Assembly (NCBI GenBank): GCA_900215285.1
Contig: OCMG01000003.1
Location: 496,001 to 560,000 of the forward strand
Source: Ensifer adhaerens
GTDB taxonomy: Bacteria; Pseudomonadota; Alphaproteobacteria; Rhizobiales; Rhizobiaceae
Reading direction: 5' to 3'
Length of the DNA stretch: 64,000 nt
A program made the translations under genes and the position numbers. This document shows positions 1 to 64,000 of this stretch, one piece after another. The stretch's first letter is position 1, and each line of letters opens with the position of its first letter. The notes beneath the pieces were generated by a model. The model ran no database searches. It was not told where the DNA came from and was given only the letters and a program-made list of their open reading frames with translations.

Positions 1-495
1 GCCGGCATGGATGGACATGTCGCTCAGAAGTTCGCCGTCCACCGTGTAAAGCGGACTGTAAACCGGCTTCAGGGTCCGCGCCGCAATCTTCGGCAGCGTC
101 GCCGATACGCTTTCGGAGCCACTGGGCACGGAAACGACCGGTTTTCCATCATCGGCAATGAGCGCCATGCGAAGGACTTCCGGATTGTTCTGCAGATGGA
201 TCCGCATCCGCTTGCGCAGGCTTTCGTCGGTGACGTCGCTCTGTTCCGCATCCAACGCCAGTCGCTGGATGGCGTCTTCATCGGTCGAGAGCTGGAAACG
301 CAGCGTCTGCTCGACCCAGAGTGCGTCGGAAATCAGCGTCGACCGGGTGCTTTCCGCGGCATTGCGATTGACGAACCATAGCAGCGCCGCCACCAGGGCG
401 ACCAAAATGCACATGGTGATGAGCGGCACGACCTGGATAAGATCGTAGCCTCTTGCCTCGTTCTGTCTGTCAGTCGTCCCGAATCCCCGATTCAA
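1..495 (-). CDS. Membrane sensor protein, N-terminal part (probable sensor histidine kinase), cut by window edge
   Basis: Only the N-terminus (about 165 residues) is present; the gene runs off the left edge. Read on the minus strand from a TTG start at 495, which is preceded by an AGGGG ribosome binding site; in-frame TTG 519 and a GTG further upstream are alternatives. The protein has a short polar N-terminus, one membrane segment (PLITMCILVALVAALLWFV) and then a helical, probably periplasmic region. This order is typical of DctB-like sensor kinases, but the kinase domain itself is outside the window. It is divergent from the TRAP operon at 689, so a role in sensing the TRAP substrate is plausible. 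Identity as a kinase is inference. Confidence 0.55.
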   Translation of the reverse strand, partial: MNRGFGTTDRQNEARGYDLIQVVPLITMCILVALVAALLWFVNRNAAESTRSTLISDALWVEQTLRFQLSTDEDAIQRLALDAEQSDVTDESLRKRMRIHLQNNPEVLRMALIADDGKPVVSVPSGSESVSATLPKIAARTLKPVYSPLYTVDGELLSDMSIHAG

Positions 496-688
496 CGGTT
501 GCCCCTCGCCCCGCGCCAAAAGTGACGCGGTCGCCCGCCAAAGGCAAGACCCGGCGTCTGCCCACACGGGACCATGTGGAAATCCACAATGGAAATTCGC
601 GAGATCGCCACGTATCAAGCCTCCATACGGTGCGGCGAGGGAGAGGACCTGGATCGCCAAGCGCCGCCGATATGAAGGAGGACATTCA

Positions 689-1705
689 ATGATCAATCGC
701 CGCAATCTCATCAAGTCCACGACCCTCGCAGCGGGCGCTCTTGCCCTCGGCCTTTCAGCCGGTTTCGCGCGCGCCGCCGATCCGATCGTCATCAAGTTCA
801 GCCATGTCGTGGCCCCCAATACGCCGAAGGGCAAGGGCGCGGACAAGTTCAAGGAACTGGCCGAAAAATACACGAACGGTGCGGTAAAGGTGGAAGTCTA
901 CCCGAACTCGCAGCTCCTGAAGGACAAGGAGGAGCTGGAAGCTCTGCAGCTTGGCGCAGTGCAGATGCTGGCACCGTCGCTCGCCAAGTTCGGACCGCTC
1001 GGCATCAAGGAATTCGAAGTTTTCGATCTTCCCTACATCTTCCCGGACTACGATGCCCTTCACAAGGTCACCAAGGGTCCGGTCGGCAAGGAGTTGCTCG
1101 ACAAGCTCGGCGACAAGGGGATCCAGGGCCTTGCCTATTGGGACAACGGCTTCAAGATCATGAGCGCCAACTCCAAGATCGACAAGCCGGAGGATTTCCT
1201 GGGCCTTAAGATGCGAATCCAGTCGTCCAAGGTTCTCGAAGCGCAGATGAACGCTCTGGGTGCCGTACCGCAGGTCATGGCCTTCTCGGAAGTCTATCAG
1301 GCACTGCAGACGGGCGTTGTCGACGGGACCGAAAACCCGCCGTCGAACATGTATACGCAGAAGATGCATGAGGTGCAGAAGTTCGCCACGATGTCCAACC
1401 ACGGCTATCTTGGCTATGCGGTCATCGTGAACAAGAAGTTCTGGGATGGCCTGCCGCAGGATGTTCGCGCCTCGCTCACCAAGGCCATGGACGAATCGAC
1501 CGACTATGCCAACGGCATCGCCAAGGAAGAGAACGACAAGGCGCTTGCCGCCATGAAGGCCGCCGGCACCACGCAGTTCCACGATCTGACCGAGGACGAG
1601 TTGAAGCTGTGGCGCTCTTCGCTCGCGCCCGTTCGCAAGCAGATGGCGGACCGCATCGGAGCGGACCTCGTCAAGCGCACGGAGGCGGCGGCGGGGACCA
1701 AGTGA
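689..1705 (+). CDS. dctP: TRAP transporter periplasmic solute-binding protein, DctP family
   Basis: 338 residues. The extracytoplasmic receptor of a tripartite ATP-independent periplasmic (TRAP) transporter, which delivers a carboxylate-type ligand to the QM membrane pair. The N-terminus has a Tat-like twin arginine (NRRNLIK) before a hydrophobic stretch and a cleavage-like site after FARA. The mature part starts KFSHVVAPNTPKGKGAD, the usual DctP opening, and the family region around LKMRIQ (near residue 173) supplies the arginine that binds ligand carboxylates in this family. The start has a strong AAGGAGG site. It is the first gene of a dctP-dctQ-dctM operon. The substrate cannot be told from sequence; C4-dicarboxylates or other organic acids are typical. 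Confidence 0.93.
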   Translation: MINRRNLIKSTTLAAGALALGLSAGFARAADPIVIKFSHVVAPNTPKGKGADKFKELAEKYTNGAVKVEVYPNSQLLKDKEELEALQLGAVQMLAPSLAKFGPLGIKEFEVFDLPYIFPDYDALHKVTKGPVGKELLDKLGDKGIQGLAYWDNGFKIMSANSKIDKPEDFLGLKMRIQSSKVLEAQMNALGAVPQVMAFSEVYQALQTGVVDGTENPPSNMYTQKMHEVQKFATMSNHGYLGYAVIVNKKFWDGLPQDVRASLTKAMDESTDYANGIAKEENDKALAAMKAAGTTQFHDLTEDELKLWRSSLAPVRKQMADRIGADLVKRTEAAAGTK

Positions 1706-1720
1706 CCCGCATGGCCTGAC

Positions 1721-1746
1721 CGGGCCCGCCGTCGCCGGCGGGCCCG
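1721..1746 (+). terminator. Intercistronic GC-rich hairpin between dctP and dctQ
   Basis: A perfect 11-bp stem (CGGGCCCGCCG with its complement) around a TCGC loop, followed only by a short CTTT. It lies 16 nt after the dctP stop and before dctQ. It probably acts as an attenuator or as a 3' block to RNase, giving excess binding protein over membrane subunits, rather than as a full terminator. Confidence 0.6.
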
Positions 1747-1785
1747 CTTTCCAGTTTCAACGTCAGATTTGCGGGACACTCTGTC

Positions 1786-2427
1786 ATGCTGCGCCTTCTG
1801 GACCGGCTTGAGGAAATCCTCATTGCCACATTGATCGCGGCTGCGACCGTGATCATTTTCGTCTCCGTCACACACCGTTACGCGTTGAGCGGTCTTGCCT
1901 CGCTCATCACCTACGCGCGGGTGCACGATTTCACTATGCTGTTCAGCATTGCAAAGAGTTCGTATTTCGGACTGAAGGCAATCAATCTCATCTGGGCGCA
2001 GGAACTCTGCATCATCATGTTCGTCTGGATGGCAAAATTCGGCGCTGCCTATGGCGTGCGCACGGGCATCCATGTCGGCATCGACGTGGTAATCAACCGG
2101 CTGAGCCCCGAGCGGCGTTTCGTCTTCATCCTCTTCGGCCTCTGCGCCGGCGCCTTCTTCACGGGCACGCTGGCAGTGCTGGGCGCAAACTTCGTCTGGC
2201 ACATGTATAACGTGTCGTCGATTTCGCCCGATCTCGAACTGCCCATGTGGATCGTCTATCTGGCCGTCCCGCTCGGCTCGGGCCTCATGTGCTTCCGCTT
2301 CCTGCAGGTCGCCTATTCCTATCTCCGCACCGGTGAGTTGCCGCATCACGACCATGGCCATGTCGACGGCATGGACGAGGTCGAAGATGCCATCGCCGAC
2401 AGCCCGCTGACACCAAAGGATCGCTGA
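1786..2427 (+). CDS. dctQ: TRAP transporter small membrane subunit, DctQ family
   Basis: 213 residues with four predicted membrane helices (first LIATLIAAATVIIFVSVTHR near residue 15), the normal DctQ topology. The conserved WAQELCIIMFVWMAKFGAAYGVR-type stretch is present. An insertion of about 25 residues (YARVHDFTMLFSIAKSSYFG) between helices 1 and 2 makes it slightly longer than a minimal DctQ. The C-terminus carries a His/Asp-rich tail. It forms the membrane complex with DctM, whose ATG follows its stop by one base. Confidence 0.9.
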   Translation: MLRLLDRLEEILIATLIAAATVIIFVSVTHRYALSGLASLITYARVHDFTMLFSIAKSSYFGLKAINLIWAQELCIIMFVWMAKFGAAYGVRTGIHVGIDVVINRLSPERRFVFILFGLCAGAFFTGTLAVLGANFVWHMYNVSSISPDLELPMWIVYLAVPLGSGLMCFRFLQVAYSYLRTGELPHHDHGHVDGMDEVEDAIADSPLTPKDR

Positions 2428-2428
2428 C

Positions 2429-3754
2429 ATGACCGCAGCCATTATCTTCGGCGGTCTGATCGCCCTCATGCTCACCGGCATGCCGATCTCGATCGCACTC
2501 GGCCTCACCGTTCTGGCCTTCATGTACCTGATGACCTCCGTGCCTGTGGACACGGTGGCCCTGAAACTCTTCACCGGTATCGAAAAGTTCGAGATCATGG
2601 CGATCCCGTTCTTCATTCTCGCCGGCAATTTCCTGACACATGGCGGCGTGGCGCGGCGCATGATCAACTTTGCCTCGTCCATGGTCGGCCATTGGTATGG
2701 CGGCCTCGGCCTTGCCGGCGTCATGGCCTGCGCGCTCTTCGCCGCCGTCTCGGGTTCCTCGCCGGCAACGGTTGTCGCCATCGGTTCGGTCATTCTGCCG
2801 GCCATGGTTCGTCAGGGCTTTCCGACACGGTTCGGGGCTGGCGTCATCACCACCTCGGGCGCGCTCGGCATTCTCATCCCGCCGTCGATCGTCATGGTCA
2901 TGTATTCGGTAGCCACGTCGGGCATCACGGCGACCGGGCCGGACGGCAAGGTGGTCTCGGCGGCGTCCGTCGGCCAGCTCTTCATCGCCGGCGTCGTCCC
3001 CGGCCTGATCCTGGCCGCAGTGCTCGCCGCCGTCACCTGGTGGATCGCCTGGCGCAACGACTATCCTCGCCTGCCGAAGGCAAACTGGGGCGAGCGTTTC
3101 GTTACCTTCCGCAAGGCGGCCTGGGGTCTTCTGCTGATCGTCATCGTCATCGGCGGCATCTATACCGGCGCCTTCACGCCGACCGAAGCCGCGGCCATGA
3201 GTGCCGTCTATGCCTTCGTCATCTCGGTCTTCGTGTACAAGGATCTGAAGCTCTCGGATGTGCCCCGCGTGCTCCTGTCGTCCGCCAACATGTCGGCCAT
3301 GCTGCTCTACATCATCACCAATGCCGTGCTCTTCTCCTATCTGATGACCAGCGAGAACATTCCGCAGGCGCTGGGCGAGTGGATGGTGAATTCCGGCCTG
3401 AACTGGTGGATGTTCCTCATTGCCGTCAACCTCTTGCTGCTGGCTGCCGGCAACTTCATGGAGCCGTCCTCGATCGTGCTCATCATGGCGCCGATCCTTT
3501 TCCCCGTAGCGGTCAAGCTGGGGATTGATCCGGTCCATTTCGGCATCATGATCGTCGTCAACATGGAAGTCGGTATGTGCCACCCGCCCGTCGGGCTCAA
3601 CCTCTATGTCGCCTCGGGCATTACGCGAATGGGGATCACGGAACTGACGGTTGCGGTCATGCCCTGGCTGCTGGCCATGCTCGTTTTCCTGCTCGCGATC
3701 ACCTACGTGCCGGCGATCTCGACCTTCCTGCCGCGCATGCTTGGCATGATGTAG
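2429..3754 (+). CDS. dctM: TRAP transporter large permease subunit, DctM family
   Basis: 441 residues, the usual size for DctM, with about 12 hydrophobic segments. It is the sodium-coupled elevator subunit that moves the ligand delivered by DctP. Visible family features are IPFFILAGNFLTHGG, SGSSPATVVAIGSV and the repeat-like GTYTGAFTPTEAAA-type motif (here GIYTGAFTPTEAAAMS), plus MCHPPVGLNLYV near the C-terminus. Start ATG 2429 is almost fused to the dctQ stop, so the two are translationally coupled. It is the last gene of the operon and is followed by a strong intrinsic terminator. Confidence 0.93.
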   Translation: MTAAIIFGGLIALMLTGMPISIALGLTVLAFMYLMTSVPVDTVALKLFTGIEKFEIMAIPFFILAGNFLTHGGVARRMINFASSMVGHWYGGLGLAGVMACALFAAVSGSSPATVVAIGSVILPAMVRQGFPTRFGAGVITTSGALGILIPPSIVMVMYSVATSGITATGPDGKVVSAASVGQLFIAGVVPGLILAAVLAAVTWWIAWRNDYPRLPKANWGERFVTFRKAAWGLLLIVIVIGGIYTGAFTPTEAAAMSAVYAFVISVFVYKDLKLSDVPRVLLSSANMSAMLLYIITNAVLFSYLMTSENIPQALGEWMVNSGLNWWMFLIAVNLLLLAAGNFMEPSSIVLIMAPILFPVAVKLGIDPVHFGIMIVVNMEVGMCHPPVGLNLYVASGITRMGITELTVAVMPWLLAMLVFLLAITYVPAISTFLPRMLGMM

Positions 3755-3772
3755 CAACCCGCAGGGATCAGA

Positions 3773-3815
3773 CAGAACGGCCCCGCCGCACTGCGGCGGG
3801 GCCGTTCTGCTTTTG
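3773..3815 (+). terminator. Intrinsic terminator after dctM
   Basis: A perfect 17-bp stem (left arm 3773-3789, ACT loop, right arm 3793-3809) is followed by CTTTTGATTGTT. It lies 19 nt after the dctM stop. The neighbour on the other side ends toward it from the minus strand, so it may work in both directions. Confidence 0.85.
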
Positions 3816-3840
3816 ATTGTTCGGGCGGAGGTGCTTGCCG

Positions 3841-4356
3841 TCAGGCGAGCTTCAGGGTGTGAACGACCTTCCAGTCTTCGATCGGGATGGACTGCGCCGA
3901 ATTCACCACGGCAATGGCGTCGAAGCGGATCGGCTGTCCCGCGAAATCCTGTTTCAGTTCCGGAAGCACGAGCAGCCTTTGCTCTTCGTTAACACCATAC
4001 GCGAGCGAGATATGCGGCATGAAGGTCTCGACGGAGCCCACACCGAAGGCCTCGACCGAGATGGCTTTCAACGCCTTGAGCCGCCCCGCCGGTTCGAAGG
4101 CGGCATAGAGGGAGCGGAAGAATTGCGGCAGGCCGTGAATGCCGGTGACCGGCACCGAAAAGGCGGTCTCGCTGGCGAAATGCGTGTCGAGAACATCGGC
4201 CAGATCGTCCGCCGTGCGCTCCATATCCTCAACCAGCGTCAGGTGCGGGATGAAGCGGGGCGTGCCGAGAACGCCGGAGAGGCGGCGCACGGTCCTGTCC
4301 AGTCGGTCGAGATCGGCGCTGGAGGGCTGGAGCCAGATGGAGTGCCAGTTCGTCAT
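3841..4356 (-). CDS. 2H phosphoesterase superfamily protein (cyclic phosphodiesterase-like)
   Basis: 171 residues. The two signature HxT/S motifs of the 2H superfamily are present: HLT at residues 38-40 and HIS at 115-117, separated by the expected ~75 residues. These histidines hydrolyse cyclic phosphodiester bonds such as 2',3'- or 1'',2''-cyclic nucleotides or RNA ends. It is the last gene in the direction of the LacI/ABC operon, about 75 nt beyond the LacI stop, with a palindromic repeat between. Because an inositol-monophosphatase-like gene heads that operon, a role in breaking down a phosphodiester substrate is possible but speculative. Confidence 0.75.
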   Translation of the reverse strand: MTNWHSIWLQPSSADLDRLDRTVRRLSGVLGTPRFIPHLTLVEDMERTADDLADVLDTHFASETAFSVPVTGIHGLPQFFRSLYAAFEPAGRLKALKAISVEAFGVGSVETFMPHISLAYGVNEEQRLLVLPELKQDFAGQPIRFDAIAVVNSAQSIPIEDWKVVHTLKLA

Positions 4357-4364
4357 GGGTGGTT

Positions 4365-4433
4365 GCCTGTGTGTTTGTTTTACGCAGTTCAGGAGGCGAA
4401 ACCGGTTTCGCCTTTCGGCTCGGAATTGCTCTA
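4365..4433 (-). repeat. Interspersed palindromic intergenic repeat, copy 1
   Basis: On the minus strand the element starts at the TAG stop of the LacI gene and reads TAGAGCAATTCC, then GGCGAAACCGGTTTCGCC (a perfect palindrome at 4395-4412), then CTGAACTGCG and an A-rich stretch. The same order (TAG..TTCC..AACCGGTTTCGC..) recurs at 14662 and 23253. Resembles the short palindromic repeats common in Rhizobiales genomes. Confidence 0.65.
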
Positions 4434-5480
4434 TTGCCCGGAAGGATTTCGCTCGATCTTCATCGTCCGCACCGTGTCGCGCATGATCAGCGGCACGTCG
4501 AGCTGCGTCACGCTGGGCGGGGCGGCGGGATTGGCGAGGCGCTGGTCGAGGATGCGCAGGATTTCGCGGGCCTGTTTTTCGGCGCTCTGCTGGAAGGTGG
4601 TCAGGCGATAGGCGCCCCAGCTCGCTTCCGGGATGTCGTCGAAGCCGATGACGGAAAGGTCGTTGGGGATGCTCAGGCCCAGCATGTTGCGCGCATAATC
4701 CATGAGGCCGAGCGCCATCAGGTCGTTGACGCAGAAGACGCCCTCGACCCGGCGGGCAGGCGAGAGCAGCAACGAAGCGGCAAGACTGCCGCCCTCGTAA
4801 TCAGTGCGCTCGGCCCGCTCGACGAAAACCTCAAGGCCTGCCATGCGGGCTGCCTCGACATAGGCCTGTTCGCGCTCCAGAAGATTGGGGCTGCCGACGG
4901 CGGAGGTCACCATGCCGATGCGGGTCATGCCGCGGGCGGCAAAGACCTGCACGGCTGTGGCGGCGGCGAGCGCATTGTTCACCCGGATATGATCGGGGCC
5001 GTCTTCGTTGCGGCCGATGGCGATCAACGGCTGGCCGTTGCGCTGGGCAAGCTCGATGAAGGCGCGGGACGGCATGCCGGAGAGCACGATGGTGGCCTGC
5101 GCGCGATAACGCAGCAGGTTGGCATGCGAGGCTTGACCGGCAGCGGTGCCGTCCGTGGTGATCAGCACGGGCACGCGGCCGCTTTCCACCAGAAGCCGGG
5201 AGAGCGTCGAAATCTGCAGCGAGCGGAAGGGTGTTTCCGGATCGGAGGCGATCATGCCGACGAGTTGGCTGCGATTGGCCAGCAGCCCGCGCGCCAGATC
5301 GTTGACCTGATATCCAAGCTCTTCGGCCGCCCGCAGAACCTTTTCCCGCGTCGCTTCCGAGACGCTCGCGCCATGGGTGAAGGTGCGCGACACGGCCGAG
5401 CGGGACACGCCGGCGCGTTCCGCCACCTCATGGGCGCTGATATAGCGCGGCGATGCTTCGGTTTCGCTCTTATCGCCCAT
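4431..5480 (-). CDS. LacI-family transcriptional regulator of the ABC operon
   Basis: 349 residues. N-terminal LacI helix-turn-helix at about residues 14-60 (ISAHEVAERAGVSRSAVSR) with the hinge helix NDLARGL, followed by a periplasmic-binding-protein-like effector domain. A much longer open frame continues upstream, but the start MGDKSETEAS at 5480 is chosen because LacI proteins begin near the HTH and because its ATG overlaps the TAA of the permease gene (TAATG), showing coupling. It is the last transporter-operon gene and probably acts on the two TGCACAGCYGTGCA palindromes at 9547 and 10431, an autoregulated local circuit. The effector is presumably the transported ligand. Confidence 0.9.
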   Translation of the reverse strand: MGDKSETEASPRYISAHEVAERAGVSRSAVSRTFTHGASVSEATREKVLRAAEELGYQVNDLARGLLANRSQLVGMIASDPETPFRSLQISTLSRLLVESGRVPVLITTDGTAAGQASHANLLRYRAQATIVLSGMPSRAFIELAQRNGQPLIAIGRNEDGPDHIRVNNALAAATAVQVFAARGMTRIGMVTSAVGSPNLLEREQAYVEAARMAGLEVFVERAERTDYEGGSLAASLLLSPARRVEGVFCVNDLMALGLMDYARNMLGLSIPNDLSVIGFDDIPEASWGAYRLTTFQQSAEKQAREILRILDQRLANPAAPPSVTQLDVPLIMRDTVRTMKIERNPSGQ

Positions 5481-6295
5481 TAGCGCCCCACCTTGGAAAG
5501 AACGTCGGCGCGGAGAAACCGCTCGATGACGAGCATGAAGGCAATCGACGGGATCAGAAGAATGAGCGCCGTGATCGATGCGATTTGGTAATTGCCGCCG
5601 GAACCGGCCGTATAAAGAAGCAGCGGCAGCGTCGAAATATCCGGCGCGCCGACGAAATAGGTGCCGGTGAATTCGTCGAGCGATTCCAGGAAGACGAAGA
5701 CGGCGCTCGCGAGCAGGCCGGGCGCCGCGATCGGCAGCGTCACGTCGCGGAACGTGCGCAGCGCCGAGGCGCCCATGGAGCGGGCCGCCTCTTCGAGTTC
5801 CCGGTCGATCGCCGAGAAGGCGGCGGTGGCGATCCACACCGCATAGACGAGGCCGTGGGTGACATGCACGAGCACGACGCCGACGACAGTGCCGTTCAGC
5901 CCGATCTGGTAGAAGAGCCGTGCGATGTTCACATAGACCGGCAGGTTCGGAAACGCCTGCGGGATGAGCAGCACGAGCAGGATCGCGCCGCGGAAGGGCA
6001 GCTTCAGCCGCGCCAGCGCATAGCCGGCGGGGATGGCAAGGCCGATGGAGAAGACGACGGTGAGGCAGGCGATGATCACGCTCATGGTCAGCGAGGTTGT
6101 GGCATTGCCGCGTGGCGAGAAGACGCTGACCCAATAGGAAAAGCCGTATTGCAGCGGTAGCGCGTGCGGGAAATACCATTTCTCCGCCACGGCCCAGAGG
6201 ACGAGATTGGTCAGCGGGCCGAAGATGGCGAAGGCGATGAGGCCGAGACCCAGCGCGCGCGGTATCCACTTGAGGTCGACCATGGCCGTTTTCAT
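5480..6295 (-). CDS. ABC transporter permease, binding-protein-dependent (second membrane subunit)
   Basis: 271 residues with six hydrophobic segments, the usual size for an importer permease. The cytoplasmic EAA loop that docks on the ATPase is seen as EEAARSMGASALRTFRDVTLP. The upstream-extended open frame is not used: the start MKTAMVDLK at 6295 overlaps the TGA of the preceding permease (ATGA). It belongs to the family of permeases serving spermidine/putrescine, iron(III) and phosphonate-type binding proteins (family-level inference). Confidence 0.88.
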   Translation of the reverse strand: MKTAMVDLKWIPRALGLGLIAFAIFGPLTNLVLWAVAEKWYFPHALPLQYGFSYWVSVFSPRGNATTSLTMSVIIACLTVVFSIGLAIPAGYALARLKLPFRGAILLVLLIPQAFPNLPVYVNIARLFYQIGLNGTVVGVVLVHVTHGLVYAVWIATAAFSAIDRELEEAARSMGASALRTFRDVTLPIAAPGLLASAVFVFLESLDEFTGTYFVGAPDISTLPLLLYTAGSGGNYQIASITALILLIPSIAFMLVIERFLRADVLSKVGR

Positions 6296-7122
6296 CGATG
6301 TTCCCTCATCGTCTGGCGCAGATAGACCCATGCCACGAGGCTGGTCGTCAACAGGGAGATGACGCCGAGCGCGTTGGCGACACCGTAATCCCCATAGGCA
6401 TTGATGCGGAAGGCCATGCTGGCCGTGAGCATGGTCGGCGACTGCGCGTTGATCATCAGAGGTACGGAGAGAACCGACATCATGGTGACGAAGCTGAGGA
6501 TGAGGCCGACGAGCAGGGTGGGCAGCACCTGCGGCAGGATGATTTCGATGAGAATGCGCAACCGGCTGGCGCCGAGATTGCGAGCGGATTCGATCATCGA
6601 GCGGTCCAGCGAGGCCATGGCGCCGGCAAGCAGCAGGGTGACGAAAGGCGTCTGCTTCCACACGAAGGCAATGACGATGCCGCGCCAGTCGAGGAAGCTC
6701 GTGGTCTGCATGGGGGTCAGAAGATGCGCCTCCATGAGAATGCTGTTCATCAGGCCGTTCTTGGCGAGAAAGGTGCGAAGGATCTGGCCGACGACGATGA
6801 AGGGCACGAAGAGCGGCCAGCGATAAAGCCAGCGCAGGATCGCGACCGCGCGCGGATTGGAGCCGAGCGTCAGATAGCCGCCGATGGCGATGGAGAGAAG
6901 CGCGATCAACAGTGCCGAAAGGCTGACGATCACGACCGTGAAGAGAATGTCGCTGCTATAGAGCTCGAAGGCCTTCTGGAAATTGGCGATGCCGAACCTG
7001 CCATCCACGGAAAACGCCCCCGTGATGGAACTCACCAGAGGCACGATGAAGAGCAGAAGAACGATAACCAGTGCCGGCATGACCAGCAGGAGGCCTAGAA
7101 GCGGGATCGGCATGGCTTTCAC
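6292..7122 (-). CDS. ABC transporter permease, binding-protein-dependent (first membrane subunit)
   Basis: 276 residues, six membrane segments, starting with a hydrophobic helix (PLLGLLLVMPALVIVLLLF). EAA loop ESARNLGASRLRILIEIILP is near residue 180. It pairs with the permease that overlaps its 3' end and with the ATPase and binding protein upstream. Together these form a complete importer: binding protein, two permeases, ATPase. Confidence 0.88.
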   Translation of the reverse strand: MKAMPIPLLGLLLVMPALVIVLLLFIVPLVSSITGAFSVDGRFGIANFQKAFELYSSDILFTVVIVSLSALLIALLSIAIGGYLTLGSNPRAVAILRWLYRWPLFVPFIVVGQILRTFLAKNGLMNSILMEAHLLTPMQTTSFLDWRGIVIAFVWKQTPFVTLLLAGAMASLDRSMIESARNLGASRLRILIEIILPQVLPTLLVGLILSFVTMMSVLSVPLMINAQSPTMLTASMAFRINAYGDYGVANALGVISLLTTSLVAWVYLRQTMREHR

Positions 7123-7169
7123 CGAAATCTTGGGTTCGATCAGGTCTCGCCGTTCAGGGCGAGAAGGGT

Positions 7170-7200
7170 GCCGGGCGGGGGCACGATGCCTCCGCCCGGC
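7170..7200 (-). terminator. Intercistronic hairpin after the binding-protein gene
   Basis: Inverted repeat GCCGGGCGG...CCGCCCGGC extended inward to about 13 paired positions (one mismatch on the minus-strand RNA) around a 5-nt loop. It lies just past the binding-protein stop at 7211 and before the permease start at 7122. No T-run follows. Likely stabilises the binding-protein mRNA or partly attenuates readthrough. Confidence 0.5.
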
Positions 7201-7210
7201 CGCGTTTCAA

Positions 7211-8344
7211 TCAGTTACCGACCTGGCGCTCATAGGCTTCCAGGATCGCCTTGTTATAAGGCGCGATCGGGAAGGCTTTGCCGCACTTGGCGAGGTCTTC
7301 TGGTGAAATGTCGGTGAAGAGCTTGTTCCACGTCGCCTTGTCGAGCTTGGCCTGGACATGCTGGGCGTCGATGCCCGGATACCAGTTGAAGCGCTCGACA
7401 ATGCCCTTGGCCTGGACTTCCGGGCTGGTGGCGAGGTTGACGAACTTCTCGGCCAGCTCCTTGTGCGGGGCCTTTTCCGGGATCGTGTAATGCATTGGCT
7501 GGCCGGGCATGCCGGGGGCGGGCAGCACGAGCTTCATCTCCGGCGGCAGCTTGCCGGTGGCCTTCCAGCTGTAGAACATGTCCACCCAGACCGGGCCGAT
7601 GGCGATTTCGCCGCGGCTCAGCATGTCGAGCGTGCCGGCGTTGCCCGGCGTCAGCGTCGCGTTGGTGGTGAAGTCCTTCAGCTTGGCGAAGGCCGGGCCC
7701 CACTTTTCGGCTTCCGCCGCGTCATAAGGACCGTTCTGCAATTTATCGCCATCGCCGGCAAACGCATAGATCCAGCCCATGACGAAGCTGACGCCGGAGG
7801 CGCCGCCCTTGATGCCGTTATAGCCGAACTGCTTCGGATGTTCCTTCGCCCAGGCAACGAGTTCCTCGTAGCTCTTCGGCGGGTTCGGAACGAGCGCCGG
7901 ATTGTAGGCGAGTGCCGTCTGGCTGTTGAACATCGGCATGACATAGCCGTCGACATTGGTGCCGAGCGCCATCTTCGCGTTCTCGCGCGTCACCAGCTTG
8001 CCGCTCTCGATCTTGTCGCGATACTTTTCGAGATAGTGCTTCTCGACCATCGGGCCGACGAACTTCTCGTGCACGACGGCAACGTCCGTGTCCCAGGTGG
8101 GAACGTTGGCGCCAGCCTGGGCGTCGAAGCGCTCCAGGATCTTTTGGGAACCGGCATCGCCGGGGCCGGTGCCGACGGCGCGAACCTTCACGCCCGGATT
8201 CTCTTTCTCGAAGAGCGGCCCGAGATAGTCGTTGATGTAGTCGACCATGTTCTGGTCGCCGGCCGTCATCACGGTCAGCTCTTCAGCCATGAGCGGCGAG
8301 GTCGTGAGCCCGAGGGCGACAATCGAGTAGGCGAGGATTTTCAT
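7211..8344 (-). CDS. ABC transporter extracellular solute-binding protein (family 1)
   Basis: 377 residues. A signal peptide (MKILAYSIVALGLTTSPLMAEE, cut after LMA) precedes a classic binding-protein fold, starting ELTVMTAGDQNMVDYINDYLGPLFEKENPGVKV. The start at 8344 is preferred over an upstream in-frame start at 8377 because it is preceded by AAAAGGACAG and gives a clean signal peptide. Its closest recognisable group is the putrescine/iron/thiamine-type binding proteins. Ligand unknown; the inositol-monophosphatase-like gene in the same operon hints at a phosphorylated polyol or sugar (inference). Confidence 0.85.
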   Translation of the reverse strand: MKILAYSIVALGLTTSPLMAEELTVMTAGDQNMVDYINDYLGPLFEKENPGVKVRAVGTGPGDAGSQKILERFDAQAGANVPTWDTDVAVVHEKFVGPMVEKHYLEKYRDKIESGKLVTRENAKMALGTNVDGYVMPMFNSQTALAYNPALVPNPPKSYEELVAWAKEHPKQFGYNGIKGGASGVSFVMGWIYAFAGDGDKLQNGPYDAAEAEKWGPAFAKLKDFTTNATLTPGNAGTLDMLSRGEIAIGPVWVDMFYSWKATGKLPPEMKLVLPAPGMPGQPMHYTIPEKAPHKELAEKFVNLATSPEVQAKGIVERFNWYPGIDAQHVQAKLDKATWNKLFTDISPEDLAKCGKAFPIAPYNKAILEAYERQVGN

Positions 8345-8446
8345 GTCATCTGTCCTTTTCGAGGTGATTAGAGACATTCGTTGAAGGGCATGCGGTATTG
8401 AACGTGTCTTGCGGGAGCCCGCGACGGGAGCCCGGGTCGCGCGTTG

Positions 8447-9523
8447 TTACGGACGCGGGAAGATGTAGAGCGCGGGCTCCGGCACGATGATTTCGACGGA
8501 TGCGCCTTCGTCGAAGCGGGTCGCGCTATCGACGATCAGGCTCGTTTCGCCGAGATGCACGACATGGCGCCAGAGCCCGCCGGGATAGCTGACCTGCGAG
8601 ACCGTACCGGTCAGCACCAGGCCGTCCTTCTCCGAAATTGCGGATGTGCCGGCGGCGGCCATCTGCACGGCTTCGCTGCGGAAGCGGACAATGGCCGGGC
8701 CAGAGGCGAGAGAGCGGTCGCCGCGATCGATCACGGCCTTGCGGTTGTTGCGGCCTTCCGAGATGCCGATGCTGTTGCCGAAGACGTTGACATGGATCTC
8801 GACGACATTTTCCGCGCCCATGAAGGCGGCGACGAAGTCGGAATTGGGTCTGTTGTAGACCTCCTGCGGGGAGCCCGCCTGGGCGATTTCGCCGCCATTC
8901 ATGATGACGATGCGGTCGGCCATCACCATGGCTTCCTCGCGGTCATGGGTCACATGGACGGCGGTGATGCCCAGCCGGCGCTGCAGCGCGCTGATCTCGT
9001 GGCGCACGGTGAGGCGGATGCGGGCGTCCAGGTTCGAGAGCGGCTCGTCGAGCAGCAGGATATCCGGATTGACGGCGAGCGCCCGGCCGAGCGCCACGCG
9101 CTGGCGCTGGCCGCCGGACAGTTCGGCGGGCTTGCGGCTTCCCAGCGCCTGCAGGCCGAGCAGGCCCTTCATCTCGTCAATGCGCTGGCGGGCAGCTGAG
9201 GCCTCGACGCGGCGCAGCTTCAGGCCATAGCCGATATTCTGGTCGACGCTCATATGCGGCCAGAGCGCATAGGATTGGAAGACCAGCGCCATGCCGCGCT
9301 TGTCCGGCGGCTGGCGGGTCACGTCGCGGCCGCCGATGGAAATCGTGCCATGGGTCGGCGTATTGAACCCGGCAACGGTGCGCAACAGGGTGGTCTTGCC
9401 GCAGCCCGAGGAACCGAGAAGGGCGACGAACTCGCCCTTGCGCACGGACAGATCGATCCCCTTCAGGATCTCATTGTCGCCATAGCGCACGCGGGTCTGC
9501 GAAATGTTCAGGTAGCCTTCCAT
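8447..9523 (-). CDS. ABC transporter ATP-binding protein (MalK/PotA-like, with TOBE domain)
   Basis: 358 residues. Walker A GSSGCGKTT at 37-45, signature LSGGQRQR, Walker B ILLLDEP with the D-loop SNLDAR, and switch histidine in VHVTHDREEA. The C-terminal ~120 residues form a TOBE-type regulatory region. The chosen start MEGYLNISQ at 9523 follows GGAGGGACCG; a longer frame begins 10 codons upstream. It energises the two permeases downstream. The palindrome at 9547-9564 is 24 bp upstream of this start, so the transporter part of the operon may also have its own regulated promoter. Confidence 0.9.
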   Translation of the reverse strand: MEGYLNISQTRVRYGDNEILKGIDLSVRKGEFVALLGSSGCGKTTLLRTVAGFNTPTHGTISIGGRDVTRQPPDKRGMALVFQSYALWPHMSVDQNIGYGLKLRRVEASAARQRIDEMKGLLGLQALGSRKPAELSGGQRQRVALGRALAVNPDILLLDEPLSNLDARIRLTVRHEISALQRRLGITAVHVTHDREEAMVMADRIVIMNGGEIAQAGSPQEVYNRPNSDFVAAFMGAENVVEIHVNVFGNSIGISEGRNNRKAVIDRGDRSLASGPAIVRFRSEAVQMAAAGTSAISEKDGLVLTGTVSQVSYPGGLWRHVVHLGETSLIVDSATRFDEGASVEIIVPEPALYIFPRP

Positions 9524-9546
9524 CGGTCCCTCCAATACCAATGAAA

Positions 9547-9564
9547 TTTGCACAGCTGTGCAAA
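9547..9564. promoter_or_regulatory. LacI-type operator palindrome (site 1)
   Basis: TTTGCACAGCTGTGCAAA, a perfect 18-bp palindrome 24 bp upstream of the ABC ATPase start. Site 2 at 10431 shares the core TTGCACAGCYGTGCA. LacI-family operators have this symmetric 14-18 bp form; the local candidate protein is encoded at 4431-5480. Confidence 0.7.
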
Positions 9565-9605
9565 AGTTTTATGACACCCTCGTCCGAATATGGACCGATG
9601 GTGGC

Positions 9606-10406
9606 TTAGCGCGCCTCCTCCCGAGGCGCGCTAAGCGGTATGCGCATGATATCGCTGATCGGTCCGGCAAGGCCGGGAACCGAGGCAAGCACCGGGCCGC
9701 CCTGCAAGATCTTCTCGCTGCCTTCGAAAGAGCAGACCCTCCCGCCTGCCTCCTCGACCATCAGCAAGCCTGCAATGCAGTCCCAGGAATTCATATGCCG
9801 TTCGGCGTAGGCTTCGTTACGCCCGTCCGCCACATAGGCGAGACCCAGCGCGCCGGAGCCGGCACGGCGGACGTTGAAGCCGAAGTCGAGCAATCCGCTC
9901 ATGGCGGAGAGATAATCGGCATTGGGGATGCGCGCCGACCAGCCGAGTTCGACGGTCGCGGCTTGCGGATCGCTGACGCCCGAAACACGGATGGGCTTGC
10001 CGTTCAGCGTGGCGCCTTGGCCGCGGCGGGCGAAATGCAGCTCGCGCAGGACCGGATTGTAGATGGCGCCGAACTCGGCCCGGCCATTCTCGACATAGGC
10101 GATGGCGATGCAGAAATGCGGGATGTTGCGGGCGAAATTGGCCGTGCCGTCGATGGGGTCGACGACCCAGAGGGTCGCCGCGTCGCTGCCGCCGCCTTCC
10201 TCGCCGAAGAAGCCATCCTGCGAATAGGCCTCCGCAATGGCGGCGCGCAGGAACTTCTCGCAGCGCCCGTCGAATTCGGTGAGATAATCCTGGCGGCCCT
10301 TCATCTCGATGGCGCGGGCCTGTCCAAAGCCCTCCATCACCAGTTCGCCGGCGCGAACGATGAGGTCCTTGCAGAAATCCGCCTTTTCAAGAAGCATGCG
10401 CGTCAT
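9606..10406 (-). CDS. Inositol monophosphatase family protein
   Basis: 266 residues (263 from the alternative ATG at 10397, which has the better-spaced GGA). It removes phosphate from a sugar or polyol monophosphate using Mg2+. Family metal-site motifs are present in order: GEE (near residue 68), DPIDGTANF (near 83) and the C-terminal WDCIAGLLMVEEAGG. It is the first gene of the minus-strand ABC operon, with a LacI-type palindrome just upstream. The pairing suggests the importer brings in a phosphorylated compound or a polyol, with this enzyme acting on it in the cytoplasm; the exact substrate cannot be told. Confidence 0.88.
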   Translation of the reverse strand: MTRMLLEKADFCKDLIVRAGELVMEGFGQARAIEMKGRQDYLTEFDGRCEKFLRAAIAEAYSQDGFFGEEGGGSDAATLWVVDPIDGTANFARNIPHFCIAIAYVENGRAEFGAIYNPVLRELHFARRGQGATLNGKPIRVSGVSDPQAATVELGWSARIPNADYLSAMSGLLDFGFNVRRAGSGALGLAYVADGRNEAYAERHMNSWDCIAGLLMVEEAGGRVCSFEGSEKILQGGPVLASVPGLAGPISDIMRIPLSAPREEAR

Positions 10407-10430
10407 CCAGAAAACTTGTCAGGTGGATCA

Positions 10431-10445
10431 TTGCACAGCCGTGCA
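10431..10445. promoter_or_regulatory. LacI-type operator palindrome (site 2)
   Basis: TTGCACAGCCGTGCA, 25 bp upstream of the inositol-monophosphatase-like start, differing from site 1 by one base in the shared 15. It is placed to repress the first promoter of the operon. Confidence 0.65.
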
Positions 10446-10528
10446 CTCTTGTAAATGAAGACTGTCGGCAAGGGCGATTGGTCAATTGGCCGGCGCCGGG
10501 AAGGGTCCGAAGCCCGAGGGCCGGGCGG

Positions 10529-10915
10529 CTATAATTCATAGAGTTCGAGCGGCAAGCCGTCGGGATCGGCGAAGAAGGTGAAGCGCTTTCCGGTGAACTC
10601 ATCGATCCGCACTGGCTCCACCGGAACGTCCCGCGCCTCAAGATGGCCGATCGCAGCGTCGATATCCCCTGTCTCGAAAGCCAGATGCCTGAGGCCTGCG
10701 GCCTCCGGGCGACTTGGGCGGGGTGGTGGATCGGGAAACGAAAACAACTCGATCTGCCCGCCATCGGGAAGGGCGAGGTCGAGCTTGAACGACCGGCGCT
10801 CGGCCCGATAGTTTTCCGCAATGATCCTGAGCCCGAGGATGCCGACATAGAATGCCTTCGAACGCGCATAGTCCGTGCAGATGATCGCAGCGTGGTGAAT
10901 GCGACGCAAATCCAT
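10529..10915 (-). CDS. VOC (glyoxalase I-like) family protein, YaeR-type
   Basis: 128 residues with two paired beta-alpha-beta-beta-beta modules. The first begins IHHAAIICTDYARSKAFYVGILGLRI, the second LRHLAFETGDIDAAIGHL, ending FFADPDGLPLELYEL. Conserved metal positions are His8, Glu56 (QIELFSF), His74 and the Glu of LELYEL. This pattern is like the YaeR/GloA2 group of putative lactoylglutathione lyases. Start has a good AAGGAGG. It lies just downstream of the LacI gene at 10930 on the same strand and may be cotranscribed. Substrate unproven. Confidence 0.82.
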   Translation of the reverse strand: MDLRRIHHAAIICTDYARSKAFYVGILGLRIIAENYRAERRSFKLDLALPDGGQIELFSFPDPPPRPSRPEAAGLRHLAFETGDIDAAIGHLEARDVPVEPVRIDEFTGKRFTFFADPDGLPLELYEL

Positions 10916-10929
10916 GCCGGCCTCCTTGA

Positions 10930-12009
10930 TTAGGTTTTCGCCGCTGGCGCCGGGCCAACGGAGGCGCGTTCGATCAGGGAAGTCGGAAGGACGAGTTTGC
11001 GCGCAGCCCCCCGTTCTCCGTTCAACCGTTCCACCAGAAGTCTGGCGGCGGCTTCGCCGAGTTGATAGACCGGCTGGCGGATGACGGTGACCGGTGGCGA
11101 GGTGACCGAGGTCCAGTCGGCATCGTGGAACGACACGAGCGAAAGATCTGCGGGAAGGGTGAGACCGGCATCGCGGCAGGCCTTGAAGACCGCAAGCCCG
11201 ATGACGCTGTCAGACGCGATCATGGCGGTAGGGCGGTCGGCGCCTGCAAGAAGATCGATGACGATTCGGTGGGTCCTATCGGGCGTCGTGGCGCCGACAC
11301 AAACCCAGCGCTCGGCATCGTGAATGCCCTTCTCCCGGCAAGCCTCAAGAAAGCCCTCGATGCGACGGCGCACCGAGCCCGTATGGATTTCCGCCGGCAC
11401 CCGGAACCTGTGGTCTGGCGTGTCGCAGGCCGTCAGGTAGACGATGCGGCGGTGCCCCAGCGCTGCCAGCCTTAGGGTCACGTCCTGCGTGGTCCGTCTC
11501 TCGTTGGCAATGACAGTGTCCACGTCGAGCGCCGCGCTCCCGCGATCGAGCAATGCCAGGGGGCGCTCGCTGCGCAGCACGTCTGCCAGATGGTCGGTTT
11601 CGCTCTCGCGTGCCGGCGAGACGATCAGCCCATCGACGCGTTTGGCCAGAAGGGTGCGCACCGCAGCCCGCTCGGCGGCGGCGTCCTCGCCGGAATTCAT
11701 CAGGATGACGGTGAATCCCGCCTGGCGTGCAACGTCGGTGATCCCGCGGACGGCCAGGCTGAAAAACGGGTTCTCGATATCGCCGACAACAACGCCGATC
11801 GTGCCGGAGCGTCCGGTGGTCATGCTGCGGGCGAGTTCGTTGGGGCGGTAGTCGAGCGCCTTTGCAGCCGCACGCACCGCATCGCGCACCTTTTCGCTGA
11901 CCGAGCCGTAACCGCCCAGAACGCGCGCGGCAGTGGCTTTCGAAACGCCCGCGCTGCGTGCAACGTCGGCGACCGTGGCTGGCGAGGATCGAGGTGTTGT
12001 TTGCTCCAT
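10930..12009 (-). CDS. LacI-family transcriptional regulator (divergent from amino-acid-type ABC operon)
   Basis: 359 residues. HTH at about residues 11-35 (ATVADVARSAGVSKATAARV), hinge helix NELARSM, and a PBP-like sensor domain (GTIGVVVGDIENPFF onwards) ending in the usual VTVIRQP and LIERASV. Start MEQTTPRS at 12009 is chosen because it puts the HTH at the N-terminus; the open frame continues 27 codons upstream into the operator region. The two GAGACCGGTCTC palindromes at 12077 and 12099 lie between this gene and the divergent importer, so it very likely represses one or both. Confidence 0.9.
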   Translation of the reverse strand: MEQTTPRSSPATVADVARSAGVSKATAARVLGGYGSVSEKVRDAVRAAAKALDYRPNELARSMTTGRSGTIGVVVGDIENPFFSLAVRGITDVARQAGFTVILMNSGEDAAAERAAVRTLLAKRVDGLIVSPARESETDHLADVLRSERPLALLDRGSAALDVDTVIANERRTTQDVTLRLAALGHRRIVYLTACDTPDHRFRVPAEIHTGSVRRRIEGFLEACREKGIHDAERWVCVGATTPDRTHRIVIDLLAGADRPTAMIASDSVIGLAVFKACRDAGLTLPADLSLVSFHDADWTSVTSPPVTVIRQPVYQLGEAAARLLVERLNGERGAARKLVLPTSLIERASVGPAPAAKT

Positions 12010-12076
12010 GGTGCCTAGCCTTACAAGAGATGTTGACGACTGGCAAATGCGAAGATAACAATTGTCAAAACATAAA

Positions 12077-12110
12077 GAGACCGGTCTCATCTTAAAAAGA
12101 GACCGGTCTC
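12077..12110. promoter_or_regulatory. Tandem LacI-type operators (GAGACCGGTCTC twice)
   Basis: Two identical 12-bp perfect palindromes at 12077-12088 and 12099-12110, each flanked by A-rich sequence. Their centres are 22 bp apart, two helical turns, so two dimers would bind the same DNA face. They have the central CCGG typical of LacI-family operators, and sit in the divergent region between the LacI gene and the ABC operon. Confidence 0.75.
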
Positions 12111-12238
12111 ATAAAGAAAACCACGACTCCGGAATGCGATGTGCAGCAGCCTGGACGACCGCTCTGTCGGTTTGCCGGGAGGGGTGCCTGCGCGCTGCAG
12201 ATCCGCCGATAAAACCACCAGAGAAGGAGAGCAAACCG

Positions 12239-13072
12239 ATGAAATTTTCCAGCCCCGTCAAATCCTTTAGCCGGATGCGCGCAGCGATCGCAGCGATGGC
12301 ATTCGGTCTCATCAGCGGCGCGTCCGTTCCGGCGATATCCGCAGACAATCCCTACGGCCTGATCGATCCGAAGGTCATCAGTGTTGGCACCATGGGCGAC
12401 TCGAAACCCTACGCCTTTTCGACCGCCAATGGCGAATTCACGGGCTTCGATATCGAACTGTTCTTGAATGTTGCGGAACGCATGGGCTTCAAGAAGGATC
12501 AGGTGATCTTCACCGGCCAGGAATTCTCCGCGCTGATGCCGTCCGTCGCCAATGGCCGTTTTGACGTCGCGGTGGCTGCCATCGGCACGACCGAAAAGCG
12601 CAAGCAGACGGTCGATTTCTCCGATGGCTATCTCGCCGGCTATCTCTCCGTTCTGACGCCGGAAGCAGCCATAACGGATGCGGCGGCGCTGAAGGGCAAA
12701 CGGCTTGGCGTCGTGCAGGGCACGCTGCAGGAAATCTACGCGCAGAAGAACTTCACCGGCACCGACCTCGTCAAGTTCCCCGACAACAACTCGGCGGTTG
12801 CCGCGCTCAACAACGGCACGATCGATGCGCATTTCCTCGATTACGAGGCCGCAAAGGATTATTCGGCCCGCTATCCGGCGCTGAAGGTGGCAATCAACAT
12901 CCCGAGCTTCGACGCGCCTGCCGGTTTCGTTGTCCGCAAGGGCAATGATGCCCTGCGCGAAGGCCTGAACAAGGCGCTGCACGCGGCCATGCAGGACGGA
13001 ACCTGGAAGAAGCTCTATGAGAAGTGGTTCCCGGGTTCGCCCATGCCGGCAGAATACCTTCCCAAGCCCTGA
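12239..13072 (+). CDS. ABC transporter substrate-binding protein, polar amino acid type (family 3)
   Basis: 277 residues. Signal peptide with positive N-terminus and [20 protein letters not shown], then a family 3 fold: [59 protein letters not shown], and C-terminal [11 protein letters not shown]. The start at 12239 has AAGGAGA; an open frame continues upstream but crosses the operators and is not used. It feeds the fused permease-ATPase at 13141. Amino acids, opines or related compounds are typical ligands; the downstream FAD amino-acid-oxidase-like gene suggests an amino acid or imino acid. Confidence 0.9.
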
Positions 13073-13078
13073 TGTCGC

Positions 13079-13109
13079 CCGGCCCGGCTGCACGATCAGG
13101 CCGGGCCGG
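13079..13109 (+). terminator. Intercistronic hairpin after the binding-protein gene
   Basis: CCGGCCCGGC and its exact complement GCCGGGCCGG separated by 11 nt, between the binding-protein stop and the permease-ATPase start, without a T-run. Same position and type as the hairpins at 1721, 7170 and 26884. Confidence 0.55.
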
Positions 13110-13140
13110 TCATTCCCATCGACCTTGAAGGAAGTGCCTG

Positions 13141-14664
13141 ATGAATTGGCTTGAAAACCTGCGTCGCAGTTTTCTCGATTGGCCGGCCATGGCCGAAGTT
13201 CTGCCGAGCATGATCACGGTGGGCTTGAAGAATACGCTGATCCTTGCGGCGGCCTCAACGTTCTTTGGCGTGGTGATTGGCATGGTCCTCGCCATCATGG
13301 GGATTTCGCGCTCGGCCTGGCTGCGCATCCCCTCCCGCATCTATACCGACATTTTCCGCGGTCTGCCCGCCATCGTCACCATCCTGCTGATCGGTCAGGG
13401 CTTTGCCCGCATCGGGCGGGAGATTTTCGGGCCGTCGCCCTATCCGCTGGGCATTCTCGCCCTGAGCCTCATTGCAGGCGCCTATATCGGCGAAATCTTC
13501 CGTTCCGGTATCCAGAGTGTGGATCGTGGGCAAATGGAAGCCTGCCGGGCGCTGTCGATGAGCTACGGGCAGGGCATGCGCCTGATCGTCGTGCCGCAGG
13601 GTGTGCGACGCGTGCTGCCGGCGCTGGTCAACCAGTTCATCGGCAATGTGAAGGATTCGAGCCTCGTCTATTTTCTGGGGCTGCTCGCCTCCGAGCGGGA
13701 AATCTTCCGCGTCGGTCAGGACCAGGCCGTTGTCACCGGCAATCTCTCCCCGCTCTTGCTCGCCGGCATCTTCTATCTCGTGATCACCGTTCCGCTGACG
13801 CATATCGTCAACCTGATCGACACGCGTCTGAGGCTCGGAAAGCAGCGGCCTTCAAGCCCTGCCAGCGGCTTGCTGGAGGTCGCAGAACTGGATAGCGCCA
13901 ATCAGGCCGTGGCGGCTGACAGCGGACGTTCCACTTTCCGGGGCGGCAGTCTCGCGGTCAGCGATCTTCACATGGCCTATGGCGATTTCGATGTGCTGAA
14001 GGGTATCGATCTCGCCGTGCGCCCCGGCAGCGTCACCTGTATCATCGGCCCTTCCGGCTCCGGCAAGTCGACATTGCTGCGCTGCCTCAATCGGCTCGTT
14101 GAACCGAAAAGCGGCGATATCCAGCTCGATGGCCAGAGCATCCTCGCCATGAAGCCGGAAAAGCTGCGCCGCCGTGTCGGCATGGTGTTCCAGCATTTCA
14201 ATCTGTTTCCCGATCACACCGCGCTGGAAAACGTCATGCTGTCCCTGACGAAGATCAAGGGCCTGCCGCGCGAGGAGGCGGAACGCATCGCGAAGGCCAA
14301 GCTTGCCGATGTCGGTCTGGCAGCGCGCCAGCACCATCGACCCGGCGGCCTTTCCGGCGGGCAGCAACAACGCGTGGCGATTGCCCGCGCGCTCGCCATG
14401 GAACCCGAGGTCATCCTCTTTGACGAGGTGACCAGCGCGCTGGATCCGGAGCTGGTCAAGGGCGTGCTGAACCTCATGGCCGGGCTTGGGCGCCAGGGCA
14501 TGACCATGGTGGTGGTGACTCACGAAATGGGCTTCGCGCGTCGGGTGGCCGATCAGGTCGTGTTCATGGACGAGGGGCGCGTGGTGGAAGCCGGAACGCC
14601 GGACGCCATTTTCGACAATCCGCAAAATCCGCGTCTGCAACGCTTCCTGGCGGAAGTGCTCTAG
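13141..14664 (+). CDS. Fused amino-acid-type ABC transporter permease and ATP-binding protein
   Basis: 507 residues containing two subunits in one chain. Residues 1-235 are a His/Glu/Gln-type permease with the EAA loop EACRALSMSYGQGMRLIVVP (133-152). After a ~35-residue linker, residues 270-507 are a complete ATPase: Walker A GPSGSGKST near 303, Q-loop VFQHFNLFPD, signature LSGGQQQR, Walker B VILFDEVTSALDPE, and switch His in VVVTHEMGF. The ATPase is of the GlnQ/HisP kind. Permease-ATPase fusions of this family are known in databases but are much less common than separate genes. With its single binding protein it makes a minimal two-gene importer. Confidence 0.93.
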   Translation: MNWLENLRRSFLDWPAMAEVLPSMITVGLKNTLILAAASTFFGVVIGMVLAIMGISRSAWLRIPSRIYTDIFRGLPAIVTILLIGQGFARIGREIFGPSPYPLGILALSLIAGAYIGEIFRSGIQSVDRGQMEACRALSMSYGQGMRLIVVPQGVRRVLPALVNQFIGNVKDSSLVYFLGLLASEREIFRVGQDQAVVTGNLSPLLLAGIFYLVITVPLTHIVNLIDTRLRLGKQRPSSPASGLLEVAELDSANQAVAADSGRSTFRGGSLAVSDLHMAYGDFDVLKGIDLAVRPGSVTCIIGPSGSGKSTLLRCLNRLVEPKSGDIQLDGQSILAMKPEKLRRRVGMVFQHFNLFPDHTALENVMLSLTKIKGLPREEAERIAKAKLADVGLAARQHHRPGGLSGGQQQRVAIARALAMEPEVILFDEVTSALDPELVKGVLNLMAGLGRQGMTMVVVTHEMGFARRVADQVVFMDEGRVVEAGTPDAIFDNPQNPRLQRFLAEVL

Positions 14665-14769
14665 GGCAGTTCCAGCGAAAGAGGAAACCGGTTTCGCGCC
14701 AGGAATTGCGCAAAAACAAAGAGATAGGTTGCTTCAGCGTTTCCATGAAACACTGAAGCAACCTAGGGC
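14661..14769 (+). repeat. Interspersed palindromic intergenic repeat, copy 2 (full length)
   Basis: Begins at the TAG stop of the permease-ATPase gene. It contains AACCGGTTTCGC (about 14687-14698), GGAATTGCGCAAAAACAAAG, then a strong hairpin at 14726-14764: AGGTTGCTTCAG and CTGAAGCAACCT as outer stem, GTTTC and GAAAC as inner stem, CAT loop. CTAGGGC occurs at both ends (14661-14667 and 14763-14769). Shares its first half with copies at 4365-4433 and 23253. Confidence 0.7.
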
Positions 14770-14808
14770 CCGACCAGCAAGAATGACACTCTGAACTTTG
14801 AAAGACAT

Positions 14809-15942
14809 ATGACCATGAAAGACAATGTAATTTCCTCCGCTGTCGTGATCGGTGCCGGCATTTTCGGCGTTTCCACAGGATTGCAGCTGGCCCGGCGCGG
14901 CATTCAGGTGACCATCCTCAATGACGGTCCGCCGGCCAATGGCGCCTCCGGCCGGTCGCTGTCCTGGCTGAATTCGGCGCGCATGCGCTCGGAGCCCTAC
15001 CATCGCCTGCGCGTGGCGGGCATAGACCGTTATCGTACGCTGGCGGCCCGACTGCCGGGCATCGACTGGCTGCGCTTCGACGGAGGCCTGACCTGGGATG
15101 CCGATGGGCCGGAAAACGCCATCGCGAATGTCTACCGTTACGAAGCCTCGATCGGTTACGATGCGAACCTGCTGGCAGCGGAAGAGGTCGGCCTGGTAAC
15201 GCCGGGACTTGATGCGCGGTCGATTGCCTCGCAAGGGGCGATCTTCAATCCAGGCGAAGGCTGGGTCGACCTCCCGATTCTGATTGATTTCCTGCTGCGG
15301 GAGTTCCTGTCACGCGGTGGTGTTCTCGTGACCGGTGAGGGAGCCGCCAGTGTCATCGTGGAAGGAGGCCGGGCGCGGGGCGCTGTCACCTCCAGCGGCG
15401 TCCGGTTCGAGGCGGATGCCGCCGTGCTGGCGACCGGTCCTGCCGTGCCGGCCATGGCGGCGCAACTCGGTCAGGTGATTGGTGACGACACCCCGATCGC
15501 TCTTCTGGTGCAGACCAAGCCGCTCGACCATCCTTTGCGAGCCGTATTGAATACGCCGCGCGTGGCGGTGCGGCCAGCTCCGGGCGGGGCCTTCTCGCTC
15601 GACGCCGATTGGGCGGCGGAGGAGGGCGTGACGATGCGCCCGGATGGCAGTCACGACATCGACGCCTCGGTGGTCGAGGCTCTCGTGGCGGAAGCCTCGA
15701 ACGTGATGCAGGGCAATCCGAAGCTCGAGATCCAGTCGGTCGGCGTTGGCGGCAAGCCTATTCCGGGCGATGGCGAGCCTGTGATCGGCGCGCTGAAGGC
15801 CGTTCCCGGTTGCTACGTTGCCTTCAGTCACAGTGGTGCGACCCTTGGCCTGATCGTCGGCGAATTGCTTGCGGGCGAGATCGCAACCGGCCGGGAGCAT
15901 CCGATGCTGCAGACATTCAGGCCGGAGCGTTTCGCCTCCTGA
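14809..15942 (+). CDS. FAD-dependent oxidoreductase, D-amino-acid oxidase/dehydrogenase (DAO) family
   Basis: 377 residues. N-terminal dinucleotide fold VVIGAGIFGVSTGLQLARRG with GxGxxG near residue 15, RSLSWLNSARMR, FAD-contact stretch AVLATGPAVPAMAAQLG near 205, and C-terminal CYVAFSHSGATLGLIVGELLAGEI. These match DAO-type enzymes that oxidise a C-N bond of a free amino acid or sarcosine-like substrate. ATG 14809 and 14815 are both possible; neither has a strong ribosome site. It follows the amino-acid-type importer and probably acts on the imported compound (inference). Confidence 0.85.
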   Translation: MTMKDNVISSAVVIGAGIFGVSTGLQLARRGIQVTILNDGPPANGASGRSLSWLNSARMRSEPYHRLRVAGIDRYRTLAARLPGIDWLRFDGGLTWDADGPENAIANVYRYEASIGYDANLLAAEEVGLVTPGLDARSIASQGAIFNPGEGWVDLPILIDFLLREFLSRGGVLVTGEGAASVIVEGGRARGAVTSSGVRFEADAAVLATGPAVPAMAAQLGQVIGDDTPIALLVQTKPLDHPLRAVLNTPRVAVRPAPGGAFSLDADWAAEEGVTMRPDGSHDIDASVVEALVAEASNVMQGNPKLEIQSVGVGGKPIPGDGEPVIGALKAVPGCYVAFSHSGATLGLIVGELLAGEIATGREHPMLQTFRPERFAS

Positions 15943-16046
15943 CCCCATCGCAGCAACGCCTTGGCGAAGTTGCCGCCCGTCCGGCCTGCGTGTCGCCGGA
16001 TGGGCTTTGGCGTTCGCCCTTGCCCGGCTGCCGGCGTGCTCCCGCC

Positions 16047-16532
16047 TCAGTCCTCTTCAGAGAGATGGCGCTGGGCGGATTCCTTGACCTGGCCGAGTTC
16101 GGCAAGAAGCCGCTTGAGAACAGCGGGTTCGACTTCGGCCATCATTTCCTTGATCCAGCGCTCATGTGCCTCCGCCATTCCCTCGAAATAGGTCCGGCCC
16201 TTCTCGGAAAGCCGGGCCACGGTGACGCGCTTGTCGTCCTCGAGGCGCTCGCGGATGATCGTGCCGTCGGCTTCCAGCCGTTCGACCAGACCGGTAACAT
16301 TGCCGTTGGTGACCATGGTGCGGCTGGAAAGCTCGCCGAGGCGCAGGCCGTCCTTTTCGCGATAGAGCTGGGCGAGGAGGTCGAATTGCGGAAGCGTCGC
16401 GCCGAACTCCCGGCGCAGCCGCCGGCGGATTTCCTGCGACATGAGCTTGGTCGTGGCAAGCAGGCGCAGCCAGAGCTTCAGCTCCTGCTTCTTGCCTTCC
16501 TGGGCGTCGCTGGCAACCAGTTCGAGATCCAT
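16047..16532 (-). CDS. MarR-family transcriptional regulator (first of three)
   Basis: 161 residues. Typical MarR winged helix: KLMSQEIRRRLRREFGATLPQFDLLAQLYREKDGLRLGELS, recognition helix VTNGNVTGLVERLEADGTI, wing RERLEDDKRVTVARLSEKG. Such proteins bind palindromes as dimers and release them with aromatic acids or CoA esters. It is convergent with the DAO gene and lies about 110 bp upstream-adjacent to the minus-strand flavoprotein gene end at 16644. Possible targets are the shared motifs at 18.2-18.4 kb and elsewhere in the region. Confidence 0.9.
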   Translation of the reverse strand: MDLELVASDAQEGKKQELKLWLRLLATTKLMSQEIRRRLRREFGATLPQFDLLAQLYREKDGLRLGELSSRTMVTNGNVTGLVERLEADGTIIRERLEDDKRVTVARLSEKGRTYFEGMAEAHERWIKEMMAEVEPAVLKRLLAELGQVKESAQRHLSEED

Positions 16533-16643
16533 CGCGTGTCCGTCTGCACCGAATTAAAGTCGAACCTTACCTGCGGGAAGCGGGCTCGGCCGTCAAGACT
16601 TTCCTTGAGGCCTGAAGCATTTGCCCACCAGCAAACAGATTTC

Positions 16644-18215
16644 CTAGCCGGCAAGCATCTTCGCCAGCATGAAGCCGGAGCCCGCGCCCGTCCCCGCACC
16701 CGGCCAGGTTGCCGCGCCGCACATATAGAGACCGTCCACCGGGCTCTTGTAGCGCGAGTAGCCGGCGACCGGGCGGAAGAGGAAATTCTGGTCGAGATGA
16801 TGGGAGCCCGAAAGGCTGTCGCCGCCGATGAGGTTCGGGTTTTCCGTCTCCAGGTCGAGCGGCGACCAGACGGCGCGTCCGCGGATCTTGGAGCGGAAGT
16901 CGGGCGCGTAGCTCTCGATAACCGAAAGCACGCGATCGGCATAGGCCTCCTTTGCGGTCGGCCAATCTGTCGCCGAAATCTCACCCGCCGCATCGCCCTT
17001 GATCTCCGCCGGCAGAACACGGACCTGCACCCAAAGCACATGCTTGCCCTCCGGCGCGCGGGTCGGATCGAGCGTCGTGGGCTGGCCGATGACGAGGGCG
17101 GGTTCGCGAGGCAACAGTCCCGAAACCGCTTCATCATAGAGCCGGTTCATCATCGAGAGGTTCGGCGCGATGTGGACATAGGCATAAGATTTCAGGTCGG
17201 GTGAGGCGGACCAGTCGGGCAGGCCGTCGAGCGTCAGATGGATCATCATGGCGCCGGGGCCGGCGCGATAGTGCTTCACGCCATCGGCAAAACGGCGGGG
17301 CAGGGTGACGCCTTTTACCAGACCGTTGAAGAGAACCTTGGGATGGATGTTGGAGATGATTGCCCGCTTGGCCGTCAGCCTGCGTCCATCGGCCAGCGTC
17401 ACCGATTTCGCCCGGCCACCGGCAACCTCCACCGAAATCACCGGGGAATTGAGTAAGAGTTCCCCACCCTTGGCTTTCAGCAGCCCCACCATCGCCTTGA
17501 TGATCGCATCCGCGCCGCCCTCGCCAATCACCATGCCGAAGGCCTGGTTGGTCATCGTTTCCAGATAGGGAAAGAGCGCGCCGCCGGCGGCATCCGGAGG
17601 AAAGTCGAGATGCAGGCCCCACGCGGCCATCATGGCCTTGAGCTTCTCATTGGCGAAATGCCGGTCGAGGAAGCCGCGGGGCGACGAGAGAAGGAGGCGC
17701 AGGAGATCGGTGAGCAGCGGAACGCCGCCCGCGCGCCATGCTTTCCACGCGGTCTTGACGCTTCCCACGGACGGCATGGGATTGCCGAGCAGGCCGAAGA
17801 GATGCGGCGCCATATTGCCGAACTCGGCGGTCATGGCGGCGAAGCTTTCCGCATCCTTGGAGGAGAGTTGGGCGATGGCCGACCGGTTGGCGGCCGCATC
17901 GGTGCCGATGCCGAGATGGGTGCCGTCCCGAAAGACGCTCGCGAAGCATTTCGGCGCGGGGACGAATTTCAGGCCATGGGCGGCAAGCTCGCCGGCATAG
18001 GTCTGATGAAAGGCGGAGCCGGCGAACATGGAAAGGTTCATGGCGGCGATGTCGTGGCGGAAGCCGGGCTCGACGAGTTCCTGCGTCTTCACCGCGCCGC
18101 CGGCGCTCGCCTTGGCCTCGACCACTGCGACCTTCCAGCCCTTCGCGGCCAGATGCACGGCAGCGGCCAACCCATTGTGACCTGCGCCCAGGATCACCGC
18201 ATCGAATTCAGACAT
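16644..18215 (-). CDS. Phytoene-desaturase-like FAD/NAD(P) oxidoreductase (paralogue A)
   Basis: 523 residues. N-terminal FAD fold DAVILGAGHNGLAAAVHLAAKGWKVAVVEA with GxGxxG at about 9-14 and the GG doublet of AGGAVKTQEL; C-terminal family motif DGLYMCGAATWPGAGTGAGSG. It belongs to the carotenoid-desaturase/PYROXD2-like flavoproteins. No other carotenoid gene is nearby, so pigment synthesis is unlikely. The start MSEFDAV at 18215 follows GGGGGAAC. It is divergent from the isatin-hydrolase-like gene and has a paralogue (19601) on its other side. A role in dehydrogenating an indolic intermediate, for instance dioxindole to isatin, is a hypothesis only. Confidence 0.82.
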   Translation of the reverse strand: MSEFDAVILGAGHNGLAAAVHLAAKGWKVAVVEAKASAGGAVKTQELVEPGFRHDIAAMNLSMFAGSAFHQTYAGELAAHGLKFVPAPKCFASVFRDGTHLGIGTDAAANRSAIAQLSSKDAESFAAMTAEFGNMAPHLFGLLGNPMPSVGSVKTAWKAWRAGGVPLLTDLLRLLLSSPRGFLDRHFANEKLKAMMAAWGLHLDFPPDAAGGALFPYLETMTNQAFGMVIGEGGADAIIKAMVGLLKAKGGELLLNSPVISVEVAGGRAKSVTLADGRRLTAKRAIISNIHPKVLFNGLVKGVTLPRRFADGVKHYRAGPGAMMIHLTLDGLPDWSASPDLKSYAYVHIAPNLSMMNRLYDEAVSGLLPREPALVIGQPTTLDPTRAPEGKHVLWVQVRVLPAEIKGDAAGEISATDWPTAKEAYADRVLSVIESYAPDFRSKIRGRAVWSPLDLETENPNLIGGDSLSGSHHLDQNFLFRPVAGYSRYKSPVDGLYMCGAATWPGAGTGAGSGFMLAKMLAG

Positions 18216-18245
18216 GTCGTTCCCCCGAATTTCCGGATTTATTTC

Positions 18246-18257
18246 TGTATGCATACA
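18246..18257. promoter_or_regulatory. Palindrome in divergent promoter region (TGTATGCATACA)
   Basis: A perfect 12-bp palindrome 31 bp upstream of the minus-strand flavoprotein start. A second inverted repeat, ATGCAA-N6-TTGCAT, lies at 18394-18411 nearer the isatin-hydrolase-like gene. Related TGCAT half-sites occur before iorA at 37941 and 37979. Confidence 0.5.
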
Positions 18258-18274
18258 TCTTCGGCAAATTGCAT

Positions 18275-18288
18275 CAAGCTTAAAATAA
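18275..18288. promoter_or_regulatory. Shared AT-rich motif, site 1 (CAAGCTTAAAATAA)
   Basis: Matches the core AAACTTAAAATRA seen at five other promoters (21802, 38099, 45581, 50933, 52991). It sits in the 285-bp divergent region between the flavoprotein at 16644 and the isatin-hydrolase-like gene at 18501. This site is the weakest of the direct matches. Confidence 0.4.
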
Positions 18289-18500
18289 ATCGGAGCACGG
18301 GGAATGCCGACGTTTGGAGCTTAAACTACGGCATCTCAAGCGCTGTCGGATGAAGGTGAACGCAAAGTGAAGTCGGGCATCTGGCAAAAGCCTATGCAAA
18401 ATTCCTTGCATTTACATATTTTGTGATCTAGCGTCGCCTCAATGCAGGACCCGGCCGGGCTTCCGCCGGGTGCGCATCCGCCACATAAAAGGGGATCACC

Positions 18501-19286
18501 ATGTCGGATACAAGCTCACTTTCGCAACTCGCCGCCCAACTCCTGACCGGCAAGGTCAAGGTCGTCGACCTGACCGCCCCGCTCGGGCCGGAAACGCCGG
18601 TTCTCTATCTGCCGCCGCAGTTCGGCAAGAACACGCCGAACGTCAAGGTGCACGAAATCTCGGCCTATGACGAGAACGGTCCCTTCTGGGCCTGGAACTG
18701 GCTGGAACTGGGCGAGCATACCGGCACGCATTTCGATGCGCCCTGTCACTGGGTCACCGGCAAGGATCATCCCGGCAACACGACCGACACGATCCCGCCG
18801 CAGAATTTCGTCGCGCCGGTCAATGTCATCGACCGCTCGAAGGAAGCCACCGAAAACCCGGACTATCTGCTGACCGTCGAGAGCATCAAAGAATGGGAAG
18901 CTGAAAACGGCGAAATCGAAGCCGGCTCCTGGGTCCTGATGCGGACCGACTGGTACAAGCGCAACGGCTCGACCGAGACCTTCCTCAATGCCGACGAAAA
19001 CGGCCCGCATTCGCCCGGCCCGACGGCGGAAGCCATCGAATACCTGCTCTCCAAGGGCATTATCGGCTGGGGCCAGGAAACGATCGGCACGGATGCCGGC
19101 TCCGCCGGCGGCATGACACCGCCCTTCCCGGCGCATAACCTCATGCACAAGGCCAACAAGTACGGCCTCGCCAGCCTGTCGAACCTCGACCAGCTTCCGG
19201 CCAAGGGCGCGATCCTGATTGCGGCTCCGCTCAAGTTCGTCAAGGGCACGGGCTCGCCGGTGCGCGCGCTGGCGCTGATTGCCTGA
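18501..19286 (+). CDS. Cyclase/kynurenine-formamidase-like metal hydrolase, probable isatin hydrolase
   Basis: 261 residues. Cyclase-family (PF04199 type) hydrolase with the metal and catalytic motif HTGTHFDAPCH: His73, His77, Asp79 and His83. This is the arrangement of Mn-dependent isatin hydrolases, which open isatin to isatinate, and of bacterial kynurenine formamidase. The opening VVDLTAPLGPETPV and the long segment ending in LNADENGPHSPGPTAEA fit the isatin-hydrolase side better than KynB, which is ~210 residues. Start ATG has AAGGGGATC. No kynureninase or tryptophan dioxygenase gene is present, which also argues against formamidase. The nearby iorAB, indole-monooxygenase-like and ACMR genes support an indolic pathway. 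Function assigned by similarity, not proven. Confidence 0.8.
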   Translation: MSDTSSLSQLAAQLLTGKVKVVDLTAPLGPETPVLYLPPQFGKNTPNVKVHEISAYDENGPFWAWNWLELGEHTGTHFDAPCHWVTGKDHPGNTTDTIPPQNFVAPVNVIDRSKEATENPDYLLTVESIKEWEAENGEIEAGSWVLMRTDWYKRNGSTETFLNADENGPHSPGPTAEAIEYLLSKGIIGWGQETIGTDAGSAGGMTPPFPAHNLMHKANKYGLASLSNLDQLPAKGAILIAAPLKFVKGTGSPVRALALIA

Positions 19287-19297
19287 GGTGCTAAAGA

Positions 19298-19509
19298 CCC
19301 CTCCCCAACCCTCCCCACAAGGGGGAGGGAGGGTGACCGCTGCGGCAAGCCTCTTTCTCAGAGCCTCGAAGGATGGGGCAGGGCAGCGCTTCTTTCCGTC
19401 TCCCCCCTTGTGGGGGAGATGGCGGCAGCCAGAGGGGGACTTTGCGGCGAACGCTGAGCGAGCGGAGGACAAGTCCCCTCCCCAACCCTCCCCACAAGGG
19501 GGAGGGGGA
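19298..19509. repeat. CCCTCCCC / GGGGGAGG intergenic repeat cluster
   Basis: Three related blocks at 19298-19330, 19400-19438 and 19475-19509. The outer two are direct copies of CCCCTCCCCAACCCTCCC with CACAAGGGGGAGGG; the middle one, with CCCCCTTGTGGGGGAG, is in the opposite sense. The RNA can fold into strong hairpins. The 314-bp gap between the isatin-hydrolase-like and second flavoprotein genes holds nothing else I can see. Same family as 52160-52326 and 56994-57090. Confidence 0.75.
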
Positions 19510-19600
19510 ACGGGCGCTGCGGCGAGCCTCTCCTAACCGAGAGGTACGAGTTTTTCGCACAGACCACACAACACCAACCATCCCCATAGGGAGATGACCC

Positions 19601-21190
19601 ATGAGCGATCCGGATTACATTATCGTCGGCAGCGGCATCAACGCGCTGGTGGCAGCGGCCATGCTGGGCAAGAAGGGCAAGAAGGTTCTGGTTCTGGAGC
19701 GCAATGGCCAGATTGGCGGATGCCTTCGCACCGAGGAGATCACCGCGCCGGGCTTCGTGCATGATGTCATGGCCACTACCATGGTTCTGTTCATGACCTC
19801 GCCGGCCTTTGCCGCACTCGGCAAGGATCTGGAGGCGCGGGGCTTGGAATTCTGCCATTCGGCGACGCCGACCGGGGTTCTGCGGCCCGATGGAAGCCAC
19901 GCGATCCTTGCGATGAACCGGGCGGAGAATATCGCCAATTTCGACAGGCTCGCCCCCGGCGACGGTCAGAGCTTTGATCGCGAGATGAACCGCTTCGGCG
20001 GCAATGCCGGCTTCGTCTTCGGGCTTCTGGGCGGCAATCTCTGGTCCATGGCGACGGCCAAGCTGGTGGCCAAGGAAGCATGGTCGCGGGGCCTGAAAGG
20101 CCTTGCGGCCTTCTTCGGCGAGGCGCTCGCGCCGGCGCGGTCCTATCTCGACACCAATTATCAATCCGAAGAAATGAAGGCGCTGTGGGCGCCCTGGGTG
20201 CTGCATTGCGGGCTGGGGCCGGAAAGCAGCTATTCGGCCGAGATGGTCAAGGTCATCGGCTTTGCCGTCGAGCTAGCCGGCTGCCCCATCGTCAAGGGCG
20301 GGGCGGTCAATCTCCTCAAGGCGTTTGAAAAGCTGATCAAGGATCAGGGCAGCGAGATCGTCACCGGGGCGGATGTCGATGAAGTCATTCTGGGGCAGGG
20401 CGGCAAGGCCACCGGCGTGCGCCTCACCGATGGTCGCAGCTTCAAGGCCGGCGCCGGCGTGATCGCCTCCATGACACCCGACCAGATTTACAAGCGGCTG
20501 CTCAAGAGCGGGGCTGCGGCCCTGCCGGACTACGTGAAGGACGGGCTGAAATCCTATCGCTACGGCAAGGGCAACATGCAGATTCACTACGCCCTGAAGG
20601 CCGCGCCGCGCTGGAAGGCGGGCGAGGCGCTCGGCAAGGTGGCATTGCTGCATCTGACGCCGGGGCTTGACGGCGTGTCGCGCTCGGCCAACGAGGCGGA
20701 GCGCGGTCTGCTGCCGGCCGAACCGACCGTTTGCGTCGGCCAGCCCACCTCCTTCGACCCGAGCCGCGCGCCGGAAGGCCAGTCGATCCTCTGGCTGCAG
20801 CTGCCCGACACGCCGCGCTTCATCAAGGGCGATGCGGCAGGCGAGCTTGACTGCCCCGCTGACGGCCGCTGGACCGAGGCGCTGCGCGAGGCCTTTGCCG
20901 ATCGCGTGGAGGCGATGCTGCGCCACCATATCGAGAATTTCGACGAGGCGGTCATCATGCGCCGCGTCTATTCGCCGGCCGATCTGGAGGCCATGAACAT
21001 GAACCTTGTCGGCGGCGATCCTTACGGTGGTTTCTGCGGGCTCGACCAGTTTTTCCTCTGGCGTCCCTTCAAGAGACCGAATAACCACATGACACATGTC
21101 CCGGGGCTCTATCATATCGGAGCGTCCACCCATCCGGGGCCGGGCCTTGGCGGCGGATCGGGCTTCCTGCTCGCATCCTCCCTGAAATGA
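19601..21190 (+). CDS. Phytoene-desaturase-like FAD/NAD(P) oxidoreductase (paralogue B)
   Basis: 529 residues, the same family and length as the product of 16644-18215 and clearly paralogous: both have the GxGxxN-like N-terminal FAD fold (here YIIVGSGINALVAAAMLGKK), LPxEPxxxIGQPT-type central block (here LLPAEPTVCVGQPTSFDPSRAPEG), IKGDAAGE, and C-terminal GLYHIGASTHPGPGLGGGSG. Retention of two copies around the isatin-hydrolase-like gene suggests a heteromer or two steps on one substrate. It is followed after 57 bp by a MarR gene on the same strand. Redox substrate unknown. Confidence 0.82.
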   Translation: MSDPDYIIVGSGINALVAAAMLGKKGKKVLVLERNGQIGGCLRTEEITAPGFVHDVMATTMVLFMTSPAFAALGKDLEARGLEFCHSATPTGVLRPDGSHAILAMNRAENIANFDRLAPGDGQSFDREMNRFGGNAGFVFGLLGGNLWSMATAKLVAKEAWSRGLKGLAAFFGEALAPARSYLDTNYQSEEMKALWAPWVLHCGLGPESSYSAEMVKVIGFAVELAGCPIVKGGAVNLLKAFEKLIKDQGSEIVTGADVDEVILGQGGKATGVRLTDGRSFKAGAGVIASMTPDQIYKRLLKSGAAALPDYVKDGLKSYRYGKGNMQIHYALKAAPRWKAGEALGKVALLHLTPGLDGVSRSANEAERGLLPAEPTVCVGQPTSFDPSRAPEGQSILWLQLPDTPRFIKGDAAGELDCPADGRWTEALREAFADRVEAMLRHHIENFDEAVIMRRVYSPADLEAMNMNLVGGDPYGGFCGLDQFFLWRPFKRPNNHMTHVPGLYHIGASTHPGPGLGGGSGFLLASSLK

Positions 21191-21247
21191 AGCATAGCGA
21201 TGAAACCGATCGGGCCGCCGCATCGTTGACGGTGTGACGGCCAGGGC

Positions 21248-21772
21248 ATGAATGGGAGAGAGTGGATGGAAAACGGCCTTTCGGGCGATGTTCTCGGGCA
21301 TCCGGGTACGCAAGACGGCCGCATGCCGAGCCTCGGCGAGATGGGATTGAACCATTTTGCACCCTATATCATGAACCGCGTGATGGCGCGCTGGAACGCC
21401 AATCTTTCCGAAGAGCTGCGCGCCCGCGACATCACCACCGCGAAGATGCGGGCGCTTGCTGTGCTGTCGGTCTCATCGTCGCTCACGATCAACGAGCTTT
21501 CCGTTCTCGGCGTCACCGAGCAATCGACCATGAGCCGCACGGTGGATTCGCTGGAAGAACAGGGGCTTATCAGCCGTACACCGCGCGCTGACGATTTGCG
21601 GGTGCGTGATGTCGCCATCACAGAGGAGGGGCGCGCCGTCTTCAATGAGGTCTGGCCGATCATGTATGACGGGCTACGCCAGATGTTCCGCGATATCGAG
21701 GAAGACGAATATCGCGCCTTTCTCAACACGCTGCACAAGATCCTGCGGAACGTCCGCAAGAATGAAATGTGA
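21248..21772 (+). CDS. MarR-family transcriptional regulator (second of three)
   Basis: 174 residues from ATG 21248, or 168 from ATG 21266, which has the nearer GGGAGAGAG. Winged-helix features: ARDITTAKMRALAVLSVSSSLTINELSVLG, recognition helix TEQSTMSRTVDSLEEQGLI, wing RTPRADDLRVRDVAITEEG. It lies downstream of flavoprotein B and upstream of the chemoreceptor gene, whose promoter region (21802-21824) carries a copy of the shared AT-rich motif. It is one of the candidates for binding that motif. Confidence 0.9.
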   Translation: MNGREWMENGLSGDVLGHPGTQDGRMPSLGEMGLNHFAPYIMNRVMARWNANLSEELRARDITTAKMRALAVLSVSSSLTINELSVLGVTEQSTMSRTVDSLEEQGLISRTPRADDLRVRDVAITEEGRAVFNEVWPIMYDGLRQMFRDIEEDEYRAFLNTLHKILRNVRKNEM

Positions 21773-21801
21773 CGTATTTGACTTTTGTTATATATTTAAA
21801 A

Positions 21802-21824
21802 CAATTTTAAGTGAGTTTGTTTAG
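21802..21824. promoter_or_regulatory. Shared AT-rich motif, site 2 (upstream of chemoreceptor gene)
   Basis: ATTTTAAGT at 21804-21812 followed by GAGTTTGTTTAG; in reverse it reads ACTTAAAAT as at the other sites. It is about 40-60 bp upstream of the chemoreceptor ATG and close after the MarR stop, in a very AT-rich pocket that also contains TTGACT (a possible -35). Confidence 0.4.
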
Positions 21825-21863
21825 AATTTCTCCAAATTGCGTTTTGGGCAATGGAGGGCGAGC

Positions 21864-23255
21864 ATGTTCAAGAAAATTTTCAGCAAGCCGGAGAATTTCC
21901 GACAGGAACTTTCGGACTACATTTTCGAAAATTCGCCGGATTGTGTCTGCGTGCTGCGCGAGGGCAAGGTGGTTGAATTCAACGACGCCTTTGCCCAGAT
22001 CATGCGCCAGCCGCGCGAAACGCTGATGGGCCTGACCCCGCCGGAGTTTTCGCCCGAGTTCCAGCTGGATGGTAACCGCTCCGATGCGATGGCGATGCAA
22101 TACATCACCAGGGCGATGCAGGATGGGCATCACCGTTTCGAGTGGCGCATCCGCCGGGCGGACAACAGCCAGTTTTCCGTCAATGTGACGCTGATGCGCT
22201 GGCAGCGCGGTGAAGAAACGCTGCTGATCTTCGTCTGGCAGGATATCGAGGAAGTCGTACAGCTCCGCGGCCGCGAGGCCGAGCAAATGGAGCGCATGAA
22301 CCATCAGGCTGCGCAGGACCAGAAGACCATCGTCGCCCTGGCCGAGGGCCTCAAGGCACTGGCCGCGGGGCGGCTTTTCGCTTCCATCGACCAGATGTTC
22401 GATCCGAAGACCGAACCGCTGCGCAAGGACTTCAACGAGGCTGCCGCTTCGCTTTGCCGGGCGATCGAAGAGATCGCCTCGGTTGCCGGCTCCATGTCCA
22501 AGAGCTCGCGCGAGATCGGCTCCGCCACCCGGGACCTGGCATCGCGCACCGAGCGGCAGGCGGCAAGCCTCGAGGAGGCCGCAGCCTCCATCAAGCAGAT
22601 TGTCGCGAGTATCAGCGCCACCGCCGACTTTGCCCGCAAGGCGAAGGGTCTGGTCGACATGGCGCGTGGCGACAGTGCCGCAATCGGCACGATTGTCGAA
22701 CGTGCGGTCGCCTCGATGGAGCAGATTTCCCGCTCGTCCTCCGAAATCGGCAAGATCATCGGCGTGATCGACGAGATCGCCTTCCAGACCAACCTTCTGG
22801 CACTGAATGCCGGCGTCGAGGCCGCGCGTGCCGGCGAGGCGGGCAAGGGCTTTGCCGTCGTGGCGCAGGAGGTGCGCGAGCTTGCGCAGCGTTCCGCCTC
22901 CGCTGCCAAGGAAATCCGCCTGCTTGTCACCACGTCGGAACGGCAGGTGAAAGACGGCGTGGAGCTGGTCGGCGAGACGGGCGGCGCACTTTCGCGCATT
23001 GCCGGCCATGTCGAGGAAATCGGCTCGGCCGTCGGCCAGATCGAGAAATCCGCGCAGGAAGAAGATGTCGCCATCCGCGAAATCAACAAGATGATCGCCG
23101 ACATCGACCAGGTGACCCAGCACAACACGGCCATGGTGGAGGAGACGGTGGCTGCCATCCATTCGCTCAACGAGGATGTTGGTGATGTCGAAGCGCGTGT
23201 GGCGAAGTTCGAGTTGCGCCGACACGAGGCGCAGTCCATAAGGCGCTACGCCTAG
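21864..23255 (+). CDS. Soluble PAS-containing methyl-accepting chemotaxis protein
   Basis: 463 residues; start [12 protein letters not shown] at 21864 follows GGAGGG. There is no membrane segment, so the receptor is cytosolic. Residues ~15-125 form a PAS domain ([24 protein letters not shown]...[16 protein letters not shown]), a linker follows, and from ~190 to 450 runs the coiled-coil signalling domain. The highly conserved hairpin tip is [20 protein letters not shown] followed by [22 protein letters not shown]. No C-terminal CheR-binding pentapeptide is seen. It would couple an intracellular signal, perhaps redox or a catabolic metabolite, to chemotaxis. Position next to MarR and the catabolic genes suggests taxis toward the degraded compound. 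Confidence 0.9.
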
Positions 23256-23300
23256 AGGAATTCCAGCGACTTTGGCAACCGGTTTCGCGGGGAACCGATA
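23253..23300 (+). repeat. Interspersed palindromic intergenic repeat, copy 3 (partial)
   Basis: TAGAGGAATTCCAGCGAC, then AACCGGTTTCGCGG. Starts with the TAG stop codon of the chemoreceptor gene, like copies at 4365-4433 and 14661-14769. The hairpin-rich second half is not recognisable here. Confidence 0.55.
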
Positions 23301-23444
23301 TTGCGGTCCGGCCAGGGTCTTCACGACGCCTGGATGCGAAAGTATCGGACGGAGTGGCATGAAATCTGCCACTCGGCGGCCTCCGGCCAGATTGGCCGCT
23401 CCCGAAATGATTGGCCGGAATGATCCCGGCCTCGCCCTCAAGTC

Positions 23445-24452
23445 TCAGACCGAGGAAATCTTCAGCATGCGCGCCAGTTCTCCGACGAGCCCGCGGCGGA
23501 AGAGCAGCACGCTGACGATGAAGATCGCGCCGATCACCACCTGCACCCAGGAGCCGATATCCGCGAGATAGTGCTGGAGCGTCACGATGACGACCGAGCC
23601 GACGACGGGGCCGAAGATCGTCCCCATGCCGCCGATCAGCGTCATCAGGATCACCTCGCCCGACATCTGCCAATGCGCATCGGTGAGCGAGGCGAACTGG
23701 AAGACGATGGCTTTGGTCGAGCCGGCGACGCCGGCAAGTGACGCCGACAGCACGAAGGCGATGAGCTTGAAGCGATCGACATTGTAGCCGAGCGAGCGGG
23801 CGCGCGGCTCGTTCTCCCGGATCGCCTGGAGCACCTGGCCGAAGGGCGAGTGAATGGTGCGATGGATGATCAGGAAGCCGGCAAGAAAGATCGCGGCGAC
23901 GAAATAATACATCGGCAGCGGGTCATTGAGATCAAGTCCGAAGAGTGTACCGCGCGGGATGCCCTGCAGGCCGTTCTCGCCGCCGGTGAAGGGCAATTGC
24001 AGGGCGAGGAAGTAGACGATCTGGGCGAGCGCCAGGGTGATCATGGCGAAATAGATGCCCTGACGGCGGATGGCGAGCGAGCCGACGACATAACCGAGTG
24101 CCGCCGCAAAGACCCCGCCGAGCAGGATGCCGAGAAGCGGCGGGAGGCCCCATACCTTCACCACATGGCCGCAGATATACGCAGCCCCCCCGAAGAAGGC
24201 CGCGTGGCCGAAGGAGAGCAGGCCGGTAAAGCCGATCAGCAGGTTGAAGGCGCAGGCAAACAGCGCGAAGCACAGGAGCTGCATCACGAAGACGGGATAG
24301 AGCACCGCGGGTGCAACCAGCACCGCCGCGATCAGAAGCACCCAGAGCACGGCCTGCGCCGCGCGGCTGCGGGCCAGCTTCTCATGGGGGACGCTTTCGG
24401 CGAATTCGCCGGCTTCGTCGAGAGCATGATGGGAAGTGGCAGGTTTTGTCAT
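23445..24452 (-). CDS. livM: Branched-chain amino acid-type ABC permease, LivM family
   Basis: 335 residues. Start MTKPATSHHALDE at 24452, 5 bp after the livH stop; a much longer open frame upstream overlaps livH and is rejected. A ~35-residue hydrophilic N-terminus precedes the permease domain with the LivM features LIGFTGLLSFGHAAFFGGAAY and AIRENEPRARSLGYNV. It forms the membrane dimer with LivH. In the catabolic context this HAAT-family importer may carry an aromatic or indolic acid rather than leucine. Confidence 0.9.
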   Translation of the reverse strand: MTKPATSHHALDEAGEFAESVPHEKLARSRAAQAVLWVLLIAAVLVAPAVLYPVFVMQLLCFALFACAFNLLIGFTGLLSFGHAAFFGGAAYICGHVVKVWGLPPLLGILLGGVFAAALGYVVGSLAIRRQGIYFAMITLALAQIVYFLALQLPFTGGENGLQGIPRGTLFGLDLNDPLPMYYFVAAIFLAGFLIIHRTIHSPFGQVLQAIRENEPRARSLGYNVDRFKLIAFVLSASLAGVAGSTKAIVFQFASLTDAHWQMSGEVILMTLIGGMGTIFGPVVGSVVIVTLQHYLADIGSWVQVVIGAIFIVSVLLFRRGLVGELARMLKISSV

Positions 24453-24457
24453 GTCGC

Positions 24458-25354
24458 TTATCCCTCGCGCCCGAACAGGCCGGACGGCCGCACCAGCAGC
24501 ACGATGACCATGAGGAAGAAAATCACCGTATTGGCGGCGGGGGCGTAGAAGACCTTCGTCACGCCCTCGATGAGGCCGAGCGCGATGCCGGAGACGACCG
24601 CGCCCATGATCGAGCCCATACCGCCGATGACGACGACCGCGAAGATGATGATGATGAGATCGGCGCCCATCAGCGGGCTGACCGAATAGATCGGTGCGGC
24701 GAGCACGCCTGCAAGACCGGCAAGCCCGGTGCCGAAGCCGAAGGTGAGCGTCACCATCAGCGGCACGTTGACGCCGAAGGCCTTCACCAGTTCCGGATTT
24801 TCCGTGCCGGCGCGTAGAAGCGCCCCGACCTTCGTCCGCTCGATCACATACCAGACGATCAGGCAGACGATGAGCGAGAAGACGATGGCGAAGAGGCGGA
24901 ATTTCGGGAACATCATGAAGCCGAGATTGACCACGCCTTTCAGGGCGTCCGGCATTCCGGGATAGGGTGTGCCGGATGCACTGAAGATGTTGACGAACAG
25001 GCCCTGCAGGACGAGCGTGACGCCGAAGGTCAGAAGCAGCGAATAGATCGGGTCGAACTTGTAGAGCCAGCGCAGCAGGAAGCGCTCGATCAGGATGCCG
25101 AAGCCCCCGACGATGATGGGCGTGAGGATCAGCGCCGGCCAGAAGCCGATGTGAAAGCCGCTCATCCCGAACCACAGGCCGACATAGGAATAGAGGATCA
25201 GCGCCACGAAGGCGCCGAGCATGTAGAGCGCGCCATGGGCGAAATTCACCACATTGAGCAGCCCGAAAATGACGGCAAGGCCGAGGCTCATCATGGCGTA
25301 GAAGACGCCGTTGTTGAGGCCCAGCATGCCCTGGGCGAGCAGAAGCTTCAGCAT
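24458..25354 (-). CDS. livH: Branched-chain amino acid-type ABC permease, LivH family
   Basis: 298 residues, the usual length, with eight or so hydrophobic segments. Family blocks: MSLGLAVIFGLLNVVNFAHGALYMLGAF, the EAA-like loop GALLRAGTENPELVKAFGVN, and the C-terminal VIVLLVRPSGLFGREG. Order on the minus strand is livJ-like, livG, livF, livH, livM with short gaps, a complete importer operon. Confidence 0.92.
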   Translation of the reverse strand: MLKLLLAQGMLGLNNGVFYAMMSLGLAVIFGLLNVVNFAHGALYMLGAFVALILYSYVGLWFGMSGFHIGFWPALILTPIIVGGFGILIERFLLRWLYKFDPIYSLLLTFGVTLVLQGLFVNIFSASGTPYPGMPDALKGVVNLGFMMFPKFRLFAIVFSLIVCLIVWYVIERTKVGALLRAGTENPELVKAFGVNVPLMVTLTFGFGTGLAGLAGVLAAPIYSVSPLMGADLIIIIFAVVVIGGMGSIMGAVVSGIALGLIEGVTKVFYAPAANTVIFFLMVIVLLVRPSGLFGREG

Positions 25355-25366
25355 GTTTTCGCCTTT

Positions 25367-26077
25367 CTACACACTCAGGTAATGGTTGAGCCGGTCCATG
25401 CTGGCGGCGACCTCGCCACCCTCGATGCGGTCGATCACCCGGCCGTGCTCGATGACATAGTGACGATCGGCCAAGGGGGCGGCGAAGCGGAAATTCTGTT
25501 CGACCAGCACGATCGTGTAGCCCTGCGCCTTCAGCCGCATGATCGCCTCGCCGAGAGCCTTGACGATGACGGGGGCAAGCCCCTCGGTGATCTCATCAAG
25601 CAGCAGGAGCTTGGCGCCAGTGCGAAGAATTCGGGCAATGGCGAGCATCTGCTGTTCGCCGCCGGACAACCGGGTGCCCATGCGCTTGCGTACCTCTTTC
25701 AGGTTTGGGAACATCACATAGATTTCGTCGAGGCTCATGCCGTCCTTGCCAACACTGGGCGGCAGCATCAGATTTTCCTCGACATTGAGGCTGGCGAAAA
25801 TGCCGCGCTCTTCCGGGCAATAGCCGATGCCGCCGAGCGGCGCGATGCGGTGATCGGCGACGTCGATGAATTCGCGGCCGCGGATGGTCACCGAGCCGGT
25901 GCGGCGCGATACCATGCCCATGATGGCGCGCAGCGTCGTTGTGCGGCCGGCGCCATTGCGGCCGAGAAGGGTGATCAACTCGCCCTCGGCGATCTCGATA
26001 TCGACGCCGTGGAGCACATGGGACTCGCCATACCAGGCATTGAGCCCGCTGGTTTTCAGAAGCGGCGCTGCCATCAT
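25367..26077 (-). CDS. livF: Branched-chain amino acid-type ABC ATPase, LivF family
   Basis: 236 residues. Signature LSGGEQQMLAIAR, Walker B LLLLDEITEGLAP, Q-loop GIGYCPEERGIF and C-terminal switch region are normal. The P-loop reads GRNGAGRTT: the Walker A lysine is arginine (codon CGC at about 25952-25954). The start ATGATG overlaps the livG TGA. The partner LivG keeps a normal lysine. Whether this site still hydrolyses ATP is an open question. Confidence 0.9.
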   Translation of the reverse strand: MMAAPLLKTSGLNAWYGESHVLHGVDIEIAEGELITLLGRNGAGRTTTLRAIMGMVSRRTGSVTIRGREFIDVADHRIAPLGGIGYCPEERGIFASLNVEENLMLPPSVGKDGMSLDEIYVMFPNLKEVRKRMGTRLSGGEQQMLAIARILRTGAKLLLLDEITEGLAPVIVKALGEAIMRLKAQGYTIVLVEQNFRFAAPLADRHYVIEHGRVIDRIEGGEVAASMDRLNHYLSV

Positions 26078-26835
26078 GCCACCTCCTCGGCCTTGATGCC
26101 CATATAGGCTTCCATGACGGCGGGGTTCTTCGACACCTGTTCGTAGGTGCCCTCCGCCAGAACCTCGCCACGGCTTAAGACCGTGATTGAATCGGCGAGC
26201 TTGGAGACGACGCCGAGATTGTGCTCTACCATGATGATGGTGCGTCCCACCGAGACGCGCTTGATGAGATCGGCGACCTGGCCGACATCCTCCGAGCCCA
26301 TGCCCTGCGTCGGTTCGTCGAGCAGCATGAGTTCGGGTTCGAGCCCGAGCGTTGTGGCGATTTCGAGCGCGCGCTTGCGGCCATAGGGCAATTCGACGGC
26401 GGGCACATGGGCGAAGCGCTTCAGCCCGACCTGATCGAGCCGCTCCAGCGCTTCGTCGTCGAGCGTCGAGAGAATCTTGCGCGAGCGCCAGAACTGGTAG
26501 CTGACGTCGAGACGCTTCTGCAGCGCGATGCGCACATTTTCCAATGCCGTCAGGTGCGGGAAGACGGCCGAGATCTGGAACGAGCGGACAATGCCCAGAT
26601 TGGCGATCTCCTCGGGCTTCAGATGCGTGATGTTGCGCCCGTTGAAGGTGATCGTGCCGGAACTCGGCGTGATGAATTTGGTCAGAAGATTGAACATGGT
26701 GGTCTTGCCGGCGCCGTTGGGGCCGATCAGCGCATGGATGGAGCCGCGCGCAATCTTCAGATTGACGTTTCTGACCGCCATGAAGCCGCCGAAACTGCGG
26801 CTGAGGTCAGTCGCTTCGAGGATGAAATCGCTCAT
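26074..26835 (-). CDS. livG: Branched-chain amino acid-type ABC ATPase, LivG family
   Basis: 253 residues. Walker A GPNGAGKTT near residue 38, Q-loop region RSFQISAVFPHLTALENV, degenerate signature LPYGRKRALEIATTLG (typical of LivG), Walker B LMLLDEPTQGMG, switch MVEHNLGVV, and the LivG tail VMEAYMG. Pairs with LivF under the LivHM permeases. Confidence 0.93.
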   Translation of the reverse strand: MSDFILEATDLSRSFGGFMAVRNVNLKIARGSIHALIGPNGAGKTTMFNLLTKFITPSSGTITFNGRNITHLKPEEIANLGIVRSFQISAVFPHLTALENVRIALQKRLDVSYQFWRSRKILSTLDDEALERLDQVGLKRFAHVPAVELPYGRKRALEIATTLGLEPELMLLDEPTQGMGSEDVGQVADLIKRVSVGRTIIMVEHNLGVVSKLADSITVLSRGEVLAEGTYEQVSKNPAVMEAYMGIKAEEVA

Positions 26836-26883
26836 GAATGTCCTTCGGCAAGACGTTTATGAAAAGTCGTTGGCAAGGAAGGG

Positions 26884-26925
26884 CAGGGCGGGCGGCCGGA
26901 TAGTCTTCCGGGACTGCCCGCCCTG
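26884..26925 (-). terminator. Intercistronic hairpin after the liv binding-protein gene
   Basis: CAGGGCGGGC at 26884-26893 is exactly complementary to GCCCGCCCTG at 26916-26925, with a loop that can pair further (CCGGA/TCCGG). It lies between the binding-protein stop (26933) and livG start (26835), no T-run. Confidence 0.55.
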
Positions 26926-26932
26926 CGGAGCG

Positions 26933-28144
26933 TCACTTCACCAGCGGGCAGCCGCCGTCCTTCAGCGAGGCATAGGCGTCCTTTCCTGGAATGGTCTGGA
27001 CGACCTTCACGACATCCCACGGATCCTTCGTCGCGTCCTGAACCTGCACGAGATACATGTCATGCTCGAGCAGGCCATCGGGGCGGATCTGGCCGCCCTT
27101 GGCAAAGAAGTCGTCAATCTTCATCTTGCCAAGCTCGGCGCGCACGGCATCCGGATCGTCGGTGCCGGCGGCCTTCACAGCCTTGAGATAGGCCATGGTC
27201 AGCGAATAGTCGGCGGCATGCACGAAGGTGGGGGCCGCGCCGTTGGAGTACTTCATGTACTTTTCTTTCCAGGCGCGCGAGGCGTCGTCCATGTTCCAGT
27301 ACCAGCCGACCGTGAAGCTGAGGCCCTTGGCGACATCGGTGCCGAGCGCCTTGACGTCGGAGATGAGGACGAGCATGCCGGCTAGCTGCTGGCCTGCGGA
27401 GGTCAGGCCGAATTCATGCGCCTGCTTGATCGAATTCACCGTATCCTGACCGGCATTGGCGAGGCCGACGACCTTCGCACCTGAAGACTGCGCCTGCAGG
27501 AGATAGGACGAGAAGTCGGTCGAGGCGAGCGGAACGTCCGAACTGCCCAGCACCTTGCCGCCCATCTTTTCGACCACGGCCGTCGTGCTCTTCTGCAGCG
27601 CATGGCCGAAGGCATAGTCGGCGGTGATGAAATACCAGCTGTCGCCGCCATTCTTCACGACCGCAGAGGCGGTGCCTGCCGAGAGGGCATTGGTGTCGTA
27701 GCCGTAGTGGATGCCGTATTTCGTGCAGGCCTTGCCCGTCAGGTCGGCGCTGGCCGCGCCCGTGTTCATGGTGATGACCTTCTTTTCCGACGCCAGCTGC
27801 TGCACGGCAAGGCCGACGGCGGAGTTGGTAAGGTCGGTGATCATGTCGACATGATCCTGGTCGATCCACTGGCGGGCGGTGGCAGAGGCCACGTCGGCCT
27901 TGTTTTGGTGGTCGGCGGAGATCACCTCGATCTTCTTGCCGAGAACCGTCCCGCCGAAGTCTTCGACCGCCATCTTGACCGCCGCAACCGCGCCGTCGCC
28001 GCTGAAGCCGGTGGAGTAGACGCCCGACATGTCGCCGAGAACGCCGATCTTGACCACGTCGTTTGAAATTCCGCCCGCAAGAGCGGACGTCGCCGCAAGT
28101 GCGACCGCCGCTGCGCTCACTGTTCCGTACAGAAATGCTTTCAT
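26933..28144 (-). CDS. livJ: Branched-chain amino acid-type ABC substrate-binding protein
   Basis: 403 residues. Signal peptide MKAFLYGTVSAAAVALAATSALA, then the family 4 fold: VKIGVLGDMSGVYSTGFSGDGAVAAVKMAVEDFGG, EVISADHQNKADVAS. Compared with LivJ of E. coli it is longer and divergent in the binding cleft, and resembles the group often annotated for aromatic or short-chain amides and acids. Start follows AAGGAGGAAGAG. First gene of the liv operon; a TetR-like palindrome is 45 bp upstream. Confidence 0.9.
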   Translation of the reverse strand: MKAFLYGTVSAAAVALAATSALAGGISNDVVKIGVLGDMSGVYSTGFSGDGAVAAVKMAVEDFGGTVLGKKIEVISADHQNKADVASATARQWIDQDHVDMITDLTNSAVGLAVQQLASEKKVITMNTGAASADLTGKACTKYGIHYGYDTNALSAGTASAVVKNGGDSWYFITADYAFGHALQKSTTAVVEKMGGKVLGSSDVPLASTDFSSYLLQAQSSGAKVVGLANAGQDTVNSIKQAHEFGLTSAGQQLAGMLVLISDVKALGTDVAKGLSFTVGWYWNMDDASRAWKEKYMKYSNGAAPTFVHAADYSLTMAYLKAVKAAGTDDPDAVRAELGKMKIDDFFAKGGQIRPDGLLEHDMYLVQVQDATKDPWDVVKVVQTIPGKDAYASLKDGGCPLVK

Positions 28145-28188
28145 AACTCTTCCTCCTTGAGTTGCGGGCCTAAGCTCATCCCGCGATT

Positions 28189-28203
28189 GACAGACAGTCT
28201 GTC
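28189..28203. promoter_or_regulatory. Inverted repeat upstream of the liv operon (GACAGAC-A-GTCTGTC)
   Basis: A perfect 7-1-7 inverted repeat 45 bp upstream of the binding-protein start and just past the stop of the upstream GMC gene. Its form is like TetR-family operators. No TetR gene is in the window. Confidence 0.5.
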
Positions 28204-28205
28204 TT

Positions 28206-29987
28206 TTAGGCTCGGGACTCCCCTGCAGCGCCGTTCCGGCTGTCTGCGGTTCCTGCCCCCAGCCTCCTCCATGCTCCCGCTTCGCGGAATTTCTGTCCCC
28301 GTGGCCAATCGACCATGCGCCCCGCCTCCTCCAGAATGAGGCTAGCGGCTTTCTCGGCGATCATCAATGTCGGGGAATTCGTATTGCCACTTGTAATCGT
28401 CGGCATGACCCCGGCATCGACGACGCGCAGGCCCTGCACGCCGTGAACGCGCAGGTGGCTGTCGACGACGGCGAGGGGGTCGTCCTCGCGACCCATCTTC
28501 GTCGTGCCGACGGGATGAAAGATGGTGCTGGCGATATCGCCGGCTAGCTTGGCCAAGTCCTCGTCGCTTTGAAACTCGATGCCCGGCTTCCACTCGACGG
28601 GGGCGTAGCGGGCTAGCGCCGGCTGGGCCACGATGTGGCGGGCCTGGCGGATGCTGTCGGCGGCGATGCGCCGGTCCTCCGGCGTCGTCAGATAGTTGGG
28701 GGCAATGGCCGGCGCATCCTTCGGGTTTTGCGAACGGATGCGCACCGTGCCCCGGCTGGTCGGATTGAGATTGCAGACGCTGACCGTGAAGGCGGGTTCG
28801 CGATGCAGCGGCTGGCCGAAGGCGTCAAGGCTGAGCGGCTGGACATGAAATTCGAGATTGGCATGCGGCTGGTTCTCGTCGGAGCGCGTAAACGCGCCGA
28901 GCTGCGAAGGCGACATGCTCATCGGGCCGCTGCGTTTGAGCGCATACTCCATGCCGATCGCCATCTTGCCGAAGAGGCTGGCGGTGAGCGCATTCAGTGT
29001 CTTGGCGCCCGTCACCTTGAAGACGGTCCGGATCTGGAGATGGTCCTGAAGATTGCCGCCGACGCCCGGAAGGTTGGCCACGGGCTGGATGCCGAGCGCC
29101 TGCAGGAAGGACGGCTCGCCGAGCCCGCTCAATTGCAAGATCTGCGGCGAGCCGATCGCGCCGGCCGAAAGGATCACTTCGGCGTTTGCGCGCATCTCGA
29201 CCGTTTCGCCGACGCGGTTGATCCGCGCGCCCGAGCAGCGCAGCCCGCCGTCATCATCCGTCTCGAACAGCAGGCGCTCGACCTGCGCCTCAGTCCAGAC
29301 CGTCAGGTTGGGGCGCGTCAGGGCAGGGCGCAAGAACGCCTTCGACGTGTTCCAGCGCCAGCCGTTGCGCTGGTTGACGTCGAAATAGCCGACGCCCTCA
29401 TTGTCGCCGCTGTTGAAATCGTCGGTCTTCGGCACGCCGGCCTGAACGGCGGCATCCGCGAAGGCGTCGAGCAGGTCCCAGCGCAGGCGTTGCTTTTCCA
29501 CCCGCCATTCGCCGCCATGGCCGTGGAGATCGGAAAAGCGGCTGTTGCCGCCGGTCTGCGGGTCTTGGCCGCCATCGAGGCGATAGTGATCCTCATGCGC
29601 CTTGAAATGCGGCAGCACATTTTGCCACGACCAGGACGCATCGCCGGTCAGCGCCGCCCATTGATCGTAATCGCGGGCCTGGCCACGCATGTAGATCATG
29701 CCGTTGATGGAGGAACAGCCCCCGAGCGTCTTTCCGCGCGGATAGATGAGGCTGCGGCCATTGAGCCCGGCCTCGGTTTCCGTCTTGTAGAGCCAATCTG
29801 TGCGGGGATTGCCGATGCAATAGAGATAGCCGACGGGGATGTGGATCCAGTGATAATCATCCTTGCGGCCGGCTTCGAGAAGCAGCACGCGGTTGCCCGG
29901 GTCACGGCTCAGGCGATTGGCCAGCAAGCAGCCGGCAGACCCTCCTCCGATAATAATGTAATCGAATGCTTTCGTAGTCAAATTCAA
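28206..29987 (-). CDS. GMC-family FAD oxidoreductase (choline/alcohol dehydrogenase-like)
   Basis: 593 residues. FAD fold DYIIIGGGSAGCLLANRLS with GxGxxG, GMC signature 1 around GKTLGGCSSINGMIYMRGQ, signature 2 around ILSAGAIGSPQILQLSGLG, and the C-terminal catalytic His (STIFHPVGTTKMG) and Asn (SGNTNSPTLMIAEKAA). About 35 residues follow the normal family end, an arginine/glycine-rich tail. It oxidises a primary or secondary hydroxyl group. A LysR gene is divergent, 167 bp away. In the pathway context it could oxidise a hydroxylated indolic intermediate, but any alcohol is possible. Confidence 0.88.
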   Translation of the reverse strand: MNLTTKAFDYIIIGGGSAGCLLANRLSRDPGNRVLLLEAGRKDDYHWIHIPVGYLYCIGNPRTDWLYKTETEAGLNGRSLIYPRGKTLGGCSSINGMIYMRGQARDYDQWAALTGDASWSWQNVLPHFKAHEDHYRLDGGQDPQTGGNSRFSDLHGHGGEWRVEKQRLRWDLLDAFADAAVQAGVPKTDDFNSGDNEGVGYFDVNQRNGWRWNTSKAFLRPALTRPNLTVWTEAQVERLLFETDDDGGLRCSGARINRVGETVEMRANAEVILSAGAIGSPQILQLSGLGEPSFLQALGIQPVANLPGVGGNLQDHLQIRTVFKVTGAKTLNALTASLFGKMAIGMEYALKRSGPMSMSPSQLGAFTRSDENQPHANLEFHVQPLSLDAFGQPLHREPAFTVSVCNLNPTSRGTVRIRSQNPKDAPAIAPNYLTTPEDRRIAADSIRQARHIVAQPALARYAPVEWKPGIEFQSDEDLAKLAGDIASTIFHPVGTTKMGREDDPLAVVDSHLRVHGVQGLRVVDAGVMPTITSGNTNSPTLMIAEKAASLILEEAGRMVDWPRGQKFREAGAWRRLGAGTADSRNGAAGESRA

Positions 29988-30154
29988 GCCTCCGAATGCT
30001 GGAAAGGCTTTATCAAGGCCTCGCGCGGTGGCGCAAGAGCCTGAAAAACCTGGACCAGCATGTTAGGCGTCCTCCCGCCCAAGCCGCAAGCTAAACGGGA
30101 TGTAGACGAGAAATCCAATGACAAATTCGAAATAGAATTATAAATGAAATTAAT

Positions 30155-31087
30155 ATGACCGAATTCGATCTGAAAACCTTGCGAGCCTTTGTGGCTGTCG
30201 CGCGTGAGGGCAATGTCACCCGCGCGGCCGAACAGCTGCGCTTGACACAGCCCGCTCTCAGCCTCCAGCTCAAGCGACTGACCGCCAAGACCGGCGTCGA
30301 GCTTTTCCGCCGCACGGCGCGGGGGCTGGAGTTGACGCATGACGGGGCGCTGCTGGCTGCAAAGGCGGAGCTTATCTTCGCGTCGCTTGTCGATTTCGGC
30401 CAGACGGCCTCCAACCTTGCGACCCAGATTCGTGGCTCGCTGCGCATCGGCACGATCATCGATCCGGAATTTACCCGGCTTGGCGCCTTCCTCAAGGCGC
30501 TGGTCGAAAGTGCACCCAGCATCGAGACGGAGCTGCGCCACGGCATCAGCGGGCAGGTGCCGGAGGGGCTGAAGCGCAACGAGCTGGATGTCGGCTTCTT
30601 CCTCGGCGACATCCGAGACTTCGATCCGCTGGCGGGGCTCGGACCCGGCGCGGAGGAGAGCCTGTTCCACGTGCTCGAGCTGGCTCCGCTGACATATCGC
30701 GTCGTCGCTCCGGGCGCGCTGGCACCCTATGTGCGCGACAAGAGTTGGGCGGAGCTGGCCGCGCTGCCGTGGATCGGCACACCGCCTGCCTCCGTTCATA
30801 ACCGGCTTCTGGGCCGCATCTTCGGGGAACTGGACGTTCGCCAGAACGTGGTAGCGCTGATCGACCAGGAAATGTCCATGCTGGCCATGGTACGCGCCGG
30901 AGTGGGTTTGAGCCTCTGTCGCGAATCGATCGCGCTGCACGAGCAGCAATCCAACGGCCTGATCATCGCCAACTCGGTGAAGGTCGAGACCGCCCTGAGC
31001 TTCATTTCCCTGAAGGCCCGGATGAACGACCCTGCCGTTGCGCATGTTTTCGAGGTGGCGCGACGCATCTGGGAGCAGAGCAGCTGA
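30155..31087 (+). CDS. LysR-family transcriptional regulator
   Basis: 310 residues. LysR HTH at residues 4-63 (FDLKTLRAFVAVAREGNVTR, TQPALSLQLKRLTAKTGVELF) and a C-terminal substrate-binding domain from ~90. It is divergent from the GMC oxidoreductase gene, the classical arrangement for a LysR activator and its target. The 167-bp intergenic region is AT-rich close to the LysR start and would hold both promoters. Confidence 0.92.
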   Translation: MTEFDLKTLRAFVAVAREGNVTRAAEQLRLTQPALSLQLKRLTAKTGVELFRRTARGLELTHDGALLAAKAELIFASLVDFGQTASNLATQIRGSLRIGTIIDPEFTRLGAFLKALVESAPSIETELRHGISGQVPEGLKRNELDVGFFLGDIRDFDPLAGLGPGAEESLFHVLELAPLTYRVVAPGALAPYVRDKSWAELAALPWIGTPPASVHNRLLGRIFGELDVRQNVVALIDQEMSMLAMVRAGVGLSLCRESIALHEQQSNGLIIANSVKVETALSFISLKARMNDPAVAHVFEVARRIWEQSS

Positions 31088-31186
31088 CCGGCATGCTTTC
31101 CGTGAGAGCATCCGGCCCCTTGCATTTGTGTGCTGGAGCTTCATAAGACAGCGGGCGTGCGCATTTATCTTGGAAAGGCATGTCTG

Positions 31187-31534
31187 ATGTCCCGCGACCT
31201 TCTCATTCTGATCACGCCCGGCTTTCCGGACACGAAGCTTTCGCCGGACCGGCTGTATTATTGCCCTCAATGCAATGTGGTCGAGGGATTGCTCGCAACC
31301 TTCCCCGAGTTGAATGACCATATTGATGTCATGCGCGTTCCCTTCGCACGCCCGCGGCCGGCGGTGATCGAGCGGATCGGCGAGGAAAACCAGGGGCTAC
31401 CGGTCCTGATCTTCGCGGACCCGGCAACCGCGCCCGCAGATGCGCTACGCTTCGGCGAGACACGTTTCGTGAGCGACATCGACCGTCTCTGCGAGCTGCT
31501 GGCCGAGCGTTACGGCATTCCCCATTCGCATTGA
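31187..31534 (+). CDS. DUF3088-type small protein
   Basis: 115 residues from the ATG at 31187, which is preceded by GGAAAGG; an upstream in-frame start at 31130 is less likely. The sequence LLILITPGFPDTKLSPDRLYYCPQCNVVEGLLATFP has a CPxC motif (CPQC) in a thioredoxin-like setting, followed by a hydrophobic core GLPVLIFAD. It resembles the uncharacterised DUF3088 family. Function unknown; a small redox or metal-binding role is only suggested by CPQC. Lies convergent with the MDR gene, 13 bp apart. Confidence 0.7.
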   Translation: MSRDLLILITPGFPDTKLSPDRLYYCPQCNVVEGLLATFPELNDHIDVMRVPFARPRPAVIERIGEENQGLPVLIFADPATAPADALRFGETRFVSDIDRLCELLAERYGIPHSH

Positions 31535-31547
31535 CTGTGGTGACAGG

Positions 31548-32543
31548 CTAGCGCGTCACGTCGATGACCACGCGCCCCCGGGTCTGACCGGCGACGATGG
31601 CGTCTGCCAGCTCCGGCAGTTTCGACATCGGCTCGACCGTCGTCATGGCGGCAAGGTGCTCGAGGTTCAGCGCTTCGGCCAGGGTTTCCCAGGCTTTGCT
31701 CCGCAGCGCCATGGGTGCCATGACGGAATCAACGCCGAGAAGCGCTACGCCGCGCAGGATATGCGGCATCACGGTTGTCGGCAGATCCGCCCCGCCGGCA
31801 AGCCCGCAGGCGGCAACGGCGCCGCCGTAATTCGTCTGTGCCAGAACATTTGCGAGTGTCGTCGAGCCCACGGAATCGACAGCACCCGCCCAGCGTTCCT
31901 TCTGCAGCGGCCCGCCTTTTTCAGAGAGGCTTGCGCGATCCACGAAGGCGGTGGCGCCAAGGCTTGCGAGATAATCATGCGTTTCCGGCCGTCCGGTCGA
32001 GGCGGTAACGTTGTAGCCCTTGGCTGACAAAAGGCTGATCGCGACGGAGCCGACGCCGCCGGCAGCGCCCGTGACCAGAACCTCGCCTTCGCCGGGCTTG
32101 ATCGCGCCCCAGCGTTCCAGCGCGTTCACGCAGAGCGCTGCGGTGTAGCCCGCGGTGCCGATGGCCATGGCCTGTTCGAAGGAGAAAACCTCCGGGAGCT
32201 TCATCAGCCATTCGGGCTTCAGGCGCTGGTAGCGGCTGTAACCGCCCCATTCGGTCTCGGAAAGGCCGAAGCCGTTGACGACGACGCGGTCGCCCGGCTT
32301 CCAGTTCGGCGTGCGCGACTCGACCACGACGCCGGCCAGATCGATGCCGGCGACCAGCGGTGTGCGCCGCGCGATGCGGCCCTTGCCGCTCACGGCGAGA
32401 CCATCCTTGTAGTTCAGCGTGGAGAAATGGATTTCGACGAGGACATCGTGATCCGGCAGATCGGCTTTTGTCAGCGCCCGGAAGCCCGCCTTCGGCTTGC
32501 CATCCACCGCATCAATCACCATCGCGTTGAAAGTATCGCTCAT
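31548..32543 (-). CDS. MDR-family quinone/acrylyl-CoA reductase-like oxidoreductase
   Basis: 331 residues from MSDTFNAMVID at 32543, after AGGAGGAG. Medium-chain dehydrogenase without the catalytic zinc ligands: HFSTLNYKDGLAVSGKGRI near 41, VAGIDLAGVV, and NADPH fold VLVTGAAGGVGSVAISLLSAKGY. This is the YhdH/AcuI group, which reduces activated double bonds such as acryloyl-CoA. Encoded next to but divergent from the EAL gene. Its link to the aromatic pathway is not evident. Confidence 0.88.
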   Translation of the reverse strand: MSDTFNAMVIDAVDGKPKAGFRALTKADLPDHDVLVEIHFSTLNYKDGLAVSGKGRIARRTPLVAGIDLAGVVVESRTPNWKPGDRVVVNGFGLSETEWGGYSRYQRLKPEWLMKLPEVFSFEQAMAIGTAGYTAALCVNALERWGAIKPGEGEVLVTGAAGGVGSVAISLLSAKGYNVTASTGRPETHDYLASLGATAFVDRASLSEKGGPLQKERWAGAVDSVGSTTLANVLAQTNYGGAVAACGLAGGADLPTTVMPHILRGVALLGVDSVMAPMALRSKAWETLAEALNLEHLAAMTTVEPMSKLPELADAIVAGQTRGRVVIDVTR

Positions 32544-32832
32544 GATCGCAATCTCCTCCTGCCATGCGTTCTCGCGGGAGACAAAAAGCGCTGCCCGCGA
32601 GCCAATCGGCGCGACCATGCCACGGCCAAGGCGCGAATGCCAGCCTCTGAAACGGGCAGACGCGGATGTCGCCTGAGCTCAGAACTCACGGGGCGCTCAG
32701 ACGTCCCGCAGGTTGAAATATGCGTTGTAACGCTGCATGATGTGCAATCAAGAGGGGATTTCAGAAAGCCTTTTCTAATATGACAATCGTGGTAATCTTA
32801 CTCTCGCAGAGCATTCGATTCCGGGGGGACGT

Positions 32833-34056
32833 TTGAAGACTCTTCATGATGCCGGCAGTGTGCCGACGCCGTTATCGGCTCCCGTCGCCACGAATATTAA
32901 CCTCATCCTCGACACCATCCGCACCCAGATGAACATGGATGTCGCGTTTCTGGCGGAGTTTTCCAACGCCGTGCGCGTGTTTCACGGCGTCTCCTCCGTG
33001 GTGGACAATCCGCCGATCCGCGCCGGCGAGGTTCATCCCATCGGTTCGGGCTATTGCCGCAAGGTCGTCAACGGCGCCCTGCCGCAGCTCATCCCCAACA
33101 CCGCCGATGTGCCTCTGACGGCGGAGATCCCGGAAACGGCGGCCATCCCGATCGGCGCGCATTTGAGCGTTCCACTCAGGCTGGAAGACGGACAGCTTTA
33201 CGGCACGCTCTGCTGTTTCGCCTTTACGCCCCGGCCCGATCTCGGCGAAACGCAGCTCGTGCTCCTGCGCCAGCTTTCCGATCTCATGGCGCGGATGCTG
33301 GCCGGCGATATCAGCGCGCAGAAGAAGCGCAGCCGCACGCGCAAGCTGGTCGAGACGGCGATTGCCGCCGGCGATCCGGCCATCGTGTTCCAGCCGATCG
33401 TCGATCTCAAGACCCGTGCGGTCACCGGCTACGAGGCGCTGTCGCGCTTTGCCAGCGAGCCGCCGCGCAGTCCCGACAAGTGGTTTGCCGATGCGGAACT
33501 GGCGGGCATCGGCGGCCGGCTGGAACTTGTCGCCGCGCAGCATGCGCTTGCCGAAAGCCGCACGTTGCCGCTGGATTGCTCGATCAACATCAATCTGTCG
33601 CCAAAGACGATCATGACCGGCGATCTCAAGCCGCTTCTGGCGCAGGTGGACCCCAGACGTCTGGTCATCGAGATCACAGAGCACGCGGCGGTGGAGAACT
33701 ATGGCGATCTTCTCGCCGCTCTGCGACCGGCGCGCGCCGCCGGCGTGCAGGTCGCCATCGACGATGCAGGCGCCGGCTATGCGAGCCTCCAGCATGTGCT
33801 GCGGCTGCAGCCGGACATCATCAAGTTCGACATCAGCCTGACCCGTGACATCGACACCGACCCCTTGCGCATCGCCATGATCAGCGCGCTCACCGAGTAT
33901 GGCCGCCGCACCGGCACGCTCGTCGTGGCGGAAGGGGTCGAGACGGTCGAGGAAGAACGGACACTGCGCGACCTCGGGGTGGACAAGGCGCAGGGCTATC
34001 TCTTCAGCAAGCCGAAGCCGGCGGGAGAGTTTGCGGGGGTGGCAAAGGCGGGGTGA
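32833..34056 (+). CDS. GAF-EAL protein, cyclic-di-GMP phosphodiesterase
   Basis: 407 residues from a TTG start that follows GGGGGGACG. Residues ~15-160 form a GAF domain (VAFLAEFSNAVRVFHGVSS...GSGYCRKVVNG). Residues ~170-395 form an EAL domain with the catalytic set intact: YEALSRF, NINLSPK, IEITEH, DDAGAGYASL, IIKFDISL and VAEGVETVEE, so hydrolysis of c-di-GMP to pGpG is expected. GAF is the likely ligand or redox sensor. No membrane segment. Probably adjusts motility/biofilm state; the link to the neighbouring chemoreceptor and catabolic genes is inference. Confidence 0.92.
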   Translation: MKTLHDAGSVPTPLSAPVATNINLILDTIRTQMNMDVAFLAEFSNAVRVFHGVSSVVDNPPIRAGEVHPIGSGYCRKVVNGALPQLIPNTADVPLTAEIPETAAIPIGAHLSVPLRLEDGQLYGTLCCFAFTPRPDLGETQLVLLRQLSDLMARMLAGDISAQKKRSRTRKLVETAIAAGDPAIVFQPIVDLKTRAVTGYEALSRFASEPPRSPDKWFADAELAGIGGRLELVAAQHALAESRTLPLDCSININLSPKTIMTGDLKPLLAQVDPRRLVIEITEHAAVENYGDLLAALRPARAAGVQVAIDDAGAGYASLQHVLRLQPDIIKFDISLTRDIDTDPLRIAMISALTEYGRRTGTLVVAEGVETVEEERTLRDLGVDKAQGYLFSKPKPAGEFAGVAKAG

Positions 34057-34064
34057 GGGCGAAG

Positions 34065-34182
34065 CCCCTCTTCTCCCCTTGGGGAGAAGATGTCCGAAGG
34101 ACAGATGAGGGGTCATTTGACGTCGTGAGGGAACCCCTCATCCGGCCCTGTGGGCCACCTTCTCCCCAAGGGGAGAAGGGGA
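34065..34182. repeat. Inverted intergenic repeat between convergent genes (CCCCTCTTCTCCCC...)
   Basis: Contains CTTCTCCCCTTGGGGAGAAG (34069-34088) and its near copy CTTCTCCCCAAGGGGAGAAG further on, plus GATGAGGGG / CCCCTCATC as the inner arms. Lies between the convergent EAL and iorB genes and could act as a terminator in both directions. Same family as 39740-40028 and 46992-47115. Confidence 0.7.
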
Positions 34183-34195
34183 ACCGCACCGTCGC

Positions 34196-35746
34196 TTACA
34201 GGCTCGCCACCGTCTTCAACGCCCCGTCCAGCGCAATCCCGCCTTCATCCAGCAGCGCCGCCTGACGCAGCCGGCGCATCCAGGCGGCGCCATCCTCGCG
34301 ATCCGTCAGCATAGGCAAAGCCGACATGACGCGGTCGAACTTGGAGAGGCCGCGGACATGGGTGTCGGAATAGCCCTTGACCAGACGGCGGTTGCCGAGA
34401 ACCTCGACGGCGAGATCGTAGTTCTGCGGCAGGACGTTGAGCGCCGTCCTGAGCCACGCATCGCGATGCGCCATTTCGATGGAGTGGCGGAGGCTGCCGC
34501 GGCGGAAACGGCGCAGCGACGAGACGACAAAGAGGCCGGCGAACCAGAACAGCGTGCCGGTCTTGACACGGCGGCCCTTGTCGATGCGGCGGTTGAGCCA
34601 GTTGAACAGGGAAGGGCGGTTCTCGATGAAGCTGCCCAGACCCTTTGGCAGCGTGCCGCAGACCTCTTCCATGCGCGGATGCATGTATTCGGTCGTGTAG
34701 AGGATCTGGTCGGCCTTGACGCCGACTTCCTTCTTCACGCGGTCGAACCGGCTGCCGCGCGTCTTCAGATCCGCCACACGGATCACGTCGTCATAGGCCA
34801 TGGCGATGGCGACATATTTGGCGGCCTGGGCCGTGAAGGCGAAGTCCTTTTCGGCACCGCCATTCGCCTTGTCGGCGGCATGGAGTTTCGCGACTTCGGT
34901 CAGGTATTCGTCGGCATAGGCCGGGTCCTGAAAGTCGGTCAGCTTCTTGACGCCGGCATAGAGCATGGGCTGCACAGCTTCCGGGAATTCCTTGCGGATG
35001 CGGACGAGCAGCCTGTCCAGCGCCGGATGGCCCGCGGTCTGCGGGATTTCGGCGAAGGTCTTGCCAGGTGTGGCCGAGACCTTGTCATTGCCGCCGCGCA
35101 AGACCCGGTCGTAAGCCGCGTTGAAGGCGCGGAGGCTGGCTTCCACGCCCTTGCCGCCCTTGCGCACGGTCGCCTCGAAGGCTTCCTTGGAAAAGGGCAG
35201 GGCACCCGACGCAGCGAGCGAACCGAACATGGAGGCGGAAATGACGCTACCGTTCTTGGTGGCCAGCGTGTCCATATCGAAGGCGATGGTCTTCTTCGCG
35301 GCGAAATCGGTGGCATCGACCACGATGGTCGGGTTGCCGATACCGTCGCCGGGCTTCTCCTTCTCGCCGACCGCATAGGAACGGTGGGTGGAGGCGATCA
35401 GCATCGTCTTGTCCGGCGTGACGAGGCCGCGCAGCACGGAGCGGCCGGCCTCCATCAGCTCGGCGGCGAGGACGACATCGACATCGCCCGGCGTCGGCAT
35501 TAGCGCCAGAACTGGATGAGCGCCGTCGCGGGCCTTGATGAGTTCGAGATAATAGATCGTCGCGCCCGTGCGCTGGGCAACACCCGGCACGGAACTGGTC
35601 TGCGCGACCCAGCCTTCGGATTCGGCGAGATCGACGATCCAGTCGGCAAGCACACCGCCGCCCTGGCCACCCATGGCGAGGATGGCGAGCGACAGCGGCT
35701 TGTCGTGGGAGAGGGCGGCAAAGGCATTATCGACATGGATGTTCAT
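34196..35746 (-). CDS. iorB: Indolepyruvate-type ferredoxin oxidoreductase, beta/gamma subunit
   Basis: 516 residues from MNIHVDNAF at 35746 (GAGAGGGG 8 nt upstream; 14 nt after the iorA stop). The N-terminal ~200 residues are the 2-oxoacid:acceptor oxidoreductase gamma domain: LAILAMGGQGGGVLADWI, SSVPGVAQRTGATIYYLEL. A further ~300 residues follow, the long proteobacterial IorB form, compared with ~200 residues in archaeal IorB. With IorA it oxidatively decarboxylates an aryl 2-oxoacid with CoA. Arylpyruvates are the known substrates; the context suggests isatinate as an alternative (see findings). Confidence 0.9.
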   Translation of the reverse strand: MNIHVDNAFAALSHDKPLSLAILAMGGQGGGVLADWIVDLAESEGWVAQTSSVPGVAQRTGATIYYLELIKARDGAHPVLALMPTPGDVDVVLAAELMEAGRSVLRGLVTPDKTMLIASTHRSYAVGEKEKPGDGIGNPTIVVDATDFAAKKTIAFDMDTLATKNGSVISASMFGSLAASGALPFSKEAFEATVRKGGKGVEASLRAFNAAYDRVLRGGNDKVSATPGKTFAEIPQTAGHPALDRLLVRIRKEFPEAVQPMLYAGVKKLTDFQDPAYADEYLTEVAKLHAADKANGGAEKDFAFTAQAAKYVAIAMAYDDVIRVADLKTRGSRFDRVKKEVGVKADQILYTTEYMHPRMEEVCGTLPKGLGSFIENRPSLFNWLNRRIDKGRRVKTGTLFWFAGLFVVSSLRRFRRGSLRHSIEMAHRDAWLRTALNVLPQNYDLAVEVLGNRRLVKGYSDTHVRGLSKFDRVMSALPMLTDREDGAAWMRRLRQAALLDEGGIALDGALKTVASL

Positions 35747-35760
35747 GATATTCACCCCTC

Positions 35761-37914
35761 TCAATCTGCAAAGACGACGCGGCCGCTCGCGCGGCGCGAC
35801 TGGAGCCAGCCGATGACGGCCTTGCGCATGCGATGCACGAAGCGGTCCCAGCCGGTCGGGTTATGGATGACATCGGCGCGATAGAAGGAGGGGCAGAGAA
35901 CCGCCGCTTCCGAGACTTCGCCACAGTTGCCGCAGCCGACGCAGGAATTGTCGATTGCCGCGACCGGATCGTCCTTCAGCGGATCATCCGTATGCTTGAC
36001 CGAGAGCGAGGGACAGCCGGAGAGGCGAATGCAGGCGTGATCGCCCGTGCAGACATCCTCATCGACGCCGAAACGCTCCTTCACCACCCGCTTGCCGTCC
36101 TTCACCGCCTTGGCGAATTGCGGCTTCACGCGGCGCTGCTTGTTGAGCATGCATTCGGACGAGGCGACGATGATCTTCGGGCCGGGTTCCTTGGTCGTCA
36201 GCGCTTCCTTCAGCGTATCGCGCATCTTGGCGACATCATAGGTGCGGTCGATCTGACGAACCCATGTCGCGCCGATGCCCTTCACCGCATTGACGATGGA
36301 ATTGTTGGTCTTGCGGCGCGGGTTGATGGCGCGCGACGACAGGATGTCCTGGCCGCCGGTGGCCGCAGAATAGAAGTTGTCGACGACGAGGATGACGCCA
36401 TCCTGCTTGTTGAAGACGGCGTTGCCGACCGAGGTGGCGAGCCCGTTATGCCAGAAGCCGCCATCGCCCATGACCGAGATGGAGCGCTTGTCGGCCTCGA
36501 CATTGAAGGCGGAGGCTGACGCGGGGCCAAGGCCATAGCCCATCGTCGTGCCGCCGATATTGAAGGGCGGCAGGATGGAAAAGAGGTGGCAGCCGATATC
36601 GGCCGAGACGTGGTGTTCGCCGAGTTCCTTCTCGACCAGCTTCATGGCCGCGAAGATCGGGCGCTCCGGACAGCCGGTGCAGAAGCCGGCGGGGCGCGGC
36701 GGCACGACTTCGGCCAGCGCCTTGACCTTGGGATCGGTGAGGATCGGATCGGGGTTCGGCACCGGCGGGCGGTTGCCGAGCAGGCCCGGGGCATTGGCTT
36801 CGATGAAGGCGCCCAGCCCCTTGATGAGCACCGGCGTCGTGTATTCGCCGCCAAGGGGCAGCACGTCCTTGCCCGACACCTTCGTCTGGATGTCCCTGCG
36901 GCGGAAGAGCGTGTGCAGCGTGTGTTCGATATATTCCGGCGCGCCTTCCTCGACCATGAGGATGGCCTTCTTGCCGGCGGCAAAGGCGATCAACTCGTCA
37001 TCGACCATCGGGTAGGAGACGTTCATGACATAGAGCGGCACGCGGGAATTGCCGTAGACATCGGCAAGGCCGAGATGCTGGAGCGCGCGCATCGCGCCAT
37101 TATAGACGCCGCCCTGCAGCACGATGCCGATCTCGCCCTCAGCTGGCCCGAAATGCTCGTTGAGCTTGTTTTGCTTGATGAATTCGACGGCGGCGGGCCA
37201 GCGCTTCTCGAGCTTTTCCTTTTCATGCACGAAGGAGGCCGGCGGCAGAACGATGCGGTTGACGTCGCGGCGCGGGTTCTCCAGCGCTTCCTTGAGTGTG
37301 TATTCCGGGCGCTTGTTGTCCTTGGCGACGAAATGGCCGTGCACATGGCAGGAGCGGATACCGACCTGCAGCATGACCGGCGTGTTGGAGGCTTCCGACA
37401 GCTCGAAGCCCTTCTCGACGGCGTCCACGATGGAGGGCAGGTTGGGGCGGGGGGTCAGCAGCCACATCTGCGACTTCATCGCAAAGGCGTGGCTGCGCTC
37501 CTGCATGATCGAGGAGCCTTCGCCGAAATCCTCGCCGATGATGATCAGCGCGCCGCCGGTGACGCCGCCGGAGGAGAGGTTGGAAAGCGCGTCAGACGCC
37601 ACATTCGTGCCGGCGGTGGACTTCCAGGTGACGGCGCCGCGCACCGGATACATGACGGAGGCCGACAGCATGGCGGCGGCAGCCGCTTCGGACGCGGACG
37701 TTTCGAAATGGACGCCCAGCTCTTCCATGACATCCTTGGCATCGGCCAGAACATCCATGAGATGCGAGATCGGCGAGCCCTGATAGCCGCCGACATAGGA
37801 GACGCCCGATTGCAGGAGCGCCTTGGTGATGGCGAGGATGCCTTCGCCTCTGAAAATGTCGCCTTCGCCGAGCTTCAGGTCTTCGACTTCACGCGCAAAT
37901 GATCGCTCTGCCAT
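35761..37914 (-). CDS. iorA: Indolepyruvate-type ferredoxin oxidoreductase, alpha subunit
   Basis: 717 residues from MAERSFARE at 37914, which follows GGGGAACG; ATG 37926 is an alternative. Order: N-terminal pyrimidine-type domain (GGYQGSPISHLMDVL), central domain, thiamine-diphosphate domain (CTGCPERPIFAAMK, DIGCHLFSILPPFNIGGTTMG, GDGGFWHNGLATSVGNAVFN with GDG), and a C-terminal 2x[4Fe-4S] ferredoxin module (CTGDHACIRLSGCP and CVGCGNCGEVSEAAVLCP). All expected cofactor motifs are present. The product is an acyl-CoA plus CO2, electrons going to ferredoxin or another carrier. No ferredoxin gene is adjacent. Cotranscribed with iorB. Confidence 0.92.
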   Translation of the reverse strand: MAERSFAREVEDLKLGEGDIFRGEGILAITKALLQSGVSYVGGYQGSPISHLMDVLADAKDVMEELGVHFETSASEAAAAAMLSASVMYPVRGAVTWKSTAGTNVASDALSNLSSGGVTGGALIIIGEDFGEGSSIMQERSHAFAMKSQMWLLTPRPNLPSIVDAVEKGFELSEASNTPVMLQVGIRSCHVHGHFVAKDNKRPEYTLKEALENPRRDVNRIVLPPASFVHEKEKLEKRWPAAVEFIKQNKLNEHFGPAEGEIGIVLQGGVYNGAMRALQHLGLADVYGNSRVPLYVMNVSYPMVDDELIAFAAGKKAILMVEEGAPEYIEHTLHTLFRRRDIQTKVSGKDVLPLGGEYTTPVLIKGLGAFIEANAPGLLGNRPPVPNPDPILTDPKVKALAEVVPPRPAGFCTGCPERPIFAAMKLVEKELGEHHVSADIGCHLFSILPPFNIGGTTMGYGLGPASASAFNVEADKRSISVMGDGGFWHNGLATSVGNAVFNKQDGVILVVDNFYSAATGGQDILSSRAINPRRKTNNSIVNAVKGIGATWVRQIDRTYDVAKMRDTLKEALTTKEPGPKIIVASSECMLNKQRRVKPQFAKAVKDGKRVVKERFGVDEDVCTGDHACIRLSGCPSLSVKHTDDPLKDDPVAAIDNSCVGCGNCGEVSEAAVLCPSFYRADVIHNPTGWDRFVHRMRKAVIGWLQSRRASGRVVFAD

Positions 37915-37940
37915 GACGTTCCCCATCTTGTTGGCAAGTT

Positions 37941-37986
37941 ATATGCAAATGCATATTTCATCTCTTGGATTGTGTCAATTGCATAA
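37941..37986. promoter_or_regulatory. TGCAT-type inverted repeats upstream of iorA
   Basis: ATATGC-AAAT-GCATAT, a perfect 6-4-6 inverted repeat, is at 37941-37956, only 27 bp upstream of the iorA start. A further half-site TTGCATAA is at 37979-37986. Related sites (ATGCAA-N6-TTGCAT at 18394-18411, TTGCATC at 18269) are in the isatin-hydrolase promoter region. Possible MarR or GntR operator. Confidence 0.5.
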
Positions 37987-38079
37987 ATCTGCGCCTCTCA
38001 CGCGCGCGATTGCCTTTATATGCGGCGGAGCAGAAATATTCCATTTCATATTATTTTTGAGAAATGCGCCAAACGACCC

Positions 38080-38115
38080 TTGTCAAAATCCGGATTTTCA
38101 TTTTAAGTTTCAAAC
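38080..38115 (+). promoter_or_regulatory. Promoter/operator region of the dipeptide-type ABC operon
   Basis: TTGTCAAAATCCGG at 38080-38093 overlaps the perfect palindrome AAAATCCGGATTTT (38085-38098). It is followed directly by the shared AT-rich motif CATTTTAAGTTTCAAAC (38099-38115, site 3). TTGTCA could be a -35 box with the AT-rich motif covering the -10. TTGTCAAATCCGG recurs in the AraC/flavin-reductase promoter region at 45519-45570. Confidence 0.5.
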
Positions 38116-38170
38116 AATCACAAAATCCGGAAAACCGGAAATCCGTTCAAGGGGAACTTAGGAGTCCAAA

Positions 38171-39706
38171 ATGACTGACTTGACGCGTCGTGGCGTACTG
38201 GGATTGGGTGCGGCTACCGTTCTGACCGGCATTCTCGCCGGCCGGATTCCGGTCCAGGCTGCCGAAACGAACACTCTGACAATTGCCTTCAACTCGAACC
38301 TGCCGTCCTTCGACGGCACGGTGGGACTGTCGGGCGTGAACCCGGCGATCCAGGCAATCTATCGCTCGATCTATGACCAATATATCGGCCAGAAGCCGGA
38401 CCTGTCGTTTGAACCCGGCCTGTTGACGGCCTGGGGCTGGAACGACGACAAGACCAAGGTCTGGATGGATGTGCGCGAAGGCGTGAAGTGGCATGACGGC
38501 TCGGACCTCACGCCCGAAGACGTCGTCTGGTCGCTGACCCGCGCCGGCAAGCCTGAGACCGGCAACCCGGTGGCGAGCGTCTGGGCGAGCATCGGCAACT
38601 TCAAGGTGGACGGCAAGCGTATCAACGCCGATGTGCTGAACTTCGATCCGACCATCTTCAAGTGGATGGCCTTCCTCACCGGCTATGTCCTGCCCAAGGC
38701 TTATTATGAAAAGGTCGGCGCGGAAGGCTTCGAGAAGAAGCCGATCGGCACGGGCCCCTACATGTTCGACGCTTACGAAGGCAATTCCTTCCTGCGTCTG
38801 AAGGCCAACCCGAACTACTGGGGCGCCAAGCCGGCTTTCGAGACGGTCATTTTCAAGTTCGTGACCGACCCGACCAGCCGCGTTGCCGAAATCGAGTCTG
38901 GCTCGTCCGACGTGACGCTCGAAATTCCCTATGAAGAGTTCGACCGCCTGAAGGCCAAGAAGGGCTTTGCCGGGGTCTCCTCGCCGATCTCCGATATCGG
39001 CATGATTTTCATCACCAATGTCGAGCCGATGCTGGACAAGAATGTGCGCCTGGCCGCCCATCACGCCATCGACAAGGCCGGCATCGTCAAGAAGCTGCTG
39101 CGCGGCTATGGCGTGCCGATCGACACGCTGGAAGCCCCGGAATATGCCGCCTTCGATCCCTCGATCAAGGTGCCCTACGACCCGGACAAGGCCGTAGCCC
39201 TTCTCAAGGCCTCGGGCTATTCCAAGGACAAGCCGGTCAAGTTCAAGATCCAGACCACGCGCGGCCTGAAGCCCAAGGATTACGAAATGATCCAGGCCAT
39301 CGTCGGCATGTGGCGCAAGGTCGGCATCGAGGCCGAGATCGAAGTCTACGAAATCGCCAAGCATTTCGAACTGCGCGCCGGCCACAAGCTCGCGCCCGCG
39401 GCCTTCTACAACTGGGGCAACGCGATCGGCGATCCGACGACCTCGACCGGCTTTGCCATGTTCTCCAAGTCGCCGCATTCCGGCTGGAAGACCGACGATG
39501 TTGACGCCCTGATCGGCCCGCTCTGGGGAGAAAAGGACGAGGCCAAGCGCATCGCCGGCTGGAAGGCCGCCGACAAGTATATTGCCGAGCAGGGCTATGT
39601 GATCCCGCTGTTGCAATATGTGCAGCCCATCGTCTTCAAGTCCTCGCTGAAGGTCACGCCGAATATCTCGAGCGCGCTGCAGCCGACGCTGGTGTCGAAG
39701 GCCTGA
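38171..39706 (+). CDS. Dipeptide/oligopeptide-type ABC substrate-binding protein (family 5)
   Basis: 511 residues. N-terminus MTDLTRRGVLGLGAATVLTG carries a twin arginine, so Tat export is likely. The mature part has the family 5 layout: LTIAFNSNLPSFDGTVG, VWMDVREGVKWHDGSDLTPEDVVWSL, KKPIGTGPYMFDAYEGN. Family members bind peptides, nickel, opines, sugars and aromatic-type solutes, so the ligand is open. First gene of a five-gene importer operon; start after TTAGGAGTCC. Its promoter has the AT-rich motif shared with the catabolic genes, which suggests uptake of a pathway substrate. Confidence 0.9.
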   Translation: MTDLTRRGVLGLGAATVLTGILAGRIPVQAAETNTLTIAFNSNLPSFDGTVGLSGVNPAIQAIYRSIYDQYIGQKPDLSFEPGLLTAWGWNDDKTKVWMDVREGVKWHDGSDLTPEDVVWSLTRAGKPETGNPVASVWASIGNFKVDGKRINADVLNFDPTIFKWMAFLTGYVLPKAYYEKVGAEGFEKKPIGTGPYMFDAYEGNSFLRLKANPNYWGAKPAFETVIFKFVTDPTSRVAEIESGSSDVTLEIPYEEFDRLKAKKGFAGVSSPISDIGMIFITNVEPMLDKNVRLAAHHAIDKAGIVKKLLRGYGVPIDTLEAPEYAAFDPSIKVPYDPDKAVALLKASGYSKDKPVKFKIQTTRGLKPKDYEMIQAIVGMWRKVGIEAEIEVYEIAKHFELRAGHKLAPAAFYNWGNAIGDPTTSTGFAMFSKSPHSGWKTDDVDALIGPLWGEKDEAKRIAGWKAADKYIAEQGYVIPLLQYVQPIVFKSSLKVTPNISSALQPTLVSKA

Positions 39707-39739
39707 GTTGGGGCTTCCCTCAAGACAACTGAGGGGCTT

Positions 39740-40028
39740 CGGCGGGTGAGGCTTCCCCTTCTCCCCCCTTTTTGAACGGGGAGGGGAGAAGGCGGCCCGA
39801 AGGGTCGGATGTGGGGGTTTTGCGACAGGCTTCTTTGAAGGTTCTGCCGCGTGGCTCCCCCTCACCCCGCCTCCGCTTCGCTCGGCGACCCTCTCCCCAA
39901 GGGGAGAGGAGGTCCGAGAGGCTGCGGCCTTTCCCACGATTGCGTCAGTGCATGGGAACGAAGGCGGTGCGACACCCCTCTTCTCCCCACCGGGGAGAAG
40001 GTGCCGGCAGGCGGATGAGGGGGCTCCC
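39740..40028. repeat. Composite intergenic repeat between binding-protein and permease genes
   Basis: The 400-bp gap holds several related blocks: CCCCTTCTCCCCCC...GGGGAGGGGAGAAGG near 39755-39792, CCCCTCACCCCGCC...CTCTCCCCAAGGGGAGAGGAGG near 39859-39912, and CCCCTCTTCTCCCC...GGGGAGAAGG...GGATGAGGGGG near 39975-40022. Nested hairpins are likely. It takes the place of the single GC hairpin seen after the other binding-protein genes. No gene seen in it. Confidence 0.7.
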
Positions 40029-40106
40029 TCCGTCCCAAAAGCTAAAGGAGACCGCACCATCGCGATCTCCAGATCCCACGACTTCGAAGGCAACAGGAAG
40101 GTTCCG

Positions 40107-41117
40107 ATGACCGCTTCCGATCTTCTCAATCGTCTTTTCATGGCGGTGCTGACGCTGATGGGCGTTGCCGTCATCGTCTTCTGTCTCCTGCGCATCGTGC
40201 CGGGCGATCCGATCGCCATGATGATTTCGCCGAGCGCCACGCCGGCGGATATCGCGGCGCTCCGCGCCCATTACGGCCTCGATCTCGGGCTGCCGCAGCA
40301 ATTCGGCATCTGGTTCATGGATGTGCTGAAGGGCAATTTCGGCACCTCGATCTCGCAGCGCCGCGATGTGATGGAACTGATCGGCGAACGCCTGCCGGCG
40401 ACGCTGGAACTCGCCTTCGCCGCCCTCGTCTTCGGCGTGCTGGCCGGCGGCGTGATCGCGACGCTCGGCACGCTGGCGCGGAGCACGGCGCTCGATCCGG
40501 CGCTCGACTTCATCAACGGCCTGTTTCTCGCCGTGCCCGACTTCGTCTGGGCGCTGGCGCTCGTCCTGCTGCTCGGCGTGTTCTGGCCGGTGTTCCCGCT
40601 GTCGGGGCGCATCGATCCGACGCTTTCGACCTATTTCCATACGGATTTCTACCTGATCGAAAGCCTGGTGACCTTCAAGTTCGCGGCCTTCGGCGATCTC
40701 ATCGCCCATATGGTCATGCCCATGCTGGCGCTCGGCCTGCCGCTCGCCGCCATCGTCGTGCGGACGCTGAAGGAAGCGTTCGCGGAAGCCATGGTGCAGG
40801 ATTACGTGCTTCTCGCCCGCCTCAAGGGCATGTCGCCGCTGCGCCTCGTGCTGCAGGAGGCACTGCGCAATGCCGTCGGACCGACGCTGACGCTGACCGG
40901 CGTGCAGTTCACCTTCATGATCGGCGGCACGGTGATCGTGGAGCGCATCTTCTCCTATCCCGGCCTCGGCAACATGGCGATCGACGCCGTGATCAACCGC
41001 GACCTGCCGCTGATCCAGGGCATCGTGCTCACCTTCGGCGCGATTTTCATTCTCGTGAACATTCTCGTCGATCTCATCGCCGGCTGGTTGAACCCGCGGG
41101 GTGCGGCCCATGGCTGA
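40107..41117 (+). CDS. Dipeptide-type ABC permease (DppB-like)
   Basis: 336 residues from MTASDLLNRL at 40107 (GGAAGG upstream); the open frame upstream runs through the repeat and is not used. DppB/OppB features: first helix then IVPGDPIAMMISPSATPADIAALRAHYGLD, EAA loop ARLKGMSPLRLVLQEALRNAVGPTL near 225, and VERIFSYPGLGNMAIDAVINRDLPLIQG. Its stop overlaps the start of the next permease. Confidence 0.92.
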   Translation: MTASDLLNRLFMAVLTLMGVAVIVFCLLRIVPGDPIAMMISPSATPADIAALRAHYGLDLGLPQQFGIWFMDVLKGNFGTSISQRRDVMELIGERLPATLELAFAALVFGVLAGGVIATLGTLARSTALDPALDFINGLFLAVPDFVWALALVLLLGVFWPVFPLSGRIDPTLSTYFHTDFYLIESLVTFKFAAFGDLIAHMVMPMLALGLPLAAIVVRTLKEAFAEAMVQDYVLLARLKGMSPLRLVLQEALRNAVGPTLTLTGVQFTFMIGGTVIVERIFSYPGLGNMAIDAVINRDLPLIQGIVLTFGAIFILVNILVDLIAGWLNPRGAAHG

Positions 41118-42012
41118 GATCGTGACCACCACTGCGGACGCGCCCGTCCCCCTTCGGAGCCTGCCGATGAAGACCATAAAACCGCTTTTGCGTGAACCGC
41201 GGGTGGTGATCGCCGGTGGCTTCCTGCTTCTCCTCCTGCTGATCGCGATCTTCGCGCCTTACATCGCGCCGAAGGACCCGCTGGAGCAGGACCTGATGCT
41301 CGGCAACATGCCGCCCGTCACCTCACCCGGCGCGGAGCCGGGCTATTATCTCGGTACCGACGATCTCGGCCGCGACGTGCTGTCCCGCGTGCTCTACGGC
41401 TCGCGCATCGCGCTGACCGTCGCCTTCGTCGCCGCAAGCCTGTCCGCCATCATCGGAACGCTGATGGGTCTGGCCGCCGGCTGGTATGGCGGCTGGGCGG
41501 ACCGGATCATCTCCCGCCTAGTCGACATCTGGATGGCCTTTCCGCCGGTGCTGCTCTCGGTACTGCTGGTCGCCGTTCTCGGCTCCGGACTTCATTCGGT
41601 GATCGCCGCCATCGTCATCATCGACTGGACGCGCTTCTGTCGCGTCGTGCGGGCAGAGACCATGGCGCAGGCGCGGCTCGATTACGTGATGGCCGCCGAG
41701 ACGATCGGCTTTTCCCGCAGCCATATTCTGTGGCGCGAGATCCTGCCGAACGTCGCGCCTGTCCTCATCGCCCTTGTCAGCCTCGAAATGGGCATTGCCG
41801 TCATCGTCGAGGCGATCCTCTCCTTTGTCGGTCTCTCGCTCTCCTCCGATATCCCGACCTGGGGCGGCATGATCGCGCAAGGCCGCCAGATGATCCATCA
41901 GGGATGGTGGGTTTTCGTCTTTCCTCTCATTGCGCTCTTCGCCACCGTTCTCGCCTTCAACCAGCTGGGCAACGGTCTGCGCAAGGCGCTCGACCCGGTG
42001 ATGCGCCGATGA
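41110..42012 (+). CDS. Dipeptide-type ABC permease (DppC-like)
   Basis: 300 residues from ATG 41110, overlapping the previous gene by 8 nt; GTG 41101 is an alternative. DppC/OppC features: FAPYIAPKDPLEQDLM, YYLGTDDLGRDVLSRVLYGSRIAL, EAA loop AAETIGFSRSHILWREILPNVAPVL, and AILSFVGLSLSSDIPTWGGMIAQGR. Partner of the preceding permease. Confidence 0.92.
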   Translation: MAEIVTTTADAPVPLRSLPMKTIKPLLREPRVVIAGGFLLLLLLIAIFAPYIAPKDPLEQDLMLGNMPPVTSPGAEPGYYLGTDDLGRDVLSRVLYGSRIALTVAFVAASLSAIIGTLMGLAAGWYGGWADRIISRLVDIWMAFPPVLLSVLLVAVLGSGLHSVIAAIVIIDWTRFCRVVRAETMAQARLDYVMAAETIGFSRSHILWREILPNVAPVLIALVSLEMGIAVIVEAILSFVGLSLSSDIPTWGGMIAQGRQMIHQGWWVFVFPLIALFATVLAFNQLGNGLRKALDPVMRR

Positions 42013-42881
42013 CCCAGCCCCTTGTTGCTATCGAAGGCCTGAGCGCCATTTCCACCCGCGACGGCGGTGCGCCGGTTCTCCGCGATGTCTCCCTCACGCT
42101 CGAAAAGGGCGAGGTGCGCGGTCTCGTCGGGGAATCCGGGGCAGGCAAATCGACCATCGCCAAGGCGCTCCTCGGCATCCTGCCGTCCACGGTGAAGGTC
42201 ACCGGCGGCTTCATCCGCTTCGAGGGGCGCGACCTGCTTCAGATGCCGCGCCGCGAACTCACCGACATCATGGGCCGCGACATCACGCTGATCCCGCAGG
42301 ACCCGCAGACGGCGCTCAACCCGGCGCGGCGCATCGAGGCGCAGCTGACCGACGGCCTGCGGCTCAAGCTCGGCATGGGAAAGGCGGCGGCGCATGAGCG
42401 CGCGCTGCAACTGCTTGACGAGGTGCAGATCCGCAATCCGGAACGCGTCCTGCAAGCCTATCCGCATGAGCTTTCTGGCGGGATGCGCCAGCGCATCCTC
42501 ATCGCCTCCGCCTTCGCGCTGAACCCCAAGCTGGTGGTCGCCGACGAGCCGACGACGGCGCTGGACGTGACCGTGCAGAAGGAAATCCTCCGCCTCATCC
42601 GCCGCATGCAGGAAGCCCACGGCACGGCCGTCATCTTCGTCACCCATGATCTCGGCGTGGTCGCCAAGATCTGCGATCGCGTGACGCTTCTCTATGCCGG
42701 CAAGGTGATCGAGGACGGCGCGACGGCCGACATGCTGACCGCACCGAAACACATCTATACGAGCGCGTTGATTGCCGCAGGCCCCCGCTACGACAGGCCG
42801 AATGCCGGGCTGGAGCCCGTGCCGGAAGCCGTGTTCCGCCAGTTGCGCGCCGAGATCGGCATTGCCGAGAGGAGAGTGTGA
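42009..42881 (+). CDS. Dipeptide-type ABC ATPase (DppD-like)
   Basis: 290 residues, ATG overlapping the permease TGA (ATGA). Walker A GESGAGKST near 37, Q-loop LIPQDPQTALNP, signature LSGGMRQRILIA, Walker B LVVADEPTTALDV, switch His VTHDLGVVA. It lacks the usual long C-terminal cysteine-containing Fe-S region seen in many DppD. Upstream in-frame extension overlaps the permease and is rejected. Confidence 0.92.
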   Translation: MTQPLVAIEGLSAISTRDGGAPVLRDVSLTLEKGEVRGLVGESGAGKSTIAKALLGILPSTVKVTGGFIRFEGRDLLQMPRRELTDIMGRDITLIPQDPQTALNPARRIEAQLTDGLRLKLGMGKAAAHERALQLLDEVQIRNPERVLQAYPHELSGGMRQRILIASAFALNPKLVVADEPTTALDVTVQKEILRLIRRMQEAHGTAVIFVTHDLGVVAKICDRVTLLYAGKVIEDGATADMLTAPKHIYTSALIAAGPRYDRPNAGLEPVPEAVFRQLRAEIGIAERRV

Positions 42882-42882
42882 A

Positions 42883-43728
42883 ATGAACGATCTTCTCTTT
42901 GAGGCACGAGGCGTTGAAGTCACCTATGGCCAGAGCAAGGGCCTCTTCGGCCACGGACGGCCGGGCGTGCGCGTGCTGCACGGCGTCGATCTCGCCATCC
43001 GACGCGGCGAGACCGTGGGTATTGTCGGCGAATCCGGGTCGGGCAAGACGACGCTCGGCCGGGCGCTGCTGAAGCTCGTGCCCGTTTCCGGCGGCACGAT
43101 CCGCTTCGACGGGCAGGACATCACCGCGCTGTCGCCCGAAGCCATGCGGCCCTTGCGCCGCCGCATGCAGATGATCTTCCAGGACCCGATGGCCTCGCTC
43201 AACCCGCGCCACTCGATCCGCCGGATCCTGACCGAACCGCTCTTCCTGCACGGGCTTGCCACCGACCGGCGCGATGCCGAGCGGCAGGTGCGGGCCATCC
43301 TCGACCGCGTGTCGCTCGCCCCGGTCACACTGGACCGCGCGCCGCACGAGCTGTCTGGCGGCCAGCGCCAACGCGTCGGCATTGCGCGCGCCGTGCTGAT
43401 GAAGCCGGATTTCGTGCTCGCCGACGAGATCGTCTCCGGCCTCGACGTGTCGACGCAGGCGCAGGTGCTCAACATCCTGAAGGCGCTGTCGCAGGAAATG
43501 GGCCTCGCCATGGCCTTCATCAGCCACGACCTCTCCGTGATCCGCGCGGTGTGCGACCGCGTCACCGTCATGCAGTTCGGCAAGGTGGTGGAGGAGGGGC
43601 CATGCGAAACCGTCTTCGACGCCCCGCAATCGCCCTACACACGCCTGTTGCTGGATGCCATTCCGCTGCCCGAAATCGATGACGGCTGGCTGACCCGGCC
43701 GGCGCCGTCGCTCGAGCAAGTCGCTTAA
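42883..43728 (+). CDS. Dipeptide-type ABC ATPase (DppF-like)
   Basis: 281 residues from MNDLLFEAR at 42883, two bases after the previous stop, with AGGAG upstream. Walker A GESGSGKTT, Q-loop MIFQDPMASLNPRHSI, signature LSGGQRQRVGIA, Walker B FVLADEIVSGLDVS (DEI instead of DEP), switch ISHDLSVIRAVC. Works with the DppD-like subunit as the ATPase dimer of the importer. Confidence 0.92.
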   Translation: MNDLLFEARGVEVTYGQSKGLFGHGRPGVRVLHGVDLAIRRGETVGIVGESGSGKTTLGRALLKLVPVSGGTIRFDGQDITALSPEAMRPLRRRMQMIFQDPMASLNPRHSIRRILTEPLFLHGLATDRRDAERQVRAILDRVSLAPVTLDRAPHELSGGQRQRVGIARAVLMKPDFVLADEIVSGLDVSTQAQVLNILKALSQEMGLAMAFISHDLSVIRAVCDRVTVMQFGKVVEEGPCETVFDAPQSPYTRLLLDAIPLPEIDDGWLTRPAPSLEQVA

Positions 43729-43802
43729 GTGTATTCAGCGGTTTTACGAGAACCACATGCGCAAAACAATGAACCAGACTGCCGCCTGAGGGAGACATTT
43801 CC

Positions 43803-44345
43803 ATGACCGCTCAAAAGGGCCTTCCGGGCCTCGTCGGCCACGACCATACCGGTCTCACCGTCCCCAACCTCGACGAGGCCATCGACTTCTTCGACCGCGT
43901 GCTCGGCTGCATCCATGTGCTCACCTTCGGCCCCATCGGCGACCCGGAGGGCAGCTTCATGACGGACGCGCTCGGCGTCCACCCCCGCGCCCGCATCGAG
44001 CGCGTCGCCATGATCCGCTGCGGCAACGGCTCGAACCTCGAACTCTTCGAATATTCCGCCCCCGACCAGCGGGACCTCAAGCAGAAGAACAGCGACATCG
44101 GCGCCTTCCACATCGCCTTCTACGTCCGCGACATCGCCGCCGCGAAAGCCTATCTGGACGACATGGGCGTCGAGACGCGGCTTGGGCCGTTGCCCATCGA
44201 CGACGGCCCGATTGCGGGACAGTCGATTTTGTATTTCCAAGCACCCTGGGGGCTGCAGTTCGAGGCGATCAGCTATCCGAAGGGGATGGCGTATGAGAAG
44301 GACAGTCCGGTGCTGCTGTGGAACCCGGAGAAGCCGGGGATGTGA
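43803..44345 (+). CDS. VOC (glyoxalase/extradiol dioxygenase fold) family protein
   Basis: 180 residues. Two VOC modules: HDHTGLTVPNLDEAIDFFDRVLG from residue 13 and FHIAFYVRDIAAAKAYLDDMG from ~102. Candidate metal ligands are His15, Glu79 (NLELFEY), His103 and Glu157 (LQFEAISY). Length and second-half SILYFQAPWGLQFEAISY are those of single-domain glyoxalase-type enzymes rather than full extradiol dioxygenases. Lies 75 bp after the ABC operon on the same strand and may be its last gene. In this cluster it could isomerise or cleave a pathway intermediate; not testable from sequence. Confidence 0.82.
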   Translation: MTAQKGLPGLVGHDHTGLTVPNLDEAIDFFDRVLGCIHVLTFGPIGDPEGSFMTDALGVHPRARIERVAMIRCGNGSNLELFEYSAPDQRDLKQKNSDIGAFHIAFYVRDIAAAKAYLDDMGVETRLGPLPIDDGPIAGQSILYFQAPWGLQFEAISYPKGMAYEKDSPVLLWNPEKPGM

Positions 44346-44362
44346 GGTAGACCAACCTGCAA

Positions 44363-44473
44363 CGCCGTCATGGTCGGGCCTGTCCCGACCATCTGCTACG
44401 CCGAATTCCCTGCTGCAACGTCATTTGCCCGGGCTCGTCAGCAGATCCTCGGGACAAGCCCGAGGATGACGGC
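44363..44473. repeat. Inverted repeat between convergent genes (GTCATGGTCGGG / GTCATCCTCGGG type)
   Basis: GTCATGGTCGGGCCTGTCCC at 44368 with its hairpin partner, then CAGATCCTCGGGACAAGCCC and GAGGATGAC in the opposite sense up to 44473. It is between the convergent VOC and AraC genes. Same family as 50083-50188. Confidence 0.7.
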
Positions 44474-44487
44474 GGTTATTGGGTGAC

Positions 44488-45477
44488 TTACCTCCCCCGC
44501 ACCCGCCGCAACGTCTCCGACGGGCTCTCCCCATAGACCTCGCGATAGGCCGCCGCCGCCCGGCCCAGATGCCCGAAGCCTGACGCGAGCACGGCGTCCG
44601 CAACATTCAGCGTCGGCGTCGGCTTGAGCAGCGCGTTGCGCAAGCTCTCCACCCGTGCCTGCTGGACGCCATCCAGCAGCGTGCGGCCCAGCGCCTTGCG
44701 GTAGGCGTCCTGGAGGGTGCGGAGCGGTATGCCGGCGGCATTGGCGATGTCGGCCATGGAGATGTTGTCGCTCGCCCGCGCCCGGATGAATTCCTCGGCC
44801 TTGCGCACGGCGGCGGAGCCGGCATCGGCTGCGGGGAGATTAAGGGCGGCGGAGACGTTGTTGCCGAGGCCGTTGAGCAGCAGCGAGATCAGCCCGTCGC
44901 GCAGCATGGCGCGATAGGCATCGGGCAGGCCCGAGCCGCCCTCGGCCGCCTCGACCATCATGCGCGCATGGGCCATGAGGCTGCGGCCGACGGGGGCGGT
45001 GAGGTCGATGGCCGGCGTGAATTCGATCGCCGCGCGCGGGCGATGCGTCATCGTCTCGAAGAAATCCTCCACCATGCGGCGGCGCATCAGGACGATCAGC
45101 TTTTCGCAATCCGGCTTCCAGACCATCCGCGAGGCGAGCGTCGGCGAGAGGATCGAGGCGCGTTGGCCAGCCGCCACATCGACGGTCGCATTGCCGCTTC
45201 GGACATGCGCGGCACCATGGACGGGCAATTGCAGCAGGAAGAAATCGGAAAGCTCGCCGGGGTCGATCTCCACCTCGGCACCGTAGGCCACGAAGTTCAC
45301 CGAATAGCCGGGCTGCTCGACGGCATTGTGCACGGCGTGGAAACCCTCGGCGGAGCGGTCGCGGACGTCGAGGAAGTGGGGGCAGAAGATGCGGCCGATG
45401 GCGTCGCGCGCCTCATCGACGGCGCGGGTGTCGACCAGGCCGTGATGCTGAAGAGGCTTTTCCTGCGCATCGAACAT
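44488..45477 (-). CDS. AraC-family transcriptional regulator (AraC-binding-like domain plus HTH)
   Basis: 329 residues from MFDAQEKPL at 45477; a GTG start at 45495 is possible. Residues ~25-200 resemble the AraC-binding-like domain of regulators such as those for aromatic amines (GFHAVHNAVEQPGYSVNFVAYGAEVEIDPG). The C-terminal double HTH runs from ~225 (AEEFIRARASDNISMADIANAAGIPLRTLQDAYRKALG...LNVADAVLASGFGHLGRAAAAYREVYGESPSETLRR). It is divergent from the flavin reductase-SDR-monooxygenase genes and very likely activates them. AraC regulators also accompany known indole-degradation operons (iif/ind type). Confidence 0.9.
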   Translation of the reverse strand: MFDAQEKPLQHHGLVDTRAVDEARDAIGRIFCPHFLDVRDRSAEGFHAVHNAVEQPGYSVNFVAYGAEVEIDPGELSDFFLLQLPVHGAAHVRSGNATVDVAAGQRASILSPTLASRMVWKPDCEKLIVLMRRRMVEDFFETMTHRPRAAIEFTPAIDLTAPVGRSLMAHARMMVEAAEGGSGLPDAYRAMLRDGLISLLLNGLGNNVSAALNLPAADAGSAAVRKAEEFIRARASDNISMADIANAAGIPLRTLQDAYRKALGRTLLDGVQQARVESLRNALLKPTPTLNVADAVLASGFGHLGRAAAAYREVYGESPSETLRRVRGR

Positions 45478-45518
45478 CGGCGGTTTCCCCGTCACGAGCT
45501 CAAATCAAACCACACCTG

Positions 45519-45570
45519 CCGGATTTGGACAACACCCTGCGCAAATTGGATTGCCGATTGTCAAATCCGG
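45519..45570. promoter_or_regulatory. Inverted TTGTC(C)AAATCCGG sites in AraC/flavin-reductase divergent region
   Basis: CCGGATTTGGACAA at 45519-45532 and TTGTCAAATCCGG at 45558-45570 face each other across 25 bp, each placed like the -35 region of one of the two divergent genes. The same word occurs at 38080-38093. Likely AraC-binding sites or promoter elements. Confidence 0.5.
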
Positions 45571-45580
45571 TTCATGATTA

Positions 45581-45597
45581 GTTTAAACATAAAATGA
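45581..45597. promoter_or_regulatory. Shared AT-rich motif, site 4 (GTTTAAACATAAAATGA)
   Basis: Located 10 bp after the TTGTCAAATCCGG word and 32 bp before the flavin reductase start; contains the 8-bp palindrome GTTTAAAC and aligns with TTTAAACTTAAAAT at 52991. Confidence 0.5.
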
Positions 45598-45628
45598 ATG
45601 GAAAATCCATTCGGCTAAAAACGGGAAC

Positions 45629-46150
45629 ATGACAATGGGTAGCGATCTCTTCCGTGCCGGAATGCGCCGTCTTGCAGGCGGTGTCACCATCATCACCTCG
45701 CTGGACGCCGAAGGGCGCCGCTGCGGGATTACGGCAACCGCCGTCTGTTCGCTCTCGACCGAGCCGCCATCGCTGATTGCCTGCGTGAACCGCTCGACCT
45801 CCATTGCCGCCGTCGTCGAGCATCGCGGCGTCTTCGCCGTCAACGTTCTGGCCGAAGACCAGCGCCCGGTTGCCGAGACTTTTGCTGGAAGAACGGGCCA
45901 TGCCCGCGAGGACCGCTTCGCCATCGGAGAATGGATCGATGACGGCACCGGCGCGCCGGTTCTGGCGGATGCTTCCGTCTCCTTCGATTGCAAGCTCGCC
46001 GAGATCCACGAATTCGGCACGCATATGATCCTCATCGGCGAGGTCGTCTCGACCCGCTGCGCCGATGGCGAAACGCCGCCGCTGATCTATGGCGACGGAG
46101 CGTTCCTGACAGCGCGCCTCGCGGCGGCGTCGGCCTCCGCGGCCGCCTGA
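45629..46150 (+). CDS. Flavin reductase (HpaC/StyB type), probable monooxygenase partner
   Basis: 173 residues (171 from the ATG at 45635, which has better spacing from GGGA). Flavin-reductase-like fold: FRAGMRRLAGGVTIITSLD, GITATAVCSLSTEPPSLIACVNRST, FAVNVLAEDQ, ending GDGAFLTARL. It supplies reduced FAD or FMN to a partner oxygenase; the styrene/indole-monooxygenase-like gene at 47158 in the same operon is the natural partner. This reductase-SDR-oxygenase set matches the iif/ind indole-degradation operons. Confidence 0.88.
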   Translation: MTMGSDLFRAGMRRLAGGVTIITSLDAEGRRCGITATAVCSLSTEPPSLIACVNRSTSIAAVVEHRGVFAVNVLAEDQRPVAETFAGRTGHAREDRFAIGEWIDDGTGAPVLADASVSFDCKLAEIHEFGTHMILIGEVVSTRCADGETPPLIYGDGAFLTARLAAASASAAA

Positions 46151-46199
46151 GCCACAAAACCAAAAGAAGACATCGTTAGAACGACAAGGGGAAGCCATC

Positions 46200-46985
46200 A
46201 TGAATGGACTGAACGGGAAAACTGCGATCATTTCCGGCGGCGCGACGCTGATCGGGCAGGGCATTGCCGAGGTGCTGAAGAACTACGGCGTGACGGTTGT
46301 CATCGCCGACATCAACAAGGAAGCTGGCGAGAAGGCCGCAGCCAAGGTCGGCGGCAACACGCATTTCATCGCCACCGACATCACCAGTGACGACGACATC
46401 GCAGCCCTGGTGAAGGCCACCGTCGAAAAGACCGGCCGGCTCGACTTCCTTGTCAACGTCGCCTGCACCTATCTCGACAATGGCGCGGAGACGACCCGCA
46501 CCGACTGGCTGAAGGCGCTGGATGTCAACATTGTCGGCTCGGTCATGCTGATGCAGGCTGCCCGCCCGCATCTCGCCGCCAACAAGGGCGCCATCGTCAA
46601 TTTCGGCTCGATCTCCGCCCGCGTCGCGCAGACCGGCCGCTGGGTCTATCCCGTCTCCAAGGCCGCGATCCTGCAGCTGACGCGCAACCAGGCGATGGAT
46701 CTCGCCCCCGATGGCATCCGCGTCAACGCCGTGTCGCCCGGCTGGACCTGGTCGAACATCATGCAGGAACTTACGCATGACACGCGCGCCAAGGCAGACG
46801 CGGTGGCCAAGGATTTCCATCTCCTCGGCCGCACCGGCAGCCCGAGCGAAGTGGGCGAGGCGATCGCCTTCCTGCTTTCCGACAATGCCAGCTTCATCAC
46901 CGGCACGGATATCCGCGTCGACGGCGGCTACACGGCCATGGGCCCGGAGACCAATGTGCCAGCGATCCCGCGGCTGATGGAATAA
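46200..46985 (+). CDS. Short-chain dehydrogenase/reductase (indole-dihydrodiol-type candidate)
   Basis: 261 residues. Cofactor motif SGGATLIGQGIAEVL (TGxxxGxG variant), structural VNVACTY in place of the usual NNAG, catalytic Ser in FGSISARVAQ, Tyr/Lys in YPVSK. Ends FITGTDIRVDGGYTAMG. Fits classical SDRs oxidising a hydroxyl group with NAD(P)+. Between the flavin reductase and the oxygenase, so dehydrogenation of the oxygenase product (such as a dihydrodiol) is the likely task (inference). Confidence 0.88.
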   Translation: MNGLNGKTAIISGGATLIGQGIAEVLKNYGVTVVIADINKEAGEKAAAKVGGNTHFIATDITSDDDIAALVKATVEKTGRLDFLVNVACTYLDNGAETTRTDWLKALDVNIVGSVMLMQAARPHLAANKGAIVNFGSISARVAQTGRWVYPVSKAAILQLTRNQAMDLAPDGIRVNAVSPGWTWSNIMQELTHDTRAKADAVAKDFHLLGRTGSPSEVGEAIAFLLSDNASFITGTDIRVDGGYTAMGPETNVPAIPRLME

Positions 46986-46991
46986 CGAATA

Positions 46992-47115
46992 CCCCCTCAT
47001 CTGCCTGCCGGCATCTTCTCCCCGAGGGGAGAAGAGGACAAGCCGCAACGCCGCCGGACCTCCTCTCCCCTGGGGAGAGGGTCGCCGAGCGCCAGGGGAG
47101 GCGGGGTGAGGGGCC
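46992..47115. repeat. Intergenic inverted repeat (CCCCCTCATCTGCC...GAGGGGCC)
   Basis: CCCCCTCATCTGCCTGCCGG, CTTCTCCCCGAGGGGAGAAG, then CCTCTCCCCTGGGGAGAGGG and GCGGGGTGAGGGG. Between the SDR and oxygenase genes; may fold strongly and set different levels of the two proteins. Same family as 34065 and 39740. Confidence 0.7.
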
Positions 47116-47157
47116 TTTTTCGAGACCAATTGAACAAACCGAAGAAAGGGGAATGAC

Positions 47158-48396
47158 ATGACCAAATCCAGACTTTTCACCATCGTGGGCGGCGGCCAGT
47201 CCGGCCTGCAGCTCGGCATTGGCCTGCTGAAGGCCGGCCATGAAGTGCGCATCGTTCAGAACCGCACGGGCGAGGACATTGCCAGGGGCAAGGTCATGTC
47301 CAGCCAGTGCATGTTCGATCAGGCGCTGCAGAACGAGCGCGATCTCGGCATCAATTTCTGGGAAGCCGAATGCCCGACGGTCGATTCCATCAGCTTCACG
47401 GTGCCCTCGCCGGAAGGTAATGGCGCCAAGGCCATCGACTGGAACGGCAAGCTCGACAAGACCGCGCAGAGCGTCGACCAGCGCGTCAAGATCCCGCACT
47501 GGATGAAGGAATTTACCCGTCAGGGCGGCGAAATGGTCATTCATGACGCCGGCATCGAAGACCTGGAAACCTACGCCAAGCAGAGCGACCTCGTCATCGT
47601 CGCCGCCGGCAAGGGTGATATTGCGAAGATGTTCGAGCGCGACGCCTCCCGCTCGCCCTTCGACAAGCCGCAGCGCGCGCTGGCACTGACCTATGTGAAG
47701 GGCATGGAGAAGCGCCCCGACCATTCGGCGGTCAACTTCAACCTCATCCCGACGGTCGGCGAATATTTCACCTTCCCGGCGCTGACGACGACCGGCCCCT
47801 GCGACATCATGGTGTTTGAAGGCATTCCGGGCGGCCCGATGGACTGCTGGAAGGATGTGAAATCCCCTGAAGAGCATCTGGCGAAGTCCAAGTGGGTGCT
47901 TGAGACCTTCACGCCCTGGGAAGCTCAGCGCTGCAAGGATATCGAACTCACGGACGACAACGGCATTCTCGCCGGCGCGTTTCCGCCCACGGTGCGCAAG
48001 CCCGTCGGCCGTCTGCCCTCCGGCGCCATCGTTCTCGGCATGGCGGACGCCGTCTGCCTCAACGACCCGATTACCGGCCAAGGCTCCAACAACGCATCCA
48101 AGTGCGCCAAGGCCTATATGGACGCGATCCTCGCCCATGGCGACCGCGCCTATGACGAGGCCTTCATGGTCGCGACCTTCGAAGGCTATTGGGCCTATGC
48201 CCAATATGTCGTCGGCTGGACCAACGCGCTCCTGATGCCGCCGCCGCCGCATGTGCTGAACATCATGGGCTCGGCGCAGGCCTATCCGGACCTCGCGAAG
48301 CGCATCGCCAACGGCTTCAACGACCCGCGCGACTTTTTCCCCTGGTTCGCTGTTCCCGAAGAGGCAGACGCCTATCTCACACGGCTTGCCGCGTAA
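47158..48396 (+). CDS. Styrene/indole monooxygenase-like flavoprotein (StyA family)
   Basis: 412 residues, the size of StyA-type group E monooxygenases. N-terminal FAD fold LFTIVGGGQSGLQLGIGLLKAGHEV with GxGxxG at 9-14; a substrate domain (MSSQCMFDQALQNERDLGINFWE); and a second FAD contact IVLGMADAVCLNDPITGQGSNNASK near 295-320. These two-component enzymes take reduced FAD from a reductase and epoxidise styrene or oxygenate indole. With the reductase (45629), SDR (46200) and AraC regulator, indole or an indolic acid is a strong candidate substrate. Last gene of its operon; a UUCG-loop terminator follows. Confidence 0.88.
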   Translation: MTKSRLFTIVGGGQSGLQLGIGLLKAGHEVRIVQNRTGEDIARGKVMSSQCMFDQALQNERDLGINFWEAECPTVDSISFTVPSPEGNGAKAIDWNGKLDKTAQSVDQRVKIPHWMKEFTRQGGEMVIHDAGIEDLETYAKQSDLVIVAAGKGDIAKMFERDASRSPFDKPQRALALTYVKGMEKRPDHSAVNFNLIPTVGEYFTFPALTTTGPCDIMVFEGIPGGPMDCWKDVKSPEEHLAKSKWVLETFTPWEAQRCKDIELTDDNGILAGAFPPTVRKPVGRLPSGAIVLGMADAVCLNDPITGQGSNNASKCAKAYMDAILAHGDRAYDEAFMVATFEGYWAYAQYVVGWTNALLMPPPPHVLNIMGSAQAYPDLAKRIANGFNDPRDFFPWFAVPEEADAYLTRLAA

Positions 48397-48422
48397 GAGT
48401 TTCCTCCCAAAGGCGAACCCTT

Positions 48423-48448
48423 GGCCGCGTTTCGACGCGGCCTTTTTT
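48423..48448 (+). terminator. Intrinsic terminator after the StyA-like gene
   Basis: GGCCGCGT, TTCG tetraloop, ACGCGGCC, then six T. It is 26 bp after the stop and just before the convergent DUF1275 gene end. Confidence 0.9.
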
Positions 48449-48454
48449 GTTGTC

Positions 48455-49213
48455 TCAGTCTGCGGAGTCGCTTGCGAAACCAGAGGACGCGTTGCGGCCG
48501 GCGATGCGCCGCGACCGCGAAATGCCGGTCAATGAAATCGCGAACAGGAGACCGGCGGCGACCATGAACAGCCAGCCGGCAATGGCCTGATAGATGACGA
48601 CGCCGAGAACGCCGCCCACGAGAAAGGCGGCAATTGTATAAAGATGCAGGCGCAGCTTCGAGCGGTTATGGGCCGCATCGGTCTCGCGGTCACGCCCGCG
48701 CAGGATGTCGAAGGCGATCCCGAGTTCAATGCCGATATCGGTCGCCATGCCGGAAACATGGGTGGTGCGCACGCGCGCATCCGAAATCCGCGTCACCACC
48801 GCATTCTGCAGGCCCATGAGAAAGGCGAGGCCCAGCACGACAACCGGTATGCGCCACGCCCCCAGCAGCCAGAGATCGGCACAGCCGAGCAGCGCCAGCA
48901 GAATGGCTTCCGTGAGAACGCTATAGGCATAGATGCCATGCACCTGCCGCCGCCGCCCGGTATTGATGAGCAGCGTCGAGACACCGGCCCCGAAAATGAA
49001 GGCGAAGACGATGCTGAAATAGAAGAGCGCGGACTGCCATTGGCCAATGGCGAGATGGTCGGACAGGATCGACACATTGCCGGTCATGTTGGCCGAAAAG
49101 AAACCCACCGAATAGAAGGCCGCCGCATTGAGCGCGCCTGCCGTTCCCGCGAGCGTCACCGCGAGATTGAGATCAACGCGTTCATCACGGGCTTGCCCTT
49201 GCTGCAACAGCAT
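48455..49213 (-). CDS. DUF1275 (YoaK-type) membrane protein
   Basis: 252 residues with about six membrane segments. The family opening is LAGTAGALNAAAFYSVGFFSANMTGN; later blocks GLAFLMGLQNAVVTRISDARVRTTHVSGMATDIG are also conserved. Function of DUF1275 proteins is unknown. Convergent with the monooxygenase operon and separated from it by a terminator, so probably not part of the pathway. Confidence 0.88.
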   Translation of the reverse strand: MLLQQGQARDERVDLNLAVTLAGTAGALNAAAFYSVGFFSANMTGNVSILSDHLAIGQWQSALFYFSIVFAFIFGAGVSTLLINTGRRRQVHGIYAYSVLTEAILLALLGCADLWLLGAWRIPVVVLGLAFLMGLQNAVVTRISDARVRTTHVSGMATDIGIELGIAFDILRGRDRETDAAHNRSKLRLHLYTIAAFLVGGVLGVVIYQAIAGWLFMVAAGLLFAISLTGISRSRRIAGRNASSGFASDSAD

Positions 49214-49403
49214 GCGGTGTTCTTTCTCGGGGGTTTAGAAGGATCATCGGCGCATACACCCGTTGGGGGTGGGCTGCAATGTGGAAGTGGGAGAGAATTG
49301 GCTTAGGGAGATATTAGTTCCAGCTTGGAGAATGAGCGCCGCCTTTTTTCTTGTGGCATTCCGCTAGGTTTCCTACGGTGGCAATTACAAGGATAGATAA
49401 TCA

Positions 49404-50063
49404 ATGATTGCAATCGAGGGCGCCATGTGTGTCGGTTCTGGTTCATATTCCTTATTTGAGTTTCTCAAGGCTGCCCCATCCGTAGTCACGGCAATAACCG
49501 CTATCGTAGGTGTTTATGTTGCGAAGCGTGGACTGGATAAGTGGCATATCGAAACGATAGGCAAACGTAAAACGGAGCTAGCGGAGCAGTCACTGGTCGC
49601 TTTTTACGAGGCTCGTGACGCTATTAAGTGGGCGCTTTCTAGGGGCTCATTTGGCGGTGAGGGAGAAACCCGAAACGCCCAGCCGGATGAGTCCAGCCGT
49701 CAAACGGAGCAACGTAATGTGTATTTCTTACCCATAGAGCGTTTGAACAGAGACAGAGAACTGTTCGCACGTCTGCGGGCGCTAAGATATCCTTTCATAG
49801 CATATTTCGGCAAAGACGCAGGCTTGCCGTTCAACTCGATTCACGAAGTCCACGTAGACATTGCAACAACGGCCAGTGTCCTAATTCAGATGACAAATAG
49901 TGACGGAACTACCGGCACATTCGGTTCCGGAAAAGTCGGAGCGGAGATGGAGCAGAAGCTGTGGGGAGTGCCGGGCAAGCCAGATTTGATTGGCGAAAAA
50001 GTTGATCTAGCAATTCAGATGATGGAGAGCATTTGTAAGCCCGTCCTGGAAAAGGTCCGATAA
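49404..50063 (+). CDS. Hypothetical protein with one N-terminal membrane segment
   Basis: 219 residues. I do not recognise the family. A membrane segment (FLKAAPSVVTAITAIVGVYVAKRGL) near residue 20 is followed by a soluble, helical cytoplasmic-like part (KWHIETIGKRKTELAEQSLVAFYEARDAIKWALS) and a C-terminus MMESICKPVLEKVR. The codon use and base composition are clearly more AT-rich than neighbours (for instance ATA, TTA, AGA-type codons and GATAATCAATG before the start), so it looks acquired. It stands alone between a DUF1275 gene and a MarR gene and is followed by a 30-bp inverted repeat. Confidence 0.7.
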   Translation: MIAIEGAMCVGSGSYSLFEFLKAAPSVVTAITAIVGVYVAKRGLDKWHIETIGKRKTELAEQSLVAFYEARDAIKWALSRGSFGGEGETRNAQPDESSRQTEQRNVYFLPIERLNRDRELFARLRALRYPFIAYFGKDAGLPFNSIHEVHVDIATTASVLIQMTNSDGTTGTFGSGKVGAEMEQKLWGVPGKPDLIGEKVDLAIQMMESICKPVLEKVR

Positions 50064-50082
50064 GCGGTCACCTCGCGCTCGC

Positions 50083-50188
50083 CGTCATCCTCGGGCCAGT
50101 CCCGAGGATCTGCTGAAGAGGCCAAGCAAGCGACGGTGCGGCAGGAATTCGGCGTGGTCAGATCCTCGGGACTGGCCCGAGGATGACG
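50083..50188. repeat. 30-bp perfect inverted repeat between convergent genes
   Basis: Arms 50083-50112 and 50159-50188 are exact reverse complements over 30 bp (starting CGTCATCCTCGGGCC), with 46 bp between. Each arm also contains its own small palindrome (CCTCGGGCC...CCCGAGG). It lies between the convergent hypothetical and MarR genes and could terminate both. Confidence 0.85.
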
Positions 50189-50250
50189 AATGCGAGCGGC
50201 GGTGCCGCCTGGTGACGCCACCAACTCGTGAGGCCTAACACCGGCGGCTC

Positions 50251-50820
50251 TCACCGCGGCAACCGCCGATGCGTCGCTGCCGTCCTTGCGACCTGCTCGT
50301 AGATCCCCGTCAGCAGATCCAGCGTTTCCGTCGCGTCCTCCAGCCTTTTCCCGAGGTTGGGCACCGATTGCACCGCCTTGACCAGAAGCGCCGCGCGCAC
50401 ATTGGCATAGCGGTCGGTGACGTCGCGGCCGGCTTCGGTGACGGTGTAGGTGACGCCGGAGCGGCCGCTGCCGGTGCGCTCCACGAGGCCGGCGCCGATG
50501 AGCTTGCGCAGGCTGTATTGCATGTTGGGAATGTCCTCGCGGTTGGAGAGCCGCGCGATGTCCTTCAGCGTCTTCGGCCGGTCGTTCATGCGGATGATGT
50601 GTAGCATGGCGTTTTCCGGGCCGCTCGCGGTGAGATCGAGAACGGTGGAGAGGCATTCCGTCTGCCAGCGGCCAAAGGCTTCGAAGGCGCGCATCAGCGC
50701 ATATTCGAGCTCGGCGACATCCATCTCGACGGGCGTGCGTGCGAGATGCCAGTGGCGGTCAAGGCCGCTGTCCTTCTTCGCATCGGCTCCCTTGCCGCCT
50801 TCGCTGTTCTTGTCCTGCAT
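50251..50820 (-). CDS. MarR-family transcriptional regulator (third of three)
   Basis: 189 residues from MQDKNSEGG at 50820 (GAGGTGCGGGAC upstream); a start at 50853 is possible. Winged helix in the middle: GPENAMLHIIRMNDRPKTLKDIARLSNREDIPNMQYSLRKLIGAGLVERTGSGRSGVTYTVTEAGRDV. The group with RxxNREDIPNxQY is divergent from the classical MarR. It is divergent from the luciferase-like gene, and the AAAGTTTA-N9-TAAACTTT inverted repeat at 50933-50957 lies between them, making this the best local candidate for reading the shared AT-rich motif. It may control the ACMR operon 2 kb further. Confidence 0.88.
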   Translation of the reverse strand: MQDKNSEGGKGADAKKDSGLDRHWHLARTPVEMDVAELEYALMRAFEAFGRWQTECLSTVLDLTASGPENAMLHIIRMNDRPKTLKDIARLSNREDIPNMQYSLRKLIGAGLVERTGSGRSGVTYTVTEAGRDVTDRYANVRAALLVKAVQSVPNLGKRLEDATETLDLLTGIYEQVARTAATHRRLPR

Positions 50821-50927
50821 GTCCCGCACCTCACTCCGACTCGTCCCAGACATTAACCGCCCTTGCGCCCCCGCTCCAAGCCCGGCGCGGCCCGCACGGA
50901 AAAATAGCGATTTGCGAATTTCGCCCG

Positions 50928-50957
50928 TTGACAAAGTTTAGACTTCAAATAAACTTT
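50928..50957 (+). promoter_or_regulatory. Promoter with inverted repeat, shared motif site 5
   Basis: TTGACA (50928-50933) is overlapped by AAAGTTTA-N9-TAAACTTT (50933-50957), a perfect 8-bp inverted repeat. Its interior reads GTTTAGACTTCAAATAA, aligning with TTTAAACTTAAAATAA at 52991. A repressor bound here would cover the -35 to -10 region of the luciferase-like gene. Confidence 0.55.
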
Positions 50958-50994
50958 CTATCGTAAATTCTAACAAATCTTCTGGGGAACTACC

Positions 50995-52113
50995 ATGACA
51001 GAGAACTCGATGTTCGCTGAAGGCCAATTCGTGCTCGGAACCTTCGCGTCCAACTGCTCCGGCGGCATGTCGGTCACCAAAGTGCCGGAACGCTGGGTCA
51101 ATTCCTGGGACAACAATCTCAAGCTCGCCCGTCTCCTCGACGATGCCGGGATCGACTTCATGCTGCCGATCGCCCGCTGGATCGGCTATGGCGGCGAGAC
51201 GAATTTCCATGGCGGCGTGCTCGAAACCATGACCTGGGCGGCAGGCCTTCTGGCCAGCACACAGAACATCAACGTGTTTGCCACCATCCACACGGCGGCG
51301 AACCATCCGGCGGTCGTCGCCAAGCAGATCGCCACCATCGACCAGATCAGCCGCGGCCGCATCGGCCTCAACATCGTCGCCGGCTGGAACGAGCCGGAAT
51401 ACAAGGCGCTGGGCCTCGATCTGCCCGCCGGCCATGAAGAGCGCTATGCCTATGCGCAGGAGTGGTTCGACATCATCAAGGCGCTGTGGTCGCGCACCGA
51501 AACCTTTGACTGGGATGGCGCCTTCTTCAAGCTCAAGGGCATTCTCGGCGACCCGCGCCCCTCGCGCAAGGTGCCGATCCTCAATGCCGCCGGCTCTGGC
51601 GAGGGCAGGGCCTTTGCCGTCAAGAACGCCGATTTCCTCTTCACCCCCGCCATCGATCTTTCCCGTTCCGGCGAGGAAATCGCCGCTCTCAAGCAGTAGG
51701 CCCGCGATGTCGGCAGCAAGGTCGGCGTACTCACCTTCAGCCATGTCGTCTGCCGCCCGACCGAAAAGGAAGCGAAGGACTATCTGCAGCATTTCGGCCA
51801 GGACAATGCGGACTGGGCGGCGGTCGACAATCTCGTGCGGCTGCAGTTTGCCCATGCGCATTCCTTCCCGCACGATCTGCTCGCCCTCATCCGCGACCGC
51901 ATGGCCGCCGGCCATGGCGGCTTCCCGCTGGTCGGCACGCCGGAACAGGTGGCCGAGGGGTTGATTGCGCTCCACAAGGCCGGCTTCAACGGCACGACGC
52001 TGTCGTTCGTCGATTATACGGAAGAGTTCCCGTACTTCCGCGACACCGTGCTGCCGATGCTGGAAAGCGCCGGGATTCGGCGGGCTGTGACGAAAGCGGC
52101 GAAGGCGGCTTGA
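50995..52113 (+). pseudogene. Luciferase-like (LLM) flavin monooxygenase, interrupted by an amber stop
   Basis: Frame 1 codes 234 residues (50995-51699), then TAG at 51697-51699, and the same frame continues without any further stop for 137 codons to 52113. Joined, this is a ~372-residue LLM-class, two-component monooxygenase of the RutA/SfnG kind: NIVAGWNEPEYKALGLDLPAGHEERYAYAQEWF in the first part and GGFPLVGTPEQVAEGLIALHKAGFNGTTLSF in the second. The context ...LKQ-TAG-ARDVG suggests a single change from CAG. The truncated product would lack the last part of the barrel. Either a very young pseudogene, a sequencing error, or suppression. A flavin reductase gene follows. Confidence 0.85.
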
Positions 52114-52159
52114 GGCGGGCTGATTTGCCCCACTCTGACGTTTGAGCGTGTGGCAAAGA

Positions 52160-52326
52160 CCCCTCCCCAACCCTCCCCACAAGGGGGAGGGGGAGTGGAC
52201 GTCGTGCCTCCGGATGCCACGCGTCGAACCTGCGAGTGCCTTGTCCGTCACTGCTGCTGTGGGGCAGGCGAGCGCCACACGTCGTCTCCCCCCTTGTGGG
52301 GGAGATGGCCGGCAGGCCAGAGGGGG
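52160..52326. repeat. CCCTCCCC / GGGGGAGG intergenic repeat pair
   Basis: CCCCTCCCCAACCCTCCC with CACAAGGGGGAGGG at 52160-52194 and the opposite-sense CTCCCCCCTTGTGGGGGAGA...AGAGGGGG at 52285-52326. Same family and arrangement as 19298-19509. The 290-bp gap otherwise holds only the flavin reductase ribosome site. Confidence 0.75.
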
Positions 52327-52401
52327 TCTTTCCGCTGAGTTGCGCGAGACCGAAACCCCTCAATATACAGAGCCACTTCCAATAAGAACCGGGGAACCAT
52401 C

Positions 52402-52926
52402 ATGACAATCAAAAACCACGACATGAACGACGCTTTCCGCAAAGCCATGCGTAGCTTCGCCGGCAATGTTAGCGTCATCACCGTGGGCGAGGGCGAGGAG
52501 CGCTCAGGCCTTGTCGCCACCTCCACCGTCTCGCTTTCCGTCGAGCCGGCGACGATGCTCGTTTGCGTCAACCGCAGCGCATCCTCCTGGCCGCTCTTCG
52601 CCCGCTACCGGCATTTCGGCGTCAATGCGCTCCGGCCAAACCAGAAGGCGATTGCCGAGCGGTTCAGCGGCAAGGGCGGGGTGAAAGGTGCGGAACGCTA
52701 TGCCCTGGGCACATGGCGTGCGGGTGAGACCGGCGCGCCGCTTCTGCAAGGTGCTGCGGTCGCCATCGACTGCGAGATCGAGGACATGATCGAGTGGACG
52801 ACACATTCGATCCTGATCGGCCGGGTACGCTCGGTCGAGATCGGCGATGCGAGCGCGGCACTGGTCTACTGGCAGGGCGACTATCGGCCTCTTATCGCCG
52901 AAAACCATGCTTTATCAATAGCTTGA
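52402..52926 (+). CDS. Flavin reductase (HpaC/RutF type), second copy
   Basis: 174 residues, start after GGGGAAC. FRKAMRSFAGNVSVITVGEGE, GLVATSTVSLSVEPATMLVCVNRSA, FGVNALRPNQ, and YWQGDYRPL at the end. Paralogous to the reductase at 45629. It directly follows the broken LLM monooxygenase and is presumably its partner; it could also serve another flavin-dependent oxygenase. Confidence 0.87.
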   Translation: MTIKNHDMNDAFRKAMRSFAGNVSVITVGEGEERSGLVATSTVSLSVEPATMLVCVNRSASSWPLFARYRHFGVNALRPNQKAIAERFSGKGGVKGAERYALGTWRAGETGAPLLQGAAVAIDCEIEDMIEWTTHSILIGRVRSVEIGDASAALVYWQGDYRPLIAENHALSIA

Positions 52927-52966
52927 AGAAATCGGTGCGGCACGATGCCCGAACTTCATTTTTTCC

Positions 52967-53006
52967 TTGACGCTTAAAGCATCTGCACATATTTTAAACT
53001 TAAAAT
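52967..53006 (+). promoter_or_regulatory. ACMR operon promoter with shared AT-rich motif, site 6
   Basis: TTGACG (52967-52972), 17 bp, TATTTT (52990-52995). The inverted repeat ATTTTAA-AC-TTAAAAT at 52991-53006 overlaps the -10, the best copy of the shared motif. The ACMR ATG is 27 bp downstream. The geometry is that of a repressor operator. Confidence 0.6.
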
Positions 53007-53032
53007 AATTCTGGAATGAAGGGAACGAGAAC

Positions 53033-55348
53033 ATGCGCATCGTTTGCATCGGCGGAGGCCCGGCTGGCCTCTATTTCGGACTTCTGATGAAGAAGCTTCA
53101 TCCCGAACACGACATCACCGTGGTCGAGCGCAACCGGCCCTATGACACGTTCGGCTGGGGCGTTGTCTTCTCCGACCAGACCATGCAGTCCATGCGCGTC
53201 TGGGACCCGGAAAGTGCTGCCGAGATCGAGGACTCGTTCAACCATTGGGACGATATCGAGCTGCTCTTCAAGGGTACGCGCCAGCGCACGTCCGGCCACG
53301 GCTTCGTCGGCATCGGCCGCAAGAAGCTGCTGAACATCCTGCAGGCCCGCTGCGAAGCGCTGGGCGTCGAACTGAAGTTCGAGACGGATGTCGACAGCGA
53401 CCTCGACTTTCCCGATGCCGATCTCGTCATTGCCTCGGATGGCCTGAATTCCAGGATCCGCAACAAATACGCGGAGATTTTCCAGCCTGACCTCGTCGTG
53501 CGTCCGAACCGCTATATCTGGCTCGGCACCAACAAGCTCTACGATGCCTTCACCTTCGACTTCCGCAAGACGGATCACGGCTGGTTCCAGGCGCATATCT
53601 ACAAGTTCGACGACAAGACCTCGACCTTCATCGTCGAGACGACCGAAGAGGCCTATCAGGCCCACAAGCTTGGTGAGATGTCGCAGGACGAGTCGATCAA
53701 GTTCTGCGAAAGCCTTTTTGCCGAAACGCTGGAAGGTTCGTCGCTGATGACCAATGCGCGCCACATGCGCGGCTCGGCCTGGCTGAATTTCAGCCGCCTG
53801 ATCTGCGGCAAGTGGAGCCATTTCAACGGCAATTCGCATGTCGTGCTGATGGGCGACGCCGCCCATACCGCCCATTTCGCCATCGGCTCGGGCACCAAGC
53901 TCGCCATCGACGACGCGATCGAGCTGGCCAACCAGTTCAACTTGGCCGGCCACGGCAAGGACGCGATCCCCGGCGTTCTTGAGACCTACGAGGAAATCCG
54001 GCGCGTCGACGTTGCCCGCATCCAGAATGCGGCGCGCAACGCCATGGAATGGTTCGAGGTTGTCGGCCATCGCTATGCCGACACGCTGGAGCCGGAACAG
54101 TTCATGTATTCCATGCTGACGCGCTCGCAGCGCATCAGCCACGAAAACCTGCGCCTGCGCGACAAGACATGGCTGGAAGGCTACGAACGCTGGTTCGCCG
54201 CAAGGCAAGGCCTTAATGTCAAGGACGGCGAGCGCTGCCTGCCGCCGATGTTCACGCCCTACAAGGTGCGTGGGCTGACGCTGCCGAACCGCATCGTCGT
54301 TTCGCCCATGGCGATGTATTCGGCCAAGGACGGTCTGATCGACGACTTCCATATGGTGCATCTGGGCAGCCGCGCGCTCGGCGGCGCGGGCCTCGTCTTC
54401 GCCGAAATGACCTGCGTGTCGCCCGATGCCCGCATCACCCCCGGCTGCTTGGGGCTCTGGAACGATGAGCAGATGGAAGGCTGGAAGCGGCTTGTCGCCT
54501 TCGTTCATGGCAATTCGAACGCCAAGGTCGCCATGCAGCTCGGCCATGCCGGACGAAAGGGCGCGACCAAGGTGGCCTGGGAAGGCATCGACCAGCCGCT
54601 GGAAAGCGGCGACTGGCCGCTTCTCTCGGCCTCGGCCCTGCCTTACCTCAAGCACAGCAAGGTGCCGAAGGCGATGGACCGGGCCGACATGGACCGCGTC
54701 AAGGCCGATTTCGTCGCTGCCACGAAGCGCGCGGTCGAGGCAGGCGTCGACTGGCTCGAATTCCACGCCGCCCACGGCTATCTCTTCTCCAGCTTCCTGT
54801 CGCCGCTGACCAACCGGCGCGAGGACGAATATGGCGGCAGCCACGAGAACCGGGCGCGCTATCCGCTGGAAGTCTTCAAGGCCGTGCGCGAAGCCTGGCC
54901 GGCGGACAAGCCGATCTCGGTGCGCCTGTCCTGCCACGACTGGTTCGAAGGCGGCAACACGCCGGACGATGCGGCGATCTTCGCCCAGATGTTCAAGGAT
55001 GCCGGGGCCGACCTCATCGACTGCTCGTCGGGCCAGGTTTGGAAGGAAGAACAGCCGGTCTATGGCCGCCTCTTCCAGACGCCCTTCTCCGACAAGATCC
55101 GCAACGAGATCCATGTGCCGACCATTGCGGTGGGCGCGATCTCCGAGGCCGACCATGCCAACTCCGTCATCGCCGCCGGCCGTGCCGATCTCTGCGCTGT
55201 CGCCCGTCCGCATCTGGCAGACCCGGCCTGGGCGCTGCACGAGGCGGCCAAGATCGGCCTGAAGAACGTCGCGTGGCCGAAGCAGTACATGTCGGGCAAG
55301 TACCAGTACGAGGCGAACCTCGCCCGTGCTGCAACGCCGGCCAAGTGA
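53033..55348 (+). CDS. 2-aminobenzoyl-CoA (anthraniloyl-CoA) monooxygenase/reductase-type bifunctional flavoprotein
   Basis: 771 residues, two enzymes in one chain. Residues 1-~390 are a class A flavoprotein monooxygenase: [19 protein letters not shown] with GxGxxG, and the FAD contact [26 protein letters not shown]. From ~400 to the end is an Old Yellow Enzyme/2,4-dienoyl-CoA-reductase-like barrel: [54 protein letters not shown]. This order is that of 2-aminobenzoyl-CoA monooxygenase/reductase and of proteins labelled salicylyl-CoA 5-hydroxylase/oxidoreductase. It hydroxylates and reduces the ring of an aryl-CoA without dioxygenase cleavage. First gene of the downstream catabolic operon. Anthraniloyl-CoA rather than salicylyl-CoA is favoured by the isatin-hydrolase and iorAB genes. 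Confidence 0.9.
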
Positions 55349-55355
55349 GGCTGAC

Positions 55356-56141
55356 GTGGCCGGATCGCTCGAAAACAGGCACGTTCTCGTCACCGGCGCC
55401 GGCAGCGGCATCGGGGCGGCCATCGCACAACGGCTTGCGGGCGAGGGCGCGCTGCTGACGCTGGCCGGCCGCCGCGCCGAGCCCCTGGAGGCGCTTGCCG
55501 CCGAGCTTGGGCTTGACCGCACGATGGCAGTTTCCGGCGTCGATGTCACCGACCCGGCAGCCATTGCGCGCGGGTTCGAGGTTGCGCGGGCGAAGTTCGG
55601 CCCGGTCTCGATCCTCGTCAACAATGCCGGCGAGGCTCCAAGCGCGCCGTTTGAAAAGACCGAACTCGATCTCTGGGAAAAGGTCATCGGCGTCGACCTG
55701 ACGGGCGTGTTCAATGTGACCAAGTCAGCGCTGGCGGACCTGAAAGCCTTCGGCAAGGGCGCGCGCATCGTCAACATTGCCTCCACCGCGGGGCTGACCG
55801 GTTATGCCTATGTCTCGGCCTATTGCGCCGCCAAGCATGGCGTTGTGGGGCTGACGCGGGCGCTGGCACTGGAACTGGCGAAGACCGGCGTGACGGTGAA
55901 TGCCGTCTGCCCCGGCTTTACCGACACGCCGATCATCGCCCGTTCGGTCGAGGCCATCGTCGCCAAGACCGGACGGACGGCGGAGGCAGCACTTTCGGAA
56001 TTCACCAAACACAATCCGCAAGGGCGGCTCGTACAGCCCGACGAGGTGGCCGACACGGTCGCCTGGCTTTGCGGGCCGGCAGCGCAATCGATCAACGGAC
56101 AGGCCATTGCGGTCGCCGGCGGCGAAGTGCTGGCGGGCTGA
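55356..56141 (+). CDS. Short-chain dehydrogenase/reductase (beta-hydroxyacyl-CoA-type candidate)
   Basis: 261 residues from a GTG start at 55356 (GAGG upstream), 7 nt after the ACMR stop; the open frame before it overlaps ACMR. TGAGSGIGAAIAQRL, NNAGEAPSAPF, catalytic Ser in NIASTAGLTG, YCAAK with Tyr/Lys. C-terminus ends INGQAIAVAGGEVLAG. Translational coupling to ACMR suggests it reduces or oxidises the alicyclic CoA product. Exact reaction not inferable. Confidence 0.88.
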   Translation: MAGSLENRHVLVTGAGSGIGAAIAQRLAGEGALLTLAGRRAEPLEALAAELGLDRTMAVSGVDVTDPAAIARGFEVARAKFGPVSILVNNAGEAPSAPFEKTELDLWEKVIGVDLTGVFNVTKSALADLKAFGKGARIVNIASTAGLTGYAYVSAYCAAKHGVVGLTRALALELAKTGVTVNAVCPGFTDTPIIARSVEAIVAKTGRTAEAALSEFTKHNPQGRLVQPDEVADTVAWLCGPAAQSINGQAIAVAGGEVLAG

Positions 56142-56168
56142 CAAGAAGAGATACGAAGGGGAGAGCTT

Positions 56169-56588
56169 ATGCCATTCAAGATATCCAAGCCGATGCGCTT
56201 CGGCGATTGCGACCTGACCGGGATCGCCTATCACCCGGCCTATCTGTCCTATCTGGTCGATGTGAACGAGGCGATGTTTGCCTCCTTCGGCATCACCTGG
56301 AAGGAGATCATGTTCGAGCGCCGTCTGGGCCTGCCGACCGTGACCATGAACCTGCAGTTCATCAAGCCGGCCGTTTACGGTGACGTGCTCGATTTCTCCG
56401 TGCATGTCCGCGCCATCGGCCGCTCGTCGCTCGACCTCGAGACCGATGTCCGCGTCGGCGAGGACATGATCTGGACGGTGCGCCAGCGCATCGTTCTGAC
56501 CTCCACCGAAGATCACAAATCCCGCGCCTGGCCGGACGATATCCGCGCTGGCCTCACCCGTTACCTGGAGCAAAAAGATGCGGCATGA
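56169..56588 (+). CDS. Hotdog-fold acyl-CoA thioesterase (4HBT family)
   Basis: 139 residues. Family catalytic opening RFGDCDLTGIAYHPAYLSYLVDVNEAMF near residue 10, with the conserved Asp (D15) before the G-I-A-Y-H-P turn, and a central FIKPAVYGDVLDFSVHV. 4-hydroxybenzoyl-CoA-thioesterase-like enzymes of this kind release free acid from aryl- or alicyclic-CoA. It could unload a dead-end CoA ester of the pathway. Overlaps the Rid gene by 11 nt. Confidence 0.85.
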   Translation: MPFKISKPMRFGDCDLTGIAYHPAYLSYLVDVNEAMFASFGITWKEIMFERRLGLPTVTMNLQFIKPAVYGDVLDFSVHVRAIGRSSLDLETDVRVGEDMIWTVRQRIVLTSTEDHKSRAWPDDIRAGLTRYLEQKDAA

Positions 56589-56976
56589 AATCATTCAACC
56601 CGATGGCTGGGCAAAGCCGGTCGGCTATTCCAACGGCATTTCCGCGCGCGGCCGCATCGTGCAGGTCGGCGGCCAGATCGGCTGGGACGAGAACTGCCTG
56701 TTCCATTCCGACGATTTCGTCGATCAGGTCCGCCAGACGCTGATCAATATCGTCAGCGTGCTGGAAAAGGCCGACGCCAAGCCGGAACATCTGATCCAGA
56801 TGACCTGGTATTTCACGGATCGCGAGGCCTACAAGTCGCGCATGAAGGAAATCGGCGCCGCCTATCGCGAGATCATCGGCCGCCACTTCCCGCCGATGGC
56901 CGCCGTTCAGGTCGTCGCGCTGATGGAAGATCGCGCCAAGATCGAAATCCAGGCGCTCGCCGTCGTGCCGGATTGA
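56578..56976 (+). CDS. Rid-family (YjgF/YER057c/UK114) protein lacking the canonical arginine
   Basis: 132 residues. Rid fold: VGYSNGISARGRIVQVGGQIGWDE, FVDQVRQTLINIVSVLEKADAKPEHLIQMTWY, and KIEIQALAVV. In enamine/imine deaminases (RidA) the segment before the last strands is P-x-R-S-x-V-E; here it is PPMAAVQV, so the catalytic Arg is replaced. This places it among the Rid4-7-type groups, found often in catabolic operons with unknown role. The presumed ACMR product carries an enamine (2-amino-ene), so a role in its hydrolysis or channelling is attractive but unproven. Confidence 0.85.
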   Translation: MRHEIIQPDGWAKPVGYSNGISARGRIVQVGGQIGWDENCLFHSDDFVDQVRQTLINIVSVLEKADAKPEHLIQMTWYFTDREAYKSRMKEIGAAYREIIGRHFPPMAAVQVVALMEDRAKIEIQALAVVPD

Positions 56977-56993
56977 AGAATTGAGGGAGAGGT

Positions 56994-57090
56994 TCCCCCT
57001 CCGGCTGCCGCCACCTCCCCCACAAGGGGGGAGGCGGATGTGGCACCGCGGTCACTCTCCCTCCCCGTTGTGGGGAGGGTTGGGGAGGGG
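56994..57090. repeat. CCCTCCCC / GGGGGAGG intergenic inverted repeat
   Basis: CCCCCTCCGGCTGCCGCCAC, CTCCCCCACAAGGGGGGAG, then CTCCCTCCCCGTTGTGGGGA and GGGTTGGGGAGGGGCC. Opposite-sense halves, as in 19298-19509 and 52160-52326, between the Rid and cupin genes. Confidence 0.75.
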
Positions 57091-57166
57091 CCTTTCTTGA
57101 ATGCCAGAAACAAACAATTCCATCCCCGTGGAAGTGCCTGAACCACTCAAATCCCAGGAGGAAACC

Positions 57167-57592
57167 ATGTCCAATAAAGTCATGCCCGTCATCACCCGCA
57201 AGGGCCAGGAAGACAAGAATACCGGCCAGTCCGGCGGCTGCATCCGCATTTCGGGCGTCGGCCCGCAGCATACGCCCGCCACCAAGATCTGGTTCGGCAA
57301 GGTGTCCAACGATCCGGGCTACCGCTCCTATCCGCATCACCATGGCGAAGCCGAAACCGGCGGCTATGTGCTGAAGGGCAAGGCGCGGATCTATTTTGGC
57401 GAGAACTGGCAGGAATATCTCGACATGGAAGAGGGCGACTTCATCTTCGTGCCGCCCTACTGGCCGCATATCGAAGTCAACATGTCGACGACGGAAGAGC
57501 TGGTCTGGATGACCACGCGCACGCCGGACAATATCGTCATCAACCTGCCGGACGTGGACGATTCGATCCTCACCGGTTTCCGGCGCGCCTGA
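57167..57592 (+). CDS. Cupin-domain protein
   Basis: 141 residues from MSNKVMPVI at 57167 (AGGAGG upstream); an earlier in-frame ATG at 57101 is in the repeat and is rejected. Single cupin: SYPHHHGEAETGGYVLKGKARIYFG (motif 1: H-H-x-E), GDFIFVPPYWPHIEVNMS (motif 2: His). A metal ion is expected. Small cupins in aromatic catabolism serve as dioxygenases, isomerases or hydratases. Its stop overlaps the FAH gene start (TGATG), so it works closely with it. Confidence 0.87.
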   Translation: MSNKVMPVITRKGQEDKNTGQSGGCIRISGVGPQHTPATKIWFGKVSNDPGYRSYPHHHGEAETGGYVLKGKARIYFGENWQEYLDMEEGDFIFVPPYWPHIEVNMSTTEELVWMTTRTPDNIVINLPDVDDSILTGFRRA

Positions 57593-58440
57593 TGAAACTC
57601 CTGCGCCATGGCCCGGCGGGTGCCGAGAAGCCCGCCCTTCTGGATAGCGACGGCAAGATCCGCGACCTGTCGGGCCTTGTCGCCGATATCGGCGGCGATG
57701 TGCTTTCAGATAGCGGCCTTGCACGCATCGCAGCCGCCGACCCGAAGACCCTGCCGGAGGTTTCCCCCGGCAGAATCGGTCCCTGTGTCGCCGGCACGCG
57801 CAAGTTCATCTGTGTCGGCCTCAACTACAGCGACCACGCGAAGGAAACCGGAAAGGCCCCGCCGGAAGAGCCGATCCTGTTCATGAAGGCGACGAGCGCC
57901 ATCATCGGCCCGAATGACGACGTGGAAATTCCGCGTGGCTCCGTCAAGGCCGACTGGGAAGTCGAACTCGGCATCGTCATCGGGACGCGGGCCAAGTATG
58001 TCAGCGAGGACAAGGCACTCGACCATGTAGCGGGCTATTGCGTCGTCAACGATGTGTCCGAACGCGCCTTCCAGTCGGAGCGCGGCGGCCAGTGGACGAA
58101 GGGCAAGAGCCACGACACGTTCGGCCCCATCGGCCCTTATCTGGTGACGCGCGACGAGGTGCCGGACCCGCAGAATCTCAAGCTCTGGCTCGATGTCGAC
58201 GGCGTCCGCCGCCAGACCGGCACGACCGCCAACATGATCTTCGGCGTTCGCCATGTGGTGAGCTATATCAGTCAGTTCATGACGCTGGAGCCGGGCGACA
58301 TCATCGCCACCGGCACGCCACCGGGCGTCGGCCTCGGCATCAAGCCGGAGCCGGTCTTCCTGAAGGTCGGTCAGGTCATGACGCTCGGCATCGAAGGTCT
58401 TGGCGATCAGACGCAACACACGATCGAAGCGAGGGACTGA
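57592..58440 (+). CDS. Fumarylacetoacetate hydrolase (FAH) family protein
   Basis: 282 residues. Family layout KFICVGLNYSDHAKETG, PILFMKATSAIIGPNDDVEIP, metal-binding DWEVELGIVIG (Glu of VELG), AFQSERGGQWTKGKSHDTFGPIGPYLVT, and GDIIATGTPPGVGLG. These enzymes cleave C-C bonds of diketo acids or hydrate/decarboxylate ring-cleavage products. In this operon a hydrolytic opening of a cyclohexane-dione-type intermediate is possible (inference). Confidence 0.9.
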   Translation: MKLLRHGPAGAEKPALLDSDGKIRDLSGLVADIGGDVLSDSGLARIAAADPKTLPEVSPGRIGPCVAGTRKFICVGLNYSDHAKETGKAPPEEPILFMKATSAIIGPNDDVEIPRGSVKADWEVELGIVIGTRAKYVSEDKALDHVAGYCVVNDVSERAFQSERGGQWTKGKSHDTFGPIGPYLVTRDEVPDPQNLKLWLDVDGVRRQTGTTANMIFGVRHVVSYISQFMTLEPGDIIATGTPPGVGLGIKPEPVFLKVGQVMTLGIEGLGDQTQHTIEARD

Positions 58441-58443
58441 GCC

Positions 58444-59226
58444 ATGAGCGATTTTCAAGGAAAGCTTGTCATCGTCACCGGCGGTGCGCGCGGGCAGGGC
58501 GAGGCGGAAGTCCGCCTCTTCGCTTCCAAAGGTGCCGCCGTCATCATCGCCGATGTTCTCGTCGATGAGGGCGAGACGCTGGCAGCCGAACTCACGAAGG
58601 AAGGCCGCGAGGCCCGCTTCATCCGCCTCGACGTCACCGACCCCGCAAGCTGGGCGGCGGTGATCGATCTGGCGAAATCCTGGAAGGGCCGTCTCGACGT
58701 GCTGGTCAACAATGCCGGCATCATCAACCGGACGCTGGTCGAAACGACGTCGCTGGAAGCCTGGGAGCGGGTGCTGCGCGTCAACCTCACCGGCTCCTTC
58801 CTCGGCATTCAGGCGGCAAGCGCGCTCATGGCGGAAACGGGCGGTGGCGCGATCGTCAACATCTCCTCCAACAGCGGCTATTCCGGCCATTACGACCCGG
58901 CCTATACGGCGAGCAAATGGGGCCTTCGCGGCCTGACCAAAAGCGCGGCCATGGAGCTTGCGCCGAAGAACATCCGCGTCAACGCCGTCTGCCCTGGTCT
59001 TGTGGTCACGGGGTTGAACGCGTCGAGCCCGCATCTGAAGCCGATGATCGGGATCACGCCGCTGAAGCGCGCCGGCAAGCCGGAAGAGATCGCCGATCTC
59101 GTCTTCTTCCTCTCTTCCGATGCGTCGAGCTTCATCACCGGCGAGGACTTCGTCATCGACGGCGGCTTTACCGCCGGCGCCGCCTATCGGCGTGTCGCAA
59201 CGGAAACCGGGATTTTCCCGGAATAG
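58444..59226 (+). CDS. Short-chain dehydrogenase/reductase, end of the ACMR operon
   Basis: 260 residues, 3 nt after the FAH stop. TGGARGQGEAEVRLFASKG, NNAGIINRTLV, catalytic Ser in NISSNSGYSGH, YTASK Tyr/Lys, and FVIDGGFTAG at the end. Related to the 3alpha-hydroxysteroid/cyclohexanol-type dehydrogenases, which fits oxidation of an alicyclic alcohol. Distinct from the SDRs at 46200 and 55356. Confidence 0.88.
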   Translation: MSDFQGKLVIVTGGARGQGEAEVRLFASKGAAVIIADVLVDEGETLAAELTKEGREARFIRLDVTDPASWAAVIDLAKSWKGRLDVLVNNAGIINRTLVETTSLEAWERVLRVNLTGSFLGIQAASALMAETGGGAIVNISSNSGYSGHYDPAYTASKWGLRGLTKSAAMELAPKNIRVNAVCPGLVVTGLNASSPHLKPMIGITPLKRAGKPEEIADLVFFLSSDASSFITGEDFVIDGGFTAGAAYRRVATETGIFPE

Positions 59227-59249
59227 CGCTGAAAATCTTTCGGTCAGGA

Positions 59250-59290
59250 GAAGCCGGCGCTGGATCGAACACCGGCTTCCTCATTTCTTG
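59250..59290 (+). terminator. Possible terminator at the end of the catabolic operon
   Basis: GAAGCCGG and CCGGCTTC (59250-59279) with a 14-nt loop, then TCATTTCTT. A moderate stem and weak T-run, so only a candidate. Confidence 0.5.
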
Positions 59291-59384
59291 ACACCGGAAA
59301 ATTTCAAACGTGCGATGATTGTAACTTCCGGTTCAGCAGTTGGTAATGAAGTTCGGGCAGAAATGATCGCCATATTCAATTGGG

Positions 59385-60467
59385 TTGGTGGACGCAAAAA
59401 TGCTCGCGACCGAATTTTTCAAGGCGGATACCAAAGAGCGATTTCCCCGCAGGCAGCGGAACGAAACAGAACCACGATGGTGGATGTTCATCACGCCGGC
59501 GGCAATTTATACGGTCGGAGCGGCCGTGCTTTATCCGGATGTCTTCTGGCATATTGTCGCCGTCACCTTGGCGCAGATGCTGGCCTTTTCGTTGGCCTAC
59601 ATCGTGCTGGGTTTTTGCGCGGAGAGCCTGTTGAAGCGACCGGATCGGCCGCTTGAGGGCATCCTTGAGAAGCTCAGGCACAAGGGTGCGTTCATTGCGT
59701 CGGGTCTGGCTATGTTCTTGCTGGGTCTGAGCGCCTATACGACCTACAAGGTCAACATTCCCGACGTCGTGCCCTATTATGCCGATCCGTTTCTGGCCGA
59801 CCTCGATCGACTTGTCTTTGGACAGAATGCCTGGCGTGTCGCCCATGACGCGCCGGAGGAGATCGGCCTCATCATCAATTTCTTCTACACGCGGGTCTGG
59901 CCTGGCGTCCTGCTTTTCGGCGTGTTGAGTGGCCTGCTGTTCATGCAGGGGCGCGCCCTCTACCGCTATGCGTGGGGGCTGCTCTTTGTCTATGCCGTCA
60001 TCGGAACGCTGCTTGCCACCATCTTCGCCTCGGTCGGCCCGATCTTCTATCCCGAATTCTATCCGCACGCGCCGGAATTCACGCATCTGAAGCCGGCGCT
60101 TCTGAGCAATCCCTATATTTCCGACATCTCCGTCTATGCCGATTACCTTCTTGACGCCTATCGCAGCAAGCAGCTTGCCTTCGCGGCCGGCATCTCCGCC
60201 TTCCCGAGCGTCCATGTCGCCGTCGCCACCCTGTCGGCCTGGTTTCTGACCGGCTTTGGCCGGAAATGGGCCGTTCTCGGCTGGAGCCAGGCCCTCATTA
60301 TCCAATATGGTTCGATCTACAGCGGCTGGCATTATGCCGTCGACGGTGACGTGTCCCTGATCCTTGTCAGCCTGTTCTGGATCCTACTCAGTCGCATTCT
60401 GGGCCTGCCACTCATGCCGGCTGCCGCCGTCCGAACAGCCGCTCCGCAAGGGCATGTGCCGACGTGA
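59385..60467 (+). CDS. PAP2-family integral membrane phosphatase/transferase
   Basis: 360 residues from TTG 59385, or 355 from ATG 59400. Six membrane segments. The PAP2 catalytic motifs appear at the C-terminal end: AFPSVHVAVAT (PSxH) and SIYSGWHYAVDG (SxxxGxHxxxD). The first motif KxxxxxxRP is not obvious, as in the inositolphosphotransferase-like PAP2_3 group. Such proteins act on lipid phosphates or transfer phospho-head groups. Not evidently tied to the catabolic cluster. Confidence 0.82.
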   Translation: MVDAKMLATEFFKADTKERFPRRQRNETEPRWWMFITPAAIYTVGAAVLYPDVFWHIVAVTLAQMLAFSLAYIVLGFCAESLLKRPDRPLEGILEKLRHKGAFIASGLAMFLLGLSAYTTYKVNIPDVVPYYADPFLADLDRLVFGQNAWRVAHDAPEEIGLIINFFYTRVWPGVLLFGVLSGLLFMQGRALYRYAWGLLFVYAVIGTLLATIFASVGPIFYPEFYPHAPEFTHLKPALLSNPYISDISVYADYLLDAYRSKQLAFAAGISAFPSVHVAVATLSAWFLTGFGRKWAVLGWSQALIIQYGSIYSGWHYAVDGDVSLILVSLFWILLSRILGLPLMPAAAVRTAAPQGHVPT

Positions 60468-60514
60468 AGCTCCCTTGACGGAGCCAATGAGGGAGACCGC
60501 AGCGGGAGCGACCG

Positions 60515-61876
60515 TCAGGCGGTTTGATCGCGGTCTGCCGCGCGGCGCGAAAGGCGCTGCAGCTTCTCGTTGAACGTTCTCAGCGGAAGCGAAAGGGACC
60601 TTGCGGCATCGGCACTGTTCCCGGCTACTGCCAGAGCATCCTTGAGAATGCGCAGTTCAAAAAGGTCCAACTGCTCGGCGAGCGATAGTCCCTGGAACGG
60701 GGCGGACTGTTCGCCTTGCCGCGTCAGCCCGATGTCCGGCAGCCAATCCAGATCCAGGGCACGCCGTTCAGCCAGCAGCTTGAGTTCGCGAACATTGCCG
60801 GGCCAGGCGTAGGAGAGGATCAGATCCGCTTCCTGCGTCGTCAGCGGTTGGCTCGCCCGGCCAAGGCGCTCAGCCATGGCCGACATGAAGTGGCTGAAAA
60901 GAATTAGTGCGTCGTGACCGCGTTCGCGAAGAGGCGGGATGGAGATTTCAGCGCCCATGAGCCTGTAGTAGAGGTCGTTGCGAAAGTTGCCGGATGACGA
61001 AAGGCTCTTGAGGCTCTCCTTGGTCGCCGACACGATGCGGATGTCAATCGGGATGTCCTTGTTCGAGCCCAGACGTGTCACTGTCCGTTCCTGGAGCACG
61101 CGCAGAAGCTTGGCTTGCGCGGCAAGGGGCATGCTTTCCACCTCGTCGAGGAAAACCGTCCCTCCATTGGCATATTCGAATTTGCCCAGCCGGTTGGCGC
61201 TTGCGCCGGTGAATGCGCCGGCCTCATGGCCGAAGAGTTCGCTTTCAATGATATCGGCAGGCAGAGCTGCGCAATTGATGGCCACGAAGGGCTTTTCACG
61301 CCGGGGGCTGCCTTGGTGAAGCAGTCTGGCCACGACTTCCTTGCCCGTGCCGGTCTCTCCCACGATCAGCACATCTACCGGCAACGACGCCAATCGTTCG
61401 ATCGCGTATTTCATGGTCTCGGTCGCCTGGTCCTCGCCGATCAGATGGCGATCGATCAGCGCCCTTGTCTCCGTGGTCCGCTCATACGCGGCGACCTTGC
61501 GGCGCAGACTGGAACTTTCTACCGCGTTTCGAAGGGTCGCGATCAACTGTTCGGGCACGTAGGGTTTCGTGAGAAAGGTGAAAGCGCCGCCCTGCATGGC
61601 GGCAACCGCCATCGGTACGTCACCATGGCCGCTCAGGATGATGACAGGCAAGGCCGGGTGGCGGGCCTTGACGGCATCGAGGAGTTCGAGCCCCGACATC
61701 CCGCGCATTCTGACGTCGGAGAGGACGACGTCCGGCTCGTCCGTCACAAGCGTCTTCAAGGCGTCCCTTGCATTCGAAGCCTGGACGACGCGGAAGTCGT
61801 TGAGTTCAAGCCATTGCGCCATCGACTGACGAAGAGTGTCATCGTCTTCAACAAGCAAGACGGTCGGAGCCATCAT
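60515..61876 (-). CDS. Sigma-54-dependent response regulator, DctD/NtrC family
   Basis: 453 residues from the ATG at 61876 (ATGATG; the kinase stop overlaps). Receiver domain 1-120 with phospho-acceptor Asp near 53-54 (VVLSDVRMRGMSG) and conserved Lys in FLTKPY. AAA+ domain with Walker A GETGTGKEV, the sigma-54 contact GAFTGA (residues in EAGAFTGASANR) and Walker B GGTVFLDEVESM. C-terminal Fis-type HTH (SADAARSLSLPLRTFNEKLQRL). Activates sigma-54 promoters when phosphorylated by the adjacent kinase, probably for a carboxylate or similar transporter. Confidence 0.93.
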   Translation of the reverse strand: MMAPTVLLVEDDDTLRQSMAQWLELNDFRVVQASNARDALKTLVTDEPDVVLSDVRMRGMSGLELLDAVKARHPALPVIILSGHGDVPMAVAAMQGGAFTFLTKPYVPEQLIATLRNAVESSSLRRKVAAYERTTETRALIDRHLIGEDQATETMKYAIERLASLPVDVLIVGETGTGKEVVARLLHQGSPRREKPFVAINCAALPADIIESELFGHEAGAFTGASANRLGKFEYANGGTVFLDEVESMPLAAQAKLLRVLQERTVTRLGSNKDIPIDIRIVSATKESLKSLSSSGNFRNDLYYRLMGAEISIPPLRERGHDALILFSHFMSAMAERLGRASQPLTTQEADLILSYAWPGNVRELKLLAERRALDLDWLPDIGLTRQGEQSAPFQGLSLAEQLDLFELRILKDALAVAGNSADAARSLSLPLRTFNEKLQRLSRRAADRDQTA

Positions 61877-63711
61877 GCGCGCTTCCTCTCGCAATCACTC
61901 CCGGCGCGCGGCAGTTCGATCCGGAAGCCGGCGCCGCCCAGAGGCGCGCGGAAATAGGACAGCCTGCCGTGATGGTCCGTCACGATGCGATTGACGGTGG
62001 CAAGCCCGAGGCCAAGCCCTTCTCCCGGCCCTTTGGTCGTGTGGAAGGGCTCGAAGAGCCGGGTTTGTTCGGTTGCATCGATGCCCGCACCATTGTCCGA
62101 GACTGTCAGGACGCAGACGGCATCCTCGCTGGTGAGCATCACCTCGATCACCGGCGTGTCGCATGCGCGCACGGCGTCGATGGCATTGTTCAGGAGATTG
62201 AGCATCACCTGATCGAGCTGCGTCCCGCTGCCATTGACCAGCACGCCGTCGTCCAGGCGATCCACCGTCGTGATGCCGAGGTCGGCAAAGCGGAATTTCA
62301 GCAGCACCAGCGTGCGGCGGACCTGTGCCGCCAGATCGAGTTGCACAAAGTCCTCGTCCTTCCGGCGCGCCAGTCGCTTCAATTGGTTGGTCAGTTCCGA
62401 AACGCGCCCGACAATGTCGCTCATGGTGTCGAAATTGCCCTTCGCCACGTCGAGCTTCTGGCGGTCGACCAGCAGTCGGGTAGAGGCGATATAGGTCTGA
62501 AGTGCCGCGAGCGGCTGGTTGATTTCATGGGCGAGACCGGCAAAGCTCTGTCCGATGGCGGCGAGCTTCTCTGCCTGGGTGAGATTGGTGCGGGTGACGT
62601 CGAGTTGCCGCTCCGCTTCCTGGCGCTCCTCGATTTCCCGTGCAAGTCGCTCGTTGGTCTCCCGCAATTCGCTGGTCCTTTCGTCGACGCGCGCCTCCAG
62701 AACCTCCAGAGCCCGGCGCGCGACGGCCTGCGCCTTGCGCCGTTGCAGGAAGATCATCACCCCCGCGAGGGCCAGTAACTGGGCCAGGACGGCAGCCAGC
62801 GCCAATGTGTTGGCAAGTCGCTCCACCGAACCGAGATCGGCGAAATAGTTCAGCAACCAGCCATCGGGCCCGAAGGGGGTCGTTGCCCGCAGACGCTGCG
62901 GCGCGTTCTCGTCTCCGAATATCGCGCGTTCGTAGCCGCTCTCCTTGGTGAAGGTAATTCCGGCGGCGTCAATCGCCGCATCGCCATAGCGCCGCTCGCT
63001 CGTCAGCTGTCTTAGCTGGCCCGGGCTGACGGACCCGATCGCCGTGTAGCGCCATTGTGGCCGCGAAGAGAGGAAGATGATCCCCTGGCTGTCGTTCATG
63101 GCGACCGTTTCGCCGGCATCACGCCATTGCTGCTCGACCGGCAGGAGGTCAATCTTGACGATCGCGACGCCGACGACGACCTGATCGATCAGAATGGGTG
63201 TCGCCAAGAAATAGCCAGGCTGTCCGGTTGTTGCGCCCACGGCATAGTAGTTGCCGAAACCCTTGCCGAGCGCATCCAGAAAATAGGGCCGGTAGCTGTA
63301 GTTCTGCCCGACGAAACTGCCCGGCGTGTCGAAGTTGCTCGCCGCGATCGTCATCCCTGTCCTGTCGGTGACGAAAAGCGCCAGCGCACCGGACGCACTG
63401 GAAATACGTTCCAGGAGCTGGTTGGCGGCGAGGCGCTTCTCGGGCGTCATGTCCTGCCGGAAAAGGTCCTCGATCTCCCGCGAACGGGCGACCACCTCCG
63501 GCAGGTAGCGGAATCGCGCGATGCTGGTCGACAGCGTGGCTGAAATCAGCCGCAGGCGCTCCTTGGCGGTGCGTGCGACGTCGCGCGCTCCGTAGTCGAC
63601 GGCGGCCTCCCTGACCAGAAAGGCCGTTGCACCCAGAACGACTGCAAACAGCAGCAAGAGCGGAAGATATCGACCGCGCAACCCCCATCCTCCACAAGCA
63701 TCACCGCTCAT
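61873..63711 (-). CDS. Sensor histidine kinase, DctB family
   Basis: 612 residues. Membrane segments at about 15-35 (YLPLLLLFAVVLGATAFLV) and 305-325 (LALAAVLAQLLALAGVMIF) flank a ~270-residue periplasmic double-Cache-type sensor domain (YRPYFLDALGKGFGNYYAVGATTGQPGYFLATPI). Coiled coil, then H-box AGLAHEINQPLAALQTY with the phosphorylated His, N-box LLNNAIDAV and G-boxes DNGAGI, GLGLGLATV. DctB-type sensors bind C4-dicarboxylates or related acids. It overlaps the regulator gene. The partial sensor at 1-495 has a similar N-terminal layout. Confidence 0.93.
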   Translation of the reverse strand: MSGDACGGWGLRGRYLPLLLLFAVVLGATAFLVREAAVDYGARDVARTAKERLRLISATLSTSIARFRYLPEVVARSREIEDLFRQDMTPEKRLAANQLLERISSASGALALFVTDRTGMTIAASNFDTPGSFVGQNYSYRPYFLDALGKGFGNYYAVGATTGQPGYFLATPILIDQVVVGVAIVKIDLLPVEQQWRDAGETVAMNDSQGIIFLSSRPQWRYTAIGSVSPGQLRQLTSERRYGDAAIDAAGITFTKESGYERAIFGDENAPQRLRATTPFGPDGWLLNYFADLGSVERLANTLALAAVLAQLLALAGVMIFLQRRKAQAVARRALEVLEARVDERTSELRETNERLAREIEERQEAERQLDVTRTNLTQAEKLAAIGQSFAGLAHEINQPLAALQTYIASTRLLVDRQKLDVAKGNFDTMSDIVGRVSELTNQLKRLARRKDEDFVQLDLAAQVRRTLVLLKFRFADLGITTVDRLDDGVLVNGSGTQLDQVMLNLLNNAIDAVRACDTPVIEVMLTSEDAVCVLTVSDNGAGIDATEQTRLFEPFHTTKGPGEGLGLGLATVNRIVTDHHGRLSYFRAPLGGAGFRIELPRAGSDCERKRA

Positions 63712-63756
63712 GTCGAGCAGGACCCGTGCACACGCACTCCCCGCATGCCTCCATCT

Positions 63757-64000
63757 TCAATCAAGCGTGAGGCCACGACGTTCGTCAAGTGCGAACCGAT
63801 CATGCTCCGCGTGGACAACGCTTGCGAGTTCCTTCTTGATGGCGTTGAACTCCACGGAGTTGCTGTCGCGCGGATAGGGCAGGTCGATGGCGACATCCTG
63901 CTTGATCGTCCCGGGGCGATAGGTGAGGATGACGACGCGCGAACCGAGATACACGGCTTCCTCGATGGAGTGCGTGACGAAGACAATCGTCTTTCCGACG
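63757..64000 (-). CDS. ABC ATPase C-terminus, nitrate/sulfonate/taurine type, cut by window edge
   Basis: The last ~80 residues only. On the minus strand the frame reads GKTIVFVTHSIEEAVYLGSR then VVILTYRPGTIKQDVAIDLP, containing the switch His of the ATPase core and the usual SsuB/TauB-type tail. Rest of the gene is beyond the right edge. Lies upstream of the DctBD-like pair on the same strand, 45 bp away, so it may be in the same transcript. Confidence 0.85.
   Translation of the reverse strand, partial: VGKTIVFVTHSIEEAVYLGSRVVILTYRPGTIKQDVAIDLPYPRDSNSVEFNAIKKELASVVHAEHDRFALDERRGLTLD

What the first reader, a model, noticed from the sequence alone, without database searches (positions are those of the whole stretch)
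16047..59226. A ~43-kb indolic/anthranilic catabolic supercluster with its own uptake, taxis and regulation
Seen: isatin-hydrolase-type cyclase, IorAB, StyA-like oxygenase with reductase and SDR, ACMR-type bifunctional flavoprotein plus a seven-gene downstream operon, liv- and dpp-type importers, three MarR, AraC, LysR and a soluble chemoreceptor, interleaved over 43 kb. Known: isatin hydrolase acts in indole and indole-acetate degradation; ACMR acts in aerobic anthranilate-CoA degradation; StyA/reductase/SDR/AraC sets act on indole. Inference: together they form one pathway from an indolic compound to central metabolism. No Rieske indole-acetate dioxygenase, anthranilate dioxygenase, kynureninase or aryl-CoA ligase is visible, so the combination differs from the textbook routes.
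Basis: partly seen in the sequence, partly recalled or inferred. Interest (0 to 1): 0.85.

Follow-up and report, generated by a model that had tools for sequence, protein, structure and literature searches.

The report
Modular isatin-to-anthraniloyl-CoA catabolic gene cluster
A soil bacterium's gene cluster appears to break down indole-type compounds through isatin and may feed the product straight into a coenzyme-A pathway without the usual activating enzyme; the same core genes travel together in many bacteria with different front ends.

Summary
The genes are there, and the core is more than a chance neighbourhood. Isatin hydrolase (IH), IorAB and the ACMR flavoprotein occur together: among 101 genomes all 27 with IH also have IorA and ACMR, and in the 23 where IH and IorA share a contig they lie within 60 kb. 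The StyA-like gene is closest to a Variovorax flavoprotein (7z4x; recalled as an indole monooxygenase) and lies near IH, IorA or ACMR in eight genomes outside the genus. The liv importer, GMC, LysR and quinone oxidoreductase are not constant members. Best reading, inferred: indole (or a Dpp-imported relative) -> isatin (last step FAD2) -> isatinate (IH) -> anthraniloyl-CoA by IorAB oxidative decarboxylation -> ACMR. The window has no CoA ligase. ACMR loci near these genes carry a ligase less often than others (12 of 32 against 29 of 41), but one Rhizobium group has both, so ligase replacement is not general. No biochemistry was done; one preprint speaks against an obligatory IorAB step.

The parts
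16047..16532 (-). MarR1 regulator
   Evidence: PF01047; beside FAD1 in relatives
16644..18215 (-). FAD1: CrtI/CrtO-like FAD oxidoreductase, substrate unknown, goes with the Dpp importer
   Evidence: PF01593; best NCBIfam CrtO, below cut-off; 17 of 19 named FAD1 loci hold a DppA of >50% identity
18501..19286 (+). Isatin hydrolase, B type (IH)
   Evidence: 4j0n 413.6 bits full length; H73, H77, D79, H83, D198, H212 present
19601..21190 (+). FAD2: CrtI/CrtO-like FAD oxidoreductase, candidate dioxindole-to-isatin enzyme
   Evidence: Pfam; >=59% orthologues in 19 of 101 genomes, all of them IH genomes
21266..21772 (+). MarR2 regulator
   Evidence: PF01047; next to FAD2 or IorA in relatives
34196..35746 (-). 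IorB-like 2-oxoacid oxidoreductase beta subunit with DUF6537
   Evidence: NF006179 710 bits, cut-off 348; PF01558, PF20169
35761..37926 (-). IorA-like alpha subunit (TPP, Fe-S), candidate isatinate oxidoreductase (CoA-acylating)
   Evidence: PF02775; TIGR03336 below cut-off; one CxxCxxC...C motif at 662; linkage to IH and ACMR
38171..43728 (+). DppABCDF-type importer (five genes)
   Evidence: PF00496, PF00528, PF00005; same order beside IorA in many relatives
43803..44345 (+). VOC/glyoxalase-fold protein at the end of the Dpp operon
   Evidence: PF00903; found in 10 of 80 named loci, mostly next to Dpp
44488..45477 (-). AraC-type regulator of the indole module
   Evidence: PF14525, PF12833
45635..46150 (+). 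IndB-type flavin reductase
   Evidence: PF01613
46200..46985 (+). SDR of the indole module
   Evidence: PF13561; NF006121 397 bits, cut-off 294
47158..48396 (+). IndA-type (StyA-like) monooxygenase
   Evidence: PF17885; 7z4x 654 bits; StyA equivalog NF045732 not met
50251..50820 (-). MarR3-like regulator
   Evidence: PF13463
50995..52113 (+). Luciferase-like monooxygenase gene, interrupted by an in-frame TAG at 51697-51699
   Evidence: intact copies in three same-genus genomes and R. setariae
52402..52926 (+). Second flavin reductase
   Evidence: PF01613
53033..55348 (+). ACMR / salicylyl-CoA 5-hydroxylase-type bifunctional flavoprotein
   Evidence: NF006101 1360 bits, cut-off 1078; PF01494 + PF00724
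55356..56141 (+). SDR1
   Evidence: PF00106; beside ACMR in 30 of 30 short loci
56169..56588 (+). 4HBT thioesterase
   Evidence: PF13279
56578..56976 (+). RidA-type enamine/imine deaminase
   Evidence: PF01042
57167..59226 (+). cupin, FAH hydrolase and SDR2: alternative lower module
   Evidence: PF07883, PF01557, PF13561; same three beside ACMR in G014, G027, Devosia and Martelella

Best explanation
The locus is a modular catabolic cluster built around a conserved trunk: isatin -> isatinate by IH; isatinate (2-aminophenylglyoxylate, a 2-oxo acid) + CoA -> anthraniloyl-CoA + CO2 by the IorAB-type 2-oxoacid oxidoreductase; anthraniloyl-CoA -> alicyclic CoA ester by ACMR. Because IorAB would make the CoA thioester itself, no aryl-CoA ligase is needed here. 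Isatin is supplied by interchangeable front ends: here an indole oxygenase (IndA + flavin reductase IndB), an SDR, and FAD2 for the last oxidation of dioxindole to isatin; and a second feed brought in by the Dpp importer and handled by FAD1. The back end is interchangeable too: beta-oxidation genes in some relatives (L097), thioesterase-RidA-cupin-FAH-SDR2 here. Shown here: enzyme families, IH catalytic residues, linkage and co-occurrence, absence of a ligase from the window. Inferred: every substrate, above all IorAB on isatinate and FAD2 on dioxindole. The Dpp substrate and the lower steps are unresolved.
For: All 27 IH genomes of 101 have IorA and ACMR; 23 of 23 IH-IorA pairs on one contig lie within 60 kb. 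Phylum sample: IH in 20 of 25 IorA genomes, 0 of 25 hand-picked genomes without a strong IorA match. IndA is within 60 kb of IH in 8 of 8 genomes of the 101 (5 of them same genus; two weak hits dropped), and near IH, IorA or ACMR in Rhizobium setariae, Mesorhizobium, Zoogloeaceae, Cognatazoarcus and Parazoarcus. In G027 IndA, AraC, IorBA, MarR2, FAD2, IH, ACMR and the lower genes lie within about 15 kb with no Dpp or FAD1. In L147 one stretch holds ACMR, AraC-SDR-IndA-IndB-FAD2-IH, IorAB, then an iad set with its own IH. In Novosphingobium an FMO-like enzyme stands beside SDR and FAD2, with IorBA, IH and ACMR. No ligase signature in the window; ligase near ACMR in 3 of 19 trunk loci against 30 of 42 others (iad loci excluded). 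iorA and iorB rise 30.7- and 7.6-fold with IAA in Bradyrhizobium japonicum (PMC3788728, passages).
Against: A later check weakens the ligase argument: 9 of 17 non-iad named loci that hold both ACMR and IorA contain a ligase-like ORF, seven of them one Rhizobium group; put together by hand (G513 moved to the trunk side) the contrast is 12 of 32 against 29 of 41. With iad loci it is 9 of 25 against 30 of 42, or 10 of 25 with BLAST-labelled ligases (p=0.02). A split by IorA anywhere in the genome shows no difference: 18 of 30 with IorA, 10 of 14 without. G055 and G032 have neither IorA nor a ligase near ACMR. In Variovorax the iadC-K2 region, which by its name leaves out iadA and iadB, restored anthranilic acid in a locus deletion (PMC12633357, passages). 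7 of 34 IorA genomes lack IH. ACMR is common without IH: 20 of 74 relatives, 12 of 25 controls. The own genome has 21 matches to the benzoate-CoA-ligase model elsewhere, none over its cut-off. FAD2 has no characterised close relative.
Confidence: 0.5

Rival explanations
1. IorAB works on an arylpyruvate such as indolepyruvate; isatinate is converted to anthranilate by something else and activated by a ligase elsewhere in the genome. The cluster then gathers several indolic routes that meet at anthranilate.
For: Family names; FAD1 and FAD2 match the amine-oxidase family PF01593, so one could be an amino-acid oxidase giving a pyruvate; anthranilic acid made from a clone without iadAB in Variovorax (PMC12633357) and detected with isatinic acid (PMC9613470); ligase-like ORFs beside ACMR in a Rhizobium group; 21 ligase-family matches elsewhere in the genome.
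Against: IorA misses the indolepyruvate alpha equivalog (270 against 651 bits); no IH genome of 101 lacks IorA; no aminotransferase was seen among the window products scanned.
Confidence: 0.25
2. The natural main substrate is not indole but an oxindole-type compound (for instance a plant auxin catabolite) imported by Dpp and oxidised by FAD1 and FAD2; IndAB is a side feed. This can be true together with the best explanation.
For: Most of the Rhizobium-type named loci show Dpp, FAD1, FAD2, IH, IorAB and no IndA within 10 kb; FAD1 and Dpp go together, 17 of 19.
Against: FAD2 also occurs with IndA and without FAD1 or Dpp (G027, L147); the Dpp-family match says little about the ligand.
Confidence: 0.35
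3. The genes are a loose neighbourhood of separate catabolic operons with no common pathway.
For: True of some members: liv, GMC, LysR and the quinone oxidoreductase vary among same-genus genomes.
Against: Core linkage across families and classes.
Confidence: 0.05

Closest known systems
iad auxin-degradation loci (Variovorax, Bradyrhizobium, Achromobacter)
   Same: IorA/IorB (IadA/IadB, called exclusive iad markers in PMC9613470), a formamidase-type enzyme IadI, MarR control, isatin/isatinate intermediates.
   Different: No Rieske IadDE, ligase IadF or thiolase IadG here; IH is nearest the B form, that of iad loci the A form; FAD2, IndAB and Dpp are extra.
iif/ind indole clusters (Acinetobacter O153, Cupriavidus SHE; ipo/dho of Pseudomonas)
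   Same: StyA-like oxygenase, flavin reductase, SDR, AraC regulator. A link from indole to 2-aminobenzoyl-CoA genes was already reported for Cupriavidus (cited in PMC6221969, passages).
   Different: The published route ends with IifA making anthranilate directly, with isatin suggested to be a dead end (PMC6221969); here FAD2, IH and IorAB sit in that place.
Aerobic anthranilate-CoA (2-aminobenzoyl-CoA) pathway
   Same: ACMR, SDR, RidA.
   Different: No ligase in the window; the lower genes are thioesterase-cupin-FAH-SDR2 instead of the hydratase, acyl-CoA dehydrogenase and hydroxyacyl-CoA dehydrogenase seen in L097.
Phenylglyoxylate oxidoreductase of anaerobic phenylalanine breakdown (recalled)
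   Same: Same type of chemistry: aryl-glyoxylate + CoA -> aryl-CoA + CO2.
   Different: Different subunit make-up (recalled); no relation tested here.

Membership tests
Isatin hydrolase | Full-length similarity to crystallised isatin hydrolases | tested here: met
   4j0n 413.6 bits; 5nna, 5nnb and 5nmp 310-315 bits
Isatin hydrolase | Mn ligands and Asp-His dyad | tested here: met
   H73, H77, D79, H83, D198, H212, placed by my offset from LaIHA numbering in PMC6117287 (passages)
Isatin hydrolase | Hydrolysis of isatin | not testable with these tools
   needs an assay
Kynurenine formamidase (arylformamidase) | TIGR03035 cut-off | tested here: not met
   37.8 against 223 bits
Indolepyruvate ferredoxin oxidoreductase | Alpha-subunit equivalog TIGR03336 | tested here: not met
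   270.3 against 650.9 bits
Indolepyruvate ferredoxin oxidoreductase | Beta-subunit subfamily NF006179 | tested here: met
   710.3 against 348 bits
ACMR / salicylyl-CoA 5-hydroxylase | FAD monooxygenase + OYE two-domain protein, NF006101 | tested here: met
   1360.4 against 1078 bits; PF01494 + PF00724
ACMR / salicylyl-CoA 5-hydroxylase | Acts on anthraniloyl-CoA rather than salicylyl-CoA | not testable with these tools
   needs an assay
Indole monooxygenase (IndA/IifC, group E) | Nearest solved relative is an indole monooxygenase, separate flavin reductase beside it | tested here: inconclusive
   7z4x 654 bits, PDB name 'putative dehydrogenase/oxygenase subunit'; its identity as VpIndA1 is recalled. 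Reductase at 45635
iif/ind indole pathway | IifA cofactor-independent oxygenase | not tested
   no IifA sequence was at hand; no unassigned gene lies between AraC and IndA
iad auxin locus | iorA/iorB markers | tested here: met
   marker status from PMC9613470
iad auxin locus | Rieske IadDE, ligase IadF, thiolase IadG | tested here: not met
   none in the window; elsewhere in the genome one full-length Rieske protein 25.5% identical to an iad Rieske, and short pieces of a split one at 37-39%

The most novel reading that the evidence does not exclude
IorAB is an isatinate (2-aminophenylglyoxylate) oxidoreductase that forms anthraniloyl-CoA, able to replace a CoA ligase, and FAD2 is a CrtI/CrtO-type dioxindole dehydrogenase; together with IH they form a general isatin trunk serving both auxin (A-form IH) and indole/oxindole (B-form IH) degradation. 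Isatin is thus a true intermediate of one bacterial indole route and not a dead end.
Probability: 0.4. Interest if true: 0.75.

Novelty: new variant of a known kind. Interest (0 to 1): 0.57.

Why it matters
A 2018 review asks outright whether isatin takes part in indole degradation, noting that no gene of the iif cluster makes or uses it (PMC6221969, passages). This locus and its relatives give genes for that step and a test. It also offers a role for IadA/IadB, marker genes of auxin-degrading iad loci, for which the passages I read state no reaction, and a context for the two isatin hydrolase forms A and B. Indole and auxin are signals between plants and microbes, so the routes that remove them matter for root growth and microbiome work.

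Tried and rejected
Rejected: that the whole 43 kb is one unit. Rejected: that the cyclase is a kynurenine formamidase. Rejected: an iad Rieske oxygenase elsewhere in the genome as a hidden front end (only distant or fragmentary Rieske matches).

Shared operator: a palindrome CAAWATNNNATWTTG occurs once before iorA and once between FAD1 and IH in 8 of 34 loci examined, all Rhizobium-type (exact at both sites in seven, within one mismatch in L100), but not in the window above chance (2 matches at up to 2 mismatches, 2.1 expected); other palindromes lie at the same places in the window, unproven. A mapping of G027, G070 and G035 picked wrong-strand ORFs in high-GC DNA and was dropped; one search replaced it. 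FAH as a marker of the lower module is muddied by close paralogues. No structure was predicted. GC is even along the cluster.
Full report
1. Observation. I called genes with a script of my own (starts approximate), scanned 46 window stretches from 14809 to 63681 against Pfam (49404-50063 and 50938-52278 gave nothing and look spurious, 51835-52113 is the tail of the interrupted monooxygenase), and took key proteins to NCBIfam and PDB sequences. The window lies in a 5.19-Mb genome held as G000, contig C3. No AMP-ligase signature (recalled pattern) occurs in any window ORF of 300 aa or more, and BLAST with iad-type proteins labels nothing in the window.

2. Is the grouping more than chance? In the same 101 genomes (own plus 100 relatives) I counted IorA at >=56% identity (34 genomes), IH at >=50% (27), full-length ACMR over 700 bits (47) and IndA at >=63% (8; two weaker hits at 36% and 27% dropped) (counted). 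All 27 IH genomes have IorA and ACMR. IH and IorA share a contig in 23 and are within 60 kb in all 23; in the other four they lie on different contigs. IorA and ACMR co-occur in 33 of 34 IorA genomes; of 17 sharing a contig all are within 60 kb. IH and ACMR: 18 share a contig, 17 within 60 kb, one 326 kb apart. IndA is within 60 kb of IH in 8 of 8, but five of these are one genus. Fisher values ignore kinship.

3. Wider sample. IorA was sought in 398 genomes of the phylum: 29 had a strong match, 25 of them new. I took these 25 and 25 with no strong match (distant paralogues only; picked by hand from the same order and class, so less diverse) and sought IH and ACMR (30 named genomes were added, 29 searched). 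IH over 260 bits: 20 of 25 against 0 of 25. ACMR (full length; G119 in two pieces): 23 of 25 against 12 of 25. The five IorA genomes without IH are G287, G301, G235, G119 and G327; in four of them the only strong IorA is a 52-56% relative, while G119 also has a closer copy matched in two pieces (67-68%). Among the 29 named genomes, chosen for having IorA, 28 have IH (not Pigmentiphaga) and 28 ACMR (not Ruegeria sp. ANG-R).

4. Anatomy across genomes. Eighty named IorA loci with up to 10 kb each side (the best 80 of 589 confirmed) were mapped by BLAST with window proteins. A frequent Rhizobium order is MarR1-FAD1 / IH-FAD2-MarR2 / IorBA / DppABCDF(-VOC) / ACMR. Within those flanks, many of them cut short: IorB 75, IH 46, DppA 30 (some distant), ACMR 21, FAD2 21, FAD1 19, IndA 3. 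FAD2 orthologues (>=59%) occur in 19 of 101 genomes, all among the 27 with IH (at most 14 candidates per genome were scored). FAD1 goes with Dpp: 17 of 19.

5. Indole module. IndA lies near IH, IorA or ACMR in G027, G070, G035 (contig C11), Rhizobium setariae, Mesorhizobium sp. L-8-3, a Zoogloeaceae genome, Cognatazoarcus and Parazoarcus. IndB and the SDR are beside it in all but G027, where only IndA and AraC were labelled; in Parazoarcus only ACMR of the trunk is in the stretch seen. In G027 there is FAD2 but neither FAD1 nor Dpp, so FAD2 belongs with the indole module as well. In the Zoogloeaceae locus L147 the indole set, IorAB and an iad set (Rieske, ligase, thiolase, second IH) stand in a row. 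In Novosphingobium an FMO-like protein stands beside SDR and FAD2, followed by IorBA, IH and ACMR. Hence my order: oxygenase, SDR, FAD2, IH, IorAB, ACMR.

6. Isatin hydrolase forms. The window IH is nearest 4j0n (B form), the iad IH of L147 nearest 5nnb/5nna (A form). In a tree of 63 distinct IH proteins (solved ones not included) the 18 beside iad genes need two label changes; the clade holding the window IH has 28 FAD2-linked of 38, while the FAD2 loci of L147 and Cognatazoarcus use relatives from the iad side (some long branches, places unsure). So the two crystallised forms largely mark two contexts.

7. Ligase test. For 80 ACMR loci, 67 have at least 7 kb on both sides. Leaving out six iad loci, which carry their own ligase, an AMP-ligase ORF is within 10 kb in 3 of 19 loci with a trunk gene (IorA, IH, FAD2 or IndA) and in 30 of 42 without (Fisher p = 7e-5). 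With iad loci the figures are 9 of 25 and 30 of 42 (p = 0.006). Counting BLAST-labelled ligases too adds G488: 4 of 19 (p = 3e-4), or 10 of 25 (p = 0.02) with iad loci. Against this, of the named loci that hold ACMR and IorA together and no iad genes, 9 of 17 contain a ligase-like ORF, seven of them a group of near Rhizobium relatives. Put together by hand (twelve new loci, flanks not equalised, G513 moved to the trunk side) the contrast is 12 of 32 against 29 of 41. Of the 12 trunk-less, ligase-less loci, G070, R. setariae and Devosia have the trunk further off on the same contig; G055 and G032 have no IorA at all. A split by IorA anywhere gave no difference: 18 of 30 with, 10 of 14 without. 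Loci are related, so p values are indicative. In the own genome no protein passes the benzoate-CoA-ligase cut-off; 21 weaker matches exist. The window's own genus is ligase-free at this locus in the genomes examined (G000, G001, G003, G004, G005), but ligase replacement is not a general rule.

8. Chemistry. Isatinate is an aryl-glyoxylate, the substrate type of 2-oxoacid oxidoreductases, and the product would be the substrate of ACMR. This is inference. For it: the linkage above, the TPP domain and Fe-S motif, induction of iorA/iorB by IAA in B. japonicum (PMC3788728). Against: Variovorax makes anthranilic acid from a clone that by its name lacks iadAB (PMC12633357); anthranilic acid is detected with isatinic acid in cultures (PMC9613470). 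A side activity, chemical oxidation, or hydrolysis of anthraniloyl-CoA could explain these, or IorAB could be dispensable.

9. Lower pathway. In L097 ACMR-SDR1 is followed by enoyl-CoA hydratase, acyl-CoA dehydrogenase, RidA and a hydratase/hydroxyacyl-CoA dehydrogenase (Pfam); similar-looking ORFs, only one of them scanned, are in L103, L108 and G020. The window has thioesterase, RidA, cupin, FAH and SDR2; cupin, FAH and SDR2 are also beside ACMR in G014, G027, Devosia and Martelella. The best NCBIfam matches of SDR2 and FAH are trans-4-hydroxycyclohexanecarboxylate dehydrogenase and 2,4-didehydro-3-deoxy-L-rhamnonate hydrolase, both below cut-off. The steps are unknown.

10. What is not part of it. 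In same-genus genomes G001 and G005 no liv operon or LysR was labelled at this place; G003 shows neither in the 22 kb seen; GMC is in G001 only, the quinone oxidoreductase in G005 only, the MCP in G001 and G003 and not seen in G005.

11. Literature. I saw passages only of PMC9613470, PMC12633357, PMC12538310, PMC6221969, PMC3788728 and PMC6117287. In the listings of searches I saw no title or abstract start that gives IorAB an isatinate reaction or FAD2 a function; I did not open the other papers, and subscription papers are mostly not held, so this is no proof of novelty. That indole degradation can run through 2-aminobenzoyl-CoA genes was already reported for Cupriavidus, as cited in PMC6221969.

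Noticed in passing
50995-52113: Luciferase-like monooxygenase with an in-frame TAG at 51697-51699; three same-genus genomes and R. setariae have uninterrupted copies. Nearest solved relatives of an intact copy: dimethylsulfone and pyrimidine (RutA) monooxygenases.
   Followed up: partly
19309, 19486, 52171 (imperfect, opposite sense, at 57059): An identical 21-base palindromic repeat CCCTCCCCACAAGGGGGAGGG between IH and FAD2 (twice) and before the second flavin reductase.
   Followed up: no
L101, L104, L106-L110, L100: A shared 15-bp palindrome before iorA and between FAD1 and IH in Rhizobium-type loci, suggesting one repressor for both transcripts.
   Followed up: partly
L101, L104, L106-L110: A ligase-like ORF in the same locus as ACMR and IorA, absent from the window; its substrate is unknown.
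   Followed up: partly
32860-34056: GAF-EAL protein (probable c-di-GMP phosphodiesterase) next to IorB, also in G001, G003 and G005.
   Followed up: no
49214-50250: About 1 kb without a convincing gene; G001 has a 473-aa ORF at the matching place, with no tblastn match in the window.
   Followed up: partly
60515-63681: Sigma-54 response regulator and Cache histidine kinase pair just outside the cluster.
   Followed up: no
L147 (Zoogloeaceae bacterium G21618-S1): Indole-type and iad-type gene sets, each with its own isatin hydrolase, beside one IorAB: a good organism for testing.
   Followed up: partly
L255 (Novosphingobium): FMO-like protein next to SDR, FAD2, IorBA, IH and ACMR, where other loci have IndA.
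   Followed up: partly
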